64,000 bases of DNA from Brevibacterium daeguense (GTDB lineage: Bacteria > Actinomycetota > Actinomycetes > Actinomycetales > Brevibacteriaceae). The position numbers were made by a program, and so were the translations under genes. Below, in pieces: positions 1 to 64,000 of this stretch (the stretch's first letter is position 1; every line of letters starts with the position of its first letter). The notes under the pieces are model-generated. The model saw only the letters and a list, made by a program, of their open reading frames with translations, was not told where the DNA came from and did no database searches. The stretch covers positions 1 through 64,000 of the forward strand of contig NZ_JAJTWW010000015.1 of the NCBI RefSeq assembly GCF_021729135.1. The letters are read 5' to 3'.

Positions 1-45
1 GTCGAGCAGGCCAAGCGCCGCGAGGTGGCCCGGGCGCTGCGCTGA
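1..45 (+). CDS. C-terminal tail of an unidentified protein (partial, 5' end outside window)
   Basis: An open frame runs from base 1 to a TGA at 43-45 and reads VEQAKRREVARALR. It is too short to assign a family. It is accepted as a gene end only because the frame is charged and helix-like and the next gene is convergent with it. A short hairpin (CCGAC at 75-79, GTCGG at 83-87) lies downstream and could be part of a terminator, but it is weak. Confidence 0.35.
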   Translation, partial: VEQAKRREVARALR

Positions 46-110
46 GTCCGGGCAGCTCGCTCGGGGGGAGAAGTCCGACTCGGTCGGCTGCACGGGTCAA
101 CCGGACCTGC

Positions 111-668
111 TCACTCCTCCGGCGCGAGGGGCAGGAGGAGCTCGTAGACTCCTCGCAGGTCGTCGCTGTCGACCGAGGGCACGATCGAGTTGGCCCCAAC
201 GAACACCAGGTAGGGGAGCAGGGCGCTGAGGCGCACGTTCTCCTCGTCGGCTGAGGCGCGGCGCCACACTCCTTCCAGCGCATCGAGCCGAGCGCGATCG
301 ACGCACGCGAGGGTGGCTCGGGCGTCCGCGTCCGATGCCGCCCACGCGCGGACCGCTCGGTCCGTCTCAGGACGGTAGAGGCCGGGTTCCCTGGGGCTCA
401 GGAGCTCCGTGAGGTGGACGAGTACCTCGCGAGCGGAGGCGCCGACCCCGACACTGTCGATCGCCTTCTCCAGCGACTCGGTGGCCAGGTGTTCGAAGTG
501 GGCGAGCAGCTCCTTCTTGTACCCCTCCGCGCCGTCGAAGTGATGATGGAACGAGCCTTTGGACAGGCCCACCCTCGGGGCGATCCGGTCGATGCGCAGA
601 GCCGACGGTCCGCTCTCAGTGAGCATTCGAATACCCTCGTCGAGCCAGCGCGTCTTGGAAGTACTCAT
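111..668 (-). CDS. TetR/AcrR family transcriptional regulator
   Basis: A 185-residue protein of normal TetR length. The N-terminal helix-turn-helix lies at about residues 24-46 and includes LSKGSFHHHF, the typical recognition-helix region of the family. The rest is the helical ligand-binding and dimer domain, whose ligand cannot be predicted. The ATG has a GGGGA almost touching it, so the ribosome site is poor and the exact start is uncertain. The gene is divergent from the DoxX-like gene, with a perfect inverted repeat between them (731-752). The simplest model is repression of the neighbour and of itself (inference). Confidence 0.85.
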   Translation of the reverse strand: MSTSKTRWLDEGIRMLTESGPSALRIDRIAPRVGLSKGSFHHHFDGAEGYKKELLAHFEHLATESLEKAIDSVGVGASAREVLVHLTELLSPREPGLYRPETDRAVRAWAASDADARATLACVDRARLDALEGVWRRASADEENVRLSALLPYLVFVGANSIVPSVDSDDLRGVYELLLPLAPEE

Positions 669-730
669 TCCCCGTCTATCCTTCCAGCTGCGGCCCCATC
701 ATCTTCTATGCGGGCTCGTGAAACCCTAGC

Positions 731-752
731 TACCATACCACACTGTATGGTA
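731..752. promoter_or_regulatory. Probable TetR operator (8-bp inverted repeat, 6-bp spacer)
   Basis: TACCATAC at 731-738 and GTATGGTA at 745-752 form a perfect inverted repeat in the 95-base gap between the divergent TetR and DoxX-like genes. Size and symmetry suit a TetR dimer site. The right arm ends within 11 bases of the ATG at 764, so a bound repressor would cover the promoter or start of the membrane protein gene. Confidence 0.65.
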
Positions 753-763
753 TGTTTTTTCGC

Positions 764-1123
764 ATGACGCTCCTACCGGATCCTGTATGGCCGGTCATCG
801 TGCTGGCGATCATCTCGTTCATCGACGGGCTCTTGTGCATCAAACCCGTGGAGTTCATCGCGCAATGCTTCGAGGACGTTTACTTCCCGCGTCGCTGGTG
901 GTGGATCACCCCGCCGATCAAGTTCGCAGCAACGGCGGGTCTGATCCTCGGGATCTGGATTCCCGGCCTGGCGGCGCTGACGGCTGCCTGTCTGATCGTG
1001 TATTTCGTCCTCGCCATTGCGATGCACATCCGTGCTCACGACTTCGGCCGCAATCTCTTCGTCAACGCCACCGGAATGCTGGTGATCTGCCTTGCCACCG
1101 CCACCTTCTGCTTCCTCGTCTGA
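764..1123 (+). CDS. DoxX-like small membrane protein
   Basis: A protein of 119 residues with about four hydrophobic segments: VIVLAIISFIDGLL, a segment after ITPPIKFAATAGL, ALTAACLIVYFVLAIAM and MLVICLATATFCFLV. Length, the four-helix layout and the mid-protein PPIKFAATAGLILG resemble the DoxX-like family, whose members are poorly characterised and sometimes linked to redox stress. An alternative in-frame ATG at 752 lies inside the operator arm. Neither start has a clear ribosome site, so a very short leader is possible. Regulation by the divergent TetR protein is likely from the operator position. Confidence 0.7.
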   Translation: MTLLPDPVWPVIVLAIISFIDGLLCIKPVEFIAQCFEDVYFPRRWWWITPPIKFAATAGLILGIWIPGLAALTAACLIVYFVLAIAMHIRAHDFGRNLFVNATGMLVICLATATFCFLV

Positions 1124-1160
1124 ACCTCGACCTCAAAACTCGGAGTGTTTGCCCTCTGGA

Positions 1161-1442
1161 TTGCGGGCGGAGTTTGACGCCGAGGTGACCTTCCTCAACG
1201 GCGGCAGCCTCAGCGCGCGAGGATTCCGGGTCGATGTCGCGGGTCCTGACGTCGGGGAGGAGGAAGTCGCACGGCTCTTCATTGCGTCGTTGTCGCTCCT
1301 CATGGTCGCCACGGTCCGGGTGAGCCGGCTACGGCTGATCGTGGAGCCGCACAAAGGCACCCGCGGGGGACCGAGCGACGTGGGGCACAGGGGTTCCGGT
1401 GGGGCAGGAACCACCACCTCGGACTGTCGCTCGACCGGCTAG
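1161..1442 (+). CDS. Small conserved-looking hypothetical protein, start uncertain
   Basis: The frame reads AEFDAEVTFLNGG, then GFRVDVAGPDV, SLLMVATVRV and EPHKGTRG before a roughly 20-residue tail and TAG. I recall small actinobacterial proteins with an NGG...GFR...LLMV...E-HK pattern, often annotated only as hypothetical or cyclase-associated, but cannot confirm the family. The only in-frame start near the conserved part is TTG at 1161, with no good ribosome site, and the frame stays open upstream into the DoxX-like gene. A gene that has lost its 5' end is therefore possible. The region could also be non-coding. Confidence 0.4.
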   Translation: MRAEFDAEVTFLNGGSLSARGFRVDVAGPDVGEEEVARLFIASLSLLMVATVRVSRLRLIVEPHKGTRGGPSDVGHRGSGGAGTTTSDCRSTG

Positions 1443-1468
1443 ATCTCGCCGCCGCGACAGTCGAACCC

Positions 1469-1969
1469 TCAGTCAGTCCACTTCTGGAACTCTTCCGGGT
1501 CCACGTGCTCGACGAAGTCGCGGAACTGGGCGATCTCCTCTTCCTCGTCCTCGGATTGGACCTCGGTCTCGACGCTGACCTGGTCGTAGACGTCCTCGGC
1601 GACCCACAGCGGCGCATCCACGCGTGACGCCAGAGCGATCGCATCGGAGGGGCGGGCATCCAGCGTCTCGGTGCCCTTGGGGGTGACCAGCGCGATCTCG
1701 GCGTAGAAGGTGCCTTCTGTGATGCGGGGGATCACCACGTAGTCGATGCGGCTGTCGGTCGAGCGCAGGAGCGTCGCCATGAGGTCGTGGGACAGCGGGC
1801 GGCCGATCGATGCGCCCTGCACGGCCACCAGGATGGACGTCGCCTCCTGCGGACCGATCCAGACCGGCATCACCCTGCCGGCTCGCTCCGGGTCGCCGAT
1901 CGCCTGCAACAGGATCACCGGCTGTTGACTGACGTCGACAGCGACGCCGTAGACCTTCACGCGTATCAC
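1469..1969 (-). CDS. Bifunctional nuclease family (DUF151/BFN) protein
   Basis: A 166-residue protein of the BFN/DUF151 family. Recognisable segments are VMPVWIGPQEA, a region after GRPLSHDLMATLL and DARPSDAIALASRVDAPLWV, which are the conserved blocks of this family. An acidic tail follows (EDEEEEIAQFRDFVEHVDPEEFQ), as is common in actinobacterial copies. The GTG at 1967-1969 is chosen because GGAGG sits six bases upstream (1976-1980). A start further upstream would add residues unlike the family. BFN proteins have been linked to nuclease activity in plants and to DNA-repair or stress contexts in bacteria. The precise role here is unknown. Confidence 0.85.
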   Translation of the reverse strand: MIRVKVYGVAVDVSQQPVILLQAIGDPERAGRVMPVWIGPQEATSILVAVQGASIGRPLSHDLMATLLRSTDSRIDYVVIPRITEGTFYAEIALVTPKGTETLDARPSDAIALASRVDAPLWVAEDVYDQVSVETEVQSEDEEEEIAQFRDFVEHVDPEEFQKWTD

Positions 1970-2099
1970 GGGAGACCTCCAACGGATCGTCGGGCGGACA
2001 TTCATCGTACCGCTTGTGCCTTCGATCGTCGTCGGAGCTGCGGTGGCCCGAACGCAGATGCTATGGCTCCACTTTCGAACTGCGGTCAGCCGTCAGCCG

Positions 2100-2723
2100 T
2101 CAGATCTCGGAAGGACGCCCCAGCTCAGGCCGGGGCCTGCTGATGAACGAGAGCGCGAGCCTGCACTCGAACACCTGACCGCTGCCGGCCTTGACCAGCC
2201 CGATGATGAGCAGCACGACGTGCGTGATGTTGAGGGCGAAGATCCACAGTCCCGCGAGCGTGCCGGCTGTCGCGATAGCCCAGGTCGGCAGCGGCTCACC
2301 CTGCTGCTGGCCCGCCAGCACGGCGATGAGCGCGCCGCCCAGCAGCACGATCGTGACGAAGATGTACGTGATTCCCCAGTTCGCCGCGTTCCTGCCGTTG
2401 CCCTGCGCCACCTCACCCTTGCGACGCAGCGAGGGGTACGGGGCGATCATGGCGATCGCCCCGATCAGCTGCCCGATGATCGGGATCGGGATGTAGGCCA
2501 GGAAGCCCAGTCCCCAGGCGATCCGGCCGGTCGCCTGCGGCCGGACAGGAGCAGCATAGTGCTCGCCTGCAGACGTGGGTGCAAGGCCGTGCGCGGCGGC
2601 ACCGTACCCGCCCGGCGCCGAGGCGTACGCCGGTGAACCGTAGGCCTGCCCGGGTGCTGCCGCGTGATTGGGCATCGGCCCCGGAACCGGCCCGGCGGAA
2701 TCGAAGTCGTTGTGGTGAGTCAT
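2100..2723 (-). CDS. DUF4870-like (Tic20-type) membrane protein
   Basis: A 207-residue protein. Residues 1 to about 75 are rich in Gly, Ala, Pro and Tyr and should be a flexible cytoplasmic segment. The remainder has three or four hydrophobic helices (FLAYIPIPIIGQLIGAIAMI, IFVTIVLLGGALIAVLAG, LAGLWIFALNITHVVLLIIG). The motif GRNAANWGITY between helices 1 and 2 matches the family's conserved amphipathic stretch. The ATG at 2721-2723 (protein begins MTHHNDFD) is preferred over longer frames that read into upstream repeats. No function can be assigned. Confidence 0.75.
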   Translation of the reverse strand: MTHHNDFDSAGPVPGPMPNHAAAPGQAYGSPAYASAPGGYGAAAHGLAPTSAGEHYAAPVRPQATGRIAWGLGFLAYIPIPIIGQLIGAIAMIAPYPSLRRKGEVAQGNGRNAANWGITYIFVTIVLLGGALIAVLAGQQQGEPLPTWAIATAGTLAGLWIFALNITHVVLLIIGLVKAGSGQVFECRLALSFISRPRPELGRPSEI

Positions 2724-2782
2724 GGTGCCGAGAGTATCCGGAATCAATCGCACAGGATTCCGAGGCCACCCCGAAGCCGCAG

Positions 2783-2818
2783 CGAACAGCGCAATGCCCG
2801 CGAACAGCACAGTGCCCG
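2783..2818. repeat. Two tandem 18-bp imperfect repeats
   Basis: The 18-mers at 2783-2800 and 2801-2818 differ at only two positions (cgaacagcRcaRtgcccg). The second copy also forms the left arm of the hairpin at 2810-2843, so the repeat may have arisen from terminator sequence. Confidence 0.6.
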
Positions 2819-2843
2819 CGGACTGCGTTGTCCACGGGCACTG
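2810..2843 (-). terminator. Probable terminator for the glycine-rich LPxTG gene
   Basis: CAGTGCCCG (2810-2818) pairs with CGGGCACTG (2835-2843). An inner GGAC/GTCC stem extends the pairing to about 13 bp with a small loop. It lies 52 bases past the stop codon of the leftward glycine-rich surface protein gene. No clear T-run follows, which lowers confidence in intrinsic termination. Confidence 0.5.
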
Positions 2844-2894
2844 CGCCGGACTATGGCCTGGTGTCACCCGGGCCGCCGATTCCGATCAGCGTGC

Positions 2895-4529
2895 TCAGAC
2901 GCTGGTCGGGTCGGTCTTGGCGCCCCGACGACGGGTGATGAGCACCGTCGCCGCACCGAACGCGAGGAGTCCGGCACCGGCGGCCAGGCCGGTCAGCTCG
3001 CTGCCGGTCCGCGGCAGGTACGAGTCGTCATCAGCTGCGGTGACGTCATCGTCGGCCGCAACGACCTCGTGGTCGTCGTCCTCGGCTGCCGCTACGACTT
3101 CGTACTCGAATCCGACGACGGAGGTGCTGTCGACATCGTCCTCGAAGAAGTAGTACCGATCGCCGGCGGCGTCGTAGCACCACTCATCGCCCTCGTAGTA
3201 GTACCACTCACCCTCGAAGAAGTAGTAGTACCGGTCGCCCTCGATGTAGTAGTTGTCGCCCTGATGGCCGTCGCGTCCATCGCGGCCGTCGCGCCCGTCA
3301 CGTCCATCGCGGCCGTCACGTCCGTCCCTACCGTCATCGTCGTGGTCGTGGCCCCGATCCCGGTCCCGATCGCGGTCCCAGTCGTGGTCGTGGTCACGAT
3401 CCCGGTCACGATCCCGATCCCGATCCCGATCCCGATCGCGGTCACGATCCCGGTCCCGGTCGCGGTCATCGCCGCCGTCGCCACCGTCACCACCATCGCC
3501 GGCGTCGCCGCCGTCACCGATGACAGTTTCGCCGCCGTCGCCACCGGCACCGCCGTCGCCGCCGTTGCCGGCGTCACCGTTCCGGCTGTCGCCGCCTTCG
3601 CCGCCGTCACCACCGGCACCGCCGTCACCGGCGTCACCGATGACGCTGTCTCCGCCGTCGCCACCGGCACCGCCGTCGCCGCCGTCGCCTCCGTCACCGT
3701 CGCGGCTGTTACCGCCGTCGCCACCGGATCCGCCGTCGCCGCCGTCACCGGCATCGCCGACTACAGTGCCGCCGCCTTCGCCGCCACCGCCACCGGTGCC
3801 GCCGCCACCGCCGTCACCTTCGCGGCTGCTGCCGCCGTCACCACCGGATCCGCCGGATCCGCCGGCACCGGCATCGCCGACGACAGGGCTGCCGCCGCCA
3901 CCGCCGCCGGCGCCGGCACCGCCGCCCCCGCCGCCGCCGTCGCGGCTGCTGCCGCCGTCACCACCGGATCCGCCGGATCCGCCGTCACCGGCATCGCCGA
4001 CGACAGTGCTGCCGCCGCCACCGCCGCCGGCGCCGGCACCGCCGCCACCGCCGCCGCCTTCGCGGCTGCTGCCGCCGTCACCACCGGATCCGCCGGATCC
4101 GCCGGCACCGGCATCGCCGACGACAGTGCTGCCGCCGCCTCCGCCGCCGGCGCCGGCTCCGCCGCCACCGCCGCCGCCTTCGCGGCTGCTGCCGCCGTCA
4201 CCACCGGATCCGCCGGATCCGCCGGATCCGGCATCGCCGGCGACAGTTCCACCGCCGCCGCCGCCGGAGCCGCCCGTGCCGCCGCCGCCACCAGCGCTCT
4301 CGCCGCTGCTGTCGCCGCCGTCGCCGCCAGAGCCGCCGTCACCGCCATTGCCAGCGTCGCCGATGACGCTGTCTCCGCCGGTCCCGCCGCTTCCGCCGGC
4401 ACCACCGCTGCCGGCCTCCGATGTCTCAGCCGCCAGGGCCACAGCCGGAGTGAGAGCTACAGAGCCGAATCCGAAGGCTCCGATTGCCGCGGCAACCACG
4501 GCTGGAGCAAGCAAAGCATTCCGTTTCAT
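2895..4529 (-). CDS. Glycine/aspartate-rich sortase-anchored (LPxTG) surface protein
   Basis: A 544-residue protein. Residues 1-35 form a signal peptide (MKRNALLAPAVVAAAIGAFG, then an alanine-rich cleavage region). Residues of about 40-330 are glycine-rich triplets such as GGDGGSGG and GGAGAGGG punctuated by VVGDAG blocks every 40 residues. Next come long (DR)n and (RDG)n runs, then an aromatic acidic stretch with GEWYYYEGDEW. The end has LPRTG at residues 505-509, a hydrophobic helix and a RRR tail, which is a classical sorting signal. The ATG at 4527-4529 is chosen because AGGTGA lies five bases upstream. It probably forms an extended cell-wall stalk or matrix. Function is unknown. Repeat-rich DNA makes its length likely to vary between strains. 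Confidence 0.85.
   Translation of the reverse strand: MKRNALLAPAVVAAAIGAFGFGSVALTPAVALAAETSEAGSGGAGGSGGTGGDSVIGDAGNGGDGGSGGDGGDSSGESAGGGGGTGGSGGGGGGTVAGDAGSGGSGGSGGDGGSSREGGGGGGGAGAGGGGGGSTVVGDAGAGGSGGSGGDGGSSREGGGGGGGAGAGGGGGGSTVVGDAGDGGSGGSGGDGGSSRDGGGGGGGAGAGGGGGGSPVVGDAGAGGSGGSGGDGGSSREGDGGGGGTGGGGGEGGGTVVGDAGDGGDGGSGGDGGNSRDGDGGDGGDGGAGGDGGDSVIGDAGDGGAGGDGGEGGDSRNGDAGNGGDGGAGGDGGETVIGDGGDAGDGGDGGDGGDDRDRDRDRDRDRDRDRDRDRDRDRDHDHDWDRDRDRDRGHDHDDDGRDGRDGRDGRDGRDGRDGRDGHQGDNYYIEGDRYYYFFEGEWYYYEGDEWCYDAAGDRYYFFEDDVDSTSVVGFEYEVVAAAEDDDHEVVAADDDVTAADDDSYLPRTGSELTGLAAGAGLLAFGAATVLITRRRGAKTDPTSV
3721..4320. repeat. Five 120-bp tandem units inside the glycine-rich gene
   Basis: Units begin at 3721, 3841, 3961, 4081 and 4201, each opening with ccaccggatccgccg. 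The units starting at 3961 and 4081 are nearly identical to each other and to 3841. Each encodes 40 residues: a VVGDAG block, GGSGGSGGDGGSSR and a glycine-only stretch. The period is a multiple of three, so gain or loss of units keeps the frame. Confidence 0.85.
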
Positions 4530-4864
4530 TTCAATCACCTTTGGTTGAGTAATGGAGTGCATATTGCTCTTTCAAGCTAACCTCCGCCTGTGACAAAGAC
4601 CACATTTTGGTCATTTAGTTCATATCTAAATTACTTACATTCTCGAAGGACGTGATATATGCCACGACGACTCTCGCTATCAGCCCTGGTCAGGTGGTGA
4701 AAGCGCCAACCTGCCTTGCCGTGAGACGGCGCGAGCCGCGTGAACAGAACCACCCCACAGGCGGCGACCGAAACTCTGCGGCCCCGCCGGACCGGGCCGC
4801 GCGACCCGAGGATCCTGATCGAACGCTCAAGAATCCGAGAATCACCGAGGCGTAGACTGCCCGG
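4530..4864. other. AT-rich intergenic region between divergent genes
   Basis: A 335-base gap between the LPxTG gene (leftward) and the reductase (rightward). The part at about 4560-4665 is strikingly AT-rich for this genome and should hold the LPxTG gene promoter. It includes an inverted repeat GACCA-cattt-TGGTC near 4600. The right half is GC-rich with no convincing gene; short open frames there have no ribosome sites or family resemblance. Confidence 0.5.
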
Positions 4865-6067
4865 GTGCTTCACTCACCTATCGTCGTCCTCGGTGCCGGG
4901 ATGGCGGGCAGCTCGTGTGCGCGCGAACTGCTCGCCGCCGGAGCCGAGGTGACGCTCATCGACGCCGTCCCGGAGGCCACCTGCGAGCTGCCTCCGCTGT
5001 CGAAGTCCCTGTTCAAGGAGACGCTGGACACCGTGCCGCTGGCAGGCGCCGCGCACGGACTCGAGTACCGGCAGGGCACCGTCACCGCCGCCGACCCGTC
5101 CGCCCGCACCGTGACCGTCGATGACACCACCGACATCGAGTACTCCCAGCTGGTCATCGCCACCGGCATGACCGGCCTGCCCTACCCCGGTCAGCTGCCC
5201 GGCGGCCCGGCCTTCACCCTCCACTCGCTGGCCGACGCCGAGGCGATCCGCAGCTCCCTTGCCGCCTCCGCCTACGAGTCCTTCACCCGGCAGCCGCTGA
5301 CCGGCGTGGACATCGGCATCGTCGGCTCCGGTTACCTGGCCCTCGAGCTCGCCCGCGGAGCCGTCGAGGCCGGTCACCACGCCACCGTCTACCTGCGCCG
5401 CGACCGCCCGCTGTCGTACCTGAGCACCGAGACGGCCACCACCCTGATGGACCTGCACGCGCGGGCCGGGGTGAAGTTCGTTCCCGACTCCACTCCGGAC
5501 GACTATGCCCTCCACGAGCTGTGGCTGGTGGCGATCGGCGCGCAGGCGAACACGGAGTTCCTGCCCGCCGCACTGCCGCGCGAGATCACCGGCGCCCTCC
5601 ACGTCGACGAATGCCTGCGGGTGGCGCCGGACGTCTACGCGCTCGGCGACGCCTCGCGCATCACCGCGGGGCCCATGGCCGCCTACGGGCGGCTGGAGTC
5701 CGAGCCGATGGCCGGGTCCCAGGGCCGCTGGCTGGGCAAGCGTCTGACCGGCACCGCCGCCGAGGCGTGGGCCGACATCCCCTGGCACTGGAGCTTCCAG
5801 GGCCCGGTCCGGGTATTCACCGCAGGAATGTCCGCCGGCAGGACCACCGGCACTCCCGTGGTCCTGGGTGAGCCGGATGCGAAGTCGTTCCAGGTCGCCC
5901 TGTTCGCCGGCGACGCCTCGGACTCCCCGCTGGTCGGCGTCGAGACTCTCGGCACGCCGCAGCTGCACAACGCGGCGAAGAAGGTACTCGCCCAGCCGCA
6001 GGTCCCGACCCGCGACGAGGTCGAGGCCGACGACTTCGACATGCGCGCCCGCGCACGGGGCCGATAG
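4865..6067 (+). CDS. FAD/NAD(P)-dependent oxidoreductase, rubredoxin/ferredoxin reductase type
   Basis: A 400-residue two-dinucleotide-domain flavoprotein. The FAD motif VVLGAGMAGSSCAREL is at the N-terminus. LPPLSKSLF resembles the conserved PPLSK segment of rubredoxin and putidaredoxin reductases. The NAD(P)H domain starts at IGIVGSGYLALELARG, and the C-terminal FAD-contact motif is VYALGDASRI. There is no CxxC redox pair, so it is not of the thioredoxin-reductase class. It would pass electrons from NAD(P)H to a rubredoxin- or ferredoxin-like partner, but none is encoded nearby. The start is a GTG directly before LHSPIVVLGAG. It is transcribed separately from the exporter that follows. Confidence 0.85.
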   Translation: MLHSPIVVLGAGMAGSSCARELLAAGAEVTLIDAVPEATCELPPLSKSLFKETLDTVPLAGAAHGLEYRQGTVTAADPSARTVTVDDTTDIEYSQLVIATGMTGLPYPGQLPGGPAFTLHSLADAEAIRSSLAASAYESFTRQPLTGVDIGIVGSGYLALELARGAVEAGHHATVYLRRDRPLSYLSTETATTLMDLHARAGVKFVPDSTPDDYALHELWLVAIGAQANTEFLPAALPREITGALHVDECLRVAPDVYALGDASRITAGPMAAYGRLESEPMAGSQGRWLGKRLTGTAAEAWADIPWHWSFQGPVRVFTAGMSAGRTTGTPVVLGEPDAKSFQVALFAGDASDSPLVGVETLGTPQLHNAAKKVLAQPQVPTRDEVEADDFDMRARARGR

Positions 6068-6096
6068 CCGGGCATGCTCGTGGCATACAATCACGC

Positions 6097-6981
6097 ATGA
6101 CCCAAATCCCGAAGGAGAGTGTCCAGCACTCCATGAACATGCCTCAATTGGCAGCCGAGCACTCGTTGCACCGGATGGGCGCTCGGCCGTCTCTGTGGTC
6201 ATACCTCCAGCAGGTGTGGCGGCGGCGGGACTTCACCTTCACGCTCGCCCGCTACCGGATGCAGAGCGAGAACGAGCGCAACCGGCTGGGCATGCTGTGG
6301 GTGCTCCTGCGGCCCATCCTGTCCGCACTCGTCTACGGACTGGTGTTCGGCATCATCCTGGCCGGCGCCAGGCCGGAGAACTTCGTGCCGTTCCTGATCA
6401 TCGGCGTGTTCTTCCTCGAGTTCTTCAACACCTCGATGAACGGGGGAGCGAAATCGATCATCAGCAACAGCTCGCTCGTCCAGTCTTTGCCGTTCCCGCG
6501 GATGGTGCTGCCGATCGCCACCGTGCTGCAGAACCTGCTGAACTTCCTGCCCACCCTGCTGCTGATGTTCGTCCTCACCATGATGTGGGGGGCGCGCCCC
6601 AACTGGGGCTGGCTGCTGTTCATCCCGCTGATCTTCCTGTTCTACCTGTTCAACCAGGGTGTGGCGCTGATCTTCGCCCGGCTGACGGTGCACGTGCGGG
6701 ATCTCAGTCAGTTCATCCCGTTCATCTCCCGGATGATCTTCTACACCTCCGGCGTGTTCTTCGACCCGCGGACAGTGCTGGAGCCGTACCCGACCCTCAT
6801 GCAAATCTACGACTGGCACCCGCTGCACGAAGTGCTGTCGATCGCCCGCGGGATCCTGCTGGATGAGTACACCATCCCGTGGGACTACTGGTGGAAGCTG
6901 GCGCTCTGGGCGGTCGTGATCCTGGTCGTGGGCATCGTGTTCTTCTGGAAGGCTGAGGAGCGGTATGGGCGAGAGAACTGA
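6097..6981 (+). CDS. Polysaccharide/teichoic acid ABC exporter permease (Wzm/TagG type)
   Basis: A 294-residue ABC-2 type permease with about six hydrophobic helices after a cytoplasmic N-terminal amphipathic part (RRRDFTFTLARYRMQ). The segments LGMLWVLLRPILSALVYGLV and FYTSGVFFDPRTVL are typical of the Wzm/TagG family that moves undecaprenyl-linked polysaccharide across the membrane. The next gene overlaps its end by 17 bases and encodes the matching ATPase, so they form one transporter. It probably exports a wall polymer made by the large locus downstream, although a catabolic island now lies between them. Confidence 0.9.
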   Translation: MTQIPKESVQHSMNMPQLAAEHSLHRMGARPSLWSYLQQVWRRRDFTFTLARYRMQSENERNRLGMLWVLLRPILSALVYGLVFGIILAGARPENFVPFLIIGVFFLEFFNTSMNGGAKSIISNSSLVQSLPFPRMVLPIATVLQNLLNFLPTLLLMFVLTMMWGARPNWGWLLFIPLIFLFYLFNQGVALIFARLTVHVRDLSQFIPFISRMIFYTSGVFFDPRTVLEPYPTLMQIYDWHPLHEVLSIARGILLDEYTIPWDYWWKLALWAVVILVVGIVFFWKAEERYGREN

Positions 6982-7723
6982 GCAGGCGCAGACCGGGCAG
7001 CCCGTGGTGATCTGCGACAACGTCCACGTGCACTTCAAGACGCTGGCGACCGGCAAGCGGGTCAAGCCCAGCGTGGCCAGCGGACTGCTGCAGCGCGGGC
7101 GGGAGATGCGCACCATCCATGCCCTCAAGGGCGTGTCCTTCGTCGCACGGGCCAATGAGTCGATCGGCATCATCGGCACCAACGGCTCCGGCAAGTCGAC
7201 GCTCATGCGCACCCTCACCGGCCTGACTCCACCCTCCCAGGGAGCGGTCTACGCCAAGTCGCGGCCCAACCTGCTGGGCGTGGGGGCCGCGCTGATCCCG
7301 GACTTGTCGGGCGGCAACAACATCATCCTGGGCGGTCTGGCGATGGGTATGGACCGTGAGGAGATCGAGGAGCAGTACGACGAGATCGTCGAGTTCACCG
7401 GTCTCAAGGACTTCATCGACATGCCCATGCGCACCTACTCCTCCGGTATGTCCGCGCGCCTCAAGTTCGCGATCGCGACGGCCAAGCAGCACGAGATCCT
7501 CATCGTCGACGAGGCGCTGAGCGTGGGCGATCGCGACTTCCAGAAGAAGAGCGAGAGGCGGATCCGGGAGATCCGCGAGCGAGCCGGAACCGTGTTCCTG
7601 GTGTCCCACTCCATGCGGTCGATCCGCGACACCTGCAACCGCACCATCTGGATCGAGAAGGGCGACCTCCGCGCCGACGGCGAGACCGACGACGTCGTCA
7701 AGGAGTACGAGAACTACCGGTGA
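6965..7723 (+). CDS. Polysaccharide/teichoic acid ABC exporter ATPase (Wzt/TagH type)
   Basis: A 252-residue nucleotide-binding subunit with Walker A GTNGSGKST, signature YSSGMSARLKFA and Walker B ILIVDEALSVGD. The N-terminal half carries an insertion typical of the Wzt/TagH group before HALKGVSFVA. It ends after the ATPase domain, with no C-terminal carbohydrate-binding domain, so substrate recognition probably does not depend on a terminal modification as in O9a-type Wzt. The 17-base overlap with the permease implies translational coupling. It is a paralogue of the ATPase at 24157-25221. Confidence 0.9.
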   Translation: MGERTEQAQTGQPVVICDNVHVHFKTLATGKRVKPSVASGLLQRGREMRTIHALKGVSFVARANESIGIIGTNGSGKSTLMRTLTGLTPPSQGAVYAKSRPNLLGVGAALIPDLSGGNNIILGGLAMGMDREEIEEQYDEIVEFTGLKDFIDMPMRTYSSGMSARLKFAIATAKQHEILIVDEALSVGDRDFQKKSERRIREIRERAGTVFLVSHSMRSIRDTCNRTIWIEKGDLRADGETDDVVKEYENYR

Positions 7724-7763
7724 CTTGGAGCGTCCGCTTGGCCAGCAATGCCTTACAGCTGAT

Positions 7764-9077
7764 CTATTGCTGTTGCGCTACGATACGGGGTGCACTTTCC
7801 TTGACGGAGAACACAACCAGCCCAGTAACGATCGCTGCAATGCCGATGTAAACACCCGGTGAAGCGGTAAAGCCGGTCTGGGCGATCATAAGAGTCACCA
7901 CGAACGGAGCGGTCCCACCGAAGAGCGACACCGACAGGTTGTACCCTAAGGAGAATCCTCCGTAGCGCACGTCTGTGGTGAAGAGTTCGTTCGCGGCGGC
8001 GAGCACCGGCCCCAAGAAGAAGCTCAGCGACAGGCCCAATACGACATGGGCGAGTACCGCTATTGTCGGATTCCCGATTTCCATCGCAAGGAACATCGGT
8101 ACGGCAAGGATCAGCGATGACACGCAAGCTGATAGCAGCACAGGGCGGCGACCCACGCGGTCGGAGAGCCAACCGGTCACCGGAATCATCGCGCATAGCA
8201 CCGCCATCGTGATGACGGCGGAAAGGGACCCCGTGAGTGAGCTGAATCCAGCGCTCACGGTGAGATGCGTGGGAACGTAGGTGAGAACGATGTAGATCGC
8301 GACATTCTGGAAAAGCGCGAACGCACCGACAATGAGGACCGCACGCCAGTGATGGACAACGGTTTCCTTCAGAGGGTTTTTCTTTACTTGCCCTGCATTC
8401 TGTAGGGCTACGAATTCGGGGGTTTCTTCGAGTCGGGACCGGATGTATAGACCGACGATTCCCAGCGGCGCAGCCACTAGGAATGGAATGCGCCATCCCC
8501 ACGCGTGCATTTGCCCCTCGGTGAACACGAGATTCATCGCGAGTACGGTGGCCGCGCCCAGGAGGAAGCCCATTATGCATCCCATTTCGACGAAGCTGAC
8601 GTAGTAGCCGCGCCGCTCCTTCGGTGCATACTCAGCGACAAATGCAGAGGCACCGCCCATTTCACCGCCCGCCGAGAATCCTTGCACCAAACGGAGCACC
8701 ACAAGCAAGACAGGTGCGGCGACTCCGATGGTGTCGAAGCCAGGCAGCAGGCCTATCCCGAACGTCGCTAGAGACGCTGTGAGGATCACGGCGGCGAGAG
8801 TATTCTTCCGACCGATGCGATCGCCTAGAGCGCCGAAGAACAATCCTCCCAGTGGACGCACGATGAATGCGGAGGCGAAGACGGCAAACGAACTCAACAG
8901 TGCAGAGGTCGGATCCTCCGAGTGGAAGAACACCTCACCAATGATGACCGCCAGATAGCCGTACAGAGCCACGTCGAACCATTCGACCACACTGCCGATC
9001 GACGCCCCGATGGTGGCGCGACGAACCAATGCGGGTGACGGTGCCGCAGGAACTGCGGTCTGGGGTTGGGTCTGCAT
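7764..9077 (-). CDS. MFS transporter, metabolite:H+ symporter (MHS) family
   Basis: A 437-residue protein with about 12 hydrophobic helices. SIGSVVEWFDVALYGYLA at the N-terminus and GDRIGRKNTLA in the loop between helices 2 and 3 are hallmarks of the MHS family (ProP, ShiA, KgtP relatives). GWLSDRVGRRPVL is the second-half repeat of that loop. The ATG at 9075-9077 is preferred because GAGG lies seven bases upstream. It is the only transporter in the hydantoinase island, so the substrate is probably the carboxylated or cyclic-amide compound degraded by the two enzymes (inference). Its promoter region carries a FadR-type and a CRP-type site. Confidence 0.9.
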   Translation of the reverse strand: MQTQPQTAVPAAPSPALVRRATIGASIGSVVEWFDVALYGYLAVIIGEVFFHSEDPTSALLSSFAVFASAFIVRPLGGLFFGALGDRIGRKNTLAAVILTASLATFGIGLLPGFDTIGVAAPVLLVVLRLVQGFSAGGEMGGASAFVAEYAPKERRGYYVSFVEMGCIMGFLLGAATVLAMNLVFTEGQMHAWGWRIPFLVAAPLGIVGLYIRSRLEETPEFVALQNAGQVKKNPLKETVVHHWRAVLIVGAFALFQNVAIYIVLTYVPTHLTVSAGFSSLTGSLSAVITMAVLCAMIPVTGWLSDRVGRRPVLLSACVSSLILAVPMFLAMEIGNPTIAVLAHVVLGLSLSFFLGPVLAAANELFTTDVRYGGFSLGYNLSVSLFGGTAPFVVTLMIAQTGFTASPGVYIGIAAIVTGLVVFSVKESAPRIVAQQQ

Positions 9078-9106
9078 CGGGCAACCTCGCAATCAACAGG
9101 CCTTTA

Positions 9107-9122
9107 TGTGATCTGGTTCACA
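9107..9122. promoter_or_regulatory. CRP/GlxR-like palindrome upstream of the MHS transporter
   Basis: TGTGA at 9107-9111 and TCACA at 9118-9122 with a six-base spacer match the CRP/GlxR consensus TGTGA-N6-TCACA exactly. It lies about 30-45 bases upstream of the transporter ATG. In actinobacteria GlxR-type proteins tie carbon uptake to cAMP. Direct binding here is inferred. Confidence 0.55.
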
Positions 9123-9136
9123 GCACTGTAGACCGA

Positions 9137-9147
9137 TTGTCTGACGA
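9137..9147. promoter_or_regulatory. FadR-type GntR operator candidate (transporter side)
   Basis: TTGTCTGACGA fits the FadR-subfamily consensus TNGTNNNACNA at every fixed base. It lies 60-70 bases upstream of the MHS transporter ATG. A second match lies in front of the hydantoinase genes (9895-9905), which supports a common regulator. Confidence 0.5.
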
Positions 9148-9178
9148 AAACAATAAACGGGCGTGGCCCACAACGCTT

Positions 9179-9829
9179 CTACTCGGGAACTCGTACGAGG
9201 AGGTCGATGCGCGAGCTAGTTAGGTAACTCCGGAGGTACTCCGCCGCCGCATGTGCGGCATTCTCCTTGAGCAGTTTCAGAATAGTTTCGTGCTTCCGCA
9301 AGTACGTCACGTGGAAGGCGAGGGGATCTTCCATATAGCCGTAGGCCAGTCGGAATTCGGCGAGTATTTGGGCGATGAGGTAGTCGAGCCGGGCCGAGCC
9401 GGCGAGGGCCACCAGTCCGCGATGGAACTCGATGCTTGCGGCAGCGACGGCCTGCCAGTGCTCCGACTCCCTCGCCGTTTGCCCAGCCACTACGGCAGTT
9501 TCAACTCGATCCAAACTCGATGCCTCAACCTCATTTACTGTCCAGAGGGCGCCACACTCAACCACCTCACGGGTCGCCATGAGATCCGCGATGTCCTCTC
9601 GCGCAAGTCGGCGTACGAAGAAGCCGGAACTGAGAACGTGGACGACGAGGCGTTCCCGTACGAGCAGCTGGAAGCCTTCCCGTAAGGTGCTGCGGGAGAC
9701 CGCGAGCTGGGCGCGCATCCGTTCTTCCGCGAGCTTTGCCCCGGGCTGCAATTCACCCTTGACTATCCAGCCCCGAATTTCGTTGGCTACTCGCGAGGCC
9801 GCGCCCGATTCTGACTGGAGGGAAGTCAC
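9179..9829 (-). CDS. GntR family regulator, FadR/FCD subfamily
   Basis: The winged helix-turn-helix occupies about residues 10-70 (ELQPGAKLAEERMRAQLAVS, STLREGFQLLVRERLV). The FCD ligand domain follows, with AREDIADLMATREVVECGAL, EFHRGLVALAG and the C-terminal histidine-bearing KHETILKLL, which are the metal or ligand residues of this class. The GTG at 9827-9829 is chosen for its AGGAGGA, although the spacing is short at three bases; a GTG at 9856 without a ribosome site is the alternative. It lies between the transporter and the divergent hydantoinase genes, and operator-like sites precede both. FCD regulators usually repress and are released by a carboxylate intermediate. Confidence 0.85.
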   Translation of the reverse strand: MTSLQSESGAASRVANEIRGWIVKGELQPGAKLAEERMRAQLAVSRSTLREGFQLLVRERLVVHVLSSGFFVRRLAREDIADLMATREVVECGALWTVNEVEASSLDRVETAVVAGQTARESEHWQAVAAASIEFHRGLVALAGSARLDYLIAQILAEFRLAYGYMEDPLAFHVTYLRKHETILKLLKENAAHAAAEYLRSYLTSSRIDLLVRVPE

Positions 9830-9891
9830 GGTCCTCCTAGTGTTTGTAGTTCTCACGCGGAAACACGTGACCCAGATAACGAAAAGCTTGC

Positions 9892-9908
9892 AGATCGTCC
9901 GACGATCT
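9892..9908. promoter_or_regulatory. FadR-type GntR operator candidate (hydantoinase side)
   Basis: AGATCGTCCGACGATCT is a perfect 17-base inverted repeat centred on 9900. Its core 9895-9905 matches TNGTNNNACNA. It sits midway between the GntR gene and hyuA, so one site could control both divergent transcripts. Confidence 0.6.
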
Positions 9909-9964
9909 AGCAGGATGCCAGCAACAGTCTATCGGGGGCGCACCCAACCTGGGATCGGGGAATC

Positions 9965-12076
9965 ATGACCGCAGACGAGCCGTCGCTACGCGTAGGAATC
10001 GACATCGGTGGGACTTTCACTGACCTGTCTGTGCTCGATCCGACCGGAATTGTCGCTGTTGGAAAGTCGCTGACAACACATGGTTCCCCTGCGCAGGGCG
10101 TCATCGACGCACTTGGTGAACTCCTGCGGACGCACGAGATCCACGCGTCCCGAATCGGACGGCTAGTCCACGGGACGACGTTAGTGACGAACGCACTGAT
10201 CGAAAGGCGAGGGGCGCGAACTGCGATGCTCACGACGGAGGGTTTCCGCGACGTCATCGAAATGGGTCGTGAACATCGCTACGATCTCTATGACCTGGAA
10301 ATCGAGATGCCGGTGCCGCTCGTGCCGCGGAACCTGCGGATTGGAGTGCCGGAACGGATTCTCGCGACGGGTCAAGTCCACGTCCCCCTCGATGAGGACC
10401 GTGTTGCAACCGTCGCGAAGGAATTTGTAGCGGCGGGCGTAGAGGCAGTGGCCGTGTGTTTTCTCCACAGCCACATGAACCCGGAGCATGAACAGCAGGC
10501 TCGCGAAGTGATTAATGACGTGGCTCCGAGACTCCGGGTGGCACTGTCAAGTGACATTAATCCAGAGGTGCGTGAGTACGAGCGATTCAGCACCACGATC
10601 GCAAACGTCTATGTACAAGGAGTGGTCGAGGATTACCTTGCTGAGCTCCGCGAGGGTCTGCACACGTTGGGCGTGCGGGACGCTCCAATGATCATGCTGT
10701 CCAATGGAGGAGTCACCGCGATCGAGGTGGCTCAGCGGTTTCCCATTCGCATGCTCGAATCAGGACCCGCCGGTGGAGCTCTGGGCGCTGTCGCATTTGG
10801 GCGTAGAACGGGAGATTCCGATCTGCTCGCCTTCGACATGGGCGGCACAACCGCCAAACTCTGCATGATTGAGGATGCTGAACCGCTGCTCACTCACGCT
10901 TTCGAAGTCAACCGGGTCTACAAGCTCAAACCCGGGTCGGGCCTCCCTGTTCGGGCCCCCGTTATCGACATGATCGAGATTGGAGCGGGTGGCGGCTCAA
11001 TTGCTCGAGTCAATTCTCTGGGCCTGATCTCGGTAGGGCCGGATTCGGCAGGATCGGAACCTGGGCCCGTCTGCTATGGGCAGGGTGGTGACTCCGTGAC
11101 TGTGACAGATGCGGACCTGGTGCTTGGACTGCTCGACTCAGCGAGCTTCTTGGGTGGGCGGATGATCCTCGATGTGGAATCGTCCCGCGAGGCGCTCCGG
11201 ACGCAAATTGCGCAGCCCCTGGGCATTACGGTGGAGGATGCCGCTTGGGGAATTCACGCGACTGTGAATGCGAACATGGCCGACGCCGCCCGAGTGCATG
11301 CAATCGAGCGCGGTCGCGATGTCGACCGACTGCCGCTCTTCGTCTCCGGTGGCAATGGACCGCTCCACGGGCCTGGTGTCGCGCAGGCACTGGGGAGTCC
11401 GTCCTACATCGTTCCGCCTGCAGCCGGGGTGCTCAGTACACTCGGGTTCCTCGCCGCGCCGCCCTCAATTGACGTCGTCCGCTCACGGTATTCTCGACTG
11501 GACGACTCGCTACCGCGTGTCGCGGAAGCGCTCTTCGGCTCGCTCGAGGAAGAGTCGGCGGAATTGCTTGAATCATCGGGAGTGGCAACCGGAGATATTT
11601 CGTTCGCCCGGAGCGTGGAGATGCGGTTTGAGGGGCAGGGCGCGGAAATTGAGGTATTCGCTCCTCCCGTCACCGAGACGGCAGATTGGCACGTGGAGCT
11701 CGAACGCGAGTTTTACGACGCGTACCGCCGGCGCTTCGGACCCGTTGCTCCGGAGGGCGTGGGCGTTGAGGTCCTTACATGGCGAGTTCGAGCTACCGGG
11801 CCTGACCCGCATCAAGCTCTCGCATTCTCGTCGACCAGGATTGCAGACACCGCGGTGAAGGGCCGACGCAGTGCCAAATTCGGTCCTGACACTGGGTACC
11901 AAGAAGTGAATGTGTACGACCGGCATCTCCTGTGCCCCGGTGCTGAAATCACGGGTCCAGCGCTCGTCGAAGAGCCTGAATCCACGCTGGTGATTCCACC
12001 CGGTGGCCACTGCCTCGTTCTGGACGACCAGGCAATCCGGGTTGAGCTCGGAGCAGACAAAGGACCGACCTCATGA
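9965..12076 (+). CDS. hyuA: Hydantoinase/oxoprolinase subunit A (HyuA family)
   Basis: A 703-residue ATP-dependent subunit of the N-methylhydantoinase/5-oxoprolinase/acetone-carboxylase superfamily. The ASKHA-type nucleotide motifs are visible: VGIDIGGTFTDLSVLD at the N-terminus, VHGTTLVTNALIERRG, LESGPAGGALGA and AFDMGGTTAKLCMIED. Later motifs GAGGGSIARV and SGGNGPLHG are also family hallmarks. Subunit A phosphorylates or activates the substrate while subunit B does the ring or amide chemistry. Substrate specificity (hydantoin, oxoproline or an aromatic ketone) cannot be read from sequence. The ATG at 9965 follows GGGGA and opens a two-gene unit with hyuB. Confidence 0.9.
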   Translation: MTADEPSLRVGIDIGGTFTDLSVLDPTGIVAVGKSLTTHGSPAQGVIDALGELLRTHEIHASRIGRLVHGTTLVTNALIERRGARTAMLTTEGFRDVIEMGREHRYDLYDLEIEMPVPLVPRNLRIGVPERILATGQVHVPLDEDRVATVAKEFVAAGVEAVAVCFLHSHMNPEHEQQAREVINDVAPRLRVALSSDINPEVREYERFSTTIANVYVQGVVEDYLAELREGLHTLGVRDAPMIMLSNGGVTAIEVAQRFPIRMLESGPAGGALGAVAFGRRTGDSDLLAFDMGGTTAKLCMIEDAEPLLTHAFEVNRVYKLKPGSGLPVRAPVIDMIEIGAGGGSIARVNSLGLISVGPDSAGSEPGPVCYGQGGDSVTVTDADLVLGLLDSASFLGGRMILDVESSREALRTQIAQPLGITVEDAAWGIHATVNANMADAARVHAIERGRDVDRLPLFVSGGNGPLHGPGVAQALGSPSYIVPPAAGVLSTLGFLAAPPSIDVVRSRYSRLDDSLPRVAEALFGSLEEESAELLESSGVATGDISFARSVEMRFEGQGAEIEVFAPPVTETADWHVELEREFYDAYRRRFGPVAPEGVGVEVLTWRVRATGPDPHQALAFSSTRIADTAVKGRRSAKFGPDTGYQEVNVYDRHLLCPGAEITGPALVEEPESTLVIPPGGHCLVLDDQAIRVELGADKGPTS

Positions 12077-12116
12077 AACGAATGGTACGAACCCATCTGC
12101 GCTGGGGGAATCGGCG

Positions 12117-13883
12117 ATGAATGAAATCCAGGCAGCTCCGACTCAGACGGACAAGGCGGACCCCGTAGTCGTTGGACTCGTGGCCAACAGACTCCATTCG
12201 ATCCTTGACGAGCAACAATCCGCGCTAATCAATACGGCTTTCAGCCCGGTAGTCCGGGAGTCTTACGACCTGGCATGTGCGGTTTTCGACTCCCGTGGCA
12301 GAATGATCGGCCAATCCTCCTCAGGAACTCCCGGGCACATCAACGCGATGGCTACGGGAATGGAGCACATCGTTGCGCGGTTCCCGCCTAATCAATTGTC
12401 GGACGGCGATGTCCTCATCACTAACGATCCATGGATGACTGCTGGCCAGATCAATGACATCACGATTGCTACACCCTTCTTCCGCAACGGCTCTCTCATC
12501 GCGTGGTTCGCGAGTTGCTGCCACTCCCCGGATATAGGCGGAAAGATCCTTTCCGCCGAAGCACGGGAGGTTTACGAGGAGGGCCTCCGACTTCCGATCA
12601 TGAAACTGCGGACGGCGGCGGGGCCGAACCGAACACTTGAGGAGATCATTCGCTCGAACGTGAGAACACCGGACGAGACCATGGGTGACATCTACGCTCA
12701 AGTCGCTTCGAACCAGGTGGGAGCACGTAGCCTATTCGCGCTTATGGACGAACATGGGCTTGATGAGATCGACGGAGTCGCTTCCGCCATCATGGACCGC
12801 TCTGAGAACGCTCTCCGCAGTCGAATCGCGGAGCTCGTCGATGGGCATTACCCCGCGACGATGCAGATTGACGGATTTGGTGACGCATCGCTTGTGCTCG
12901 CCGTGGCGGTCACCGTTGAAGGAGACTCGATCAGAGTCGACTACACCGGTTCATCTCCTCAATCGAAGCACGGCGTCAACGTGGTCCTGAACTACACCCG
13001 CGCTTACACCTCTTTTGCGGTTAAGGCGGCACTATCGCCGGACATTCCGCACAATGAAGGTTCGTTTCGTCCTGTTGCGACCCACGCACCCGAAGGATCA
13101 GTCCTCAACTGTCTTGAGCCCGCTCCGGTCGCGTCCCGTCATCTCGTCGGTCACTTCCTGCCCAGTCTTGTCTTCGAGGCGCTTCGCCCCGCCGTCCCGC
13201 AGGGGCTCCCCGCAGCGAGCGCAGATGCGCTGTGGATGACAGTCTGGCGCGGTGTCACAGACGAAGAAGACGGCCAGTCCTACTTCACGCTCACCTCTTT
13301 CGGAGCGGGCGGCAGCGGCGGTCGACCTCGGAAGGACGGACTCACGACGACCGGCTTTCCTACAGGCGTTCGAGCCGCACCCACCGAAATTCTGGAATCT
13401 CACACCCCAATCGTTCAGACCACTCGTGAACTATTGCCAGATTCCGCAGGGCCGGGAGAACACCGCGGAGGAGTGAGCCAAAGACTGCGCGTGCGTAGGC
13501 GAGGGAAGGGTGCGTGGTCCGTCAATGCCAACATCGACCGAGTCGACTATCCAGCGTCGGGTGCTGCGGGTGGTGGTCCAGGACGGCCTGGATCGTTCAC
13601 CCGTGTATCCACGGGTGAGGCCCTCCCGAGAAAGAGACAAGTATTCCTGGGGGATGACGCTGAGGTGAACCTCAATTTTCCAGGGGGCGGAGGGTATGGC
13701 GATCCCCGGAAGCGACCGGTTGATCGTGTCCTGGCTGATGTGATTAACGGATATGTAAGCATCGAGAGCGCGCGGGACGACTACGGAGTCGTCATAGAGT
13801 ACAACGGTCCGCTCGATGCGTTCGTGCGGACGGAGCAAATGTTCTGCATCAACGAAGAGAAGACGGCACGCCTTCGCGCATGA
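12117..13883 (+). CDS. hyuB: Hydantoinase/oxoprolinase subunit B (HyuB family)
   Basis: A 588-residue partner of HyuA. Family blocks include SPVVRESYDLACAVFD, GTPGHINAMA, LITNDPWMTAGQINDI (metal-site region) and, near the C-terminus, PGGGGYGDPRKRP. The ATG at 12117 is chosen because the protein then begins MNEIQAAP directly before the domain and GGGGAA lies upstream; a longer frame from 12003 overlaps hyuA and has no family sequence. The 40-base gap to hyuA indicates one transcript. A strong hairpin terminator at 13914-13950 closes the unit. Confidence 0.9.
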   Translation: MNEIQAAPTQTDKADPVVVGLVANRLHSILDEQQSALINTAFSPVVRESYDLACAVFDSRGRMIGQSSSGTPGHINAMATGMEHIVARFPPNQLSDGDVLITNDPWMTAGQINDITIATPFFRNGSLIAWFASCCHSPDIGGKILSAEAREVYEEGLRLPIMKLRTAAGPNRTLEEIIRSNVRTPDETMGDIYAQVASNQVGARSLFALMDEHGLDEIDGVASAIMDRSENALRSRIAELVDGHYPATMQIDGFGDASLVLAVAVTVEGDSIRVDYTGSSPQSKHGVNVVLNYTRAYTSFAVKAALSPDIPHNEGSFRPVATHAPEGSVLNCLEPAPVASRHLVGHFLPSLVFEALRPAVPQGLPAASADALWMTVWRGVTDEEDGQSYFTLTSFGAGGSGGRPRKDGLTTTGFPTGVRAAPTEILESHTPIVQTTRELLPDSAGPGEHRGGVSQRLRVRRRGKGAWSVNANIDRVDYPASGAAGGGPGRPGSFTRVSTGEALPRKRQVFLGDDAEVNLNFPGGGGYGDPRKRPVDRVLADVINGYVSIESARDDYGVVIEYNGPLDAFVRTEQMFCINEEKTARLRA

Positions 13884-13913
13884 CTCGGTAGCTGAGTGCC
13901 ATTCAAAACACCA

Positions 13914-13950
13914 GTGCCCCTGAAAGCGACTGAAATCGGTTCAGGGGCAC
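13914..13950. terminator. Bidirectional terminator between hyuB and wecC
   Basis: GTGCCCCTGAA (13914-13924) pairs perfectly over 11 bp with TTCAGGGGCAC (13940-13950), with a 15-base loop. It lies between convergent genes, 30 bases after hyuB and 16 bases before the wecC stop, so it can serve both. Confidence 0.8.
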
Positions 13951-13965
13951 CGATGGTTTAAGGGA

Positions 13966-15237
13966 TCACCTCAGTGAGCGCCATGCTCCGCGGGTGTCGT
14001 AGACGATCTTGCTGTTGAGCCCGCGCGGGTTGTAGTTCTTGAACTCCGTGTGGTCCACCAGCAGCAGAATGATGTCGGCTCGATCGAGAGCGTCCTCGAA
14101 CTCCGCAAGCTCGACGTTGCCCTTCTCTGTGAGGCTGGCTGGCAGCTCTTCGATGTTCGGCTCGACGGCCAGGATGCAGCCGCTGGGCAGGCGGTCGGAG
14201 AGGCTCTTGACGATGTTGAGGGCCGGGCTCTCGCGGAGATCATCGATGTCCGGCTTGAATGCCAGGCCGAGCGCCGCGATGACAGGGTCCTTGAACCGCT
14301 CCGCCTTCGGAAGCACGTGATTGAGCACGAACTCCGGCTTGCTGTCATTGACCTCGCGGGCGTTGCGGATCAGACGCGCGTCTTCCGGGGCCGCGGACAC
14401 GATGAACCACGGGTCCACGGCGATGCAATGCCCACCCACGCCGGGGCCAGGCTGCAAGATGTTGACGCGCGGGTGGTGGTTGGACAGCTCGATGAGCTCC
14501 CAAACATCGATGTTGAGCTTGGAAGCGATGACCGAGAGCTCGTTGGCGAAAGCAATGTTCACATCGCGATAGGCGTTCTCCGTGAGCTTCGCCATCTCAG
14601 CCGTGCGCGCGTCAGTCATCAAGAACTCGCCGTCGCAGAACAGCTGGTAGAGATCCCGAGCGCGTTCTCCGGCATTTCCGTTGAGCGTGCCGACGATTCG
14701 GTCATTGGTGCGCAGCTCGATCATGATCCGGCCGGGAAGCACGCGTTCCGGACAGTGCGCAAAGTACACAGTGTTCGGTCGGTCCGCCTCGAGAGTGAGG
14801 TCGCTTCGCTTGTCGAGAATCGCCTGAGCCATGAATTCTGTGGCTCCCGGAGGGGAAGTGCTCTCCAAGATGACGAGTTCGCCGCCATTGAGCGTGGGTG
14901 CGATGGATTCCGCCGCTGCCTGGATGTAGGACAGATCCGGCTCGTGGTCGCCCTTGAACGGGGTGGGGACCGCGACGATGTAGGCATCGGCCGAGGGAAC
15001 TTCAAGGCTGGCGCGGAGGCGCCCCTGGCTCACCGCGCCGGCGAGGACCGTGCCCAGCTCCGGTTCGACGAACGGGACCTCCCCATTGTTGACGAAGTCG
15101 ACGGTGCGCTGGTTGATGTCGACGCCGGTCACATCTGCCCCCGCGCTTGCGAGAACAGCTGCAGTCGGCAAGCCGATGTAGCCCAGGCCGACGACGGCGA
15201 CGTTGTGTGCGGCTGGAACCGATTCGGCTCTGATCAT
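13966..15237 (-). CDS. wecC: UDP-N-acetyl-D-mannosamine dehydrogenase
   Basis: A 423-residue nucleotide-sugar dehydrogenase. It has an N-terminal Rossmann fold (VVGLGYIGLPTAAVLA), a central helix linker, and the catalytic cysteine in GVGGHCIAVDPWF, where the IAVDPWF continuation is characteristic of the WecC group rather than UDP-glucose dehydrogenase. It would oxidise UDP-ManNAc twice to UDP-ManNAcA. The matching 2-epimerase (wecB) is at 46815-47978, 31 kb away at the other end of the polysaccharide locus. The ATG has AAGGAG nine bases upstream. It lies 25 bases downstream of the 15263-17209 glycosyltransferase and is probably co-transcribed with it. Confidence 0.9.
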   Translation of the reverse strand: MIRAESVPAAHNVAVVGLGYIGLPTAAVLASAGADVTGVDINQRTVDFVNNGEVPFVEPELGTVLAGAVSQGRLRASLEVPSADAYIVAVPTPFKGDHEPDLSYIQAAAESIAPTLNGGELVILESTSPPGATEFMAQAILDKRSDLTLEADRPNTVYFAHCPERVLPGRIMIELRTNDRIVGTLNGNAGERARDLYQLFCDGEFLMTDARTAEMAKLTENAYRDVNIAFANELSVIASKLNIDVWELIELSNHHPRVNILQPGPGVGGHCIAVDPWFIVSAAPEDARLIRNAREVNDSKPEFVLNHVLPKAERFKDPVIAALGLAFKPDIDDLRESPALNIVKSLSDRLPSGCILAVEPNIEELPASLTEKGNVELAEFEDALDRADIILLLVDHTEFKNYNPRGLNSKIVYDTRGAWRSLR

Positions 15238-15262
15238 GGTGCTCCTTCTAGTCTGGACATTT

Positions 15263-17209
15263 TCAGAAAAAGTAGTGGTCCGGGGCGAATCCGAAGGTGT
15301 GGACGTCGCTGTTCGCGATCAGCACAGCATCGTCAACCTGCCACGTATGCTCGTGGTCGCCGCGGACCTGTACAAAGTTGAACCGGTCGGCGGAGTAGAT
15401 CGCTCCTCCGGATCTCACCAGCCTTCGCTGGAGATCAGTATCCTCGCCCCGTTGTACATCGGCGAATCCGAGATCGTAAAAAACGTCCCGAGGCGCCATC
15501 ATCGTCGGCCCCATCACCAGGTCGGTGAACTTGTGCTCTCTTTCGGGGAAACGGAGCATGACCATTTCGCGGCCACGGAGGTGAAGATAGTGCGCCTGCT
15601 TGCCGACCATCTCCGCTCCCGAGTACCTGAGGGCCGCGGCTTGGTCGGTGAGATAGTGCGCGCCGTACATGTCATCATCGTCCATCTTGGTAAGGATGTC
15701 GCCGCCGGCAGCGCGAACTGCTCGATTGAGGCACTCGCCCAGCAGGACTGAGCTGTCAGCACTGAGAAGGACCAGAGAGCGGATGCCCCAGCCCTCCGCC
15801 TGAGCCCGGAGCTCTGCTGGGGAGAGCTCGAAGCCATGGGTGAGGAGCACGAGTTCCGTGTTCTCGTGACTCTGCTTCGCGACGGACTCGAGCACATCTT
15901 GCACCTGATGCGGGCGGTTGGTGGACACGAGCACTGAAATGGACTTCGAGAATGGCGTGGGGTGGTCGATGCCGGCGGCATCCATCACCGTCATCGCTCG
16001 ATGGGTGTAGGTGTGTTCGCGCCAGATCCGCCGCTGCGCCTTGTGCACGGTTCTGTCGCGCAGCTCAGGACTGCGCACGATCCCGCGAAGCAGGTCCCGC
16101 GCTTCCTCTCGGGTGTGCGGCTGGAACACTTCATCCGGCGGAAAGAACCCCGCAGTTCCCGCGCTCGGAGCAGTCACGACCGGAGTGCCCGAGGCGGTGA
16201 TCTCGAAGACTCGCCGTGCGCACATGCTCGGCGAGTCGATGACGGAGTTGACGTTGAGGAACGTCTTGTACGCCTTGTACGCCGTCAGCATGTGCGAGTA
16301 GCGGAGCGATCCGACGACGTGGTCGGAGAGCTCGCCCGGGAACTGGTATCGCTCGTCACCGCCGAGCTGGCGGGAGAAGATCTCGAGGCCGTGCTCCATC
16401 CGGGGAGTGACGTCAGCCGCTGCTCCCAGGAGCCATTCCATCTGTTCTCGCCGCTCGGGGAACTTGTGAGCGAAATACATGCCGGCGAAGGCCACATCTC
16501 GGCTCTGATGGCCGTGCTGCAGGCGTTCGGGATTGTGAATCGCCGGCTGGGCCGCGAAACTCAGGACGCCGATGTTGTCGTGGCCCAGCTCTTCGCGATA
16601 ACGCTCGAGCAGCCGCGAATCGGATGTGAAGACGAAGTCGAACAGGCGAGCGGCGCCGAGGAAGTCGTTGAAATGCGGGGGGTCCTCCTTGTTCCAGAAC
16701 ACTGTGGGAATGCCGCGCTTCCGGCACTCCTCCATAAGAGCTGTGAAGTCCGGCTTCACGCCCGAGGCGCCTGTGAGCTGGTACTGCCACTGACCGGCGT
16801 TTCCGTTCCAAGCAGACTCGATGAAGACGAACCCGACCTCGTCCAGCTGAGAGTGCCATCCTTCCCGAGTCAACGGGACGATATCCCATTCGTACGCGAA
16901 GGCGCGGTGGGAGAACTCATCGAGGATGGTGCCGACTCGAATCGTCGAGAAGACCGGGCGGCGTTCTCGCGGCTGGTACTCGGGGTACCTCTGCTCGAGT
17001 GGAAGTTCGACGTCGTTGTTCGCGCTCACCGCTCGCCTAGTGTTCCTTCTCGACCACCAGGTCCGTACCTGCCCCGGGCCGCCTGTTCGGAGGTGCCAGA
17101 ATGCCTTCCGAACTGACGAGAGCGCGGCTTCCGGGCTGCGTGGGGCTGGAATCACTGTTCTCCGGGCGGCATCGATTGTTTGGGGCAAGGGGAGCGGGTC
17201 ACTCGGCAT
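15263..17209 (-). CDS. Two-domain glycosyltransferase (CgeB-like GT-B part plus GT2 part)
   Basis: About 648 residues. The first 60 are basic and low in structure. Residues of about 80-390 resemble the CgeB/DUF3880-type glycosyltransferase (IPTVFWNKEDPPHFNDF, DFVFTSDSRLLERYREE, a C-terminal lobe ending in a helical stretch). Residues of about 400-640 are a GT2 family domain (ISVLVSTNRPHQVQDVLESV) with the metal-binding acidic run KMDDDDMYG. Such fusions can add two sugars in succession or use one domain for binding. The start is either the ATG at 17209 or a GTG at 17224; neither has a clear ribosome site. It is the first gene of a leftward unit with wecC and divergent from the dehydratase gene. 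Confidence 0.8.
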   Translation of the reverse strand: MPSDPLPLPQTIDAARRTVIPAPRSPEAALSSVRKAFWHLRTGGPGQVRTWWSRRNTRRAVSANNDVELPLEQRYPEYQPRERRPVFSTIRVGTILDEFSHRAFAYEWDIVPLTREGWHSQLDEVGFVFIESAWNGNAGQWQYQLTGASGVKPDFTALMEECRKRGIPTVFWNKEDPPHFNDFLGAARLFDFVFTSDSRLLERYREELGHDNIGVLSFAAQPAIHNPERLQHGHQSRDVAFAGMYFAHKFPERREQMEWLLGAAADVTPRMEHGLEIFSRQLGGDERYQFPGELSDHVVGSLRYSHMLTAYKAYKTFLNVNSVIDSPSMCARRVFEITASGTPVVTAPSAGTAGFFPPDEVFQPHTREEARDLLRGIVRSPELRDRTVHKAQRRIWREHTYTHRAMTVMDAAGIDHPTPFSKSISVLVSTNRPHQVQDVLESVAKQSHENTELVLLTHGFELSPAELRAQAEGWGIRSLVLLSADSSVLLGECLNRAVRAAGGDILTKMDDDDMYGAHYLTDQAAALRYSGAEMVGKQAHYLHLRGREMVMLRFPEREHKFTDLVMGPTMMAPRDVFYDLGFADVQRGEDTDLQRRLVRSGGAIYSADRFNFVQVRGDHEHTWQVDDAVLIANSDVHTFGFAPDHYFF

Positions 17210-17388
17210 TCTGGAAAAACTCACGACTTAGCGTAGGCTATGCCGAGTATACAGAGCCTTTCCAGACTCGATACATGCAGTCTGCATCTTCATGTGTGGA
17301 CCGCCGGTCCCAGTTGTCTAGAGGAGAAGCTGATTTCTGCTGTGAGCGCCTGTTCGGATGAGGTCTGCCAGACAATCCCGGGCGAGCA

Positions 17389-19293
17389 GTGACAGAAGTT
17401 CAGCTCCTCGATCCGCGGGATGTCCCCGCTCGGAAGAAGCCCCAGCGGGCTGCAGTCCGTGCTGTGACTGATGGTCTGATCTTTGCGACGTTCATCTGGA
17501 TCATCTCGCTTGCGCGATACGACTTTGCCCTCGCTGCACCGAATTACCCAGGCATTGCGATCTGCTCGGCGATTGCCTTTCTGACCGTTGTGGTCGCTGG
17601 TTCGTGGCAGACATACCGCGGCCGCTACCCGAAGGAATCTGCCGATGAGCTCGTGGCCATCGGAGGTATGGTCGCTGTGGCCTGCGGCATCATGTATTTG
17701 CTCAACGCCTTTCAACCTGGTCGACCCCTGGTGCCGATGAGCACACCCGTCTCAGCTGCGGCAATGACAGTGGTGACCATCGGAGTCATCAACTGGACCC
17801 GCTCAACCATGCGCTACCGGCAACGCGGCAAATCCGGCCACGCTAAATCCGCACTCATTGTGGGCGCAGGCGCTCATGGGATGCTGGCGTTGCGAGTCAT
17901 CCGGGACGATCCTCGCGAAGAGTACGTGGCAGCTGGCATGCTTGATGACGACCCGGGCAAGCGGCATCTGCGGGCAGACGGTGTTCGCGTCTTGGGCTCC
18001 CTTGGCGACGTCAGTCGTGCGATCGAACGAACCGGCGCCCAGACTTTGATCATCGCGATTCCCACCATCGACCCGGGCAAGCTCGATCGCCTGATGAAAG
18101 CGTCGGCGGAGGCAAACGTTGATGTCAAGGTCCTACCGGAGTTCGACGCTACTGACATTCGCCATAGGGAAGTGTCGAGTACTTCGGCGATCGCGCTGAG
18201 ACCGGGCAGCTTCCGATCTGTAGAACTCGATGACCTGATAGGCAGACAGCCTATTCACACCGACATCGAGTCCATCTCTTCCTATCTGGATGGCAGAACT
18301 GTGCTGGTGACGGGTGCTGGCGGTTCGATTGGCTCATTCCTGTGCTCGCAGATCTCTCGGTTCGCTCCGGGACGTCTGGTCATGACAGATCGCGATGAGT
18401 CCGGGCTTCACGCTACGCAATTGGTGCTTGATGGTGCTGCCCCGTTGACCAGTGACAACCTGATCCTCGGAGACTTGCGCGACCGCTCCTTCGTTCAGGC
18501 CCTTTTCGACGAGGTTCGGCCGGACATCGTCTTCCACGCCGCCGCGCTCAAGCACCTGACCTTCTTGGAACGATTTCCCGACGAAGCGATCAAGACGAAC
18601 GTCGGGGCCAGTTTGGCGCTGCTGGAAGCCGCTCGGGACGTCGGCGTCGAGCGCTTCGTGCACATCTCGACCGACAAGGCCGCCGATCCCACATCGGTCC
18701 TCGGAGCGACGAAGCTCATCACCGAGCGGGTGGTCGCTTCGATGGCCGCAGAAACCGGTCGGAATTTCATCTCCGTCAGGTTCGGTAACGTGTTGGGTTC
18801 GCGAGGGTCTGTTCTCGGCACCTTCGTGACGCAGGTTTCTGCCGGTGGACCGGTGACTGTGACAGCGCCGGGAGCAAAACGTTACTTCATGACCGCGGCT
18901 GAAGCATGCGAGCTGGTACTGCAAGCCGGGGCAATCGGACGACCTGGCGAAAGCTTGGTCCTGGACATGGGTGATCTCGTCAGCATCGAGGACCTGGCGA
19001 AGCGCGTGATCGCGCTCAGCGGCCGCACCGGAGTCGAAATCGTCTACACCGGGCTGAGACCGGGCGAAAAGCTCCTGGAGCAGCGGTTGGGGAGCGATGA
19101 GGTTGACGTTCGTCCTTCGCACCCTCTGATCACGCAGGTTCCTATTGAACCTATTGACGTGGGGACAATCAGAGAATTGCTGTCGATGACCGAGGCGCGC
19201 GCCTCGGAGGACCAGAGGAGACATCTTCGAGCGGAGCTGCGAGAGATGTTGTGTTCGACAGTTCGAGAGCGGCCGGCGCGGGACCTGGCGTGA
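17389..19293 (+). CDS. Membrane-bound nucleotide-sugar 4,6-dehydratase (WbpM/CapD/PglF type)
   Basis: A 634-residue protein. Four hydrophobic helices occupy about residues 30-135. A first Rossmann domain (ALIVGAGAHGMLALRVI) and a second SDR domain (TVLVTGAGGSIGSFLCSQI) follow. The catalytic stretch is HISTDKAADPTSVLGATK. The TDK triad and distal lysine are kept, while the methionine often found four residues before that lysine is leucine. The family converts UDP-GlcNAc to a 4-keto-6-deoxy sugar used for FucNAc, QuiNAc or bacillosamine. It starts the rightward operon; the GTG start is preceded by only a weak ribosome site. The next gene overlaps its stop by four bases. Confidence 0.9.
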   Translation: MTEVQLLDPRDVPARKKPQRAAVRAVTDGLIFATFIWIISLARYDFALAAPNYPGIAICSAIAFLTVVVAGSWQTYRGRYPKESADELVAIGGMVAVACGIMYLLNAFQPGRPLVPMSTPVSAAAMTVVTIGVINWTRSTMRYRQRGKSGHAKSALIVGAGAHGMLALRVIRDDPREEYVAAGMLDDDPGKRHLRADGVRVLGSLGDVSRAIERTGAQTLIIAIPTIDPGKLDRLMKASAEANVDVKVLPEFDATDIRHREVSSTSAIALRPGSFRSVELDDLIGRQPIHTDIESISSYLDGRTVLVTGAGGSIGSFLCSQISRFAPGRLVMTDRDESGLHATQLVLDGAAPLTSDNLILGDLRDRSFVQALFDEVRPDIVFHAAALKHLTFLERFPDEAIKTNVGASLALLEAARDVGVERFVHISTDKAADPTSVLGATKLITERVVASMAAETGRNFISVRFGNVLGSRGSVLGTFVTQVSAGGPVTVTAPGAKRYFMTAAEACELVLQAGAIGRPGESLVLDMGDLVSIEDLAKRVIALSGRTGVEIVYTGLRPGEKLLEQRLGSDEVDVRPSHPLITQVPIEPIDVGTIRELLSMTEARASEDQRRHLRAELREMLCSTVRERPARDLA

Positions 19294-20327
19294 GTTTGGC
19301 CCTCCTGGTCAGCGCCGCTGTCGCATGCCTTGCAAGTTTCGCAGCTTGTCGCGTTCTCATCCCGCTGCTCCGGCGCTTCGGGGTGATCGACGTGCCTTCT
19401 GCCCGGTCCAGCCATCTGCGTCCGGTGGTGCGCGGGGGAGGACTGGCTGTCGGGGCGGGTGTCACGGTGGGAAGTGCTGTAGGTGGAACGATCGGCCTGC
19501 TCACCGGCGACATCACGATGTTCAGCGCGGTCGTGGTCATCGGTCTGTTCGTCCTGATCACGTGGTGCTTCAGTGTGCTTGGGTTCATGGACGATCTCGG
19601 CTCCATGTCCGCCGGGCCTCGGCTGGTTTTCCAGGTCCTGATTGCGGTGCTCTTCGCCGGCGCGCTCGGCTGGCTGCACGGTCACGGGCTTTTCGCCATC
19701 GCAGCAGTAACCCTGATGGTCGTCTCCACTGTGAACGCAGTGAACTTCATGGACGGGTTGAACGGATTGACCGCATCCTGGACAGTCGTCACCGGCTATT
19801 GGTACGCAGTGGTTGCCCTTGCCGTCGACGAGCCGGCCGCCGCCGTGATCTCGACAGCTCTGGCCGCTGCCGCTGCCGGCTTCCTGCCAGACAATATAGG
19901 TCGAGCGCGCGCGTTCCTCGGCGACGTGGGAAGCTACGGAATCGGCGGCTCCGTTGCTGTGCTCGCCACCTACCTGATGGCCCAGGGAACAGACTTCCTG
20001 CTGGTGGGTGCGCCTCTGCTGCTCCTGTTCTTCGACGTAGGTCTAACCCTCGCTCGACGGCTCTATGCTCGTGAGAATCTGTTCCAGGCACATCGCTGGC
20101 ATCTCTACCAGAAGGCGCAGCAGGCCGGCCTGGGGCATGAACAGGTGGCAGGTGTCTACTCGGGTCTCACGCTGTTGTCATGCCTGATCACCGCGCCTCT
20201 GCTGGCCTATCCTCATCCCGTGATGACGTCCGTGGTGCTCCCGTTGCTGCTTGTTGTCGTACTGATCTACGCCAACCTGCCGGCGATGGTTCGGGCCCGC
20301 GCACGGGAAGCGAGCGTGGCCTCGTGA
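19290..20327 (+). CDS. Polyprenyl-phosphate sugar-1-phosphate transferase (WbpL/WecA/TagO family)
   Basis: A 345-residue GT4-type membrane enzyme with about ten hydrophobic helices. Motifs are SSHLRPVVRGGG, LGFMDDLGS, NAVNFMDGLNGL (active-site aspartates) and FLGDVGSYGIGG. The tail has HRWHLYQKAQQ, the form found in WbpL-like enzymes that initiate with 6-deoxy-HexNAc, rather than in MraY. It would transfer a HexNAc-1-phosphate to undecaprenyl phosphate and so start the repeat unit. Pairing with a WbpM-type dehydratase directly upstream fits that view. The GTG start at 19290 overlaps the previous stop as GTGA; a longer frame from 19251 is unlikely. Confidence 0.88.
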   Translation: MSLALLVSAAVACLASFAACRVLIPLLRRFGVIDVPSARSSHLRPVVRGGGLAVGAGVTVGSAVGGTIGLLTGDITMFSAVVVIGLFVLITWCFSVLGFMDDLGSMSAGPRLVFQVLIAVLFAGALGWLHGHGLFAIAAVTLMVVSTVNAVNFMDGLNGLTASWTVVTGYWYAVVALAVDEPAAAVISTALAAAAAGFLPDNIGRARAFLGDVGSYGIGGSVAVLATYLMAQGTDFLLVGAPLLLLFFDVGLTLARRLYARENLFQAHRWHLYQKAQQAGLGHEQVAGVYSGLTLLSCLITAPLLAYPHPVMTSVVLPLLLVVVLIYANLPAMVRARAREASVAS

Positions 20328-21553
20328 GGATCCTCCTGCTCACACACTTCTATCCGCCCGAGCTCGGTGCGCCACAGCGTCGCTGGCGCGAGCTGGTCAG
20401 TGGTTTCATCGCGGCGGGGCACCAGGTCGCAGTGTGCACGCCGGTGCCGCACTACCCGCATGGGACGGCAGCGGCGCTGGGCGCCCAGGGCACGCGAATT
20501 CTGGAATGGGAGGACGGAACGCTGGGGGAGCGGATCCTGCGTCTGCCGTACGTGCCGTGTTCGTCGTCGATGATCCGGCAGCTGTTCGACCAGAGCGTGT
20601 CGTCAACCGCCGCCTGTCTGGTCGGCACCACGCTGAGAGGCAATCCGCCCGACGTTGTCATCTCCACCTCGCCCGGCCTGCCGATGCTGTTCACCGGAGA
20701 CGCCATTGCGAGGATGCTGGAAGTCCCGCATGTCGCAGAGATGCGGGATGCTTGGCCGGACCTGATCGGCGATCTGCATCTGGTGCGCAAGATGAGCAGG
20801 GGACTCGTTCCCGGGGCTCTTGCCGAGGCGATCGAACAGCGCGGGCTTCCTGCACTGTTCGACTGGGCAGAAAGGCGGGCGGACGCCGTGGTGGTCACGA
20901 CCGAGGGCTTTGCGGGAAGACTCCGCGCCCGGGGGCTGCGGCAGGTTGTCTGCATCCGCAACACTGCAGTTCCGTACAGGCCGAGCGCCCAATACCGCGA
21001 TCGCGCCGCCGGTGATCCGCTGCGCCTGCTCTACGTCGGAACCGTAGGCCGCTCCCAGGGCCTGGACATGGTCGTCAGGGCCGTGCGAGCCGTGCCGAAC
21101 GTCGAATTGCGGATCGTCGGGGCAGGAGCCGCGAAACCGGCGCTGGAAGTGCTCGCTGCTCCCACGTCCGACCGGATCCGCTTCTCCCCTCAGACTACGG
21201 GCGAGGAACTCGAAGACCTCTGGCGATGGGCGGATTCAGGGCTCGTGAGCCTTGCCGATGTCCCGGCCCACGAATACACGGTGCCCTCGAAGCTCTACAC
21301 GCTCATGGCGCGCGGCGTACACATCACTGGGATCCTCGCGGGCGAATCTGCCCAGATTGTGGAGCAGTCAGGAGCGGGACACGTTGTTCCTCCTGGGAAC
21401 GAGCAAAGATTGAAGGAGCTGCTGAAATCGCTGAGCTCAACCGCGGGCAGCTTGCGCCCCTCTCCCGAGGCTCAGGCCTGGTTGCATCGGAACGCGTCTC
21501 CCGACTCCCAGCTCGGGGCGTACTTGTCGCTGCTGGAGGAGTGCGTGGCATGA
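20324..21553 (+). CDS. Glycosyltransferase family 4 (WbuB-like)
   Basis: A 409-residue GT-B enzyme. LLTHFYPPELGAPQRRW at the N-terminus, EMRDAWPDLIGD in the middle and YTVPSKLYTLMARGV in the nucleotide-sugar site are the WbuB-type pattern, a group that often adds 6-deoxy-HexNAc residues such as FucNAc. A GTG at 20324 overlaps the previous stop as GTGA; longer frames reach into the transferase gene. It is the third member of a tightly overlapped operon running from 17389 to 26132. The acceptor is probably the undecaprenyl-linked first sugar (inference). Confidence 0.85.
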   Translation: MRILLLTHFYPPELGAPQRRWRELVSGFIAAGHQVAVCTPVPHYPHGTAAALGAQGTRILEWEDGTLGERILRLPYVPCSSSMIRQLFDQSVSSTAACLVGTTLRGNPPDVVISTSPGLPMLFTGDAIARMLEVPHVAEMRDAWPDLIGDLHLVRKMSRGLVPGALAEAIEQRGLPALFDWAERRADAVVVTTEGFAGRLRARGLRQVVCIRNTAVPYRPSAQYRDRAAGDPLRLLYVGTVGRSQGLDMVVRAVRAVPNVELRIVGAGAAKPALEVLAAPTSDRIRFSPQTTGEELEDLWRWADSGLVSLADVPAHEYTVPSKLYTLMARGVHITGILAGESAQIVEQSGAGHVVPPGNEQRLKELLKSLSSTAGSLRPSPEAQAWLHRNASPDSQLGAYLSLLEECVA

Positions 21554-23298
21554 GCGCGTCTTTCGTCTTCAGGCAGGCGGTGACCCTCAGCAGGGTGATC
21601 GCCGAACATGTGACATCCGATCCGGTCTTCTTCGGCATGCAGGCATCGCGCAGGCTGCCTCGGATGTACTCCAAGGGAGTGGGCAGGCTCCTTTCCAAGC
21701 GGAAGCACCCGGCCGTGCAGGCGACCGGATTGTGGCTCGGCGGTGACCTGTCGGAGGCGCGGAAGGTCGTGCGGGCTGCGACAGGCAAGACGCGAGGGAT
21801 CTCAGCGCGCGTCCTCGGTGAGATCGCACTCCACGTAGGAATGCGTGACGAGGCGGAGCAGTTCGCGGCAGTGGCAGGGACCGGTAGCGGTGCGCGGGCC
21901 CTGCGGGCTCGAATTGCCGGGTACCTCGGAGACATGACCGGTTCCATCGCTGCGGCGCCTCGCGGGAGACCGCGGTCCCGGCTGGAGTCGGAGCGAGCCG
22001 CTTTCGCTCGTGGGTGGTACCCGGCTGTCACTCGGAGTCGCGACGTCACGCAGGTGCCGAAGGCGGATGTCGTCTTCTCTCTGACGAACTCGCTGCCGCA
22101 TACGCAGTCGGGCTACACCCTCCGGACTCACGCAATCCTGCAGGCGGTGCAGGGGACGGGTGTTGGCGTGTTGGGGACGACGAGAACGAGCTATCCAGTG
22201 TCCGTCGGCCGTTTCTCCTGGCGCGACCACGACATCGTCGACGGGGTGACGTATGTACGTGACGTCCCCTGGAACCACGGCAGGACCGTCGAGGAGCGGA
22301 TTGAGAAGCAGGCGGAGTTCTTGGCCGGCGTGGCGAGGGGGTCGGATGCCAAAGCACTCCATACGACGACCCATTTCGTCAATGGAGTCGCAACGAGGGC
22401 AGCCGCTGAGCACCTCGGGCTTCCCTGGATCTATGAGGTGCGCGGAGTGCTCGAGGAGACCTGGGCGGCAGGTCGCGGCACGGCAGAGGAAAACCAAGCA
22501 GTTCGAGGCAGCGAGCGATTCTCGCTCTTCCGTGACCGCGAGACAGAGGTCGCGCTCGCAGCCGATCGGGTTATCACTCTCGGACAGACGATGGCGGCGG
22601 AGCTCGTGCGGCGTGGCGTCAACGAGGACAAGATTCTGGTAGCTCCGAACGCGGTGAGCGCCTCGGTCCTGCAGGCCGATGTTTCGATCCCTGCCGGCCA
22701 GGTGCGGGCGGAGCAGGGCCTTCCGCGTGACGGCGTGTGGGTGGGCACTGCGGCGTCAATCGTGGGATACGAAGGACTCGACGTTCTGGTCGATGCGGTC
22801 GAAAAAGTGCGCAGCGCAGGCGTCGACCTCAGACTCCTCGTGGTCGGCGACGGCGTGGAGCTGCCTGCTCTGCGCGAGCAGGCGAGGCCGCTCGGAGCAG
22901 CGGCGGTTTTCACGGGTCGAGTGCCGCAGTCCCACGCTCACAGCCTCGTTCGGTGCCTGGACGTGTTCGTGGTGCCGCGCAGGGACGACCCGGTCTGCAG
23001 CCTGGTGACTCCGCTGAAGCCGGTCGAAGCCGCAGGCTTCGGGCGTCCTGTCGTCCTCAGCGACCTGCCAGCTCTGACCGAGTCTTTGCCTCCCGGGGCA
23101 TTTATTTCTGTGCCACCGGGAGACGCTTGTGCACTAGCCGATACACTCACGTGGTTGGGTAGGGACGAGGACACCCGAGCAGCGCTTGCCGCTGCGGGGC
23201 GGGATTTCGTCAGGCGCGAAAGGCGCTGGGACGGAGTCGGACGTGCCTACGCTGAACTGTACGAGGGCCTTGGGCTGGAAGTGGGAGGGAGCTTGTGA
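21550..23298 (+). CDS. Glycosyltransferase family 4 with helical N-terminal extension
   Basis: A 582-residue protein. The first 170 or so residues are helical and rich in Arg and Ala with no recognised fold, and may be degenerate TPR-like repeats. The catalytic part opens with NSLPHTQSGYTLRTH and ends with the GT4 donor-site segment VTPLKPVEAAGFGRPVV. The same LP-x-GY-x-RT opening is found in the glycosyltransferases at 26166 and 30106, so these three are paralogues with different N-terminal extensions. The ATG overlaps the previous stop as ATGA. Nothing in the sequence fixes donor or acceptor. Confidence 0.85.
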   Translation: MSASFVFRQAVTLSRVIAEHVTSDPVFFGMQASRRLPRMYSKGVGRLLSKRKHPAVQATGLWLGGDLSEARKVVRAATGKTRGISARVLGEIALHVGMRDEAEQFAAVAGTGSGARALRARIAGYLGDMTGSIAAAPRGRPRSRLESERAAFARGWYPAVTRSRDVTQVPKADVVFSLTNSLPHTQSGYTLRTHAILQAVQGTGVGVLGTTRTSYPVSVGRFSWRDHDIVDGVTYVRDVPWNHGRTVEERIEKQAEFLAGVARGSDAKALHTTTHFVNGVATRAAAEHLGLPWIYEVRGVLEETWAAGRGTAEENQAVRGSERFSLFRDRETEVALAADRVITLGQTMAAELVRRGVNEDKILVAPNAVSASVLQADVSIPAGQVRAEQGLPRDGVWVGTAASIVGYEGLDVLVDAVEKVRSAGVDLRLLVVGDGVELPALREQARPLGAAAVFTGRVPQSHAHSLVRCLDVFVVPRRDDPVCSLVTPLKPVEAAGFGRPVVLSDLPALTESLPPGAFISVPPGDACALADTLTWLGRDEDTRAALAAAGRDFVRRERRWDGVGRAYAELYEGLGLEVGGSL

Positions 23299-24170
23299 CT
23301 CAGATCGATCCCGCGCAACTCAAGACGTCGATCACAGTTCCGTCGTGGACGTTGGGAGACGTCGGCCGGCGTACCCCACCGGATATCTATTTCGAACAGC
23401 TGTGGAAGCGGCGCCACTTCATCCTGGCCGAGTCGAGGGCGAAGGTCGCCGGAACAACGCGGCGGAATCTGTTGGGCTACGCCTGGCTGGTGCTGAATCC
23501 GCTGCTGAATGGCCTCGGTTATTACTTCATCTTCGGATACCTGCTCAATACCTCGCGTGGCATAGAGAACTTCGTCGGATACCTGCTCATCGGCGTGTTC
23601 TTCTTCCAGTTCACCATGCGCAGCGTGACCGGGGGCGCCCAATCCATTCGCAGCGGTCAGTCGATGATCAAAGCGTTCTCGTTTCCCCGGGCGGCTCTGC
23701 CGATTTCGGTGGTGGTACGCGAGGTCATGAACTTCCTCCCCACATTCGTGGTGATGGTGGTCGTCATCCTCCTCTTTCCACCAATGGAGAACATCACATG
23801 GCGAGTCCTCCTGATAGTTCCGTGTTTTGCGCTTCAGGTGCTGTTCGCGCAGGGGTGTGCGTTCATCGTGGCTCGGCTGTGCCATATGGTTCCGGACTTC
23901 GTGAACATCATCCAGGTGGGCGCTCGCTTCTGGCTGTACGCCTCGGGCGTCTTCTTCTCGATCGACCGGTTTGTCGAGCAGCCGGTCCTCACGGCGATCA
24001 TGAAGATCAATCCGATGTACTCCTATCTCCAGATCGTGCGCAACTCCCTTCTGTACGGCGTCGACTCGCCCATCTGGATGTGGCTGCTCGGGACGGGGTG
24101 GGCGATCAGCTTCCTGATCTTCGGATTCCTCTTCTTCTACCGGGGGGAGGAGACCTATGGCCGAGCTTGA
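23295..24170 (+). CDS. Second polysaccharide ABC exporter permease (Wzm/TagG type)
   Basis: A 291-residue ABC-2 permease with about six helices. It resembles the permease at 6097-6981, with the same MRSVTGGAQSI-type central helix start and LYASGVFFSIDRFV near the end, but has clearly diverged. The GTG at 23295 overlaps the previous stop codon by four bases, and the ATPase gene overlaps its 3' end by 14 bases, so transporter and glycosyltransferases are made as one unit. It most probably exports the polymer assembled by its own operon. Confidence 0.9.
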   Translation: MTQIDPAQLKTSITVPSWTLGDVGRRTPPDIYFEQLWKRRHFILAESRAKVAGTTRRNLLGYAWLVLNPLLNGLGYYFIFGYLLNTSRGIENFVGYLLIGVFFFQFTMRSVTGGAQSIRSGQSMIKAFSFPRAALPISVVVREVMNFLPTFVVMVVVILLFPPMENITWRVLLIVPCFALQVLFAQGCAFIVARLCHMVPDFVNIIQVGARFWLYASGVFFSIDRFVEQPVLTAIMKINPMYSYLQIVRNSLLYGVDSPIWMWLLGTGWAISFLIFGFLFFYRGEETYGRA

Positions 24171-25221
24171 CCCCCGTGCGCGCGACGCTTCGGTCGTCGT
24201 CGAGAACGTCCACATGAGCTATACGGTGCGAACCAGCGGCTCGGGCAGCAGGCGACCGCTGGACCGAGCCACCCGCAAGCTGCTCGGCCTGGGCTCCAAG
24301 GAGAGGGTGCATGCTCTGAAGGGCGTCAGCCTCGTCGCGCGGCGAGGCGAGTTCGTCGGAGTGATCGGCGCCAACGGCTCCGGGAAATCGACTCTCCTTC
24401 GGCTCATCGCCGGGGTGGAGCGCCCCGACGAGGGCAGAATCCTTGCGCGACGGCAGCCGACGCTTCTGGGTGTGAATGCCGCGCTGCAGTCGTCGCTCTC
24501 CGGCGCGGCGAACATCCGGCTCGGATGTCTGGCGATGGGCATGAGTCCGGAGCAGGCGGACGCGGCATTCGACGAAGTCGTCGAGCTCTCCGCGCTGGGA
24601 GACGCGGTTTACCGTCCGATGGGGTCGTATTCCTCCGGCATGGGATCGCGGCTCCGGTTTGCCATCGCGGTCGCCGCGAGGCCGTCCATCCTGCTCATCG
24701 ACGAGGCGTTGTCGACGGGGGACGCGACCTTCGCCGAGCGAAGCGAACAGGCGATGAGCCAGATGCTGGAAGATGCCGGCACTGTATTCCTCGTCAACCA
24801 TGCGGCAAAGGTCATCCAGGACCTATGCACCCGCGCGGTGTGGCTCCACAAGGGCGAGGTCGTCATGGACGGTGAGGCCGAACACGTCGCCGAGAAATAC
24901 CGCTGGTGGGCCTGGAATCTGGCCAAAGGGAACCACGAGACCGCTGAGAAGCTGCTGACACAGGCGGTCGAAGAGGGGGAAGCGGAATCTGTGCACGTCC
25001 TGTCAACGTCCCCGATGCATATGGAGGAGCCCCGCCACTCCTCGCGGGTTCGCATCTCCCCACGCCACCGGTCGAGGAGCGTGGTCCCCGAACGGGAGCC
25101 GATTCCCGTGCGCCGGCCGACCATAGAGACCGATATGCTTCCCGTGATCTCCGAGAACCAGATCGTCCTGAGACCACCTGCGGAGGAAACTCCCGTGGCA
25201 CGTCACGCGAAGAGACGATGA
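24157..25221 (+). CDS. Second polysaccharide ABC exporter ATPase with C-terminal extension
   Basis: A 354-residue protein with Walker A GANGSGKST, signature YSSGMGSRLRFA and Walker B ILLIDEALSTGD. The ATPase domain ends near residue 250. About 100 residues follow that are charged, rich in Arg, Pro and Glu, and look disordered; they do not resemble the jelly-roll carbohydrate-binding domain of Wzt. The tail is absent from the paralogue at 6965-7723. It may be a cytoplasmic docking segment (inference). The DUF6270 gene overlaps the stop by four bases. Confidence 0.88.
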   Translation: MAELDPRARDASVVVENVHMSYTVRTSGSGSRRPLDRATRKLLGLGSKERVHALKGVSLVARRGEFVGVIGANGSGKSTLLRLIAGVERPDEGRILARRQPTLLGVNAALQSSLSGAANIRLGCLAMGMSPEQADAAFDEVVELSALGDAVYRPMGSYSSGMGSRLRFAIAVAARPSILLIDEALSTGDATFAERSEQAMSQMLEDAGTVFLVNHAAKVIQDLCTRAVWLHKGEVVMDGEAEHVAEKYRWWAWNLAKGNHETAEKLLTQAVEEGEAESVHVLSTSPMHMEEPRHSSRVRISPRHRSRSVVPEREPIPVRRPTIETDMLPVISENQIVLRPPAEETPVARHAKRR

Positions 25222-26132
25222 GCGCTGACGTGACTCAGAAAGCCGAATGCACGAATACTCAACGGATCGCGATCTTCGGATCGTGCGTCAGCCGTGATAC
25301 GTGCGAGTACATCTCCGGTCCGATCGTCGAGGCTTATGTGGCACGGCAGTCCGCGATCGTCTCGCTTCAGCCGGTTGGGGAAGCAACATTCTCCTCGGAC
25401 TCGCTCGACTCGCCCTTCCAGGCGAAGATGTATGAAGGTGATCAGCGCGGGGACGCCGTCCAACGTCTGATCGGAGCAGAACCGGACGTCATTCTCATCG
25501 ACCTCGTCGATGAGAGGCGAGGCGTCTGGCAGTTCCCCGACGGATCGTTCCTGACCAACTCGGTGGAGGCGTCGCGTACCGGAATGGAGAGTCGGGCACC
25601 GGAACTCGGGGCGCGCCTGATCGAGTTCGGCACAGACGAGCACTTCTCCCTGTGGTCGAGGGCCTTCGACAGCCAGGTGCAGGAACTGGCGGACGCGGGT
25701 CTGCTGGCAACTTCCGTCTTGCTGGACATCGAGTGGGCGGCAGCGTTGAGCGGCCACCCCTATCCGAGCACAAGCCTCCGCAGCACTTTGGGCCGCCGCG
25801 TCCGTAGAGGGCAGCGGCGGGCCAGGAACAGCGTCCGTCGGCTCCAGCAGGGCGCGGGTCTCGCCCAATCACTGAAAGCCGCACAGGAGATCAGCGAAAC
25901 CCAGGCCGAATCTTTCGCGCGGCGAGCCTTTGAAGCCAATGAGCGATTGCAGCGTTACACCGGCCACGCTCATCGCCGCCTCGGTACCCGCGTCCGCAGA
26001 GAGTCCAGCGCCCTGCGGATCGATCCCGAACACAAGTGGGGCCCCGAACCTTACCATTACCGAGGCCAGGATTACGTTTCCATAGCCGCCGAGATCTGTG
26101 CGATTGCGAGCCGGAGACATGAAGACAGCTGA
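25218..26132 (+). CDS. DUF6270-like (SGNH-hydrolase-like) protein
   Basis: A 304-residue protein beginning, after a short tail, with RIAIFGSCVSRDTCEYI. A G-S-C-VSRD block at the N-terminus and an acidic WxFPDGSFLTNS segment are what I recall of DUF6270, a family found in capsule and wall polysaccharide loci. The GS-C element sits where the nucleophile block of SGNH esterases would be, and YHYRGQDY near the C-terminus could supply a histidine. An acyl-transfer or deacylase role is therefore possible but unproven. A basic helical insertion (about residues 190-260) separates the halves. The ATG overlaps the ATPase stop as ATGA, closing the overlapped operon. Confidence 0.65.
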   Translation: MSADVTQKAECTNTQRIAIFGSCVSRDTCEYISGPIVEAYVARQSAIVSLQPVGEATFSSDSLDSPFQAKMYEGDQRGDAVQRLIGAEPDVILIDLVDERRGVWQFPDGSFLTNSVEASRTGMESRAPELGARLIEFGTDEHFSLWSRAFDSQVQELADAGLLATSVLLDIEWAAALSGHPYPSTSLRSTLGRRVRRGQRRARNSVRRLQQGAGLAQSLKAAQEISETQAESFARRAFEANERLQRYTGHAHRRLGTRVRRESSALRIDPEHKWGPEPYHYRGQDYVSIAAEICAIASRRHEDS

Positions 26133-26165
26133 CCGTCCAGCACGTGTGATTGGAGAACCGCACAC

Positions 26166-28352
26166 ATGAGCAGATCATTCTCTGCCGCGCGCCGGAGTAT
26201 CTGGCGGATACGGTATTCGCTGGGGCAGGCCATCGCCCCCAAGCTTCCCTCCGCTCCCGCGAAATCGGATTCTGGGCGGCGATCAGGGGAGGACGACAGC
26301 GGGGGATCCGCGACAGTGCGAAGCGAGGCATCCGCTCTCTGGGCGGAAGGCAGGAAGACGGACGCCTTGGACCTGCTGCGCCGCAGCTTGCGCGACATGC
26401 CGAACGACAGCCTCCTGTGGATGTCGTACGGCAATCGCCTCCAGTCCGACGGGCGTTTCGATCCCGCCTACATCGCCTTCAACAACGCGGTCGAGGTGGA
26501 CGCCGGCAATTTCGCTGCTCTCGAGTCCTTCATCGCAATGGCCGCCAGCCGGCAGGAATTCTCGCGAGTTCGGGAAGTCCTCACTCGGCTCCCCGAAGCG
26601 ATCAAGGGTCGCCCTCATCGACTCCTGCCGTCGCTCGACTTCTCGATTCCCAATCGCATCGATGAGGCCGTCGACGTCGTTGCCCGTGAGGGTGACATGA
26701 TTGCGCAGGCAGTGGTGGAGCTCCACCGGTCCGACGGTCAGGCAACGCTTGAAGACTTGGATGAAGTCGAGACTGCTCAGGCAAGAGCGATCTTCTGCTT
26801 GGCACGGGGGCGGAGGGCGGCAGCGATTGAAACAATCCGTCAGCTGCCAGAGGACAAGGTGCCGGTTACGAGCCTGCGCCTAGCGATCCGCCGAGAACTT
26901 GCACGTGATCAGCACGACGCGGCCCCTGGACTCTTGAGCGAATACCTCCGCGCTCGACCGGATGACGCGTGGGCGAAGAATAAGCTTCGCGTTGGTAAGG
27001 TGCGAAGCGATCACCAACTTGCTCAGTCTGGTTTTCCTTTTCCTCCCGCAGCGGAGATAAGGTCCTATTCTCCGCAGCAGAACAAGGTCGCATACCTTCT
27101 GCACAATTCGCTTCCCTACCATTCCGCGGGCTACTCGACGCGCACGCACGGTCTGTTGTCCGCTGTTCGGCAGCAGGGTTGGGACATGGTCGGCGTAACT
27201 CGGCTTGGGTATCCCTACGACATGCCCCAGTACAAGGAGCTCGGTCCCATTCAGGCAATCGACATAGTCAACGGCGTGCCGTACCACCGGTTGAGCACGG
27301 AACCGGGCCTTGAGATGAAGAAGCCCATCCAGCAGTATGTCGACCGCTATGTCGAAAGGCTGAAGGTCTTCGCCGAGGACGAAAAGCCGTTCCTGCTGCA
27401 CGCCGCGTCGAACCATTGGAATGGCCTCGCAGCAGTTTCCGCAGCTCTTCAGTTGGGTTTGCCCTCGGTCTACGAAGTTCGGGGGCTGTGGGAAGTGACA
27501 CGCGGCTCCCGCGACCCGGAATGGGCAAGCGGAGGAATGTACCGGTTCATGGCCCGCATGGAAGCTGACGCTGCCTCCAATGCCACACACGTTCTAGCTA
27601 TCACCCACGCTCTGAAAAGCGAGCTGATCGCACGAGGCGTGGACGGAGAGAAGATCACTGTGGTGCCGAACGGCGTGGACTCATCGCGCTTCCGGCGCCG
27701 GGAGCGTGACCGTGAGCTCGCCCAGTCACTCGGCATCAACAACAAGACCGTGATCGGCTACGTTGGTTCGATCCTCGACTACGAGGGGCTGGGACTCCTC
27801 ATCGAATCTGCCGGCAAGATTGCCAGCGAGCGTGACGATTTCGTGGTGCTGCTCGTCGGTGACGGTGCCGAGCTGGAGAAGTTCAGGACTGAGGTGGAGA
27901 TCGCAGGGCTGCAGCACCTGTTCCGGTTCACGGGACGAGTCCCCCACGAGGAAGTCGAGCGGTATTACTCCCTGATCGACATCACCCCGTTCCCGAGGCT
28001 GCCGCTTCCTGTCTGTGAGATGGTTTCGCCATTGAAGCCATTCGAAGCGATGTCGATGGAGAAGGCGGTCGTTGCGTCGGACGTCGCTGCGCTGGCAGAG
28101 ATTGTCAGACACGGAGAAACTGGGCTACTCCATGAAAAGGGCAACGCCGATTCCCTTGCGACTGCGCTGCGGCAGCTGTTGGACAACCACGAACTGCGCT
28201 CCCGCCTCGCGGTGAACGGGCGCCGTTGGGTGACTGAAGAGCGGCAATGGAGCCAGCTCGGGCGAACCATCAGCGACATCTATGAATCCTTGGGAGGACG
28301 CAGCAGTGCGCCGGCGGTCTTGACTGGTGCCGCTGCACTACGAGTCCCGTGA
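26166..28352 (+). CDS. Glycosyltransferase family 4 with TPR-like N-terminal region
   Basis: A 728-residue protein. Residues of about 55-290 show helix pairs with TPR character (ALDLLRRSLRDMPNDSLLWM, AYIAFNNAVEVDAGNFAAL). The GT-B domain begins near residue 300 with LHNSLPYHSAGYSTRTHG. It has KITVVPNGVDSSRF at the start of the C-terminal lobe and VSPLKPFEAMSMEKAVV in the donor site. It is a paralogue of the enzymes at 21550 and 30106. It lies 33 bases after the DUF6270 gene, so it may be the last member of that operon or the first of the next group. Confidence 0.87.
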   Translation: MSRSFSAARRSIWRIRYSLGQAIAPKLPSAPAKSDSGRRSGEDDSGGSATVRSEASALWAEGRKTDALDLLRRSLRDMPNDSLLWMSYGNRLQSDGRFDPAYIAFNNAVEVDAGNFAALESFIAMAASRQEFSRVREVLTRLPEAIKGRPHRLLPSLDFSIPNRIDEAVDVVAREGDMIAQAVVELHRSDGQATLEDLDEVETAQARAIFCLARGRRAAAIETIRQLPEDKVPVTSLRLAIRRELARDQHDAAPGLLSEYLRARPDDAWAKNKLRVGKVRSDHQLAQSGFPFPPAAEIRSYSPQQNKVAYLLHNSLPYHSAGYSTRTHGLLSAVRQQGWDMVGVTRLGYPYDMPQYKELGPIQAIDIVNGVPYHRLSTEPGLEMKKPIQQYVDRYVERLKVFAEDEKPFLLHAASNHWNGLAAVSAALQLGLPSVYEVRGLWEVTRGSRDPEWASGGMYRFMARMEADAASNATHVLAITHALKSELIARGVDGEKITVVPNGVDSSRFRRRERDRELAQSLGINNKTVIGYVGSILDYEGLGLLIESAGKIASERDDFVVLLVGDGAELEKFRTEVEIAGLQHLFRFTGRVPHEEVERYYSLIDITPFPRLPLPVCEMVSPLKPFEAMSMEKAVVASDVAALAEIVRHGETGLLHEKGNADSLATALRQLLDNHELRSRLAVNGRRWVTEERQWSQLGRTISDIYESLGGRSSAPAVLTGAAALRVP

Positions 28353-28414
28353 GCGAGATCGGCTAGTCCGCCGACTACTATTCCCCGTCATCCCCACACG
28401 TCCCCGGAGAGTGC

Positions 28415-29842
28415 GTGAACGAGAAGTTGTTGTACAGCAGAGGCTTCCTTCTGACTGGTGAAGGGCACAAGATCAGCGATCTGCCGTCTCATTGGGCATC
28501 CTTGACGTTCTCGGACTGTACCCTCTATTACGATCCGAGAGTGGAAGCGATCGTCACCGAAGGAACATCCGCCACTGTCGCCATTGTGGGATATGCAAGC
28601 GCAGAGATAGATGGGCAGAGGACCGCTGATCTGCGGAGCATTGCAGGACGGATCGCAGGTCGCCTGCCTGGGAATGCCAACTCGTTATTGGATGACTTGA
28701 ACGGCCGATACGTTCTTTTTATGGTGTCCGATGGCCGTATAAAAGTGCAGACCGACGCCACCGGCTTGCGGCCGGTGTACTTCAGTCGTATCCAGCACCC
28801 GCCCGTGGTCGCTTCCCATGCCGATTTGGCCGCGCGGGCCAGCGGCGCGGTCAGTTCGTACGCTGCCGATCGAGGTTTCCTGAACGCCCAGAATCTTCGC
28901 TGTCCTCCGGGCCGGGAGACCGGCTACAACGGAATCGTCGCTCTGACGCCGAACGTGGAGCTCGACTTGGAGACACGAGCGACCACCAGAATCTTTCCTC
29001 GGCGCCCCGACCTCTCGGACTTCGAACCGCTTTCCGTGGCCGAGGTGGTGGCGAGCGCGCGGGAGCACGTCGCTTCTCTCGCGGAACAGCGAGGACAACT
29101 GCTGCTCTCTTTGTCGGCCGGAAAGGACAGCCGGGCCAGTTTAGCAATCCTTCGTCCTTGGGCGGAAGAGCTCCTGGCGTTCACCTACGACGTGACCTAC
29201 AAGGAGAAGTCCCGCGCCAATCGGTTTGACGTTGTTGCTGCGGCGCAGGTCGCGTCCAAGGCCGGAGTCCGGCACAAGGTCTTACCGATACCGAAGATGG
29301 AGTCCGAATCGACCTTCTTGGATGTTCTCAAGCGAAACCGCAAGTGGGGCCACAGTGCATCCGTAGCGAGAGCCTACAGTGAGCAGCTTCCTGACGGCCT
29401 GCACTTCAGGTCGAATGGATATGCCGTCCTCGGCGACCACTATCGGTCCACGGGACAGAGCGCCGCTGAGACTCTGGATGCAAGCGAGATGGCCGCCATC
29501 GCTTCGCGGAGAAAGGCGCAGGCGCCGTTCGTCGTGGACATCTTTCGGGAGTTCGTTGACGGAACACAGTTCCCGGTGGTAGGCGCGGGAGTTCTTGACC
29601 CGCTTCGACTGTTCTATTGGGAGTACCGGTTGGGGGTGTGGGCGACCTCTATCGTTGCCGAGAGCGATATCGCCCACGAGACGTGCTTCCTCTTGAACTC
29701 CCGGAGGCTGATAGCGGGATCGATGCTGGATGCCGCAAATCGTGGCAGCACGAGCCCGCAGATCGACATAGTGCGGGAAGCGTGGCCGGACCTCCTGGAA
29801 GTTGACGTCAACGGAACGCACGTGGATAGCGAGGGGTCTTGA
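28415..29842 (+). CDS. Asparagine-synthetase-like amidotransferase without N-terminal catalytic cysteine (copy 1)
   Basis: A 475-residue protein. Residues 1-200 resemble a class II glutaminase (Ntn) fold, with LNGRYVLFMV and TDATGLRPVYFS, but the chain begins Met-Asn-Glu, so the Cys2 nucleophile is missing. The ATP-pyrophosphatase part starts with SAGKDSR at residues 234-240, a variant of the SGGxDS loop. Ammonia would have to come from elsewhere, or the synthetase domain may use another amine. In polysaccharide loci such proteins are suspected of amidating uronic acids (for example WbpS-type). The GTG start has GGAGA four bases upstream. It is one of three such proteins in this locus. Confidence 0.8.
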   Translation: MNEKLLYSRGFLLTGEGHKISDLPSHWASLTFSDCTLYYDPRVEAIVTEGTSATVAIVGYASAEIDGQRTADLRSIAGRIAGRLPGNANSLLDDLNGRYVLFMVSDGRIKVQTDATGLRPVYFSRIQHPPVVASHADLAARASGAVSSYAADRGFLNAQNLRCPPGRETGYNGIVALTPNVELDLETRATTRIFPRRPDLSDFEPLSVAEVVASAREHVASLAEQRGQLLLSLSAGKDSRASLAILRPWAEELLAFTYDVTYKEKSRANRFDVVAAAQVASKAGVRHKVLPIPKMESESTFLDVLKRNRKWGHSASVARAYSEQLPDGLHFRSNGYAVLGDHYRSTGQSAAETLDASEMAAIASRRKAQAPFVVDIFREFVDGTQFPVVGAGVLDPLRLFYWEYRLGVWATSIVAESDIAHETCFLLNSRRLIAGSMLDAANRGSTSPQIDIVREAWPDLLEVDVNGTHVDSEGS

Positions 29843-30075
29843 TCCGTTGGTCTCTTCGCGAAAGGCAGATGCAGTTGATCTCATCCTGCGACGCGCCACG
29901 ATTTGTTGTTGACCCGCTTGCTGATCCCGATTTCTGCAAACACTGACGTTGATGAGAAAGTGACGAAGCGTGGACTGTGTAGTCGTTGCGAGGCGATGGC
30001 CTTGTGAACCTCAGCTCCGGCGCCGGTAGCTGTCGGTACGAACGAGTTGAAATGAATGACAATTGTGGAAACAAA

Positions 30076-30081
30076 TACAAT
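30076..30081 (+). promoter_or_regulatory. Possible -10 element for the glycosyltransferase-heparinase gene
   Basis: TACAAT lies 25 bases before the GTG at 30106 inside an AT-rich patch at the end of a 263-base gap. No good -35 element is seen at standard spacing, so this is a weak call. The gap suggests that a separate transcript starts here. Confidence 0.25.
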
Positions 30082-30105
30082 ACCCGGAATTGAGGCGAGG
30101 AATCG

Positions 30106-33100
30106 GTGCGAGTGATGGTTCGGAGGTTGGCCGGAACAGCGGGCGTTGTAGCGGTGCTCGCGGCGGTGCTCCTGGTGTTTGCAGCTGTGACTGGATCCCG
30201 GCTGGCAGCAGTATCTGCGAGCCTTATAGTCTGCACTTTGATCTTGTTGGCGAGCATCCTGGCTTTTCGCGTGATCGGCCGTTTTGCTACGTCGACGGAC
30301 CAGTTTTCAACGCGAGCCGGAAATCTGGAGCGGCGAACTGGGCAGGTTGCTGAAGCGGCAGTATCGCTTCGGGACCGTATTGAGTCCGCGGAGCGTGACC
30401 TGGCCCAAATGAAGACCGAACTTTCTGAGCGCTCTGAAAAAGATGATGCTGAGGGTCAAGCGTTTGAAGCGCTTGCTCAGGAGGTGGCAAGGGTCCATAG
30501 GGACCTGAAAGTGCTGCGCCGGCGTGTTCCAGCAAACTTCCTCGCTCCCGTGAAATCAGACCTTGCGGAGCTCAAGAATGGAACCGCTGATAACACGCGT
30601 GTCGCCTTCGAATCCGCCCTTCAATTGGGTCGGAGACCAGAAAATATTATTTCCAAACACCAGGCGACCAAGCTCTTTCGCGATTATCTCAATCGCGACG
30701 AACTGCTCCAGCTGCGTCCGCTTATAGAGGGATTCGATCTCCTTCGAAAGCAGCAGCTGACCACTCTTCGCCGCCTGTATCGTTTCTACCGAGGCGCTGG
30801 CTATTGGGATTTGGCATCCACGATTCTGACCGAAGTGCACCGGAAATCCGGTCGCGACTCAGATGCTCATGCTGTCAAGAAGATTCAACACGAGATCGAG
30901 CTTTTCTCTTACCCGACGCTCGTGCATGCTGATCTTGCTCCCGGGAATGCGTATGATCCCACGGGCCCGATTCTGCATATGGTCGGACGAGTTCTCCCGC
31001 AGACTCAAACCGGATATACCCTGCGAACCCAATATACAGCTGTGGCTCAGGCCAAGAAGGGCTTGCCTGTTGCGGTTGTGGGACAGTCAGGCATCACTGA
31101 CTTCCGGGGCGAAGAAGCTGCGCACTACACGCATATGGGCATCGACTACTACCTGTTGCCGGGAGATCCTCGTAACGAAATGCTCATCGACGACTGGCTG
31201 CGCGAGAACATCGTTCACCTGGGTCGGCTCGTTATGAAATTGCGGCCGAGCATTTTGCATGCCCAGTCCGACTTCTTCAACGCCTTGATCACTGATGCTG
31301 TTGGGAAAAAGTATGGCATTCCGACCGCTTATGAATCCCGGGGCTTTTGGGAAGAGTCGTGGCTTTCTAGAGTCATTGATTCGAACGACTGGGCGGATGA
31401 AGCCGCGCGCTTGTTCGCAATGTATGGGAAGCCAGCAGCCTACGAACTGCGCAAGCACGCCGAAGAAGTCTCCCGGTTGCTGCCAAACCATGTATTCACG
31501 CTGGCCGAGGTGATGAAGAGCCATATCTTGCAGGCAGCGGATGGTTCGCTCTCTGAAACCGATGTGACGATCGTTCCGAATGCAGTCGATTCCGGCAATT
31601 TCCCCGTGCAAGGACGAGATCAAGCACTTGCCGCGGAAATTGGTATTCCAGAGGGAGCTGTCACGATCGGTTACATTTCATCACTTGTTGAGTACGAAGG
31701 AATCGACACGCTAATCGATGCGTATCACCTTGCTAGAGCTTCTGTTTCCCAAACCACGTGTCTGCTACTGGTGGGCGATGGAGACTACCGGTCAACTCTC
31801 CAAGAGCACGTCGAGCGCCGAGGCGTCGAAAACGTAGTTTTCACTGGACGCGTGCCGCATGAGGACGTACTTCGGTACTACGGATTGATCGATATTTTCG
31901 TAGTTCCAAGAAAGCCTTCAGCTGTGGCCCACTTGGTGACGCCGCTCAAGCCGTTTGAAGCGTTCTCTACTGGGCGTGCTGTCGTGCTTTCAGATGTTGG
32001 CGCGCTGCAAGAAATTGCTGACCAATCGGGCGCAGTCGAAACTTTCCGCGCCGGTTCAGCGGACAGCCTGGCAGCGAAGCTGATTGCACTGATCAATGAC
32101 CCGGAACGACGCCACGATCTCAGCAGACGTGCCGCTCGCTGGGTGCGAAATTATCGGTCCTGGGACAGAAACGTCAATGAGTATTACAAGGCCTACAGAA
32201 AGCTGGGATACTCAGGGCCGGACAACACTCTCATCGAATCGGAGATCGCATTAACTGAGCGAGGTATCAACCCCGGCGAGTTGCTGGAGGAACTTACGGC
32301 AGCAAAGCTGCCTCCGTCCAAGGGCTGGTTCACCATTCAGGACATTCGCCAGTCTGCGCGATCAGTTCTCGAAGATGGATGGCGGTTTGCAAGCTTCGAG
32401 CCAGTGCCGGTTACCAGCATCAGGGAGTGGTCACGATACGGCGAGGAGCATCGTTCATGGGGGTTCCACCTTCACGCCTGGGAGTTCATGGATCCGCTTA
32501 TTCGGGAGTTCGATGAGGAGGGGGATCCACGGTGGATCGAGGCGGCAGTTCACATAGCGGTTCGCTGGATCGAGAGCCATCTGGGCGTCGATGAAGATCA
32601 AGATCCTATGGCTTGGTACGACATGTCGCTGTCCCTGCGAACGCCTCGGCTGCTCGCACTCGCCCTGCGCGCTGCCCGCATCGATGGGATGAGGGAGCAG
32701 ACTGTGGTGCTTGCCGAGGCCATAGCGTGGCACCTTGATGAACTGCACAAGGACCGCGCTTTCAACCCGAACAACAACCATGGGTTCTATACCGCTGTGT
32801 CTCAGGTTCATGCCGCAAAGTACTGTCCGATGTTTCCGGCAGCTCAGCCCACCGCAGAAGAGGGTAAGGAGCGGCTGGCCCGAATGGCTCAGTCCCAGTT
32901 TGCGGTCGACGGAGTCCACCTCGAGCACTCGCCGGATTACCATCGGATGCTGCTCAACTCTTTCGAGCTCGCTGTCACTGACGGTCTTATCGAAGATGAG
33001 GAAGTCAAGGGGCGGATCGAACGCGCAGCTCATGTCCTTGGCTGGATGATTCAGCCCGATGGGACCCTTGTTCAATTCGGGGACTCGCCGGAGACGCGAA

Positions 33101-33960
33101 TGGTGGGTCGTGAAGCCAAGTCAATTGACCCGGAGACGCAGTACATTCTCTCGGACGGTGAACAGGGAAGACGACCATCACTAGAGTTGGCAGTGTACTC
33201 AGATGGGGGTTACGCATTCGTCCGATCTCCACAGCCCAATGGACCGGGCGCCTTGCGCCAAAGTGGCTATCTAGCATTCAGCGCTGCCTTCCATTCTCGT
33301 GCCCATAAACATGCGGACGATCTGAACCTCGTCTGGTTCGACAGGGGCCAGCAGATCTTGACGGATAGCGGACGATTTGGCTATGGCGATCTCCTGCCAG
33401 CCGATTCGCCGATGCGTCGCGACGGCTTCTACTATGCAGCACCGGAACGCCAATACGTCGAAGGCACGATGGCCCACAACACCCTCATGATGGACGGCCG
33501 CAATCAGGAGCGTCGAACCCGTACCCCTTACGGGAGTGGAATTGGAGAGTGCTCGGAAAACGACGGTGTGTTCGATCTGTCGGGAAGGGTGCATCACGCT
33601 GACTACATTCATCGGCGACGGCTCATCTATCGCCCAGGAAGCGAACTGCTTATCAAGGATTCTGTCTTCTCCCAGTCGCCCGAGACCCGGGAAGGCACGC
33701 TGTGGTTCAACATCTCCGGCATTTTCGAGGTCGAATCTGCTGAAGAATCCGTGGTCTTCGTCGCGAGTACCGAGGCTGGCTCATTGCGTCTGGTGGTCAG
33801 CGGTCCTGGAACAATGATCGAGCCTGTTCGAGGTCAGATGAATCCAATGCGCGGATGGCGGTCGAGACAGGATCGTTCACTTGAACCCACGTGGTCCCTT
33901 GGATTCAGGTTTCCTATCGATACAAGAGCTTCGGTGGAAACGAGACTCGCTCTCGAATAG
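30106..33960 (+). CDS. Membrane-anchored glycosyltransferase fused to a heparinase II/III-like domain
   Basis: A 1284-residue fusion. Residues of about 8-58 hold two hydrophobic helices. Residues 65-145 form a heptad-like coiled coil (LERRTGQVAEAAVSLRDRIE). A GT4 domain covers about 288-700 (LPQTQTGYTLRTQ at the start, VTPLKPFEAFSTGRAVVLSD in the donor site). From about 720 to the end is an alginate-lyase/heparinase II-III architecture: a helical barrel with NPNNNHGFYT near 888, then a beta-rich part with HKHADDLNLVWFDRG near 1065. The topology puts both large domains on one side of the membrane, most simply the cytoplasm, which is odd for a lyase and suggests modification of nascent polymer. 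The start is GTG with AGGA nearby. Confidence 0.85.
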   Translation: MRVMVRRLAGTAGVVAVLAAVLLVFAAVTGSRLAAVSASLIVCTLILLASILAFRVIGRFATSTDQFSTRAGNLERRTGQVAEAAVSLRDRIESAERDLAQMKTELSERSEKDDAEGQAFEALAQEVARVHRDLKVLRRRVPANFLAPVKSDLAELKNGTADNTRVAFESALQLGRRPENIISKHQATKLFRDYLNRDELLQLRPLIEGFDLLRKQQLTTLRRLYRFYRGAGYWDLASTILTEVHRKSGRDSDAHAVKKIQHEIELFSYPTLVHADLAPGNAYDPTGPILHMVGRVLPQTQTGYTLRTQYTAVAQAKKGLPVAVVGQSGITDFRGEEAAHYTHMGIDYYLLPGDPRNEMLIDDWLRENIVHLGRLVMKLRPSILHAQSDFFNALITDAVGKKYGIPTAYESRGFWEESWLSRVIDSNDWADEAARLFAMYGKPAAYELRKHAEEVSRLLPNHVFTLAEVMKSHILQAADGSLSETDVTIVPNAVDSGNFPVQGRDQALAAEIGIPEGAVTIGYISSLVEYEGIDTLIDAYHLARASVSQTTCLLLVGDGDYRSTLQEHVERRGVENVVFTGRVPHEDVLRYYGLIDIFVVPRKPSAVAHLVTPLKPFEAFSTGRAVVLSDVGALQEIADQSGAVETFRAGSADSLAAKLIALINDPERRHDLSRRAARWVRNYRSWDRNVNEYYKAYRKLGYSGPDNTLIESEIALTERGINPGELLEELTAAKLPPSKGWFTIQDIRQSARSVLEDGWRFASFEPVPVTSIREWSRYGEEHRSWGFHLHAWEFMDPLIREFDEEGDPRWIEAAVHIAVRWIESHLGVDEDQDPMAWYDMSLSLRTPRLLALALRAARIDGMREQTVVLAEAIAWHLDELHKDRAFNPNNNHGFYTAVSQVHAAKYCPMFPAAQPTAEEGKERLARMAQSQFAVDGVHLEHSPDYHRMLLNSFELAVTDGLIEDEEVKGRIERAAHVLGWMIQPDGTLVQFGDSPETRMVGREAKSIDPETQYILSDGEQGRRPSLELAVYSDGGYAFVRSPQPNGPGALRQSGYLAFSAAFHSRAHKHADDLNLVWFDRGQQILTDSGRFGYGDLLPADSPMRRDGFYYAAPERQYVEGTMAHNTLMMDGRNQERRTRTPYGSGIGECSENDGVFDLSGRVHHADYIHRRRLIYRPGSELLIKDSVFSQSPETREGTLWFNISGIFEVESAEESVVFVASTEAGSLRLVVSGPGTMIEPVRGQMNPMRGWRSRQDRSLEPTWSLGFRFPIDTRASVETRLALE

Positions 33961-34012
33961 GCGTACCGTCACCCAATAGTTCTTTCTTACTCCCTTGCTG
34001 AAAGGCCTTGTT

Positions 34013-35746
34013 ATGAACGTCAACTTCATCTGCGTTGCAAGAAACGCGGCAGCAGGTTCCAGGCTTCCTGTGCTCTTTCAAGCGGCAGTGGACGACGCAA
34101 GAACGATTTTCGGCGAAGGCCAGGATCACCAGTGGAGTGACGGTAGAGTGGCCATCTTCAATGCGGATCGAATGCAGGGAGCATGGAAAACACCGACCTG
34201 GTTCGCTGAAAATTCCGAAGTCATTGCCGTATCCCAACCCCCAATTCCTGTTGACGCGGACTACACTCCCGAGCAGTACTGGAGTGGAGTCTCGACAATG
34301 GTTCGTAACGGCTCTTTTGACCGTCTGCTACCCAACCATTTCGGGATTCATCGCCGGCCGGACGGGTCGGTCCGCGTCTGGGCCGACTACCTGGGCATTG
34401 GTCGGTGTTATTACGTCATAAACGACGATTTTGTCGCTGCTTCAAATCACATAGGGATTTTGACTCATTTCCTCGAAGGGCCAGTGGAGGTGAACGGCGA
34501 TGCAGTTGGCAGGTACGTGCATGCTGGCTGGTTCACCCTTGAGGATTCCCCAATTCGCGGTATTCGCCGACTGCGCGAAGCTTCCTGCATAGACGTGGCG
34601 GCGGACGGGACGGTTGATTTCCGGGAGCACACCGATCTCACTGACCTCGTAGGAGCGCGACCTGGTAAGCCTGATTATGAACACGTACTCGAACAGACTC
34701 GCACTATTGCGAGGAACCTTGATGCTCTGAGTGTCCGGACGCCGGCTGTGTATTTGAGTGGTGGTAGAGATTCTCGAATGACTGCGGCCGTATGGCTCAG
34801 CGGAGGAAGCGATGCTCGCGTAGTCACCCTCGGCACATTGGAAGCTGAAGCTGAGATCGCTCAAGAACTCATGGATATCTACAAAGGGAGCGAGCGCCCC
34901 GGCCAAGAGATCCGACACGACATCACGTTTCCCAGCCACTCTACGATTACGATGACTCTGGCCGAGAGGTTGGAGAACGCGTTCGCGATGTGGGACGGCG
35001 ACGCCGCTCCCACAAACATCAAATCGAACGTCCGCATTCCCAAGGGTTCCGCTGGTTTGAGTATTGGCGGTGTCGGCGGCGAAATCATGCACGGTTATTA
35101 TTACCACCGGCCGGGAGACTATGAGCGCATTGAGAAACTGCCTCATCCGGTTGCTTATGCTGCAAGAAGCTTCCGTGGTGCTGTAACATCCGACCGCGCG
35201 AGTAAGGCGATGGAGGGTTTCTTCGACCACATTTATGAAAGAGCCAAACGTCACGGTCGCCCCGACATAGCCTCATTGGATTACCTCTATCTTACTGAGA
35301 AGTTTCGTCGATGGGGTAACCAGGCTCTTGGCTCGATGTCAGCGATCATGCTCTCCGGTCCAGCGTATGTGCGTGCATGCTTTGACCTAGAGCCAGCCGA
35401 AAGAGTAGAAAAGCGGTTTCCCCATGAAGTAGTAAGTCGTGCAATCCCGGCATGGGCTGGTGTTCGATACTACAAAGCGCATGTTGCTGACTCGCGAAAA
35501 AGTATGGCGAAGAAGTTGGCAACATTCGACACCGATCCAGAATACTTCTTCAATGTTTTCGAGAACCCCCGAGCCTGGCCTGAGTATTTCAATGTAGAAA
35601 AGATTGATGGCTTTCTTGACATAGTTCGCCGAGGCGAAGCTCTTCCATTTCATGAATCCTGGTTGAACCGTGCGGTTTGGGTTGATTATCTTGACTCGCA
35701 CGTGGCCAAGCTCAACCGACGCGTGCGTGAGGTGCAGGGAAGATGA
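34013..35746 (+). CDS. Asparagine-synthetase-like amidotransferase without N-terminal catalytic cysteine (copy 2)
   Basis: A 577-residue protein. The N-terminal 210 residues keep parts of a glutaminase-like fold (WADYLGIGRCYYVINDDFVA) but begin Met-Asn, lacking Cys2. SGGRDSRMTAAVWL at residues 249-262 is the pyrophosphatase loop. SIGGVGGEIMHGYYY later resembles the GxGGDE active-site loop of asparagine synthetase. The ATG at 34013 is chosen because AAAGG lies seven bases upstream. The following gene overlaps its stop as ATGA, so it is translationally coupled to the heparinase-hydrolase protein, which suggests they act on the same sugar. Confidence 0.8.
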   Translation: MNVNFICVARNAAAGSRLPVLFQAAVDDARTIFGEGQDHQWSDGRVAIFNADRMQGAWKTPTWFAENSEVIAVSQPPIPVDADYTPEQYWSGVSTMVRNGSFDRLLPNHFGIHRRPDGSVRVWADYLGIGRCYYVINDDFVAASNHIGILTHFLEGPVEVNGDAVGRYVHAGWFTLEDSPIRGIRRLREASCIDVAADGTVDFREHTDLTDLVGARPGKPDYEHVLEQTRTIARNLDALSVRTPAVYLSGGRDSRMTAAVWLSGGSDARVVTLGTLEAEAEIAQELMDIYKGSERPGQEIRHDITFPSHSTITMTLAERLENAFAMWDGDAAPTNIKSNVRIPKGSAGLSIGGVGGEIMHGYYYHRPGDYERIEKLPHPVAYAARSFRGAVTSDRASKAMEGFFDHIYERAKRHGRPDIASLDYLYLTEKFRRWGNQALGSMSAIMLSGPAYVRACFDLEPAERVEKRFPHEVVSRAIPAWAGVRYYKAHVADSRKSMAKKLATFDTDPEYFFNVFENPRAWPEYFNVEKIDGFLDIVRRGEALPFHESWLNRAVWVDYLDSHVAKLNRRVREVQGR

Positions 35747-38550
35747 GTGAATTTTTCGACATCTCCCGGCTGGCTGTCGGCTTCTTTGCCGAGCGGCCGT
35801 CTGATTTGGCAAGGGCAAGAAGGTTGGTCGAGGGTGAACTCAAGCTGGGCGATTTTGTTCTTAGAGTTGACGACCCTGCCACCTACGACCAGCTTGACCA
35901 TCTGCCGCGGAATCTCTGCTTGGAGCTGAACTCCTTACGGTGGCTGGATGTGTTGCGTCGCGCCGGTCCGAAGGTACGTGGTGCCGAAGAAGCCTGGAGC
36001 GAGATCTTCGGCGCGTGGTCACGATCGGATGCCGCCGCTGACGTGCAGTCGTTGGCGTGGCAACCTCTCCCCTTGGAGCAGCGGTGCATGGCGATTGCAC
36101 TTGGTGCCCCGGCCAATAGTGACGCCCTATTGACTGTGAACCGGCACCTTGAGCAATTGGCGGGTGCGGAAGACCAGGCGGTGGCTGCAGATCAGCGGCT
36201 GCGTCTCTTGCATGTCCGCCTGGCGCTTCAGTTCCGGCAACAGGGATCAATGGAGTCATTGAGAAGTTCCGCGATTACAGCGTTGAATTCTGCATTCCGC
36301 GAAAGCGGCTATTCAATTGCAGAAGATCTGAAAGAGCTCGTGCAGGTAGCGGCTGAGTGGAAGGACACTCTGCAATTGCTTGGAGTTGCCGAGGAACACG
36401 AGTCGATGCGCCGACTACGCGGCATCGAATTCTGGCTGCAGGTGACGGATCCGGCGGGCAACCTCGTTCCAATGGGAGGGGCATTCCCCGAGGTACGGCC
36501 CGGCAGCGAGGATCCCAGGATGAGGTACGCGCTGACTGGAGGCGCTGAAGGCTTTCCACCGACTGCAATCCGCTACGTTGAGCCGGGCGGTTTAGTTTCT
36601 CTTCGGAGCGGATGGGGCGAAACCGAACGCGCTGTCGATGAAGAGACACAGGTAACGATGATTCTGGGGCCGGTCCGCGGGAGACGCGCCCATCAGGATC
36701 CGTCGCGCATCACTTACTTTTCGCGGGGGCGCTCCTGGCTCATCGACCCTCCGACAGAATCAGCTGCTGGGCATGAAGCGCATTCCGTCGTTTCTGTCGA
36801 AGATGTGCGCTATAGAACTAACGGGGAAGCGGAACTGGTACGGCAGTACTCGGATGAGCGCGTCGAGGGCTTCGTAGTCAAGAACAGCCTGTTTCTCCAA
36901 ATCCAATGGCAGCGCCACGTTGTGTTTGCACGAACTGGAAATTACCTGGTGGTCGAGGACTCGGTCCGCTCGTCCGAACAGTTCGAAGCACATCTGCAAT
37001 GGATAGTGGCGCCGGATCTCAATATCGAGCCCGTCGCGCGGGGCTTCTTGCTCCATGACGGCAACGATACAGTCGCGATCACTATCTCCACGGCGGCGCT
37101 GAGAGACTTCAAGATTGACGAGCTGAGAAACGACGGTGAACGCGTTGCCTGGCGTATACGGGTGCCCATGAGCGGAACCAGCAGCCGAGCCGTGACAATA
37201 GTCTCCGACGTTGGTGACCGTGAACATTTTGCGGCCCGAAGGATTCCTCGCTCAGGCAAGGAGTTCACAGTCGACATAGTCGACAAACACCTGCGAGAGA
37301 CCCTTGTAGTGACTCCTGAGCTTTCTGCGGTGGTGCCGGCGGGGCTTGATCCTGAGGACGCTGTTACGCGCACCATCGAGCTCGCGGCCGCGGGAGCGCT
37401 TACTAACGAAGAGGCCCTTGAGCAGCGCCTTCTCGTCCGACGGGCTATTGAAGAGGTGAAGTCGCGAATACGCGACGCCGGGGCGGGGGTCGAAGCCCGA
37501 TTACGTGGATTAGACGATCTGTCGAACATCGGAAGGGAGCTTCGTGTAACTGGTTTGCGCGACTATGGCTTCGCCGCAGCCTTGATCGACATTGCGGGCA
37601 CTGATTTGGCTGACCGGCTTGCTAACCATCCCAGCGTCGGCAATGTGCGTCGCAGCCCTCTTACCCAGTGGGCAGATGAAGAGCTCGTCCAATCCAGTTA
37701 TGCAGTTCCAGTCAGGTCCTCGTACGACTCCTGCACGGTGCCGGCTTCGGGGCGTGAGCCTTACATCTGGAGCGTTGATCTGGGGCAACTGGTCCTTTCC
37801 AGCTATCTCGTTGATCAACCGGGGGAAGTGCTCACGGTCTACTTCCATGGGGCCACAGATCGAACACGGTTTTCTGTACCGCGGTACGAGCGGCTACGAT
37901 CCATGCCTCAGCTGGGCATCGGTCCGGTCATGTTCTTCTCTGACCCCTGCCTGGACTTGGACTCCCGGATGATTCTTTCGTGGTACGTGGGTACCGAAGA
38001 TCTTGATCTCCACAACGAGATCGGCAAAATGATCGACGCGTACGCACGGCACAAGGGGATCGATAAGGTGCTTCTCGTGGGGAACTCCGGAGGTGGGTTT
38101 GCCGCGCTTCAACTCGGGAGTGTGCTTGAGGGCACTCGGGTAGTGTCGTTCAACCCACAGATTCAGATTGATCGCTATGTCCCGCGAATTTCCGAAACTG
38201 CTCATTGGAGTCTATTCGGGCGAGACACCGTGAACGACGACCCGATTTTGGCGCCGCGAATGGATTTAATCAAACGTTACCGATCATTTGGTTTCGACCA
38301 GGACGTTGTACTCATTCAGAATCCCGGTGATGACCTCCACTACAAGGACCATTTTCTGCCTTTCCAAGCTGAGTACGGCAATTCCGGTAATGCCGAAAGG
38401 CTCCACACTTTCACGCCTTACCTTGGTCCGGGGCATCGTGTTCCCCCCGTGCAGGAGTATCTTGACTATGTACGAAAGGCTGTAGTCGATGCCGATGGAG
38501 AGTGGTCCCTGAAAGGACTCCGGATAGCTGATCATGCCCGAATGGACTAA
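35743..38550 (+). CDS. Heparinase II/III-like domain fused to an alpha/beta-hydrolase domain
   Basis: A 935-residue protein with no signal peptide. Residues 1-270 are helical and correspond weakly to the barrel half of alginate lyases. Residues of about 280-560 are the beta-rich heparinase half (SLRSGWGE, HQDPSRITYFSRGRSWL, LVVEDSVRSSEQFEAHLQW). Residues of about 680-930 are an alpha/beta-hydrolase: VYFHGATDRTRF (oxyanion-type HG), GNSGGGFAALQ with Ser782 as nucleophile, and a late GPGHRVP histidine. This pairs a polysaccharide lyase or epimerase fold with an esterase fold. The HxD pattern replaces the usual HxHAD in the lyase half, so lyase activity may be lost. Absence of a signal peptide suggests cytoplasmic action. 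Confidence 0.78.
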   Translation: MSEFFDISRLAVGFFAERPSDLARARRLVEGELKLGDFVLRVDDPATYDQLDHLPRNLCLELNSLRWLDVLRRAGPKVRGAEEAWSEIFGAWSRSDAAADVQSLAWQPLPLEQRCMAIALGAPANSDALLTVNRHLEQLAGAEDQAVAADQRLRLLHVRLALQFRQQGSMESLRSSAITALNSAFRESGYSIAEDLKELVQVAAEWKDTLQLLGVAEEHESMRRLRGIEFWLQVTDPAGNLVPMGGAFPEVRPGSEDPRMRYALTGGAEGFPPTAIRYVEPGGLVSLRSGWGETERAVDEETQVTMILGPVRGRRAHQDPSRITYFSRGRSWLIDPPTESAAGHEAHSVVSVEDVRYRTNGEAELVRQYSDERVEGFVVKNSLFLQIQWQRHVVFARTGNYLVVEDSVRSSEQFEAHLQWIVAPDLNIEPVARGFLLHDGNDTVAITISTAALRDFKIDELRNDGERVAWRIRVPMSGTSSRAVTIVSDVGDREHFAARRIPRSGKEFTVDIVDKHLRETLVVTPELSAVVPAGLDPEDAVTRTIELAAAGALTNEEALEQRLLVRRAIEEVKSRIRDAGAGVEARLRGLDDLSNIGRELRVTGLRDYGFAAALIDIAGTDLADRLANHPSVGNVRRSPLTQWADEELVQSSYAVPVRSSYDSCTVPASGREPYIWSVDLGQLVLSSYLVDQPGEVLTVYFHGATDRTRFSVPRYERLRSMPQLGIGPVMFFSDPCLDLDSRMILSWYVGTEDLDLHNEIGKMIDAYARHKGIDKVLLVGNSGGGFAALQLGSVLEGTRVVSFNPQIQIDRYVPRISETAHWSLFGRDTVNDDPILAPRMDLIKRYRSFGFDQDVVLIQNPGDDLHYKDHFLPFQAEYGNSGNAERLHTFTPYLGPGHRVPPVQEYLDYVRKAVVDADGEWSLKGLRIADHARMD

Positions 38551-38665
38551 ATACCACAAGATCTAGTTTCTCTCGGGACTCTCGACAGTTCTGGGCAGGT
38601 CTCGGTCGGTTCAACTGCCGAGATGCTCAATGGCCAGTGCGGGCAAAAGCGCAAAGGTGAACAAT

Positions 38666-39790
38666 ATGAAGGTTCTTCTGGCTCCGAGCAACGTAGCAAA
38701 TCAGTCTACTTCAATGGCTGCGGGCTTGACTGATCTCGGCTATGACGTGGAGGTATGGAATTTTGGTGAAAGTCCGAACGATTTTCCGGTGGACCGAGTT
38801 TTCTCTCCGAAGTCAGTCGAAGACTATTTTTCGATTCTCGTCGAGAGCATCGAAGCCTCCTTTGATGTTTTCCACTTTCAAACCGCTCGTTCTCTGATTC
38901 CATCGAGAAGTGGACTGCCTCAGATGTGGGATCTTCCCCTTCTACGCTCGCTTGGAAAGCGGGTGATCGTCTCTTTCCACGGGTCTGATATACGTCGTGC
39001 AAGCCATCACTCGAGGGACCGCTGGAGCTTTTATAGATATGCAGATATCCCATGTGACGAAGAGAAGATCGACGTTCGGTTGGCGCTCATACACACGTTT
39101 GCTCATCAGACCACGGTGTCGTCAGTCTTAGACAGCGTCTATGCGCCCGGCGCTAAGTACCTGCCCAAAACTCTTAGAATGAGTGACTATGACATGGTTG
39201 GGCAAGTGCACAGGCGGAGACCAGTGGTGCTTCATGCCTCTCGAAGAAGGGAGACTAAGGGCACTTCGATGATTGAAGAGGCTCTGGGAGCCCTGTCCGG
39301 GACCTTGGACTTTGAATTCCGCGTGATTGAGGGCGTGAGCCATCAAGAATTGCTCAAAGCCATCGCAGAGGCAGATATCGTCGTCGAAAAGCTTCTCGGC
39401 GGAGACGCAGGAGTGCTGTCCCTTGAAGCGATGGCCCTAGGGAAAGTCGCCGTTGCAAGAATAAGCGATGAAGTGATCGCTGCTCACCCATCAATCCCTG
39501 TGGTTAACGCAAACCCAGACACGTTTCAAGAAGTTATCAGTGACTTGATTGAAGATGCACAAAAAAGGAAAGAGCTTGGCGAAGCCGGACGGGCATACGT
39601 AGAGTCTGAGCATTCTTCAAGTGTCGCTGGTCGAATTCTGGATGAGATTTATCGGTCGGCTAATCCAGGTCCAGCTCGACCCCATCCTGACTGGGCGAGT
39701 GACCCGTCGCCCCGCAAACTCGAGGCGGCGTACGCTCGAATCGGGCGTTTGGAACACAAGCTGGATGCTCTGAGAAGACGGGCCCACTGA
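38666..39790 (+). CDS. Glycosyltransferase, GT-B fold
   Basis: A 374-residue protein. MKVLLAPSNVANQSTSMAAG opens a GT-B N-terminal lobe, VIVSFHGSDIRRASHH is the typical HGSD element, and VVLHASRRRETKGT begins the C-terminal lobe. The donor-site region is DAGVLSLEAMALGKVAV. It is shorter and more diverged than the three GT4 paralogues. The ATG at 38666 is chosen for AAAGGTGA five bases upstream rather than an upstream ATG at 38630. The C-terminus ends in a short charged helix. Codon use is more AT-rich than in the 17389-25221 operon. Confidence 0.82.
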   Translation: MKVLLAPSNVANQSTSMAAGLTDLGYDVEVWNFGESPNDFPVDRVFSPKSVEDYFSILVESIEASFDVFHFQTARSLIPSRSGLPQMWDLPLLRSLGKRVIVSFHGSDIRRASHHSRDRWSFYRYADIPCDEEKIDVRLALIHTFAHQTTVSSVLDSVYAPGAKYLPKTLRMSDYDMVGQVHRRRPVVLHASRRRETKGTSMIEEALGALSGTLDFEFRVIEGVSHQELLKAIAEADIVVEKLLGGDAGVLSLEAMALGKVAVARISDEVIAAHPSIPVVNANPDTFQEVISDLIEDAQKRKELGEAGRAYVESEHSSSVAGRILDEIYRSANPGPARPHPDWASDPSPRKLEAAYARIGRLEHKLDALRRRAH

Positions 39791-39889
39791 TGACCGATGA
39801 ACTTCTGGTTCTCTTTTCCGGCTAGTCGTTCGTGTTTCTGCGAAATATGCTCAAAGGGTATTCAGATCTTGACGGGGAGTTATCACCGG

Positions 39890-41455
39890 ATGCGGCAACT
39901 ATCGAACGCGCTCGGCGTTGTGGTCATTCTGATTATGCTCGCCTCGTGTTCACTCGGCGTGGATGGGGAGCGAGGAACTGCCGAGGCGCCAAATCACTCG
40001 ACGGGCAGCCCTGCAGTTCATTTCTCACAGGACTTTTACGGTCAATCACTTGATCGAGCTGCTATGAGCATCGAAGTCTCGAGCGAAAGGAATCAGCCAG
40101 GGATCGGTAAGAACAACCTTGGCATTTCCTTTGAGGCGACAGAGCTGGCGGATCCCCGCTGGGATCCGAGTGAGGGCAATGTCGACGAACTTCTCTCCGA
40201 GCTTGGTTCACCTGGTATACGCTTCGGCGGGAATAAACTGGACCGGAGCATGTTCTGGACCTCAGGAGGCGAGACCGCCCCCCCGGGGTACACCACGGTG
40301 ACCCCCCGCGATCTCCGGCGTGTGAACCAGACTGTGATGAGGGTGGGGTCCCAGGTCACCCTCGGAATTCCCCTCGGTGATTTCGATCCCGAGCGAGGTG
40401 CCGACATGGCCAAACACGCCGTCGAGATCTTCGGCGACTCCCTACTGGCGATCTCGATCGGAAATGAGCCCAACGGGTTCACTGCGGATGGGCGAGAAGG
40501 TCTGCAGATTCGCAATCCAGGCGAGTGGGATGAGGACGCCTATGTCGCCCAAGCCAGGGAGTATGTCGATGCGATCCGAGGGGCAGTTGGGGACACTGTC
40601 CTGCTCGTTGGGCCTGGAGCATTCGAAGGCGCCTGGATGACAGCGTTCCTCGAGGCTGACTTTCCGGGCACTGCAGCGCTGAGCCAGCATTGGTACGCGA
40701 CCTACGACTGCACATCGGAGGAGGTGCCGGGGCGCGGCCCGGAGTGGGAGAACCTGGTCGACCCGCTCGCGCACGAGAGCGCCGACCGACTTCTGTCCAT
40801 TGGACTGGAGAAGGCGGACGCTGCCGGAGTTCCGCTCTGGGTCGAGGAGACTGGCCCGACTAGCTGTCCCGGCACTAATGACACGTCCCGGACCCACGCC
40901 TCGGCGCTGTGGACGGTCGACTACATCTTCCACGCCGCTGGGCTCGGCGTGGAGCGAATGAACATGCACTCTATGCTCGGTGCGTGCGCCGGCGGTGCGC
41001 CGATGTCCGTAGTGTGCTCGGTCCAAGGGACCGGTGAGAACGGGGAGGGTGAACTCGTCGGGCAGCCCAACTACCACGCGATGCGGCTCGCAAGCCTCAG
41101 TGTGGGCGGCCAGTTTTTGGAGACAGAGCTCGACGGCGGAGGCAATATGTATGCCTACGCGGTGGACATGGACACGCCGGCTGCGGGTGACGAGAAGATT
41201 CTTGTCACCGTGGTCAACAACAACGACATGGCCGAGTCCGGCGGCAATGAGGTGACCATAGACTTGCCCGAGGGCTATACCGCGACGCGAGCCGCTCAGA
41301 TCCACGCTCCGTCCAACGCCGCAAAGAGCAAAACCGGATTCCGCGAACTCGCTCCGTTCGCAGAGACCGGCAGTGGTGTAGTGAGCTCCAAGGATGGGCA
41401 GCTCATCATTGACCTGGCGGCGAGTAGCGCGACGACGATCCAGTTCGCGAGATGA
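39890..41455 (+). CDS. Lipoprotein glycoside hydrolase, GH79-like (glucuronidase/heparanase type)
   Basis: A 521-residue protein. The signal peptide ends in a lipobox with Cys20 (LIMLASC), so it is lipid-anchored outside the membrane. A TIM barrel follows: SIGNEPNGF carries the proposed acid/base Glu193 and WVEETGPTS the proposed nucleophile Glu319 or Glu320, the clan GH-A pattern seen in GH79. The C-terminal 110 residues form a beta-sandwich. GH79 enzymes cleave beta-glucuronides or heparan-like chains, so an outward-facing trimming or release role for a uronate-containing polymer is plausible. The ATG at 39890 starts a proper signal peptide; a frame from 39797 has none. Confidence 0.8.
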   Translation: MRQLSNALGVVVILIMLASCSLGVDGERGTAEAPNHSTGSPAVHFSQDFYGQSLDRAAMSIEVSSERNQPGIGKNNLGISFEATELADPRWDPSEGNVDELLSELGSPGIRFGGNKLDRSMFWTSGGETAPPGYTTVTPRDLRRVNQTVMRVGSQVTLGIPLGDFDPERGADMAKHAVEIFGDSLLAISIGNEPNGFTADGREGLQIRNPGEWDEDAYVAQAREYVDAIRGAVGDTVLLVGPGAFEGAWMTAFLEADFPGTAALSQHWYATYDCTSEEVPGRGPEWENLVDPLAHESADRLLSIGLEKADAAGVPLWVEETGPTSCPGTNDTSRTHASALWTVDYIFHAAGLGVERMNMHSMLGACAGGAPMSVVCSVQGTGENGEGELVGQPNYHAMRLASLSVGGQFLETELDGGGNMYAYAVDMDTPAAGDEKILVTVVNNNDMAESGGNEVTIDLPEGYTATRAAQIHAPSNAAKSKTGFRELAPFAETGSGVVSSKDGQLIIDLAASSATTIQFAR

Positions 41456-41536
41456 TCCTGACTGAGGAACCCGCGGCTAGGCCTTTTGAGCCCACCCGGA
41501 CGGGCGGCGACGGTCAGATCCCGGGAGCGGTGGACA

Positions 41537-43093
41537 TCACGCGTCAGCGGCGAATGCAGCCGCGAGAACGTAGGAGACGTCCTGGTGAGTCGGATGGTTC
41601 GCTCGGGGGCGTTTGGATTCGGCCTTAACACTATTCACCGAAGCTCGGCACCGCGCGAGCACATCCTTCTCACCGATCAAGTCCTGAACCCTACTGTTGC
41701 CAAGCGCCCGATCAGCCTCAGAATAGAGAGCTGTGAAGGCGGCTTTAGCGTAACTGGTCGGTTCGCCGCGTGACTGGAAGTCCGCATAGACACTTCCTGG
41801 CTCGGCGGGCGGTAAACCGATAGAATGCGCCGCGGCGCTCGGCGCAAGAGAATCCGGCTCCTTGGCGGGGTCATCATAGGGGTAGTTTTTGATGCCTGGA
41901 ACTAGGCAATCCATGGTGTCGAAGTAGATCCGATTGGATTGGACCTCGGGTTGGTCGATGATGTCGTCGAGCAATATCGAATTCAGAGGTGTGAAGGCGG
42001 CTCTCTTGTGCGGGGAATGACCAAAGTGAAACCGGTTTCGGAATTCGCGATAGTGCAGCTTCTGCTGATCAACAGCTGGGCGCATCGTCGAGATTCGATG
42101 AAGGTCGTCGAGGACAATCGATAGGTAGTCGTCGAAAGTCTGGAGCTCGAAGTACTTCTTAGTGGAGCGCAGGCGCTCCTCCAGGCTCCTAGTGAAGAGA
42201 TCGCGGAAGGTTCCGCCGCCTGCACCGTGTCCTCGTATGGTCAAGGGGTCGAAGTCGTACGGCGTGAGATAGATCGGCAGGTACACTCCCAAGCTGTGCT
42301 CGCGCCAGCCCTCAAGAGCAATCTCCACGCTGCTGCTTGTCCGCATGTGGAACGGCGGTCCATTGAGGGTGACATCGTACGCCCGGGCGACAGTCGATGC
42401 GGCGGCGAAGTCCTTCGGCATGCGGGTCTGGGATGCAACGTGAAATCTGTGGGCTTCAGTCCTCATCGCGCCAGAAGCGAGAGCGAAGGCGAAGACAACA
42501 CGGGAATCGAGCCCACCACTGAGATCTACTGTGAAGTTCACACGCGGATCGCTCGCGAGCGTCGCGAACCGAGACCGCCACAGAAAGATGAAGCGGTGCA
42601 GGTCTCCGATGTAGTCCTTGTCGAGGCGAGATTTGGGCAGTGGGATGATCTTCGGGCCACCGCGATCGATCTGGACAACGCAGAAGGAGGGGACCAGTGT
42701 GATGTCGGCGAATATAGTCTGGGAGCTGTTAAGTTGTGCCGTGAGCGCTTGTCGCACGCCGAGCGCGCGTAGGACAGGCAGACACGGCTGAGGATTGATG
42801 CCACGCTCTCTGAGATGCGAAACCAATCGATACAGCGAAGATGATACTGCCCATCGTCCGTCGCGGGAATAGAGGAACAGTCGTCTAAGGCCACGGGCAT
42901 CAGTGCCGATCTCGATGCCGGAGGGTATGCGTCGAACGACTGTGTAGCAGCCGTCTAGACCCGGTTCAATTTGCTCGCCGGACGCTCGGTACGCCTGGTA
43001 GCCTTCTGCACCCGCGACATAGTCAGAGCCCGCGAAACAATAGCCTTCGAAAGTCTCATCAAGACGTCCTTCGAGGTTCGATAGCGTAACCAC
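41537..43093 (-). CDS. Asparagine-synthetase-like amidotransferase without N-terminal catalytic cysteine (copy 3)
   Basis: A 518-residue protein on the opposite strand to its neighbours. The N-terminal 165 residues keep a glutaminase-like outline (LDGCYTVVRR, TDARGLRRLFLYSRDG) but start Met-Val, so no Cys2. SGGLDSRVVFAFAL at residues 192-205 is the canonical pyrophosphatase loop. The C-terminal half is long and little conserved. It is convergent with the GH79-like gene and divergent from the ExoA-like glycosyltransferase. Sequence similarity to the other two copies is low by eye outside the loop, so they may act on different sugars or at different chain positions. Confidence 0.8.
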   Translation of the reverse strand: MVTLSNLEGRLDETFEGYCFAGSDYVAGAEGYQAYRASGEQIEPGLDGCYTVVRRIPSGIEIGTDARGLRRLFLYSRDGRWAVSSSLYRLVSHLRERGINPQPCLPVLRALGVRQALTAQLNSSQTIFADITLVPSFCVVQIDRGGPKIIPLPKSRLDKDYIGDLHRFIFLWRSRFATLASDPRVNFTVDLSGGLDSRVVFAFALASGAMRTEAHRFHVASQTRMPKDFAAASTVARAYDVTLNGPPFHMRTSSSVEIALEGWREHSLGVYLPIYLTPYDFDPLTIRGHGAGGGTFRDLFTRSLEERLRSTKKYFELQTFDDYLSIVLDDLHRISTMRPAVDQQKLHYREFRNRFHFGHSPHKRAAFTPLNSILLDDIIDQPEVQSNRIYFDTMDCLVPGIKNYPYDDPAKEPDSLAPSAAAHSIGLPPAEPGSVYADFQSRGEPTSYAKAAFTALYSEADRALGNSRVQDLIGEKDVLARCRASVNSVKAESKRPRANHPTHQDVSYVLAAAFAADA

Positions 43094-43290
43094 TCTTGGG
43101 TCTCCTTGGGTTGGCGTTGCAAGTTATGAATTCTATGCGGCGTCCGGGGTTCGTTATGTTTCTATATATCGGTCAAACCGGTTGCAACACGAGGCGAAGC
43201 ACCTGCTCTCCGGTGCGGGAGTCCGCAGATCTGGCTGGTCCTGAGCGGTAAATCAGAGTGGGCCCATCTCCGCTGTGCGAGGATTGACGA

Positions 43291-44370
43291 GTGCTGAAAC
43301 GAGTTCCATCGTTGACCCCGGAAGGTCTGCCGTCGCTGCCGGAACGCCCCGGCGTGTCCTACATCGTGCCGGTGCTCAACGAAGCAGAGCATGTTGCGTC
43401 GGCCATCACCACCGTCCTCGATCAGGACTATGACGGGGAGAAAGAAATCGTCGTCGCAGTGGGGCCTTCGACGGACGAGACCACCTCGATCGTCACGACC
43501 CTGGCAGCAGGAGACCCGCGCATCACGGTGGTGGAGAACCCCCCCGGGGACACCCCCTCAGGTCTGAACGCTGCCGTCGCTGCGACTCAGCACGCGGTGA
43601 TTGTCCGCGTCGACGCTCACTCCGAGCTCACCCCCGACTACACCGCCGCCGCAATCGATACCCTCCAGACGACTGGTGCCGCCAACTGCGGCGGCCTCAT
43701 GGTCGCCCGAGGCAAGACTCCGTTCCAGAAGGCCGTTGCCCGGGCCTACATGTCTAAAGTCGGCCTCGGTGGTCCCGCCTATCACTCCGGTGACGAGCCT
43801 CAGGAGGCCGAGTCGGCATACCTCGGCGTCTACCGGCGAGAAGTCTTCGAGGCGCTCTCCGGATTCGATTCCACGCTGCGGCGCGGTCAGGACTGGGAAC
43901 TCAACCTGCGGATCAGGGAAGCCGGCGGACTCGTCTGGTTCGATCCTCGACTCGAGGTCACCTACTGGCCGCGCTCGTCGTTCAAGAAGATCATGCAGCA
44001 GTTCCATGCCACCGGGATCTGGCGGGCGGAGATCGTGCGCCGGCACGGATCCAAGAACTCGCTGCGCTACTTGGCCCCGCCGCTGCTGGTGGTCGGTGTG
44101 ACTGCATCTGCCATCGAAGCCTCGCTGCAACTGACCGGCAAGACCCGCACCTGGCCCCGATTCGTTCGTCGCGTCAGTTCGCTCATTCACGTGCCGAGCC
44201 TCGCCTACGTCTCCGCGATCGCCGGGGCCGCCGCCACGGCGAAGGACTGCGGACCGCGTGAACGCGCCCTGTTCGGCATCGTCCTTCCCACCATGCACCT
44301 GAGCTGGGGGACCGGTTTCCTCAGAGGTCTCGTCACCGGAGCCGGGTCGACGACCGATAAGAGTCGATGA
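43291..44370 (+). CDS. Glycosyltransferase family 2 (ExoA-like)
   Basis: A 359-residue GT-A enzyme. VSYIVPVLNEAEHVASAI starts the fold, VIVRVDAHSELTPDY is the metal-binding DxH/DxD region, and LRRGQDWELNLRIREAGG supplies the QDxE catalytic segment. The C-terminal 100 residues have two or three hydrophobic helices (LLVVGVTASAIEASLQL). This layout matches ExoA/succinoglycan-type membrane-associated glycosyltransferases. It starts with GTG after a 197-base gap shared with the divergent amidotransferase gene. galE follows after 64 bases. Confidence 0.87.
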   Translation: MLKRVPSLTPEGLPSLPERPGVSYIVPVLNEAEHVASAITTVLDQDYDGEKEIVVAVGPSTDETTSIVTTLAAGDPRITVVENPPGDTPSGLNAAVAATQHAVIVRVDAHSELTPDYTAAAIDTLQTTGAANCGGLMVARGKTPFQKAVARAYMSKVGLGGPAYHSGDEPQEAESAYLGVYRREVFEALSGFDSTLRRGQDWELNLRIREAGGLVWFDPRLEVTYWPRSSFKKIMQQFHATGIWRAEIVRRHGSKNSLRYLAPPLLVVGVTASAIEASLQLTGKTRTWPRFVRRVSSLIHVPSLAYVSAIAGAAATAKDCGPRERALFGIVLPTMHLSWGTGFLRGLVTGAGSTTDKSR

Positions 44371-44434
44371 ACCTCAACCACTATCCTCGGAGAGGAAGAA
44401 CAATCATCCCTGTGCAGAAGGACCTGGAACACAC

Positions 44435-45397
44435 ATGAGCGTATTGGTCACCGGCGGCGCCGGCTACATCGGTTCCCACGTCGTCCGGCTGCTGCAGGAG
44501 CGCGGCGACGAAGTCGTAGTGGTCGATGACCTGTCCAACGGCACCGCCGAGCGCGTGGGCTCCTCCCCGTTAGCGCAGATCGACTTGTCCGAGGAGCAGG
44601 CGGAGGCGGAGCTGACCGACCTCATGCACGATGAGCATGTCACCGCGGTCATCCACTTCGCCGCGAAGAAGCAAGTGGGCGAGTCCATGGAACGGCCGTT
44701 GTGGTACTACCGCAACAACGTCGTCGGCATGACCCACCTGCTGGGTGCGATGGAGGCTTCGCGGGTGCAGACCATGGTGTTCTCGTCATCTGCTGGTACC
44801 TACGGGATACCCGACACCGACCTGATCAGCGAGAAGACACCGTGCGACCCGATCAATCCTTACGGCCAGAGCAAACTGATCGGTGAGTGGATGATCGACA
44901 ACGCCGCTGAATTCGGACTCAGGGCGGTAAAACTGCGGTACTTCAACGTCGCCGGCGCCGGCTGGCCCGACCTCCGCGACACGGCGATGATGAACCTCGT
45001 GCCGATCGTCTACAACCGGCTTCTCGCAGGACAGACACCGGTGATCTTCGGCAATGACTACCCGACCGCGGATGGCACCTGCGTCCGCGACTACGTCCAC
45101 GTCAAGGATCTCGCCGACGCGCACGTCACTGCGCTCGACTACGCAGACGCCGGTGACATCGCCGAGAACGTATTCAACGTCGGCACCGGAGAGGGCACTT
45201 CGGTCAAGCAAATCATCGACGCAATCGCGCAGGTGATCGGTCGCGACCTTGAGCCGGAGGTGGCGCCCCGTCGCCCGGGCGACCCGCCGCGACTGGTGGC
45301 CGACGCCTCGGCGATTGCCCGGGTGCTCGACTGGCACACACAGTACGATCTGCGCGACATGGTGGTCTCCGCCTGCCCTCCGGAGCTGTATCCGTGA
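44435..45397 (+). CDS. galE: UDP-glucose 4-epimerase
   Basis: A 320-residue extended SDR enzyme. VTGGAGYIGSHVVRLLQE binds NAD. SSSAGTYG supplies the catalytic Ser/Thr region and NPYGQSKLIGEW holds the YxxxK pair. GTCVRDYVHVKDLADAHV and NVGTGEGTSVKQII are the standard galE blocks. It interconverts UDP-Glc and UDP-Gal, and possibly the N-acetyl forms, feeding precursors to the polysaccharide locus. The ATG begins MSVLVTGGAG. The next gene overlaps its stop codon as GTGA. Confidence 0.92.
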   Translation: MSVLVTGGAGYIGSHVVRLLQERGDEVVVVDDLSNGTAERVGSSPLAQIDLSEEQAEAELTDLMHDEHVTAVIHFAAKKQVGESMERPLWYYRNNVVGMTHLLGAMEASRVQTMVFSSSAGTYGIPDTDLISEKTPCDPINPYGQSKLIGEWMIDNAAEFGLRAVKLRYFNVAGAGWPDLRDTAMMNLVPIVYNRLLAGQTPVIFGNDYPTADGTCVRDYVHVKDLADAHVTALDYADAGDIAENVFNVGTGEGTSVKQIIDAIAQVIGRDLEPEVAPRRPGDPPRLVADASAIARVLDWHTQYDLRDMVVSACPPELYP

Positions 45398-46248
45398 GCA
45401 CTGACCGGATTCCGGTTCCCGCGCAGCCCGAGCGCAAGCCTTTCAACGCCCCACTTTTTGCAGGCGCGCTCGCCCTCGTGGCGGTGCTCGCGGTGGTCGC
45501 CTTCAACGTTCTCCGGCCGCAGCCCGCGCTCACGGTAGCGGATCTGCAGTCCCCGGTTGTCGGAGCGCTCGGCGCCGGTGAAGCGCTGTACCCGGAGAAC
45601 TCCAGGGAGGGCATTCGCGAAGTAGTGAAGTTCGGGTACCTGCCGGCAGTGGAACTCAGCGGTTTGCAGGACGGGACCGTTGTGCTTGCCGACCCGGAAT
45701 CGGGTCAGCAGGACCTCGGACTGGACCAGCCACTGGATCAGACTGGCACCGAGGAATTCCTCCAGTCCCGGATCACACCGGCCGGCAGCGATGAGGGACG
45801 AGCCTTCGGCGAAGGCACTCCGATGACCTGGGAACAGGCGCTGGAAGAGTTCGGCGACTCCACGGTATTCATGCCGGAAGTCGCCTCGGCCGACCTCGTA
45901 AGCGAAGTGCTGAGCGACATTGAAGAGTCCGGGCGCAGCGATGGCATCATCGTCCGGTCCTCAGATCCGGAAGTGCTGGACGCAGCTGTGGCACAGGATG
46001 CGAGCGCGCTGTATACCGGAGACCCAGCAGCGGTCACGCCTGCCGAGCTCACCGAACGTGGAGTGACCATGGTCGCTCTGCCGGTCGACGCGAACTCCCT
46101 CGACTCCTGGCTGGACTCGGATATTCAGATTTGGGTCACCGACTTGGAATCCGAAGGGGCACTGAACGCTATCGCAGCGCGAGGTGCATTCGGTGCGCTC
46201 GCTGAGAACCCGTTCACCCTGCAACCGTCCGTCGTAAAGACAGACTGA
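45394..46248 (+). CDS. Membrane-anchored, degenerate GDPD-like protein
   Basis: A 284-residue protein. A single hydrophobic helix at about residues 20-42 anchors it, leaving the rest outside. The segment ALYPENSREGIREVVKFG (65-82), followed by AVELSG and QDGTVVLADPE, lines up with the glycerophosphodiester phosphodiesterase pattern HRG...PENT...ExD...DG..VvxHD. The PEN and first Glu are kept. The HR of HRG reads AL, ExD is ELS, and HD is AD. GTPMTWEQALEEF fits the later PTLxExL block. It is therefore probably a catalytically dead or repurposed GDPD fold. It is translationally coupled to galE by a GTGA overlap. A sensor or polymer-binding role is a guess. Confidence 0.6.
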   Translation: MSTDRIPVPAQPERKPFNAPLFAGALALVAVLAVVAFNVLRPQPALTVADLQSPVVGALGAGEALYPENSREGIREVVKFGYLPAVELSGLQDGTVVLADPESGQQDLGLDQPLDQTGTEEFLQSRITPAGSDEGRAFGEGTPMTWEQALEEFGDSTVFMPEVASADLVSEVLSDIEESGRSDGIIVRSSDPEVLDAAVAQDASALYTGDPAAVTPAELTERGVTMVALPVDANSLDSWLDSDIQIWVTDLESEGALNAIAARGAFGALAENPFTLQPSVVKTD

Positions 46249-46261
46249 ACCGAGAGGAATC

Positions 46262-46726
46262 ATGACTCAACCCATCGGAAATCCATCCCATATCGGCAAC
46301 CTCGATGCCAGCAGACTCGGCCCGCAGCCGACCTACCTGCCCGACGACCATCCGGACGTCGAGGCGAAGCGGCGGCTGGACGCGGGCGAAGAGGCGCTCG
46401 ACGTGGCGCACGACCTGCCCGCAAGTTCGCTGGCGTGGGCAATCCTGGCCAACGAAGCGTTCGATGAAGGGCGCCTGGTGGACTCCTACGCCTACTCGCG
46501 TGTCGGCTACCACCGGGGGCTCGACGCGCTGCGCGGGGCCGGCTGGCGCGGCGCCGGCCCCATCCCTTACTCCCACGAGGTCAATCGCGGGTTCCTGCGG
46601 GCACTCTACGCGCTCGGTCGCGCCTCAGCTGGCATCGGGGAGAGTGAGGAAGCCGCGCGGATCGAAAAGTTCCTGCGCGAGTCTGACCCTGACGCAATCG
46701 ACGCCATCGCAGCCGAGCCGAACTGA
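46262..46726 (+). CDS. DUF3151 family protein
   Basis: A 154-residue soluble protein. LPDDHPDVEAKRRLDAG near the start, SSLAWAILANEAFDEGRLV in the middle and GAGPIPYSHEVNRGFLRAL later are the conserved blocks of DUF3151, an actinobacterial family without known function. It has tetratricopeptide-like helix pairing. GAGAGG lies four bases before the ATG. It follows the GDPD-like gene by 13 bases and ends at a strong terminator, so it is probably the last gene of the galE unit. Confidence 0.85.
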   Translation: MTQPIGNPSHIGNLDASRLGPQPTYLPDDHPDVEAKRRLDAGEEALDVAHDLPASSLAWAILANEAFDEGRLVDSYAYSRVGYHRGLDALRGAGWRGAGPIPYSHEVNRGFLRALYALGRASAGIGESEEAARIEKFLRESDPDAIDAIAAEPN

Positions 46727-46729
46727 AAA

Positions 46730-46773
46730 CTCGCCCACCGGCTGCCTGACTCAGTCAGCAGCCGGTGGGCGAG
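46730..46773. terminator. Strong bidirectional terminator between DUF3151 and wecB
   Basis: A 16-bp perfect stem (46730-46745 with 46758-46773, CTCGCCCACCGGCTGC type) closes a 12-base loop that is itself partly palindromic. It lies directly after the DUF3151 stop and 41 bases before the wecB stop, between convergent genes. Confidence 0.85.
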
Positions 46774-46814
46774 CGATCGCCGATGGGTCCAAGCGCCTCC
46801 GGCGGCGGCGATTT

Positions 46815-47978
46815 TCAGACGCGAGCGAACTCCGTACCGAATTCCTCAATCCGGCTGCCGAGGTTGAACATCTCCTCGATCGCGGAAACTGTCCGGGCTG
46901 CTGCCTGTCCATCACCGTAGGGATTGACGGCACGAGCCATATCCTCGTATGCCATGCGGTCGTCAAGCAGGTTGGAGACGTTCTCGACAATGGCTGCACG
47001 GTCGGTGCCGACGAGCTTGACCGAACCGGCGTCTACCGCTTCCGGTCGCTCTGTGTTCTCCCGCATCACCAGCACTGGCTTGCCCAGGCTGGGTGCCTCC
47101 TCCTGGATGCCGCCGGAGTCGGTCAGCACGATGTCCGAAGCGGCCATCACGGTTGTGAACTCTCCGTACGATAGCGGCTCGGAGACGATGACGTTGTTGA
47201 AGTGCTGGACGCGCGGCAGGACCGCCTCGCGGACCAGAGGATTCCGGTGAGCCGGCAGCAGAATCAACAGCTCAGGACGCGCTGCCGCTAGCTCAGCCAG
47301 GGCCACACCGATGTTCTCCATTGACGAACCGAGGTTCTCCCGACGGTGAGTGGTGACGAGCATGGTGGGACCGTCGTGCTGGACGTATGCGGCCACTTCA
47401 GACGATTCAGGCGCGACCTGCATCGCGACAGCCATGTGAAGCGCATCGATGACGGTGTTGCCCGTGACCATAATGCCAGCGGAATCGATGCCCTCGGCGA
47501 TGAGGTTGGTGCGGGACTGCGGGGTCGGAGCCAGATGAAGCGCGGCGAGCTGGCTGGTGAGCTTACGGTTCGCTTCCTCTGGGAACGGGCTCAGCAGATT
47601 ACCGGAGCGCAACCCGGCCTCAAGGTGGATCACCGGGATGCCTCGGTTGAAAGCTGCCACCGACGAAGCCATGACAGTGGTCGTATCACCCTGCACCAGA
47701 ACCGCGTCCGGCTTCGTGTCCTCCAGGATGCCGTCGAGACCTTGCGCAACCTTAGCGGTGATTCCGTTGAGGGTCTGGCCCTTGGACATGATGTTCATGT
47801 CTACGTCGGGCTCGATGCCGAACAGCGAGTTGACCTGGTCGAGCATTTCTCGGTGCTGAGCGGTGACGACCACCTTGGATGTGAGGTTAGAGCTGCTTTC
47901 GATTGCCTTGATGACCGGCGCCATCTTGATGGCCTCCGGACGAGTGCCGTAAACCGACAGGATCGTTGGCTGAGCCAT
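46815..47978 (-). CDS. wecB: UDP-N-acetylglucosamine 2-epimerase (non-hydrolysing)
   Basis: A 387-residue GT-B-fold epimerase. ILSVYGTRPEAIKMAPVI, VVVTAQHREMLDQV, VQGDTTT, HLEAGLRS and LTDSGGIQEEAPSLGKPV are the family motifs. It converts UDP-GlcNAc to UDP-ManNAc, the substrate of the dehydrogenase at 13966-15237. The ATG at 47978 is chosen for GGAG about six bases upstream and because the conserved sequence starts right after it. It is monocistronic with its own terminator. Its leader contains a 9-bp hairpin (48013-48033). Confidence 0.92.
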   Translation of the reverse strand: MAQPTILSVYGTRPEAIKMAPVIKAIESSSNLTSKVVVTAQHREMLDQVNSLFGIEPDVDMNIMSKGQTLNGITAKVAQGLDGILEDTKPDAVLVQGDTTTVMASSVAAFNRGIPVIHLEAGLRSGNLLSPFPEEANRKLTSQLAALHLAPTPQSRTNLIAEGIDSAGIMVTGNTVIDALHMAVAMQVAPESSEVAAYVQHDGPTMLVTTHRRENLGSSMENIGVALAELAAARPELLILLPAHRNPLVREAVLPRVQHFNNVIVSEPLSYGEFTTVMAASDIVLTDSGGIQEEAPSLGKPVLVMRENTERPEAVDAGSVKLVGTDRAAIVENVSNLLDDRMAYEDMARAVNPYGDGQAAARTVSAIEEMFNLGSRIEEFGTEFARV

Positions 47979-48493
47979 GACTACTCCAGGTCTCGAGGGG
48001 TCGGGGATACTTTTTCCCGCAGGGTGCGGGAAAGCGCGTCGGTTGCGGAGAACCACAAGCTCAATCACATGAAGGGCGTTTCCGCTTCCATAGGTCACTC
48101 TAACCTGATATAGAGCTGTTTTTCCTAATTTGGAATGGCGAATGACATATCACACATTACTGGCGGGTATCAAATCGATTCGGAAGGCCGTGTCGCGGGC
48201 TCCGTGGATAGGCGTCGCGGTGGACTGCGCATCGGTCTCCAGCTCGCGCAAATGCTGGGTGAGGGCCTTCTCCAAGAGTCCAGGCGGTTCGCGGACTGGA
48301 CATGATTTGGGGCGGAGGGCCTACTTGAAAGTAGCGTCAATGGTGTTTGGGAAAACACAAGGTGCGTTGACGGATTGGTGGATTACGTGATCGCATAGCA
48401 ACCGTGGTCCTGGTTTCGAAGTGTCGAACAACTATTTGTCCGAAGGCACGCAGGGCCGCAGTCACCAGCATCGACAAGAGAAGGTGAAAGATT
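47979..48493. other. Intergenic region between wecB and the acidic repeat gene
   Basis: 515 bases between divergent genes. It should contain both promoters. AT-rich patches lie near 48100-48150, and a small inverted repeat GTGTTT-ggga-AAACAC is at 48343-48358. Open frames in this stretch lack ribosome sites and recognisable sequence, so no gene is called. Confidence 0.5.
48013..48033 (-). promoter_or_regulatory. Hairpin in the wecB leader
   Basis: TTTCCCGCA (48013-48021) pairs with TGCGGGAAA (48025-48033) around a three-base loop. Read leftward it precedes the wecB start by about 35 bases, so it would fold in the leader RNA or mark a promoter-proximal protein site. Its role is unknown. Confidence 0.4.
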
Positions 48494-49909
48494 ATGAAGT
48501 TCACACATCGTGTTATCGCCGCTACTGCCATCAGCGCATTGAGCCTGGGGACGGGCGCCGCAGCCGCCATCGCCGGTCCTCCCGAACATGCGGAGAGCAA
48601 GGGCAACGCTGTATCCGCTGCCGCCAGGGACAAGGCTCCCGGGGAAAGCAACCGCGAGGCCGCCCACGCCCACGCCCCGGGCCAGCAGAAGAAGGATGAC
48701 GTCCCCGACGAGGACGAGTTCCCTGACGAGGATGACGCTCCCGAGGATGAGACCCCGGACGAGGATGAGACCCCCGACGAGGATGACGCTCCGGACGAAG
48801 ACGCCCCAGTAGACGAGGATGACGCTCCCGCTGAGGACGATGCCCCGGCTGAGGATGAGGCCCCGGTCGAGGATGACGCTCCCGCTGAGGACGACGCTCC
48901 CGTAGAGGACGACGCCCCGGCTGAGGATGAGGCCCCGGCTGAGGATGAGGCCCCGGCTGAGGATGAGGCCCCGGCTGAGGATGAGGCCCCGGCTGAGGAT
49001 GAGGCCCCGGCTGAGGATGAGGCCCCGGCTGAGGATGAGGCCCCGGTCGAGGATGACGCTCCCGCTGAGGACGACGCCCCGGCTGAGGATGACGCCCCGG
49101 CTGAGGATGACGCCCCGGCTGAGGACGATGCGCCGGTCGAGGACGAGGCCCCGGTTGAGGATGACGCTCCTGCCGAGGACGAAGCCCCGGTTGAGGATGA
49201 CGCCCCGGCTGAGGACGATGCGCCGGTTGAGGATGAGGCCCCGATCGAGGATGAGGCCCCGGCTGAGGATGAGGCCCCGGCTGAGGATGAGGCCCCGGTT
49301 GAGGATGAGGCCCCGGTTGAGGACGATGCTCCTGCCGAGGACGATGCTCCGGCTGAGGATGAGGCCCCGGTCGAGGATGAGGCCCCGGCTGAGGATGAGG
49401 CCCCGGTTGAGGATGAGGCCCCGGTTGAGGACGATGCTCCTGCCGAGGACGATGCTCCGGCTGAGGATGAGGCCCCGGTCGAGGATGAGGCCCCGGCTGA
49501 GGATGAGGCCCCGGTTGAGGATGAGGCCCCGGTTGAGGACGATGCTCCTGCCGAGGACGATGCTCCGGCTGAGGATGAGGCCCCGGTCGAGGATGAGGCC
49601 CCGGCTGAGGATGAGGCCCCGGTTGAGGATGAGGCCCCGGTTGAGGACGATGCTCCTGCCGAGGACGATGCTCCGGCTGAGGATGAGGCCCCGGTCGAGG
49701 ATGAGGCCCCGGCTGAGGATGAGGCCCCGGTTGAGGATGAGGCCCCGGTTGAGGACGATGCTCCTGCCGAGGACGATGCTCCGGCTGAGGATGAGGCCCC
49801 GGTCGAGGATGAGGCCCCGGCTGAGGATGAGGCCCCGGTTGAGGATGAGGCCCCGGTCGTGGATGAGGCACCTGCAGAGCCGGGCGTCGACCCGGCCGAG
49901 CTGCCGTAA
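48494..49909 (+). CDS. Secreted, extremely acidic DEAP-hexapeptide repeat protein
   Basis: A 471-residue protein. Residues 1-27 are a signal peptide (MKFTHRVIAATAISALSLGT, then AAAAIAG). A short charged linker with HAHAPGQQKK leads into about 380 residues of hexapeptides of the types EDEAPA, EDEAPV and EDDAPA, giving a very low isoelectric point. The tail is EPGVDPAELP with no LPxTG or membrane helix, so it is probably released or held by charge. A ribosome site AAGGTG lies upstream. Possible roles are cation binding, hydration or a wall-associated spacer; none is shown. DNA repeats make length polymorphism likely. Confidence 0.8.
   Translation: MKFTHRVIAATAISALSLGTGAAAAIAGPPEHAESKGNAVSAAARDKAPGESNREAAHAHAPGQQKKDDVPDEDEFPDEDDAPEDETPDEDETPDEDDAPDEDAPVDEDDAPAEDDAPAEDEAPVEDDAPAEDDAPVEDDAPAEDEAPAEDEAPAEDEAPAEDEAPAEDEAPAEDEAPAEDEAPVEDDAPAEDDAPAEDDAPAEDDAPAEDDAPVEDEAPVEDDAPAEDEAPVEDDAPAEDDAPVEDEAPIEDEAPAEDEAPAEDEAPVEDEAPVEDDAPAEDDAPAEDEAPVEDEAPAEDEAPVEDEAPVEDDAPAEDDAPAEDEAPVEDEAPAEDEAPVEDEAPVEDDAPAEDDAPAEDEAPVEDEAPAEDEAPVEDEAPVEDDAPAEDDAPAEDEAPVEDEAPAEDEAPVEDEAPVEDDAPAEDDAPAEDEAPVEDEAPAEDEAPVEDEAPVVDEAPAEPGVDPAELP
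49321..49860. repeat. Five 108-bp tandem units in the acidic repeat gene
   Basis: Units start at 49321, 49429, 49537, 49645 and 49753, each opening ggacgatgctcctgccg, and appear identical apart from the last few bases of the final unit. Each encodes six hexapeptides (36 residues). Such identity, including synonymous sites, implies recent duplication or ongoing homogenisation. Confidence 0.9.
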
Positions 49910-49925
49910 CCTCTCCATTGAAATC

Positions 49926-49958
49926 ATGATGCCCGGCACCTCAGGTGCCGGGCATCAT
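49926..49958. terminator. Bidirectional terminator after the acidic repeat gene
   Basis: ATGATGCCCGGCACC (49926-49940) pairs with GGTGCCGGGCATCAT (49944-49958), a 15-bp stem with a three-base loop. It sits 17 bases past the stop and 27 bases before the convergent TAXI gene stop. Confidence 0.85.
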
Positions 49959-49984
49959 GCTTCCCTGAGCGAGAGTCGTGCCGC

Positions 49985-51127
49985 TCAGCTGAGCTCGGAC
50001 TCCTTGTAGGAGTTCCAGGTCTCGTGGTTGACCTCGTCAGCCTGCTCCAGGTAGGTGTCCCACAATTCGTCGAGCTGGGTTTCCCGTTCGAGGAGTTCGT
50101 CGTTCGCCTGCTGGGCTTCCTCGGACCATTCGCCCTGACTCTCCAGATACGAGATCAGACCGTCGTGGTACGGGACCACGGTCGGCACCTTCGGGATCTC
50201 CTCGAGCGCCCAGTCCGGAGTGGTGGGGGTGGAGTCCTTGTAGCTCTCGAAGTTCTCCGCGAACCCGGTCACCAGCTCCTCGACGGCCTCCGGCGACGTG
50301 CTCTCGAGCGCGACGACGGGAAGCGGGTACATCAGGGTGCGGATGGTCTCGCCCTCTTCCATTCCCGGCCCGTTCTGGAAGTCGCCGATGTTGAGCACCT
50401 TCGACACCGAGCGCAGCCGATCGAGGGCCTCCGGCGACTCGTCGTCCATCGACAGCACGCGCACGCCGCGGCTCTGCTCCAGCTCGAAGAGGGGTGAGCC
50501 GTACAGGCCGAAGAAGATGACGTCGACCTGGCCGTTCTCCAGCGCCCCGGGCTGATCGCCGTAAGAGACGTCCACGAACTCGACATCGTCCCGCTCGAGG
50601 CCCGCGTAGGCCAAGAGCGCCTCGATCTTCTGATTGATGGACGGGTTCGCGGTGACATTGGGGAACCGCTTGCCGCGCAGGTCGTCGTAGCTCTCGATGC
50701 CGGAGTTCTCCAGGACGGTGAACCCCTGGCGCGCCTCCACGGGATAGACGACGCGGGTGGGATGCGGTCCCTGGCTCTCCTGCGCGAAGTCGTGGTCCGC
50801 CTCGAAGGAGAAGATGTACTCGTCTCCGGTCCTCGAGAAGTGCGCCTGTCCCTCGAGCAGGGGAGTCATGCGCCCGATGGCGGTATCGGATGGGGTGATG
50901 CGGACCTGCTTGCCCATGTCCGACGTGACCATCTCCGCGACAGCCGCAAGGTCGTTGTAGGTCGTGGTGCCCACCGGATAGGTGGTCCAGACCATCGTTT
51001 CCGGCAGACCGCCTTCGGTCACCGGCGCTCCGTTCTCAGTGCCGCCGGGGCCGCAGGCTGCCATGCCGAGCACCAGTCCGGTGCCGAGGACGGTGGACAG
51101 AAGAGCTCGTATCCGTCGTGTCGTCAA
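49985..51127 (-). CDS. TAXI-family TRAP transporter substrate-binding lipoprotein (1)
   Basis: A 380-residue lipoprotein with signal peptide and lipobox LGMAAC (Cys25). The mature part resembles TAXI binding proteins: MVWTTYPVGTTTYNDLAAVA, TPSDTAIGRMTPLLEG and KRFPNVTANPSINQKIEALL. The start is TTG at 51127 with GGAGA close upstream. It lies 60 bases downstream of the fused permease and is related to, but clearly distinct from, the binding protein upstream of that permease (53557-54681). Both lack a YS-N-type canonical opening, so the ligand cannot be guessed beyond a small carboxylate. Confidence 0.88.
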   Translation of the reverse strand: MTTRRIRALLSTVLGTGLVLGMAACGPGGTENGAPVTEGGLPETMVWTTYPVGTTTYNDLAAVAEMVTSDMGKQVRITPSDTAIGRMTPLLEGQAHFSRTGDEYIFSFEADHDFAQESQGPHPTRVVYPVEARQGFTVLENSGIESYDDLRGKRFPNVTANPSINQKIEALLAYAGLERDDVEFVDVSYGDQPGALENGQVDVIFFGLYGSPLFELEQSRGVRVLSMDDESPEALDRLRSVSKVLNIGDFQNGPGMEEGETIRTLMYPLPVVALESTSPEAVEELVTGFAENFESYKDSTPTTPDWALEEIPKVPTVVPYHDGLISYLESQGEWSEEAQQANDELLERETQLDELWDTYLEQADEVNHETWNSYKESELS

Positions 51128-51187
51128 GGTTTCTCCGATTCGTGTCTCAGGGTCGTCAGTCTGCCTGGGGGCGTTGTCGGCTCGCGG

Positions 51188-53377
51188 TCACCGGCGCTGG
51201 TCCGGGTCCTCCGCTCGGGGTTCGCCAGCCGGCCCGTCGCCGGAGGCGGCGGGCACTGCGGAGCCGCGGTCCGCCTCGGCGTCGAACCGGTCGGCCTGCT
51301 CGGCCTCGTGGAGGTCGTCGCCGGGGTGGGCGAGCGCCTCGGCGACCTCCGCGTCATCGGCCGGAGGCGCGGCGGGCCGCTCCAGCGCGTCGCCGGCGTT
51401 GAAGAACCGGGTGATAATCATGATCGCCGCACCTGCGGCCACGCCGATGATGCTCGAGATGAGCTCGGGTGCGAATGCGGCGAGTCCCGCGATGAACAGC
51501 GGAATGCGCATGAGGATGTGCAGGCGCTTGCCGGCGCCGATCATCCAGCCCTCGAACGCACAGCCGAGCAGGAACACGCCGATGGCCGAGAACACCGTGG
51601 TGTACAAGATCTCGAACAGGCTGCTCTCCTGCGCCAGCAGCGCCGGGTTGAAGACGAAGGCGAACGGGATGATGTACTTCACCGAGCCCAGGCGCATCGC
51701 GACCAGCGAGGTCGCCATCGCCGGGGTCCTGGCGATGTTCGCCGCCGCGAACGAGGCCAGCGCCACCGGCGGGGTGATGTAGGAGACGGTGGCCCAGTAG
51801 ATGACGAACAGGTGGGCGGCGATCGGGTTGATGCCCAGCTGCGTCAGGGCCGGTGCCATGACGATCGCGAGGAACACGTAGACGGCGGAGACAGTCATGC
51901 CCATGCCGAGGACGAACGAGGTGATCGCGCCGGTGAGGAGGATGAGGATGAGGTTGCCGTCCACCAGGGCCACGAGCTCGCGGGCCAGCGACAGGGACAC
52001 ACCGGTCATTGACAGGCCGCCGACGATGAGGCCGACGCCGGCGAGGATGCCGATGATCTCCGCGATGGTCTTGCCCGAGGCGTAGATGAACTCGTAGAGC
52101 AGGCCGGGAACCTTCTTGAGGTCGCTGCTGAGCGCGTACTTGGCGATCTCGATGATGAGGAGGAAGGCGATGATGTAGTACGGCGCCTGCGTCTCGTTCT
52201 TGTAGACGATGAGCACCACGATGAGGCCGATGAGCGCGCCCAGGTACGGCCACCCGGTCAGGAGCACCGGGCCGAGCTTGGGCAACAGGTGCCGGGACAC
52301 CCCCTTGAGGCCGGTCTTGGCGGAGTAGGCGTCGACCTGGACGAAGATGCCCAGGTAGTACAGCAGCGCGGGGATGGCCGCGGCGAGAGCGATCTGGGCG
52401 TAGGGGACGCCCACGAAGGACACCATGAGGAAGGCCGCGGTGCCCATGATCGGCGGGGTGATGGTGCCGCCGGTCGAGGCGGTGGCCTCCACGCCGGCGG
52501 CGTACTTGCCGGAAAAGCCCGAGCGCTTCATCGCCGGGATCGTCATCGGCCCGGTGGTGAGCACGTTCGACACGGCGGAACCGCTCATCATGCCCATGAA
52601 CCCCGACGAGATCACCGACACCTTGGCCGAGCCGCCGCGGTAGCGGCCGAACACCGACTGGGCCAGATCGTAGAAGAACCCGGCACCGCCGGTGTGCTGC
52701 AGCGCCACTCCGAACATCAGGAAGCCGATGAGGATCGAACCGCCGACCTGCATCGGCAGGCCGAGGATCGAGTCGCTGCCGAGCGCGTGCATCTGCGCCG
52801 TGGTCTGCAGATCGAACGACAGACCGCTGAGGAATGCAATCGGCATCACCCCGGCGATCAGCGGGTACAGCGAGAAGAGCAGGGCGATGATCGTCACGAC
52901 CAGGCCGGCGCTGCGCCGCAGGGCGTCCAGCGCGATGGCCCACAGCAGGAAGGACGCGGCGGTGGCCAGCGGCGGCGCCGCGTAGTCCCAGCCGAAGGTC
53001 ACGATGGTCTCGCCGTTGAGACCCAGGTACACGCAGATCGCGAATGTCACTGCGGCGATCGCCGCGTCGTAGAGGGGCACCCTCTTGCCCCGCTGCGACT
53101 TGGCGATCGGGAAGGTGATGAAGATGATCGGCAGGAAGCAGGCCAGGACGAAGTACAGGTAGGAGTTGTTGAGCAGCGAGAAGCCGCCGGGGTTCCAGAA
53201 GAAGGCCTGATTCATCGCCAGGAGCACACCGAGCACGGTGAGCACGACCACGACGACCTTCCACGGGCCGGTGACCCGCGAGCTCTTCTCGATGTCGATG
53301 TGCTTCTCGGTGGGAACGTACTTCTCGGTCGGAGGGTGCTTCTTTGCGGGTGGGTGCTTGTCGGTCTGAGCGTGCAT
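51188..53377 (-). CDS. TRAP transporter fused permease (TAXI type)
   Basis: A 729-residue integral membrane protein combining the small (about four helix) and large (about twelve helix) TRAP subunits, as usual for TAXI systems. Segments such as GVEATASTGGTITPPIMGTA and ATVSYITPPVALASFAAANI are hallmarks of the DctM-like half. Residues 1-40 are an unusual hydrophilic tail with KHPPTEK-type repeats, and the last 60 residues are acidic and disordered. It uses an ion gradient plus a binding protein to import an organic acid. The ATG start has only a weak ribosome site. Confidence 0.92.
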   Translation of the reverse strand: MHAQTDKHPPAKKHPPTEKYVPTEKHIDIEKSSRVTGPWKVVVVVLTVLGVLLAMNQAFFWNPGGFSLLNNSYLYFVLACFLPIIFITFPIAKSQRGKRVPLYDAAIAAVTFAICVYLGLNGETIVTFGWDYAAPPLATAASFLLWAIALDALRRSAGLVVTIIALLFSLYPLIAGVMPIAFLSGLSFDLQTTAQMHALGSDSILGLPMQVGGSILIGFLMFGVALQHTGGAGFFYDLAQSVFGRYRGGSAKVSVISSGFMGMMSGSAVSNVLTTGPMTIPAMKRSGFSGKYAAGVEATASTGGTITPPIMGTAAFLMVSFVGVPYAQIALAAAIPALLYYLGIFVQVDAYSAKTGLKGVSRHLLPKLGPVLLTGWPYLGALIGLIVVLIVYKNETQAPYYIIAFLLIIEIAKYALSSDLKKVPGLLYEFIYASGKTIAEIIGILAGVGLIVGGLSMTGVSLSLARELVALVDGNLILILLTGAITSFVLGMGMTVSAVYVFLAIVMAPALTQLGINPIAAHLFVIYWATVSYITPPVALASFAAANIARTPAMATSLVAMRLGSVKYIIPFAFVFNPALLAQESSLFEILYTTVFSAIGVFLLGCAFEGWMIGAGKRLHILMRIPLFIAGLAAFAPELISSIIGVAAGAAIMIITRFFNAGDALERPAAPPADDAEVAEALAHPGDDLHEAEQADRFDAEADRGSAVPAASGDGPAGEPRAEDPDQRR

Positions 53378-53556
53378 GAGCGGTCCAATCAGAGGTGAGC
53401 CGGGCGGACGCTGGTGTCGTCCGCCCGGCGCTGGCAGTTCGGCGAGACGAAGCTGTCGAAGATGGCGGGTGCGGTGAGGCGCCGGCTGCCGGAGCCGAAC
53501 GCGGTGGGGCGCGAGCTCACGGAGCCGAGCGCGTCACCGGCACCCTGCGGAGGCGA

Positions 53557-54681
53557 TCACTCCGGGATGTTCTCGTCCTTCCATGCGGTCCAGTCCTCGG
53601 CGTTGATGTTGTCGCCGGCCTGCTCGACGTACTTGGGCCACTCCTCCCGGAGCGCCTGCCCGCGTTCGATGAGCTCGGTGTTCTTCGCCTCGGCCTCCTC
53701 GGACCACTTGCCCTGCTCATCGAGGAACCGCACCAGACCCGGGTGGAACGGCACCTCGGTGGGTTCGACCTGCGCCTTGTCCAGTCCCCAGCCCGGGGTT
53801 GTCTGCGTCACGTCCTTGTAGCCGTCGAAGTTCTCGTGCAGCGCCGTGGCGAGAGCATGGACTTCCTCTTCAGGGGTGTCCGCCATGGTGATCATGGGGA
53901 CCGCGTAGTAGAGGCCGTACGTCTCCTCGCCCTCCTCCTGACCGGGGCCGTTCGAGAAGGTGTCGATGTACGTCGACGGTGCGATCTCCTCCACGCGGTC
54001 GGCCGCCTCGCCCTCCGGTTCGCTGAGCTCGAGCCAGCGCACGTCGACGGCGGACTCCAACTCGAACAGGGAGGAGCCGTAGACCTGCTGGTACAGGGCG
54101 TCGATCTGCCCGTTCTGCAGGCCCTGGGCCTGGTCGCCGTAGCTGATGTTGACGGGCTCGACATCGTCCCAGGTGAGTCCGCCGTAGGCGAGGATCGCCT
54201 CGGTCTTGTTCTGCACCGAGGGATTCGCAGTCGCCCGGGCGACCTTCTTGCCCTTGAGGTCCTCGACGCTCTCGATGCCGGAGTCGGCCCGGACCATGAG
54301 GCCGTGGGGCGCGGTGGGTGCCCAGGTGACCTGCACGTCCTGCGGTCCCCAGTCCGGGACGGCGAAGTCGTAATCCGCCTCGAACGCGTAGATGTAGGCG
54401 TCGCCGGTGCGGGTGTAGCCGGCCTGCCCCTCGCGCAGCGGGGTCAGCTGTCCGATCGCGGTGTCGGAGGGGACGATGCGGATGTTGGCGCCCTCGGCAC
54501 TCGTCAGCGCCTCGGCGACGGCCGCGGTGTCCGCGTAGGTCGAGGTGCCGGTGCCGTAGGTCGACCAGACCATCTGGGACGGCAGTCCGCTTTCGGTGGT
54601 CTGTGTCTCGCCGTCGCCGCACGCCGTGAGGGTCAGCGCCGCGGCAAGCGCCATGGCTGAGAAAGTGAGGATCTTCTTCAT
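53557..54681 (-). CDS. TAXI-family TRAP transporter substrate-binding lipoprotein (2)
   Basis: A 374-residue lipoprotein, with signal peptide MKKILTFSAMALAAALTLTA and lipobox Cys21. MVWSTYGTGTSTYADTAAVA and VPSDTAIGQLTPLREGQAG correspond to the first binding protein's motifs, and the tail NTELIERGQALREEWPKYV is also shared, so the two are paralogues. AGGGA lies seven bases before the ATG. It is first in the leftward unit followed by the permease and binding protein 1. The leader of about 180 bases up to the LysR gene end should hold the promoter. Confidence 0.9.
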   Translation of the reverse strand: MKKILTFSAMALAAALTLTACGDGETQTTESGLPSQMVWSTYGTGTSTYADTAAVAEALTSAEGANIRIVPSDTAIGQLTPLREGQAGYTRTGDAYIYAFEADYDFAVPDWGPQDVQVTWAPTAPHGLMVRADSGIESVEDLKGKKVARATANPSVQNKTEAILAYGGLTWDDVEPVNISYGDQAQGLQNGQIDALYQQVYGSSLFELESAVDVRWLELSEPEGEAADRVEEIAPSTYIDTFSNGPGQEEGEETYGLYYAVPMITMADTPEEEVHALATALHENFDGYKDVTQTTPGWGLDKAQVEPTEVPFHPGLVRFLDEQGKWSEEAEAKNTELIERGQALREEWPKYVEQAGDNINAEDWTAWKDENIPE

Positions 54682-54861
54682 TGAATGGTCCCTAGTGAGT
54701 GCTGAAAGGTCTTCACCAGCGTAGGAGGCTGAGCGCCGGTGTGAAGTACCTTACATCATTCGTTACCTGACTGAAACAGTTCCGCGATTTTTAGTGTCCT
54801 GAAGGTATCAATCCTGGCGCGGGTGAGTCATTATCGTGTGAGTCCTTGTCGAAAGTGCAGG

Positions 54862-55737
54862 TCACTGGAGCAGTGCCGTGAGCTTCTCGAACACCCGGCC
54901 GACCGCCGAGCCTTCGTCCTCCTGCCGCATCGTCATCCACGACTCGGACCTCACCGCCGAGGCGCCCAGCCGGGTGGCGGTGAATCCCTCGCCGGTGTCC
55001 GCGATGATCGCCGGGACCAGCGAGACCCCCAGCCCCTGCCGGATGAGCGAGATCACCGCGTTCCACGTGGTCGTCTGATGGGTGACGCGCGGAGTGAAGT
55101 CGGCCGCGCGGCAGACCGACATCACCTTTTCCCAGTAGTGCGGCGACACCTCCCGCCGGAAGATGATGAACGGCTCCTCGGCGACGTCGGCGAGCGTTCG
55201 AGCCGGCCGATCCGGGTGCGTGCACAGGCGGAACTCCTCGCTGGCCACCCGGACCGAGGTGAGGTTCGCGGACTGCGCGGCGCTGTGGCCGCAGGCGATG
55301 TCGACCCCGCCCGAGTCCAGCTGCTCGAGCTGCTCGGCCGTGGTCATCTCCACGATCTGCACCCTGATGCCCGGTCGCTCGCTCTCGATCGCCGTGACCG
55401 CCTGCGGCAGCCCGCGGAGGAAGAACGTCTGCACGCACCCGATCGTCACGCTGCCCGTGATCCCGGCCGCCAGGTCCTCCGCTCCCGAGCTGAACCGCTC
55501 CGCCGCCGCCAGCAGGTGCTGGGCCCGCCGGCGCAGGATGACGCCCTCGCGCGTGAGTGCCGTGCGGGGCTTGCGCACGAACAGCGTCAGCCCGAGCTCG
55601 GACTCCAGCTTCCTGATCTCGCTGCTGAGCGCCGGCTGGGAAATGTGGAGCGCCTCGGCGGCCTTCCCGAAGTGCAGCAGGTCCGCCAGCACCGTGAAGT
55701 AGGAGAGCCGGCGCATGCTGAGCTGGTTCTGGTTCAT
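54862..55737 (-). CDS. LysR family transcriptional regulator
   Basis: A 291-residue protein of usual LysR length. The helix-turn-helix is in residues 10-60 (FGKAAEALHISQPALSSEIR). The effector domain follows, with SVTIGCVQTFFLRGLP and RQGLGVSLVPAIIADTG. It is divergent from the acyl-CoA dehydrogenase operon and upstream of the TRAP operon, so it probably controls both in response to a carboxylate or acyl-CoA. A 13-base palindrome lies five bases upstream of its ATG. Confidence 0.9.
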   Translation of the reverse strand: MNQNQLSMRRLSYFTVLADLLHFGKAAEALHISQPALSSEIRKLESELGLTLFVRKPRTALTREGVILRRRAQHLLAAAERFSSGAEDLAAGITGSVTIGCVQTFFLRGLPQAVTAIESERPGIRVQIVEMTTAEQLEQLDSGGVDIACGHSAAQSANLTSVRVASEEFRLCTHPDRPARTLADVAEEPFIIFRREVSPHYWEKVMSVCRAADFTPRVTHQTTTWNAVISLIRQGLGVSLVPAIIADTGEGFTATRLGASAVRSESWMTMRQEDEGSAVGRVFEKLTALLQ

Positions 55738-55741
55738 AGGC

Positions 55742-55754
55742 GAAGATTATCTTC
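55742..55754. promoter_or_regulatory. Probable LysR-type operator
   Basis: GAAGATTATCTTC is a perfect 13-base inverted repeat containing a T-N-A core, located in the 99-base gap between the divergent LysR and acyl-CoA dehydrogenase genes, next to the LysR start. Position suits autoregulation and activation of the divergent operon. Confidence 0.55.
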
Positions 55755-55836
55755 TGATCGAGAACTTGTATTGGAGGTTATGGGCGTCACCTGCCTACGC
55801 TCGAGGCGAAGCATGACGAGACGAAGGAGTCATCCG

Positions 55837-57609
55837 ATGAGTGTGCAGACCGAGGCGCCCGCTGTTCCGGCATCGACCTCGCCGGTGCCCGACAGCTGGG
55901 GGATCAACCGGTTCACCGACGACCGCTCGATGGAGCAGCTGCTGCCGCTGTACCTCTCCGAGGAGCTTCGCGCCCATCTGGTGCCGCAGTTCGAGGAGCT
56001 GGGCGCTCGGCTGGGCGGTGAGCTCGACGAGCTCGCCCACACCGCCGACCAGAACCCGCCTGTGCTGGAGCACCGCACTCGCCGCGGCGAGGACCTGCAG
56101 CGGATCGACAAGCATCCGGCGTACCAGCGGCTGGAGGAGGTGGCGTTCGGCGAGCTCGGGATGGCTGCGATGAGCCACCGCGGGGGAGTGCTCGGGTGGC
56201 CGGAGCCGCTGCCGCCCGTGGTCAAGTACCTGACCTTCTACCTGTTCGCGCAGGCCGAGTTCGGGCTCGAGTGCCCGGTGAGCATGACCGACGCGCTGAC
56301 CCGCACACTGCGGAAGTTCGGCGACGCGGAGCTCGTCGAGAAGTTCATCGGCGGGCTGACGAGTCAGGACCTGGGCGAGCTGACGCAGGGTGCGATGTTC
56401 ATGACCGAGCAGGACGCCGGCTCCGACGTCGGCCGCACGGTGACGACCGCGACCGACAACGGCGACGGCACCTGGTCGCTGACCGGCGAGAAGTGGTTCT
56501 GCTCCAACGCCGACGCCGGCCTGGCCCTCGTGCTCGCCCGGCCGGAAAATGCGGCGCCGGGGATCAAGGGGATCGGTTTGTTCCTGATGCCGCGGGTCCT
56601 CGACGACGGCATCCCGAACCGCTACCGGATCGTCCGCCTCAAGGACAAGCTGGGCACCCGCTCGATGGCCAGCGGGGAGATCAGCCTGCAGGGCGCGACC
56701 GCCTACCTGGTGGGCGATGTGGGCCAGGGCTTCAAGCAGATGGCCGACATGATCAACTCCTCGCGGCTGTCCAACGCGGTGCGCTCGGCCGGCATGATGC
56801 GCCGCGCCTTCGGGGAAGCCCGCCACGTCGCCCTCAACCGCGAGGCGTTCGGCCGCCGGCTCATCGATCTGCCGCTGCAGCGCCGCCAGCTCATCAAGAT
56901 GCTCGTGCCCTCCGAGCAGGCGACGTCGATCTTCCTCCACACCGCGGACGTCTTCGCGAAGGCCGACGCGGGAGACACCGAGGCGGCGTCGGTGCTGCGC
57001 ATCCTCACCCCGCTGGTGAAGCTGCGCGCCTGCCGCGAGGCCCGCAAGGTGGCCGGTGATGCCATGGAGGCCCGCGGCGGAGTCGGCTACATCGAGGAGT
57101 TCGGCGACGCGCGGATCCTGCGCGACACCCACCTCGGCTCCATCTGGGAGGGCACGACCAACATCATCGCGCTCGATGTCGTCCGGGCCGCACACCGAGC
57201 CGAGGCGCTCAAGCCGCTCATCGGCCACCTCCAGCTGCTGCTCAGCGAGACCCGCGGGCTGGATTCCGTGCGGGTGACGCTGGAGGAGCAGCTGTCCCGC
57301 GTCATGCACGCCGTCGAGCGGTTGGCCGGTGGGGCGCACGAGGCGCAGGTCCGGCAGATCGCAACCGCGCTGTACAACATCACCTCGGCGGTCGTGATGT
57401 TCTCGGAGGGCGCGCGGATCGCCGAGCGGACCGGCGACCACACCCGGCAGGTGCTCGCCGCGATGGTGCTGCGCCACCGGATCCTGCCGCAGGACCCGCT
57501 GGCACCCATCGAGGAATCGGCCGAGCTGCTCGACGCCCTGATCCGACAGGAGCCGGTGTCGGCGGAGGCGGCTGAGCGGTACGCGGCTGAGCTGCAGGGG
57601 AGCCTGTGA
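55837..57609 (+). CDS. Acyl-CoA dehydrogenase (AidB/long type)
   Basis: A 590-residue flavoprotein, longer than standard 380-residue enzymes. The core has GAMFMTEQDAGSDVGRTVTT (FAD and substrate motif), NADAGLALVLAR and GGVGYIEEFGDARILRD followed by SIWEGTTNIIALD. The arrangement with IWEGTTNI is that of AidB-like and related long acyl-CoA dehydrogenases, which carry an extra C-terminal helical domain. It would oxidise an acyl-CoA made by the downstream CoA-transferase. The ATG is chosen for AAGGAG seven bases upstream. Confidence 0.9.
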   Translation: MSVQTEAPAVPASTSPVPDSWGINRFTDDRSMEQLLPLYLSEELRAHLVPQFEELGARLGGELDELAHTADQNPPVLEHRTRRGEDLQRIDKHPAYQRLEEVAFGELGMAAMSHRGGVLGWPEPLPPVVKYLTFYLFAQAEFGLECPVSMTDALTRTLRKFGDAELVEKFIGGLTSQDLGELTQGAMFMTEQDAGSDVGRTVTTATDNGDGTWSLTGEKWFCSNADAGLALVLARPENAAPGIKGIGLFLMPRVLDDGIPNRYRIVRLKDKLGTRSMASGEISLQGATAYLVGDVGQGFKQMADMINSSRLSNAVRSAGMMRRAFGEARHVALNREAFGRRLIDLPLQRRQLIKMLVPSEQATSIFLHTADVFAKADAGDTEAASVLRILTPLVKLRACREARKVAGDAMEARGGVGYIEEFGDARILRDTHLGSIWEGTTNIIALDVVRAAHRAEALKPLIGHLQLLLSETRGLDSVRVTLEEQLSRVMHAVERLAGGAHEAQVRQIATALYNITSAVVMFSEGARIAERTGDHTRQVLAAMVLRHRILPQDPLAPIEESAELLDALIRQEPVSAEAAERYAAELQGSL

Positions 57610-58862
57610 TGGCGGGGGAGACGTCGGGTACCGGTGGGGCTGTGGCCCCTGGGGGAGCTGTGACGGGCGGAGGCGCCATGTCTGGCGAGGCGCGCGGAAC
57701 CGACGGAGGTCGCGGAGCCGGCGGGTGGGGCTCGCTGGCCGGGCTCAAGGTCGTCGATCTGTCGCGCGTGCTCGGCGGGCCCTACGCCACCCAGATCCTC
57801 GCCGACCACGGCGCCGAGGTGATCAAGGTCGAACCGCCGCAGGGCGACGAGACCCGGCACTGGGGGCCGCCGTTCGTCACCGAGGGCGTCGCCTGGTACT
57901 TCGCCGGCGTCAACCGCAACAAGAAGAGCGTCGTCCTCGACCTGCGCGGCGACGAGGGGCGGGCCCGGCTACTCGAACTGCTGTCGGACGCGGACGTGCT
58001 CGTCGAGAACTTCAAGCCCGGCAGCCTGGAGAAGTGGGGGCTCGGCTACGCGGAGGTGCTCTCGCAGCGGTTCCCCCGCCTCGTGCACTGCTCGATCACC
58101 GGTTTCGGTGAGGACGGCCCGCTGGGCGGACTGCCCGGTTACGACGCGGTCGTCCAGGCCGAGGCCGGACTCATGAGCGTCAACGGGACCGCGGAGAGCG
58201 GGCCGACGCGGATCGGCATGCCGGCCGTCGACATGATCACGGGGCTGAATGCGGTCAACGGCATCCTCATGGCGATCCATGAGCGGGGGCGCAGCGGGCA
58301 GGGCCAACGGGTCGAGACCACCCTGTTCGACTGCGGCATCTCGGTCATGCACCCGCATATGCCGAATTACTTCGCCTCGGGCAAGGTTCCGGAGCTCACC
58401 GGCAACGACCACCCGAACATCGCACCCTACTCGACCTTCCGGACGGGAAGCGGAGATGTCGCGATCACCGTGGGCAACAACGGCCAGTTCGCCAAACTGT
58501 GCGAGTACTTGGGCATTCCCGAGGCGGCCGCTGATCCGCGATTCGCCGAGAACTCCGACCGGTGCGCCCATCGCCCGGAGCTGCGGAAGCTGCTCGAGGA
58601 CGCGATGGCGGATTCCGACGCCGCGACGGTTGCTCAGGGTCTGATGGCCATCGGCGTGCCGTGCGGGGCGATCAACACTGTCGATAAGGTCGTCGAGCAC
58701 CCGCATGCGGTGCACCGGAAGATGTTCGTGGAGTTCGATGACGGGTACCGGGGTGTCGCCTCGCCAGTGAAGATGTCCCGGACTCCGGCTGAGTATCGGC
58801 TGCCACCTCCGCGGCATGGGGAGCACACGGACGAGGTGTTTTGGGTGGATATGCGGGGGTGA
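57606..58862 (+). CDS. CaiB/BaiF family (class III) CoA-transferase
   Basis: A 418-residue protein. After about 40 glycine-rich residues the family begins with LAGLKVVDLSRVLGGPYATQ. HGAEVIKVEPPQGDETRHWG and LPGYDAVVQAEAGLM follow; the Asp in the latter is the expected catalytic residue. It would move CoA from a donor thioester to a free carboxylate, giving the substrate for the acyl-CoA dehydrogenase. The GTG at 57606 overlaps the previous stop; ATGs at 57609 or 57678 are possible and would shorten the odd N-terminus. With the TRAP genes this forms an uptake and activation module for an unidentified organic acid. Confidence 0.9.
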   Translation: MMAGETSGTGGAVAPGGAVTGGGAMSGEARGTDGGRGAGGWGSLAGLKVVDLSRVLGGPYATQILADHGAEVIKVEPPQGDETRHWGPPFVTEGVAWYFAGVNRNKKSVVLDLRGDEGRARLLELLSDADVLVENFKPGSLEKWGLGYAEVLSQRFPRLVHCSITGFGEDGPLGGLPGYDAVVQAEAGLMSVNGTAESGPTRIGMPAVDMITGLNAVNGILMAIHERGRSGQGQRVETTLFDCGISVMHPHMPNYFASGKVPELTGNDHPNIAPYSTFRTGSGDVAITVGNNGQFAKLCEYLGIPEAAADPRFAENSDRCAHRPELRKLLEDAMADSDAATVAQGLMAIGVPCGAINTVDKVVEHPHAVHRKMFVEFDDGYRGVASPVKMSRTPAEYRLPPPRHGEHTDEVFWVDMRG

Positions 58863-59302
58863 GGGCTGTCGGCGGGGGAAGATCGACTGAGCCGAGAAAC
58901 CCGCCCGCGTCGTGGGTAGCAAGGATGCTTACGCATCTCGGTTTATGATGTTTATGCGATCAGGCTTCCGAACATGTCTCCGCCGCTTTCGACGAGCAGG
59001 CCCACGGCTAGTCTTGATGGGATTGGAGCTCACCAGAGACTCCTTTAACGCCTTGCAGTTATTGGCTTCGTCAGAGGCCGGGCGTGCGCGAGAGCACAGA
59101 TGGGCAAGGTAACGCTACGCATCCCATTACTAACCGCCTCGTCGAAATTGTATGGGAATCGCGGACTGTCACAGAGCTACCTTACGCCAGCCTCATAGCA
59201 CTTCCGGGCTAGCAAAAATGTTCCACGGAACGAGAGCCCGCGCCTTCTGTAATCGAGGAACGACTACGCTCTTGTGAACTGCTCGCTTAGCCAGGGGGAA
59301 AG
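58863..59302. other. Intergenic region before the SIR2-STAND gene
   Basis: 440 bases with lower GC than the CoA-transferase side and no convincing gene. Composition shifts at about 58920, which may mark the left edge of acquired DNA. I found no tRNA, integrase fragment or clear direct repeat. The promoter of the following gene should be near 59150-59290. Confidence 0.4.
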
Positions 59303-61756
59303 TTGAAGATTGAGGACCTAGCTGACACCATCCAACCATCCCGAACAGCATTGTTGTTTGGGGCGGGAACGTCGATTTCATCTGGTGCTCCAACTGGTCG
59401 GGCACTGAGTGCTACCTTAGCGTCGAAGCTTGGGCGGGACCCGGGGGAAGAGCTGTCAGAAGTGGCCCAAATTTTTGAGAATCGGTTTGGTCGGTCGCAA
59501 TTGACCAAGCTGGTTCGTGAAAGCTTAGAGAAGCTGCAGCCCGCAGGTGGTCTTCTTGCTCTCCCCAACTTCAACTGGTTAGCAATCTACACAACCAATT
59601 ACGACACCCTTATCGAGCAAGCGTACAAAGAGCGCGGTCGGGATCTTAGCGTTTATCGATCAAATTTCGATGTAACAAGGCCCCGCGGTTCTATAACCCC
59701 GCTTTATAAAATCCACGGATGTGTCACTCAAGACGCTGGGTCGGGACACAAGAGCAGCATGCTGATTACGGAAAGCGACTACGACGACTACGACAAGTAT
59801 CGCCAGACCCTCTTCAACGCTTTACAGACTGATATGTTCACCGCAGATACTTTGATAATCGGGCAGTCGTTGAACGACCGCCATTTGAAGGATTTGGTGA
59901 AGCGGGTATGTAGTCTGAGGCAGGAAGGCGTGCAAGCGCGCGTGTTCTTGATGGTTCACGACTATGACGAGGACAGAGCTTCTTTGTACACTCGTCTCGG
60001 CGTGGAGGTTGTGCAGGGCGATCTTGAGGACGTTCTGCGGAGCCTTCTCAGCACTAGTCGTGCTGAGAAGAGCCCGGTTCACTCAAGTTCTTCGGACGCT
60101 GACGAGTACTTAAGCACGGAATTGCTTCTGACCTGTCTAGACGTGCGTCATGCTTCGCAGCTTCCAGCTAACCCGGTCCAGCTGTTCAACGGCACACCAG
60201 CGACATACGCAGACATCGCTCAAGGCCACACCATTAATCGAGCTGCACTTAGTCGTTTGGAGAATGCGAAGAGTGGATCCCGCGGTTATTTTATGGTGGT
60301 CAGCGGCGCGCGAGGTGTTGGAAAGACGACCATGGCACGTGCGTTTATGCTCCAGCGGATGAAAAGAGGTATGCCTGCGTGGGAGCACCTGTCAGACCAT
60401 CCCTTAGACGTGGGAGCATGGGTTGCTGTCGAGGCTAAGCTTCGGCAGCAAAACAAGGACGGGATCCTCTTCGTCGACGACTGTACGAGGCACCTGAAAT
60501 CCGTCAATCGCCTCGTCGAGCACCTGAACTCATTAACTCGGCCTCATCTGCGGATACTGGTTACGGCGGAGAGTTCCAAATGGCGGGTGTCCACAAAATC
60601 TCGTGGGTTTTTCTCCAAAGGAAGCCTTATAAAGCTCTCAGTTCTGGAGAGAAGCGACATTGACGAATTGGTGAATCTCGTTGATCGACGACCAGAAATC
60701 CGGAGTATGGTTGAAAGTCGCTTCCTGGAACTGAGTCGAAATGAGAAGATCCGTCGTCTTCGGGACAAGTGCAGCGCCGACATGTTCGTATGTTTGAAGA
60801 ACATATTTGCCAACGAAAACCTTGATAACATTCTTCTGCAGGAGTATTTCGAGCTGTCGAGCGAAGCGCAGGAAGTCTATAGGCATGTCGCTGCAATCCA
60901 AGCCATGAGTGGCCATGTGCATAGACAATTGATCATGCGGATTTTAGGTATTGGAGCCACTGGGCTGGACGCACTTCTCAACCAGCTAGAGGGAATCGTT
61001 TCCGAACATACAATCAATGGAAAGCAGGGTATATACGGGTGGAAGACACGGCATGACGTGATTGCTGCCACCATCGCTAGGTGGAAGTTCGCGGACCAGG
61101 ATGATCTGCGCGCGTTACTGTTTTCGCTAATCGAAGGACTCAATCCCTCCGTATACATCGAGCTGGAAAATGCTATTGCGATCGCTACCGATGATTGGGG
61201 AATTAATCGTCTGACCAATTTGAGTGATCAGATCGGCCTCTATCGGGCATTGATCGAGACTATCCCAGGGCATCGGACTCCTCGGCGCCGCCTGATCCGC
61301 CTGTTTTTGAAGAATGACTTACTGGCCGATGCAGAAAATGAGATAGTAAAAGCGGAGCGAGTTTTGGGCAAGGATGCTGTAGTCTTGCGCCATAAGGCTG
61401 TGCTGACGTTGCGTAAAGCAGAGCTGACGCCCGCGATAGCTGACGGTGATCGAAAGGCCATGCTTCAGGATGCCGAAGGGATCATTCGCCGGTGCATAAG
61501 AGATTTTGACCACGACTTGTATAGCTACAGAACTTTAGGCGATATTGGTCTTGTTTTGGCTCAGAACCACGGCGAATTCTATGCGTTCGACGATGCCATT
61601 GCCTATTTGCGGGAGTATGAGGCGTTCAACGGCGACCCGGAAATCGCGCAAGTTCGTAGAAATCTGGAGGGCAGGATGCGGGCGATCGGGCTTGAGCCAT
61701 ATGCTGTGGGTGCGGACTCAGAGGAGACCGCGACTAAACTTGCCGAGGGCGATTAA
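59303..61756 (+). CDS. SIR2-domain STAND-type NTPase, probable anti-phage defence protein (Avs5-like)
   Basis: An 817-residue protein. Residues of about 15-240 are a SIR2-like domain: LLFGAGTSISSGAPTG (NAD-binding loop), YTTNYDTLIEQA with the conserved Asn, and LYKIHGCV with the catalytic-type His. The NTPase follows, with Walker A SGARGVGKTT near 335 and Walker B ILFVDDC near 390. The C-terminal 350 residues are helical repeats, as in STAND sensor domains. Known SIR2-STAND proteins (Avs5 and relatives) sense a phage protein and then deplete NAD+. It stands alone, starts with TTG after AGGGGGA, and uses more AT-rich codons than its neighbours, consistent with transfer. Confidence 0.8.
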   Translation: MKIEDLADTIQPSRTALLFGAGTSISSGAPTGRALSATLASKLGRDPGEELSEVAQIFENRFGRSQLTKLVRESLEKLQPAGGLLALPNFNWLAIYTTNYDTLIEQAYKERGRDLSVYRSNFDVTRPRGSITPLYKIHGCVTQDAGSGHKSSMLITESDYDDYDKYRQTLFNALQTDMFTADTLIIGQSLNDRHLKDLVKRVCSLRQEGVQARVFLMVHDYDEDRASLYTRLGVEVVQGDLEDVLRSLLSTSRAEKSPVHSSSSDADEYLSTELLLTCLDVRHASQLPANPVQLFNGTPATYADIAQGHTINRAALSRLENAKSGSRGYFMVVSGARGVGKTTMARAFMLQRMKRGMPAWEHLSDHPLDVGAWVAVEAKLRQQNKDGILFVDDCTRHLKSVNRLVEHLNSLTRPHLRILVTAESSKWRVSTKSRGFFSKGSLIKLSVLERSDIDELVNLVDRRPEIRSMVESRFLELSRNEKIRRLRDKCSADMFVCLKNIFANENLDNILLQEYFELSSEAQEVYRHVAAIQAMSGHVHRQLIMRILGIGATGLDALLNQLEGIVSEHTINGKQGIYGWKTRHDVIAATIARWKFADQDDLRALLFSLIEGLNPSVYIELENAIAIATDDWGINRLTNLSDQIGLYRALIETIPGHRTPRRRLIRLFLKNDLLADAENEIVKAERVLGKDAVVLRHKAVLTLRKAELTPAIADGDRKAMLQDAEGIIRRCIRDFDHDLYSYRTLGDIGLVLAQNHGEFYAFDDAIAYLREYEAFNGDPEIAQVRRNLEGRMRAIGLEPYAVGADSEETATKLAEGD

Positions 61757-61994
61757 GGCGAATTGGGTAAGACCTCAGTTGGGCCGTGGTTTCTCGCGTG
61801 GCCTAAGCTTGAGTCGCCGTTCGCTCGTGGCTCGACGGCGTGCAAGGTGGGGCGCCCGCGCAGGGGTGCTTAGCAAGCGAGCGTTCGGCCTTAGTCCAGG
61901 CGCATCTCAGGCTGAGTCGCGGAAATCTACGGTTCCGGACAGAGCACGATCGTACTCAGGCATTTCCTTCGATTGTGCCTTCGCGTTTCGTTCC
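61757..61994. other. Intergenic region after the SIR2-STAND gene
   Basis: 238 bases between convergent genes. A loose inverted repeat (CGCCGT...ACGGCG near 61818-61845) is the only structure seen. No terminator with a T-run, tRNA end or attachment-site repeat was found. Confidence 0.35.
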
Positions 61995-62978
61995 TCACCC
62001 CGCCTGAGTCTGGAGCACCTCCCGCTCGAGGCGGGCGTAGCTCGCCTCCATACCGTCTGCCATGCCGGTGCCGAGGATCATCTCGCGCAGTTCGGCGTTG
62101 AGGTAGGTGGAGAGCAGGGTCAGGAGCGTGCCGCCGTCGACCTCGGTGAGTGTGAGCTCGTTGGTGACTGGGGTGCCTTCCTGGCCGATCATCGCCTCGG
62201 TGGTCACCGCGCGGTGCGGAGGGGAGATCTCCAGCACCTCCCCGGTGAAGCCGAAGCGCTCGCCGCCGCCGTCCTGCTCCCATTCGTACCGGTAGGAGTC
62301 GCCCACTGTGGTGCCGACCTCGCAGACCGGCATGGTCCAGCCGTCCGGCCCCAGCTGCCACCTGCTTAGCAGCTCCGGCTCGTGGTGGGCGTGCCACACC
62401 TGCTCCTTGGAGCCACGAATGACGCGGCTGATGCGGGCCTGGTTCTCGCCGATGAGCTGGGTCTGCACGCCCTGGCCGGCGGCGAAGGACTGCAGGTCCG
62501 CCAGCACATCGTCCATCTGGCTCATCGCCGACAGGGTGCCCTCGTCCATTCCCATCTTCAGCAGCTCCTCGAGCTCCTCGGCGCTGTTGAAGTAGGAGGT
62601 GGAGGTCAGCCGCGACCCGGAGTCGGTCTGCTCGAAGGTGAAGACCGCGCGCATGGTGGGCAGTTCGGTGTTGCGCGAGCCGTCCTCCTTCCGGAAGCCG
62701 TCGAGCACCTCGATGGTGCGACCGGGGTCGACGTCGAGGAACTCCCAGTAGCCGGGGTACTGCTCGCCGTTGGGGCCGGTCATGTAGTAGTGCGACTGGC
62801 CTCCGGGGAACATGTCGTGGCGGGTGAAGGTCGCCGGGTAGCCGACCGGGCCCCAGAACTTCTCCAGTTGGCGCGGGTCGGCGTAGGCGTCCCAGAGCCG
62901 GCGGACCGGGACGGGGAACTCGGCGACGATCGTCATCGTCAGGGCGTTGGGATCTTTGGTGACAGTGGTGACGGGCAT
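61995..62978 (-). CDS. Tandem SRPBCC (AHSA1-type) domain protein
   Basis: A 327-residue protein with two START/Bet v1-like domains. The first runs from about residue 10 to 150 (VPVRRLWDAYADPRQLEKFW, TRHDMFPGGQSHYYM). The second is at about 180-320 (GSKEQVWHAHHEPELLSRWQ, PVCEVGTTVGDSYRYEWEQD). Each shows the AHSA1/CalC pattern of a WxA-DPxxLxxW opening and a central GGxYxY-type strand. The family binds hydrophobic ligands; the ligand here is unknown. It lies 23 bases after an ArsR regulator, the usual arrangement for this pair. Confidence 0.87.
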   Translation of the reverse strand: MPVTTVTKDPNALTMTIVAEFPVPVRRLWDAYADPRQLEKFWGPVGYPATFTRHDMFPGGQSHYYMTGPNGEQYPGYWEFLDVDPGRTIEVLDGFRKEDGSRNTELPTMRAVFTFEQTDSGSRLTSTSYFNSAEELEELLKMGMDEGTLSAMSQMDDVLADLQSFAAGQGVQTQLIGENQARISRVIRGSKEQVWHAHHEPELLSRWQLGPDGWTMPVCEVGTTVGDSYRYEWEQDGGGERFGFTGEVLEISPPHRAVTTEAMIGQEGTPVTNELTLTEVDGGTLLTLLSTYLNAELREMILGTGMADGMEASYARLEREVLQTQAG

Positions 62979-63001
62979 GGCTCTGCCTTTCGGAAGAGTG
63001 C

Positions 63002-63349
63002 TCAGTCCGAGTCCTCGGCCAGCAGGGAGTCCAGGCGGTCGATGCGGCCGCGCCAGATCTCCTCGTACTGGTTGAGCAGGGACTGGGCCGTGCGGATGGT
63101 GTTCGGATCACCGCGGACCAGGCGTTCCCGGCCGTGCGGCTGCTTGGTCACGAGCCCCGCCGCTTCCAGGACGGAGACGTGCTTCTGAACGGCCGCGAAC
63201 GACATGTCGTAGTCGGCGGCCAGCGCGGAGACCGTGATGGCCTCGGTCAGGGTGCGGCGGACGATGTCCCGACGCGTGGCATCAGCGAGGGCCCGGAAGA
63301 TCCGGTCGACCTCTGCGTCGCTGAGTGCCTGTGCGCTGGGACGGTCCAC
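63002..63349 (-). CDS. ArsR/SmtB family transcriptional regulator
   Basis: A 115-residue winged-helix protein. LADATRRDIVRRTL, DYDMSFAAVQKHVSVLEAAG and LVTKQPHGRERLVRGDP are the family blocks. No Cys or metal-binding motif is seen, so it is probably of the SdpR-like, non-metal class that regulates SRPBCC genes. The start is GTG with GGAG five bases upstream. A 16-base palindrome lies 38 bases upstream of the start, and it probably represses its own operon. Confidence 0.9.
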   Translation of the reverse strand: MDRPSAQALSDAEVDRIFRALADATRRDIVRRTLTEAITVSALAADYDMSFAAVQKHVSVLEAAGLVTKQPHGRERLVRGDPNTIRTAQSLLNQYEEIWRGRIDRLDSLLAEDSD

Positions 63350-63386
63350 TGCTGCTCCTGACGGTTCCTGGCCGCATCATCATTGC

Positions 63387-63402
63387 ACAACCAGATGGTT
63401 GT
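63387..63402. promoter_or_regulatory. Probable ArsR operator
   Basis: ACAACCA-GA-TGGTTGT is a perfect 7-2-7 inverted repeat 38 bases upstream of the ArsR start. The ACAACCA/TGGTTGT form is one I associate with ArsR regulators of SRPBCC genes. It probably overlaps the promoter. Confidence 0.65.
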
Positions 63403-63445
63403 ACATTACGCCTGTGGCGTGGAGCACGTCAAGAGGGTGCTGCGA

Positions 63446-63523
63446 CGGTGACACGGTCGCGACCTGGCCGAGGCGCTTCGGGCGCGGTGACACGGTCGCA
63501 ACCTGGCCGTGGCGCCTCGGCCG
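63446..63523. repeat. Two 39-bp direct repeats
   Basis: cggtgacacggtcgc at 63446 recurs at 63485, and the following acctggccg-ggcgc-tcgg is also repeated with three or four mismatches. The pair lies in the gap between ArsR and the secreted phosphatase-like gene. Function is unknown; a tandem regulatory site is possible. Confidence 0.6.
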
Positions 63524-63633
63524 CTGTCGGACAGGAGGAGGTGGGGCAAGGGTTCACTTCGGCGCAACTTCGGCGTCATGCGGGCCGGAAAGAGTGGCCG
63601 TCGGTCCCCACCCGCTGCCTCCCCAGGAGAATC

Positions 63634-64000
63634 ATGCCTCGCCTCGGCCCTGCCGCGCTCGCCGCCGTCCTCGCCCTCAGCCCCGTCATCGCCGCATCCC
63701 CGGCGGCAACGCAGACCGCGATCGAGGTCGGCTCGGATGCGGAGATCGACATCAGCCGGCTCGTCCTCAATCCGACCACGACACCCGGCACCTCCGTCGC
63801 GGTGAACTTCTCGGCGCCGCCGGCGCTGAGCTACACCATCGAGCTCGAGAACCCGGACGGAGCGATCAGGGCCGTCACCACTCAGCGCGACGGGTTCTAC
63901 CTCGTCAAGCACACGTGGTCGGCGGTCATCGAGGGGTTGGAGCCGAGCACCGAGTACCGCTACCGGATCGTGCAGGACGAGACGACCGCGGGCGACTGGC
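63634..64000 (+). CDS. Secreted purple-acid-phosphatase-like protein (partial, cut by window end)
   Basis: The first 122 residues are visible. MPRLGPAALAAVLALSPVIA is a signal peptide. The segment that follows (VLNPTTTPGTSVAVNFSAPP, then LEPSTEYRYRIVQ) is a fibronectin-like N-terminal domain of the kind preceding the metallophosphatase domain in purple acid phosphatases. The catalytic part is outside the window, so the assignment is provisional. AGGAGA lies close before the ATG. Earlier in-frame starts from 63509 are unlikely because they would add basic non-family sequence. Confidence 0.65.
   Translation, partial: MPRLGPAALAAVLALSPVIAASPAATQTAIEVGSDAEIDISRLVLNPTTTPGTSVAVNFSAPPALSYTIELENPDGAIRAVTTQRDGFYLVKHTWSAVIEGLEPSTEYRYRIVQDETTAGDW

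Follow-up and report, generated by a model that had tools for sequence, protein, structure and literature searches.

A candidate ManNAcA-type surface glycopolymer locus of Brevibacterium daeguense with a glycosyltransferase fused to a heparinase-fold domain

An acidic surface polysaccharide locus was found at positions 13966-48098 of the window, i.e., the whole stretch of 64,000 nucleotides of Brevibacterium daeguense DNA that was analyzed. With a probability of roughly 0.55, it directs the synthesis of an ABC-exported, ManNAcA-containing wall glycopolymer whose uronates would be edited in the cytoplasm, either by C5-epimerization or, less likely, by cleavage. A trio of genes in the middle of the locus, encoding in this order GT-Hep, AsnB2 and Hep-Hyd, is set within the core genes and is referred to as the cassette.

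The locus and its core genes

The locus includes and exceeds a block at 26166-43093 that a first-pass annotation of the window had described as a functional unit. The genes of this block are real, but the unit is larger and contains a TagO-like initiator and an ABC exporter. The following features were annotated:

13966-15237, minus: WecC, UDP-N-acetyl-D-mannosamine dehydrogenase, core (NCBIfam NF008286 equivalog, 583 bits, cut-off 459)
15263-17224, minus: two-domain glycosyltransferase, GT1-like and GT2-like, core marker (Pfam)
17389-19293, plus: CapD/PseB-like nucleotide-sugar 4,6-dehydratase with TM-like segments, core (PF02719, E 6e-88)
19251-20327, plus: TagO/WecA-like polyprenyl-phosphate sugar-1-phosphate transferase, core (PF00953, E 6e-26)
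20180-21553, plus: GT4 glycosyltransferase, core, true start uncertain (Pfam)
21226-23298, plus: GT4 glycosyltransferase, core, true start uncertain (Pfam)
23295-24170, plus: ABC-2 export permease, Wzm/TagG-like, core (PF01061, E 4e-11)
24157-25221, plus: ABC export ATPase, Wzt/TagH-like, core (PF00005)
25218-26132, plus: DUF6270 protein, core (PF19786, E 2e-53)
26166-28352, plus: GT4 glycosyltransferase with N-terminal TPR-like part, travels with GT-Hep
28415-29842, plus: AsnB-like protein 1 (AsnB1), SAGKDS motif, no Cys after the start
30106-33960, plus: GT-Hep, N-terminal hydrophobic hairpin, GT4 domain and heparinase II/III-fold domain, active-site residues intact
33995-35746, plus: AsnB2, ATP-dependent ligase of the AsnB/beta-lactam-synthetase fold (predicted), lacking the glutaminase Cys
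35743-38550, plus: Hep-Hyd, heparinase-like domain (Pfam heparinase II/III C-terminal domain, E 4e-6) and C-terminal alpha/beta-hydrolase-like domain (GNSGGG)
38630-39790, plus: GT4-like glycosyltransferase, just below Pfam cut-offs
39797-41455, plus: GH79-like glycoside hydrolase lipoprotein, predicted to be exported (E 6e-35 to 5bwi, lipobox LASC)
41537-43093, minus: AsnB-like protein 3, SGGLDS motif, no Cys after the start
43291-44370, plus: GT2 glycosyltransferase (PF00535)
44435-45397, plus: GalE, UDP-glucose 4-epimerase (TIGR01179, 347 bits, cut-off 262)
46815-48098, minus: WecB, UDP-GlcNAc 2-epimerase, core (TIGR00236, 454 bits, cut-off 210)

The UDP-ManNAcA pathway is complete in the locus, WecB and WecC being equivalogs above the curated cut-offs, which confirms the wecB and wecC genes named in the first-pass annotation. 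This uronic-acid donor pathway, typical of teichuronic-acid-type loci, is accompanied by the parts of an ABC-transporter-dependent glycopolymer locus, namely a polyprenyl-phosphate initiating transferase, glycosyltransferases, and an ABC-2 permease with its ATPase. The best NCBIfam matches of the ATPase are teichoic-acid and galactan exporters, and the dehydratase at 17389-19293 is TIGR03589-like, in both cases below cut-off. The core marker at 15263-17224 has matches at E<=1e-100 in 43 of 248 genomes of the order, and the core gene set is complete in all five cassette-less Brevibacterium inspected. The genome encodes four LCP proteins, none of them in the window. A TRAP transporter pair is located nearby (49985-53377).

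In the proposed pathway, UDP-ManNAcA would be supplied by WecB and WecC, the lipid carrier primed by the TagO-like enzyme, and the chain built in the cytoplasm by the GT4 and GT-GT2 enzymes and exported through Wzm/Wzt. Attachment to peptidoglycan could be carried out by LCP proteins encoded elsewhere, and the middle genes would form a decoration cassette open to exchange. Since chains exported by ABC transporters are completed before they leave the cytoplasm, the editing enzymes would have to be cytoplasmic.

Such a product would resemble the teichuronic acid of Micrococcus luteus, [-4)-beta-ManNAcA-(1-6)-alpha-Glc-(1-]n, an acidic actinobacterial envelope polymer with ManNAcA from UDP-ManNAcA and with membrane glycosyltransferases (PMC3005890). 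The likeness is drawn at the level of the polymer; the available part of that account names no heparinase, AsnB or hydrolase component. The Brevibacterium polymers named in the available part of PMC6801904 are teichoic acids, which was counted against a ManNAcA polymer. The locus provides candidate genes for actinobacterial ManNAcA envelope polymers like that of M. luteus.

Strong heparinase matches (E<=1e-100) were detected in 8 of the 248 order genomes, all of which are among the 51 genomes where a curated model matches WecC (hypergeometric 2e-6; by genus 0.0016, with 5/5 within 25/85; relatedness is ignored in both values). WecB, WecC, Wzm and Wzt were all present in the fetched stretches of the nine strong heparinase loci inspected, including our own; G361, a strong match outside the order, was left out of this set. 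The recurrence of the full pathway next to the ABC exporter (9/9) supports the earlier suggestion that the locus may make a uronate-containing polymer. Weaker matches occurred in 17 genomes, and among the four of these loci that were fetched (G204, G257, G282, G287), WecB was found in two, WecC in one and a clear Wzm/Wzt pair in two; in G287, WecC lies just outside the fetched stretch.

The GT-Hep fusion

Polysaccharide-lyase-fold enzymes have mostly been studied as degraders, and animals edit uronates during dermatan sulfate synthesis with such a fold. Its occurrence here in a biosynthetic locus, joined to a glycosyltransferase, offers a clear test of bacterial uronate editing during synthesis. 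The glycosyltransferases reported earlier for the block were recovered as GT4 proteins (26166-28352, 30106-33960 and the sub-threshold 38630-39790). Both heparinase II/III fusions reported there contain Pfam domains, but a full active site is present in GT-Hep only.

In GT-Hep, the Pfam heparinase II/III C-terminal (E 9e-18) and N-terminal (5e-11) domains were detected, and N891, H892, Y945, H1063, H1067, H1069, D1087, Y1093 and H1124 are invariant in 11 of 11 relatives. The catalytic set Asn/His, Tyr, His and second Tyr and the metal-type residues are present, with equivalence judged by eye; this is the residue class of PL12/17/21/33 and of dermatan sulfate epimerase 1, DS-epi1 (PMC11848413, PMC8006597). 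An epimerase would be indistinguishable from a lyase by these residues, in keeping with the proposed switch between the two through minute changes (PMC8006597). A hydrophobic N-terminal stretch occurs in all eight fused GT-Hep proteins examined, and a hydrophobic export-like segment is absent from both separate heparinase proteins examined; no export signal was seen on the heparinase proteins examined.

GT-Hep would be held on the inner membrane face via its hairpin, and its heparinase-fold domain would act on uronates of the growing chain, the putative reaction being C5-epimerization of D-ManNAcA to L-GulNAcA. DS-epi1 (6hzn), which works on the polymer during biosynthesis, is similar in fold class and active-site type (PMC8006597). 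GT-Hep differs in being bacterial and probably cytoplasmic, and the GT-Hep heparinase profile matches 11 PDB sequences (E<=5), none of which is DS-epi1.

On balance, epimerization is considered somewhat more likely than cleavage. It is nevertheless possible, if less probable, that the domain is a true lyase by which lipid-linked chains are cut or terminated on the cytoplasmic side, so that chain length is set or faulty chains are removed before export. By sequence, the domain is nearest among solved structures to lyases, HepIII (PL12) and PL17 (4fnv, 5jmd, 8bdd), with which it shares the profile match, the full active site and the metal-type residues, and the physical coupling to a glycosyltransferase would suit a chain-length device. 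In contrast to these lyases, the domain forms one protein with a GT4 and an N-terminal hydrophobic hairpin, and it is encoded in a biosynthetic locus and in a genome without GH88/105. GH88/105 enzymes would deal with unsaturated uronates, and a match to these families was found in none of the nine heparinase genomes; yet unsaturated ends could stay on the polymer. Catabolism is unlikely because of this result and of the WecB/WecC/exporter genes in all nine strong loci, and a catabolic lyase pathway was rejected for the lack of GH88/105 matches.

AsnB-like proteins, Hep-Hyd and the GH79 lipoprotein

The three asparagine-synthetase-like proteins of the first-pass annotation (28415, 33995, 41537) are all AsnB-like, but their designation as amidotransferases is unsupported since the glutaminase Cys is absent in all three, which also weakens the proposed amidation of the polymer. 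No start-Cys pair was found in frame within 100 codons on either side of the three ORF starts. In 10 of 10 AsnB2-family rows, the family start position is followed by Asn, and the ATP-binding motif S-G-G-x-D-S is invariant. As no PDB sequence was matched by the AsnB2 profile at E<=1, the structure of AsnB2 (33995), as the only one of the three, was supported by a model, which resembles asparagine synthetase B, beta-lactam synthetase and TsnB9 over the whole length (Z 21-26). AsnB2 thus shares the predicted fold and the ATP motif with these enzymes and differs from asparagine synthetase B in having Asn where the glutaminase Cys stands; beta-lactam synthetase is likewise not known to carry this Cys. 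Possibly all three proteins act as ligases, with ammonia or a different amine as the nitrogen donor. In the case of AsnB2, ATP would serve to activate the carboxylate of the uronate, which would then be joined in amide linkage to ammonia or an amine, with no glutamine used.

The catalytic Asn/His, Tyr and second Tyr are absent from Hep-Hyd in all seven cassette proteins and present in a G069 paralogue, and the hydrolase-like G-N-S-G-G motif is kept in 7/7. Of the nine active-site positions examined in GT-Hep, most are lost in Hep-Hyd. The hydrolase domain gave very weak hints (Asp2, E 0.73; XcbB/CpsF, E 0.001). For Hep-Hyd, the predicted structure is of low quality (pLDDT 64); this low-confidence model matches 6hzn with Z 16.7 over 374 residues at an rmsd of 19 A, and the structural list barely covers the hydrolase part. 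The dead heparinase-like domain would bind the chain and the hydrolase-like domain would add or remove an acyl group, a putative acyl transfer.

Combined, these steps would form a cytoplasmic GAG-like line, in which a GT-fused C5-epimerase converts ManNAcA to GulNAcA while the chain is still growing on its lipid carrier, an AsnB-like ligase with no glutaminase function then amidates the uronate and a dead-lyase-domain hydrolase acylates it, all before ABC export, with the cassette being exchanged between Brevibacterium and Brachybacterium; this is a tentative and rather doubtful proposal. Counted against the best explanation were the weaker-match loci, the genome G053, which has GT-Hep without AsnB2 or Hep-Hyd, the Hep-Hyd matches of some kind in 37 of 248 order genomes, by which the hydrolase-like part is not special to the cassette, and the poor Hep-Hyd model.

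A purely structural role, in which the AsnB-like proteins and Hep-Hyd hold the glycan-making complex together without catalytic activity, is improbable. The missing Cys1, the lost lyase residues and the existence of an AsnB2-Hep-Hyd fusion would fit such a role, but a dead protein would need neither the S-G-G-x-D-S nor the G-N-S-G-G motif.

Heparinase-like and AsnB-like genes are also known from exosortase-associated EPS loci, with which the block had been compared. The PEP-CTERM/XrtA glycosyltransferase model TIGR04063 is matched by the two large GT4 proteins (E 1e-98 and 7e-72), though under its cut-off. An actinobacterial version of these loci is unlikely, as export here is via an ABC-2 transporter and the main text of PMC1569441 does not contain the terms "heparinase", "amidotransferase" or "asparagine". 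The link was rejected since a search with a single exosortase model, PF09721, found nothing in the genome (98% complete).

The exported glucuronidase-like lipoprotein was correctly recognized in the first-pass annotation. It shares the profile match and both Glu with GH79 beta-glucuronidases (5bwi, 3vny); Glu224 and Glu351, which we take to be the two catalytic Glu, are invariant in 5/5. Unlike in those enzymes, its neighbourhood suggests an N-acetylated uronate as substrate, and it would trim the polymer outside the cell. The gene is also present in cassette-less loci. That the locus chiefly uses an external uronate polymer, with GH79 and the heparinase-like enzymes degrading foreign polysaccharide, would fit the exported GH79 and the TRAP transporter pair but is very unlikely in view of the exporter and UDP-ManNAcA genes beside all nine strong heparinase loci, the fusion of the heparinase domain to a glycosyltransferase, and the lack of GH88/105 matches and of export signals on the heparinase proteins examined.

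Conservation and possible exchange of the cassette

The order GT-Hep, AsnB2, Hep-Hyd is kept in seven genomes (two Brevibacterium, five Brachybacterium), and for this reason the trio is not a chance grouping. In B. antiquum, AsnB2 and Hep-Hyd form one frame of 1518 aa. Full-length AsnB2 matches were found in 4 of the 248 order genomes, and these four also contain the highest-scoring matches to Hep-Hyd (from about 1500 bits upwards) and GT-Hep (>1000 bits). Conservation as a unit, which the first-pass annotation had set as its own test, thus applies to the trio but not to AsnB1, the GT2 gene at 43291 and GalE. No earlier description of the cassette was recognized among the open-licence papers listed.

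The best reading of these sequences is that the middle of the locus is an exchangeable cassette common to Brevibacterium and Brachybacterium. Its G + C content is 0.53-0.58 versus 0.63 in the core. The best identities of AsnB2, Hep-Hyd and GT-Hep are 70%, 63% and 69% (best piece) in Brachybacterium versus 53%, 49% and 61% in B. antiquum/G053, whereas the best core matches are in Brevibacterium (WecC 79 vs. 69, Wzm 75 vs. 46); this contrast stems partly from G046, and for WecC it is small with B. antiquum alone (70 vs. 69). In the AsnB2 tree, a grouping of the two Brevibacterium rows was not rejected (p-AU 0.32), and in the GT-Hep tree the three Brevibacterium rows are already together, with low support. 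Horizontal transfer as a proven fact was rejected, as the trees do not settle it, and remains a lead. A whole fusion borne on a plasmid was rejected, as none of the plasmid records covers GT-Hep to 80%. The core-plus-cassette layout could drive surface variation, e.g., against phages.

In Nitratireductor indicus, the glycosyltransferase and the heparinase are neighbouring genes, and no other window gene was matched there (E<=1e-4, 21.6 kb). The sole relative found for AsnB1 (28415) is at 25%, in locus L028; for the GT2 at 43291 the compared relatives gave no more than a weak partial match, and for GalE (44435) weak matches or none. Relatives of the GT4 at 26166-28352 reach 50-54% in G029, G053, G069 and G285 and 29-34% in the other matching loci. 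The GT4-like gene at 38630-39790 also adjoins the trio in B. antiquum and in two Brachybacterium (L029, L030), and AsnB-like protein 3 has a 54% relative in Brachybacterium endophyticum.

Extent of the locus and its core

By family scans the polysaccharide locus extends over 13966-48098, and the block at 26166-43093, which the first-pass annotation had proposed as an undescribed polysaccharide assembly and modification system, is its middle. The genes concerned are:

13966: WecC (NF008286 match of 583 bits, cut-off 459)
15263: two-domain glycosyltransferase, left part of the locus
17389: CapD/PseB-like dehydratase, left part
19251: TagO/WecA-like initiating transferase, left part
left part: two GT4 proteins and a DUF6270 protein (family scans)
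23295-24170 and 24157-25221: ABC-2 permease (Wzm) and ATPase (Wzt), left part; among named proteins, teichoic-acid and galactan exporters come nearest, with scores below the cut-offs of those models
26166: GT4 protein
28415-29842: AsnB1, AsnB-like
30106-33960: GT-Hep, GT4 fused to a heparinase II/III fold
33995-35746: AsnB2, AsnB-like
35743-38550: Hep-Hyd, heparinase-like part with a hydrolase-like C-terminus
39797-41455: GH79 lipoprotein
41537-43093: AsnB3, AsnB-like
43291: GT2 protein
46815: WecB (TIGR00236, 454 bits against a cut-off of 210)

The locus is best read as encoding an ABC-exported ManNAcA glycopolymer together with a predicted cytoplasmic cassette for uronate editing. By chemistry, the nearest known kind would be the teichuronic acid that Micrococcus luteus builds from ManNAcA and Glc (excerpt of PMC3005890). 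The locus is set apart as a variant by the GT-heparinase fusion, a putative ligase without glutaminase and a hydrolase carrying a probably dead lyase.

Five Brevibacterium genomes without the cassette (G010, G027, G038, G040 and G046) were picked for possession of the two-domain glycosyltransferase. All five have kept WecB, WecC, this glycosyltransferase, the dehydratase, TagO, both GT4 proteins of the left part, Wzm, Wzt and DUF6270. Since at E<=1e-100 the two-domain glycosyltransferase also occurs in 43 genomes of the 248 sampled from the order, and 14 of the sample's 19 same-genus genomes have it, the left part of the locus is a core that is widespread though not universal.

The earlier proposal of a uronate-containing polymer is correct so far as the sequence tells: WecB and WecC would yield UDP-ManNAcA, and WecB, WecC, Wzm and Wzt were present within the fetched stretch of all nine strong heparinase loci inspected in the order (window, G029, G053, G069, G084, G130, G196, G242 and G285). 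WecC was matched above its curated cut-off in 51 of the 248 genomes, including all eight in which the heparinase domain was matched at E<=1e-100 (hypergeometric 2e-6, kinship ignored). Counted by genus, heparinase fell 5/5 within the 25 WecC genera of 85 (hypergeometric 0.0016, kinship ignored). Weaker heparinase matches occurred in 17 further genomes of the sample; the loci fetched from four of these (G204, G257, G282 and G287) were less regular, with WecB in two, WecC in one and clear Wzm/Wzt in two, the WecC of G287 lying just beyond the fetched stretch. Strong heparinase matches are rare in the phylum-wide sample (5 of 396 at E<=1e-30, window counted).

The central cassette

The middle of the locus is an exchangeable cassette. 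The order GT-Hep, AsnB2, Hep-Hyd is kept in the window, B. antiquum (G029) and five Brachybacterium genomes, so the claimed system is real and conserved in part, in seven genomes, but AsnB1, the GT2 protein and GalE had weak or no counterparts in the compared relatives. Brachybacterium endophyticum holds a 54% relative of AsnB3. AsnB2 and Hep-Hyd form a single open frame of 1518 codons in B. antiquum.

Full-length AsnB2 matches were found in four of the 248 genomes (G000, G029, G069 and G285), and the top matches of Hep-Hyd (1498 bits or more) and of the heparinase domain (>1000 bits) fell in the identical four. Near full-length Hep-Hyd relatives of about 600 bits occur without AsnB2 in G130 and G244. 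In the whole genomes of the five cassette-less Brevibacterium, neither the heparinase domain nor AsnB2 had a match at E<=0.001, and Hep-Hyd was matched in two of them by its C-terminal hydrolase-like part alone. The GT4 protein at 26166 is assigned to the cassette because its 50-54% relatives are limited to G029, G053, G069 and G285; other matching loci have relatives of 29-34%. In the 55 kb fetched from G053, GT-Hep and this type of GT4 are present, and AsnB2 and Hep-Hyd were not found.

In three of the five trio-bearing Brachybacterium, GT-Hep and AsnB2 are parted by a stand-alone heparinase protein (L028, L029 and L030, around 9968-11734, + strand). That of L028 is 69% identical to the heparinase domain of the window, against 59% for the domain of its own GT-Hep. 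Three relatives have, 3′ of the trio, a second AsnB2-like family, 33-34% identical and likewise with Asn after the start (L025:16407-18152, L026:17326-19071 and L027:19837-21582); none was seen in the window.

Predicted activities of the cassette and GH79 proteins

A profile search with the GT-Hep heparinase domain retrieved HepIII and PL17 lyases (4fnv, E 1.5e-13; 5jmd, 7e-9; 8bdd, 9e-9). In an alignment of 11 relatives, one a Nitratireductor protein at 30% identity, the counterparts of the catalytic Asn/His (N891/H892), Tyr (Y945), H-x-H (H1067/H1069), an Asp (D1087), second Tyr (Y1093) and HNT-type His (H1124) were invariant (11/11), the correspondence being read by eye from alignments and excerpts of PMC8006597 and PMC11848413. 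According to these excerpts, PL12, 15, 17, 21, 33 and 39 and human DS-epi1 have a common fold and largely the same apparatus, and small changes are proposed to perhaps switch between lyase and epimerase; for this reason the residues alone do not decide between the two activities.

Location is more informative. A hairpin-length N-terminal hydrophobic stretch is present in all eight fused GT-Hep proteins examined (G242 protein left out), and a simple hydropathy scan found no hydrophobic export-like segment in the separate heparinases of G084 and N. indicus. A GT4 domain requires the nucleotide sugars of the cytoplasm. As ABC-exported chains are finished inside the cell, before leaving it, chain editing there is logical. 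PF07470, the GH88/105 family that would act on unsaturated uronates, had no match in the nine heparinase genomes.

In Hep-Hyd one His-x-Asp survives, but the Asn/His and the first and second Tyr are missing from all seven cassette members. A second paralogue in the Brachybacterium genome G069 (L014:13926-16814, - strand) retains the catalytic Asn/His and Tyr residues, which suggests that a lyase-hydrolase fusion with an active lyase part was the ancestor of the cassette Hep-Hyd. At the C-terminus of the cassette protein a G-N-S-G-G motif is invariant (7/7), and there is faint similarity to Asp2 and XcbB/CpsF; the predicted model of the protein is of poor quality.

The AsnB2 model (pLDDT 79, pTM 0.84) aligns full length with TsnB9 at Z 25.7, with E. 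coli AsnB at 24.0 and with beta-lactam synthetase at 22.0. Asn follows the family start position in 10/10 rows of the AsnB2 family; in the model this is residue 8, the first aligned, which pairs with AsnB residue 1. AsnB1, AsnB2 and AsnB3 all lack a start-Cys pair close to their starts, so these proteins, previously called amidotransferases, are predicted not to be of the ordinary glutamine type. As the ATP motif is kept, our best guess is that they may be amide ligases using ammonia or an amine.

The GH79 assignment of the lipoprotein is firm. GH79 is bound to neither core nor cassette, since the cassette-less loci of G046, G027 and G265 have it too. One of two GH79 copies in B. antiquum (L020, about 10544-12118, + strand) is apparently interrupted; the frame at the match start closes after 54 codons, whereas the other copy is open for 517.

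Neighbouring genes in the window

Directly 3′ of GalE lies a protein of 284 aa (45394-46248, + strand) with a single N-terminal hydrophobic segment and no Pfam match. A 518-aa protein (48383-49939, - strand) had no firm match in the family scan; its C-terminal third holds several hydrophobic segments, and it has a left-handed beta-helix match below cut-off. The polysaccharide locus is flanked on one side by hydantoinase/oxoprolinase A and B genes (9965-13883, + strand) and on the opposite side by a TRAP-type transporter pair, an NMT1-like binding protein and DctM (49985-53377, - strand). One protein at 59303-61756 (+ strand), encoded in a low-GC stretch (0.53), has a SIR2-like domain and a novel STAND NTPase; its SIR2 part is matched by PADLOC ThsA models (E 2e-26), and it looks like an anti-phage defence protein.
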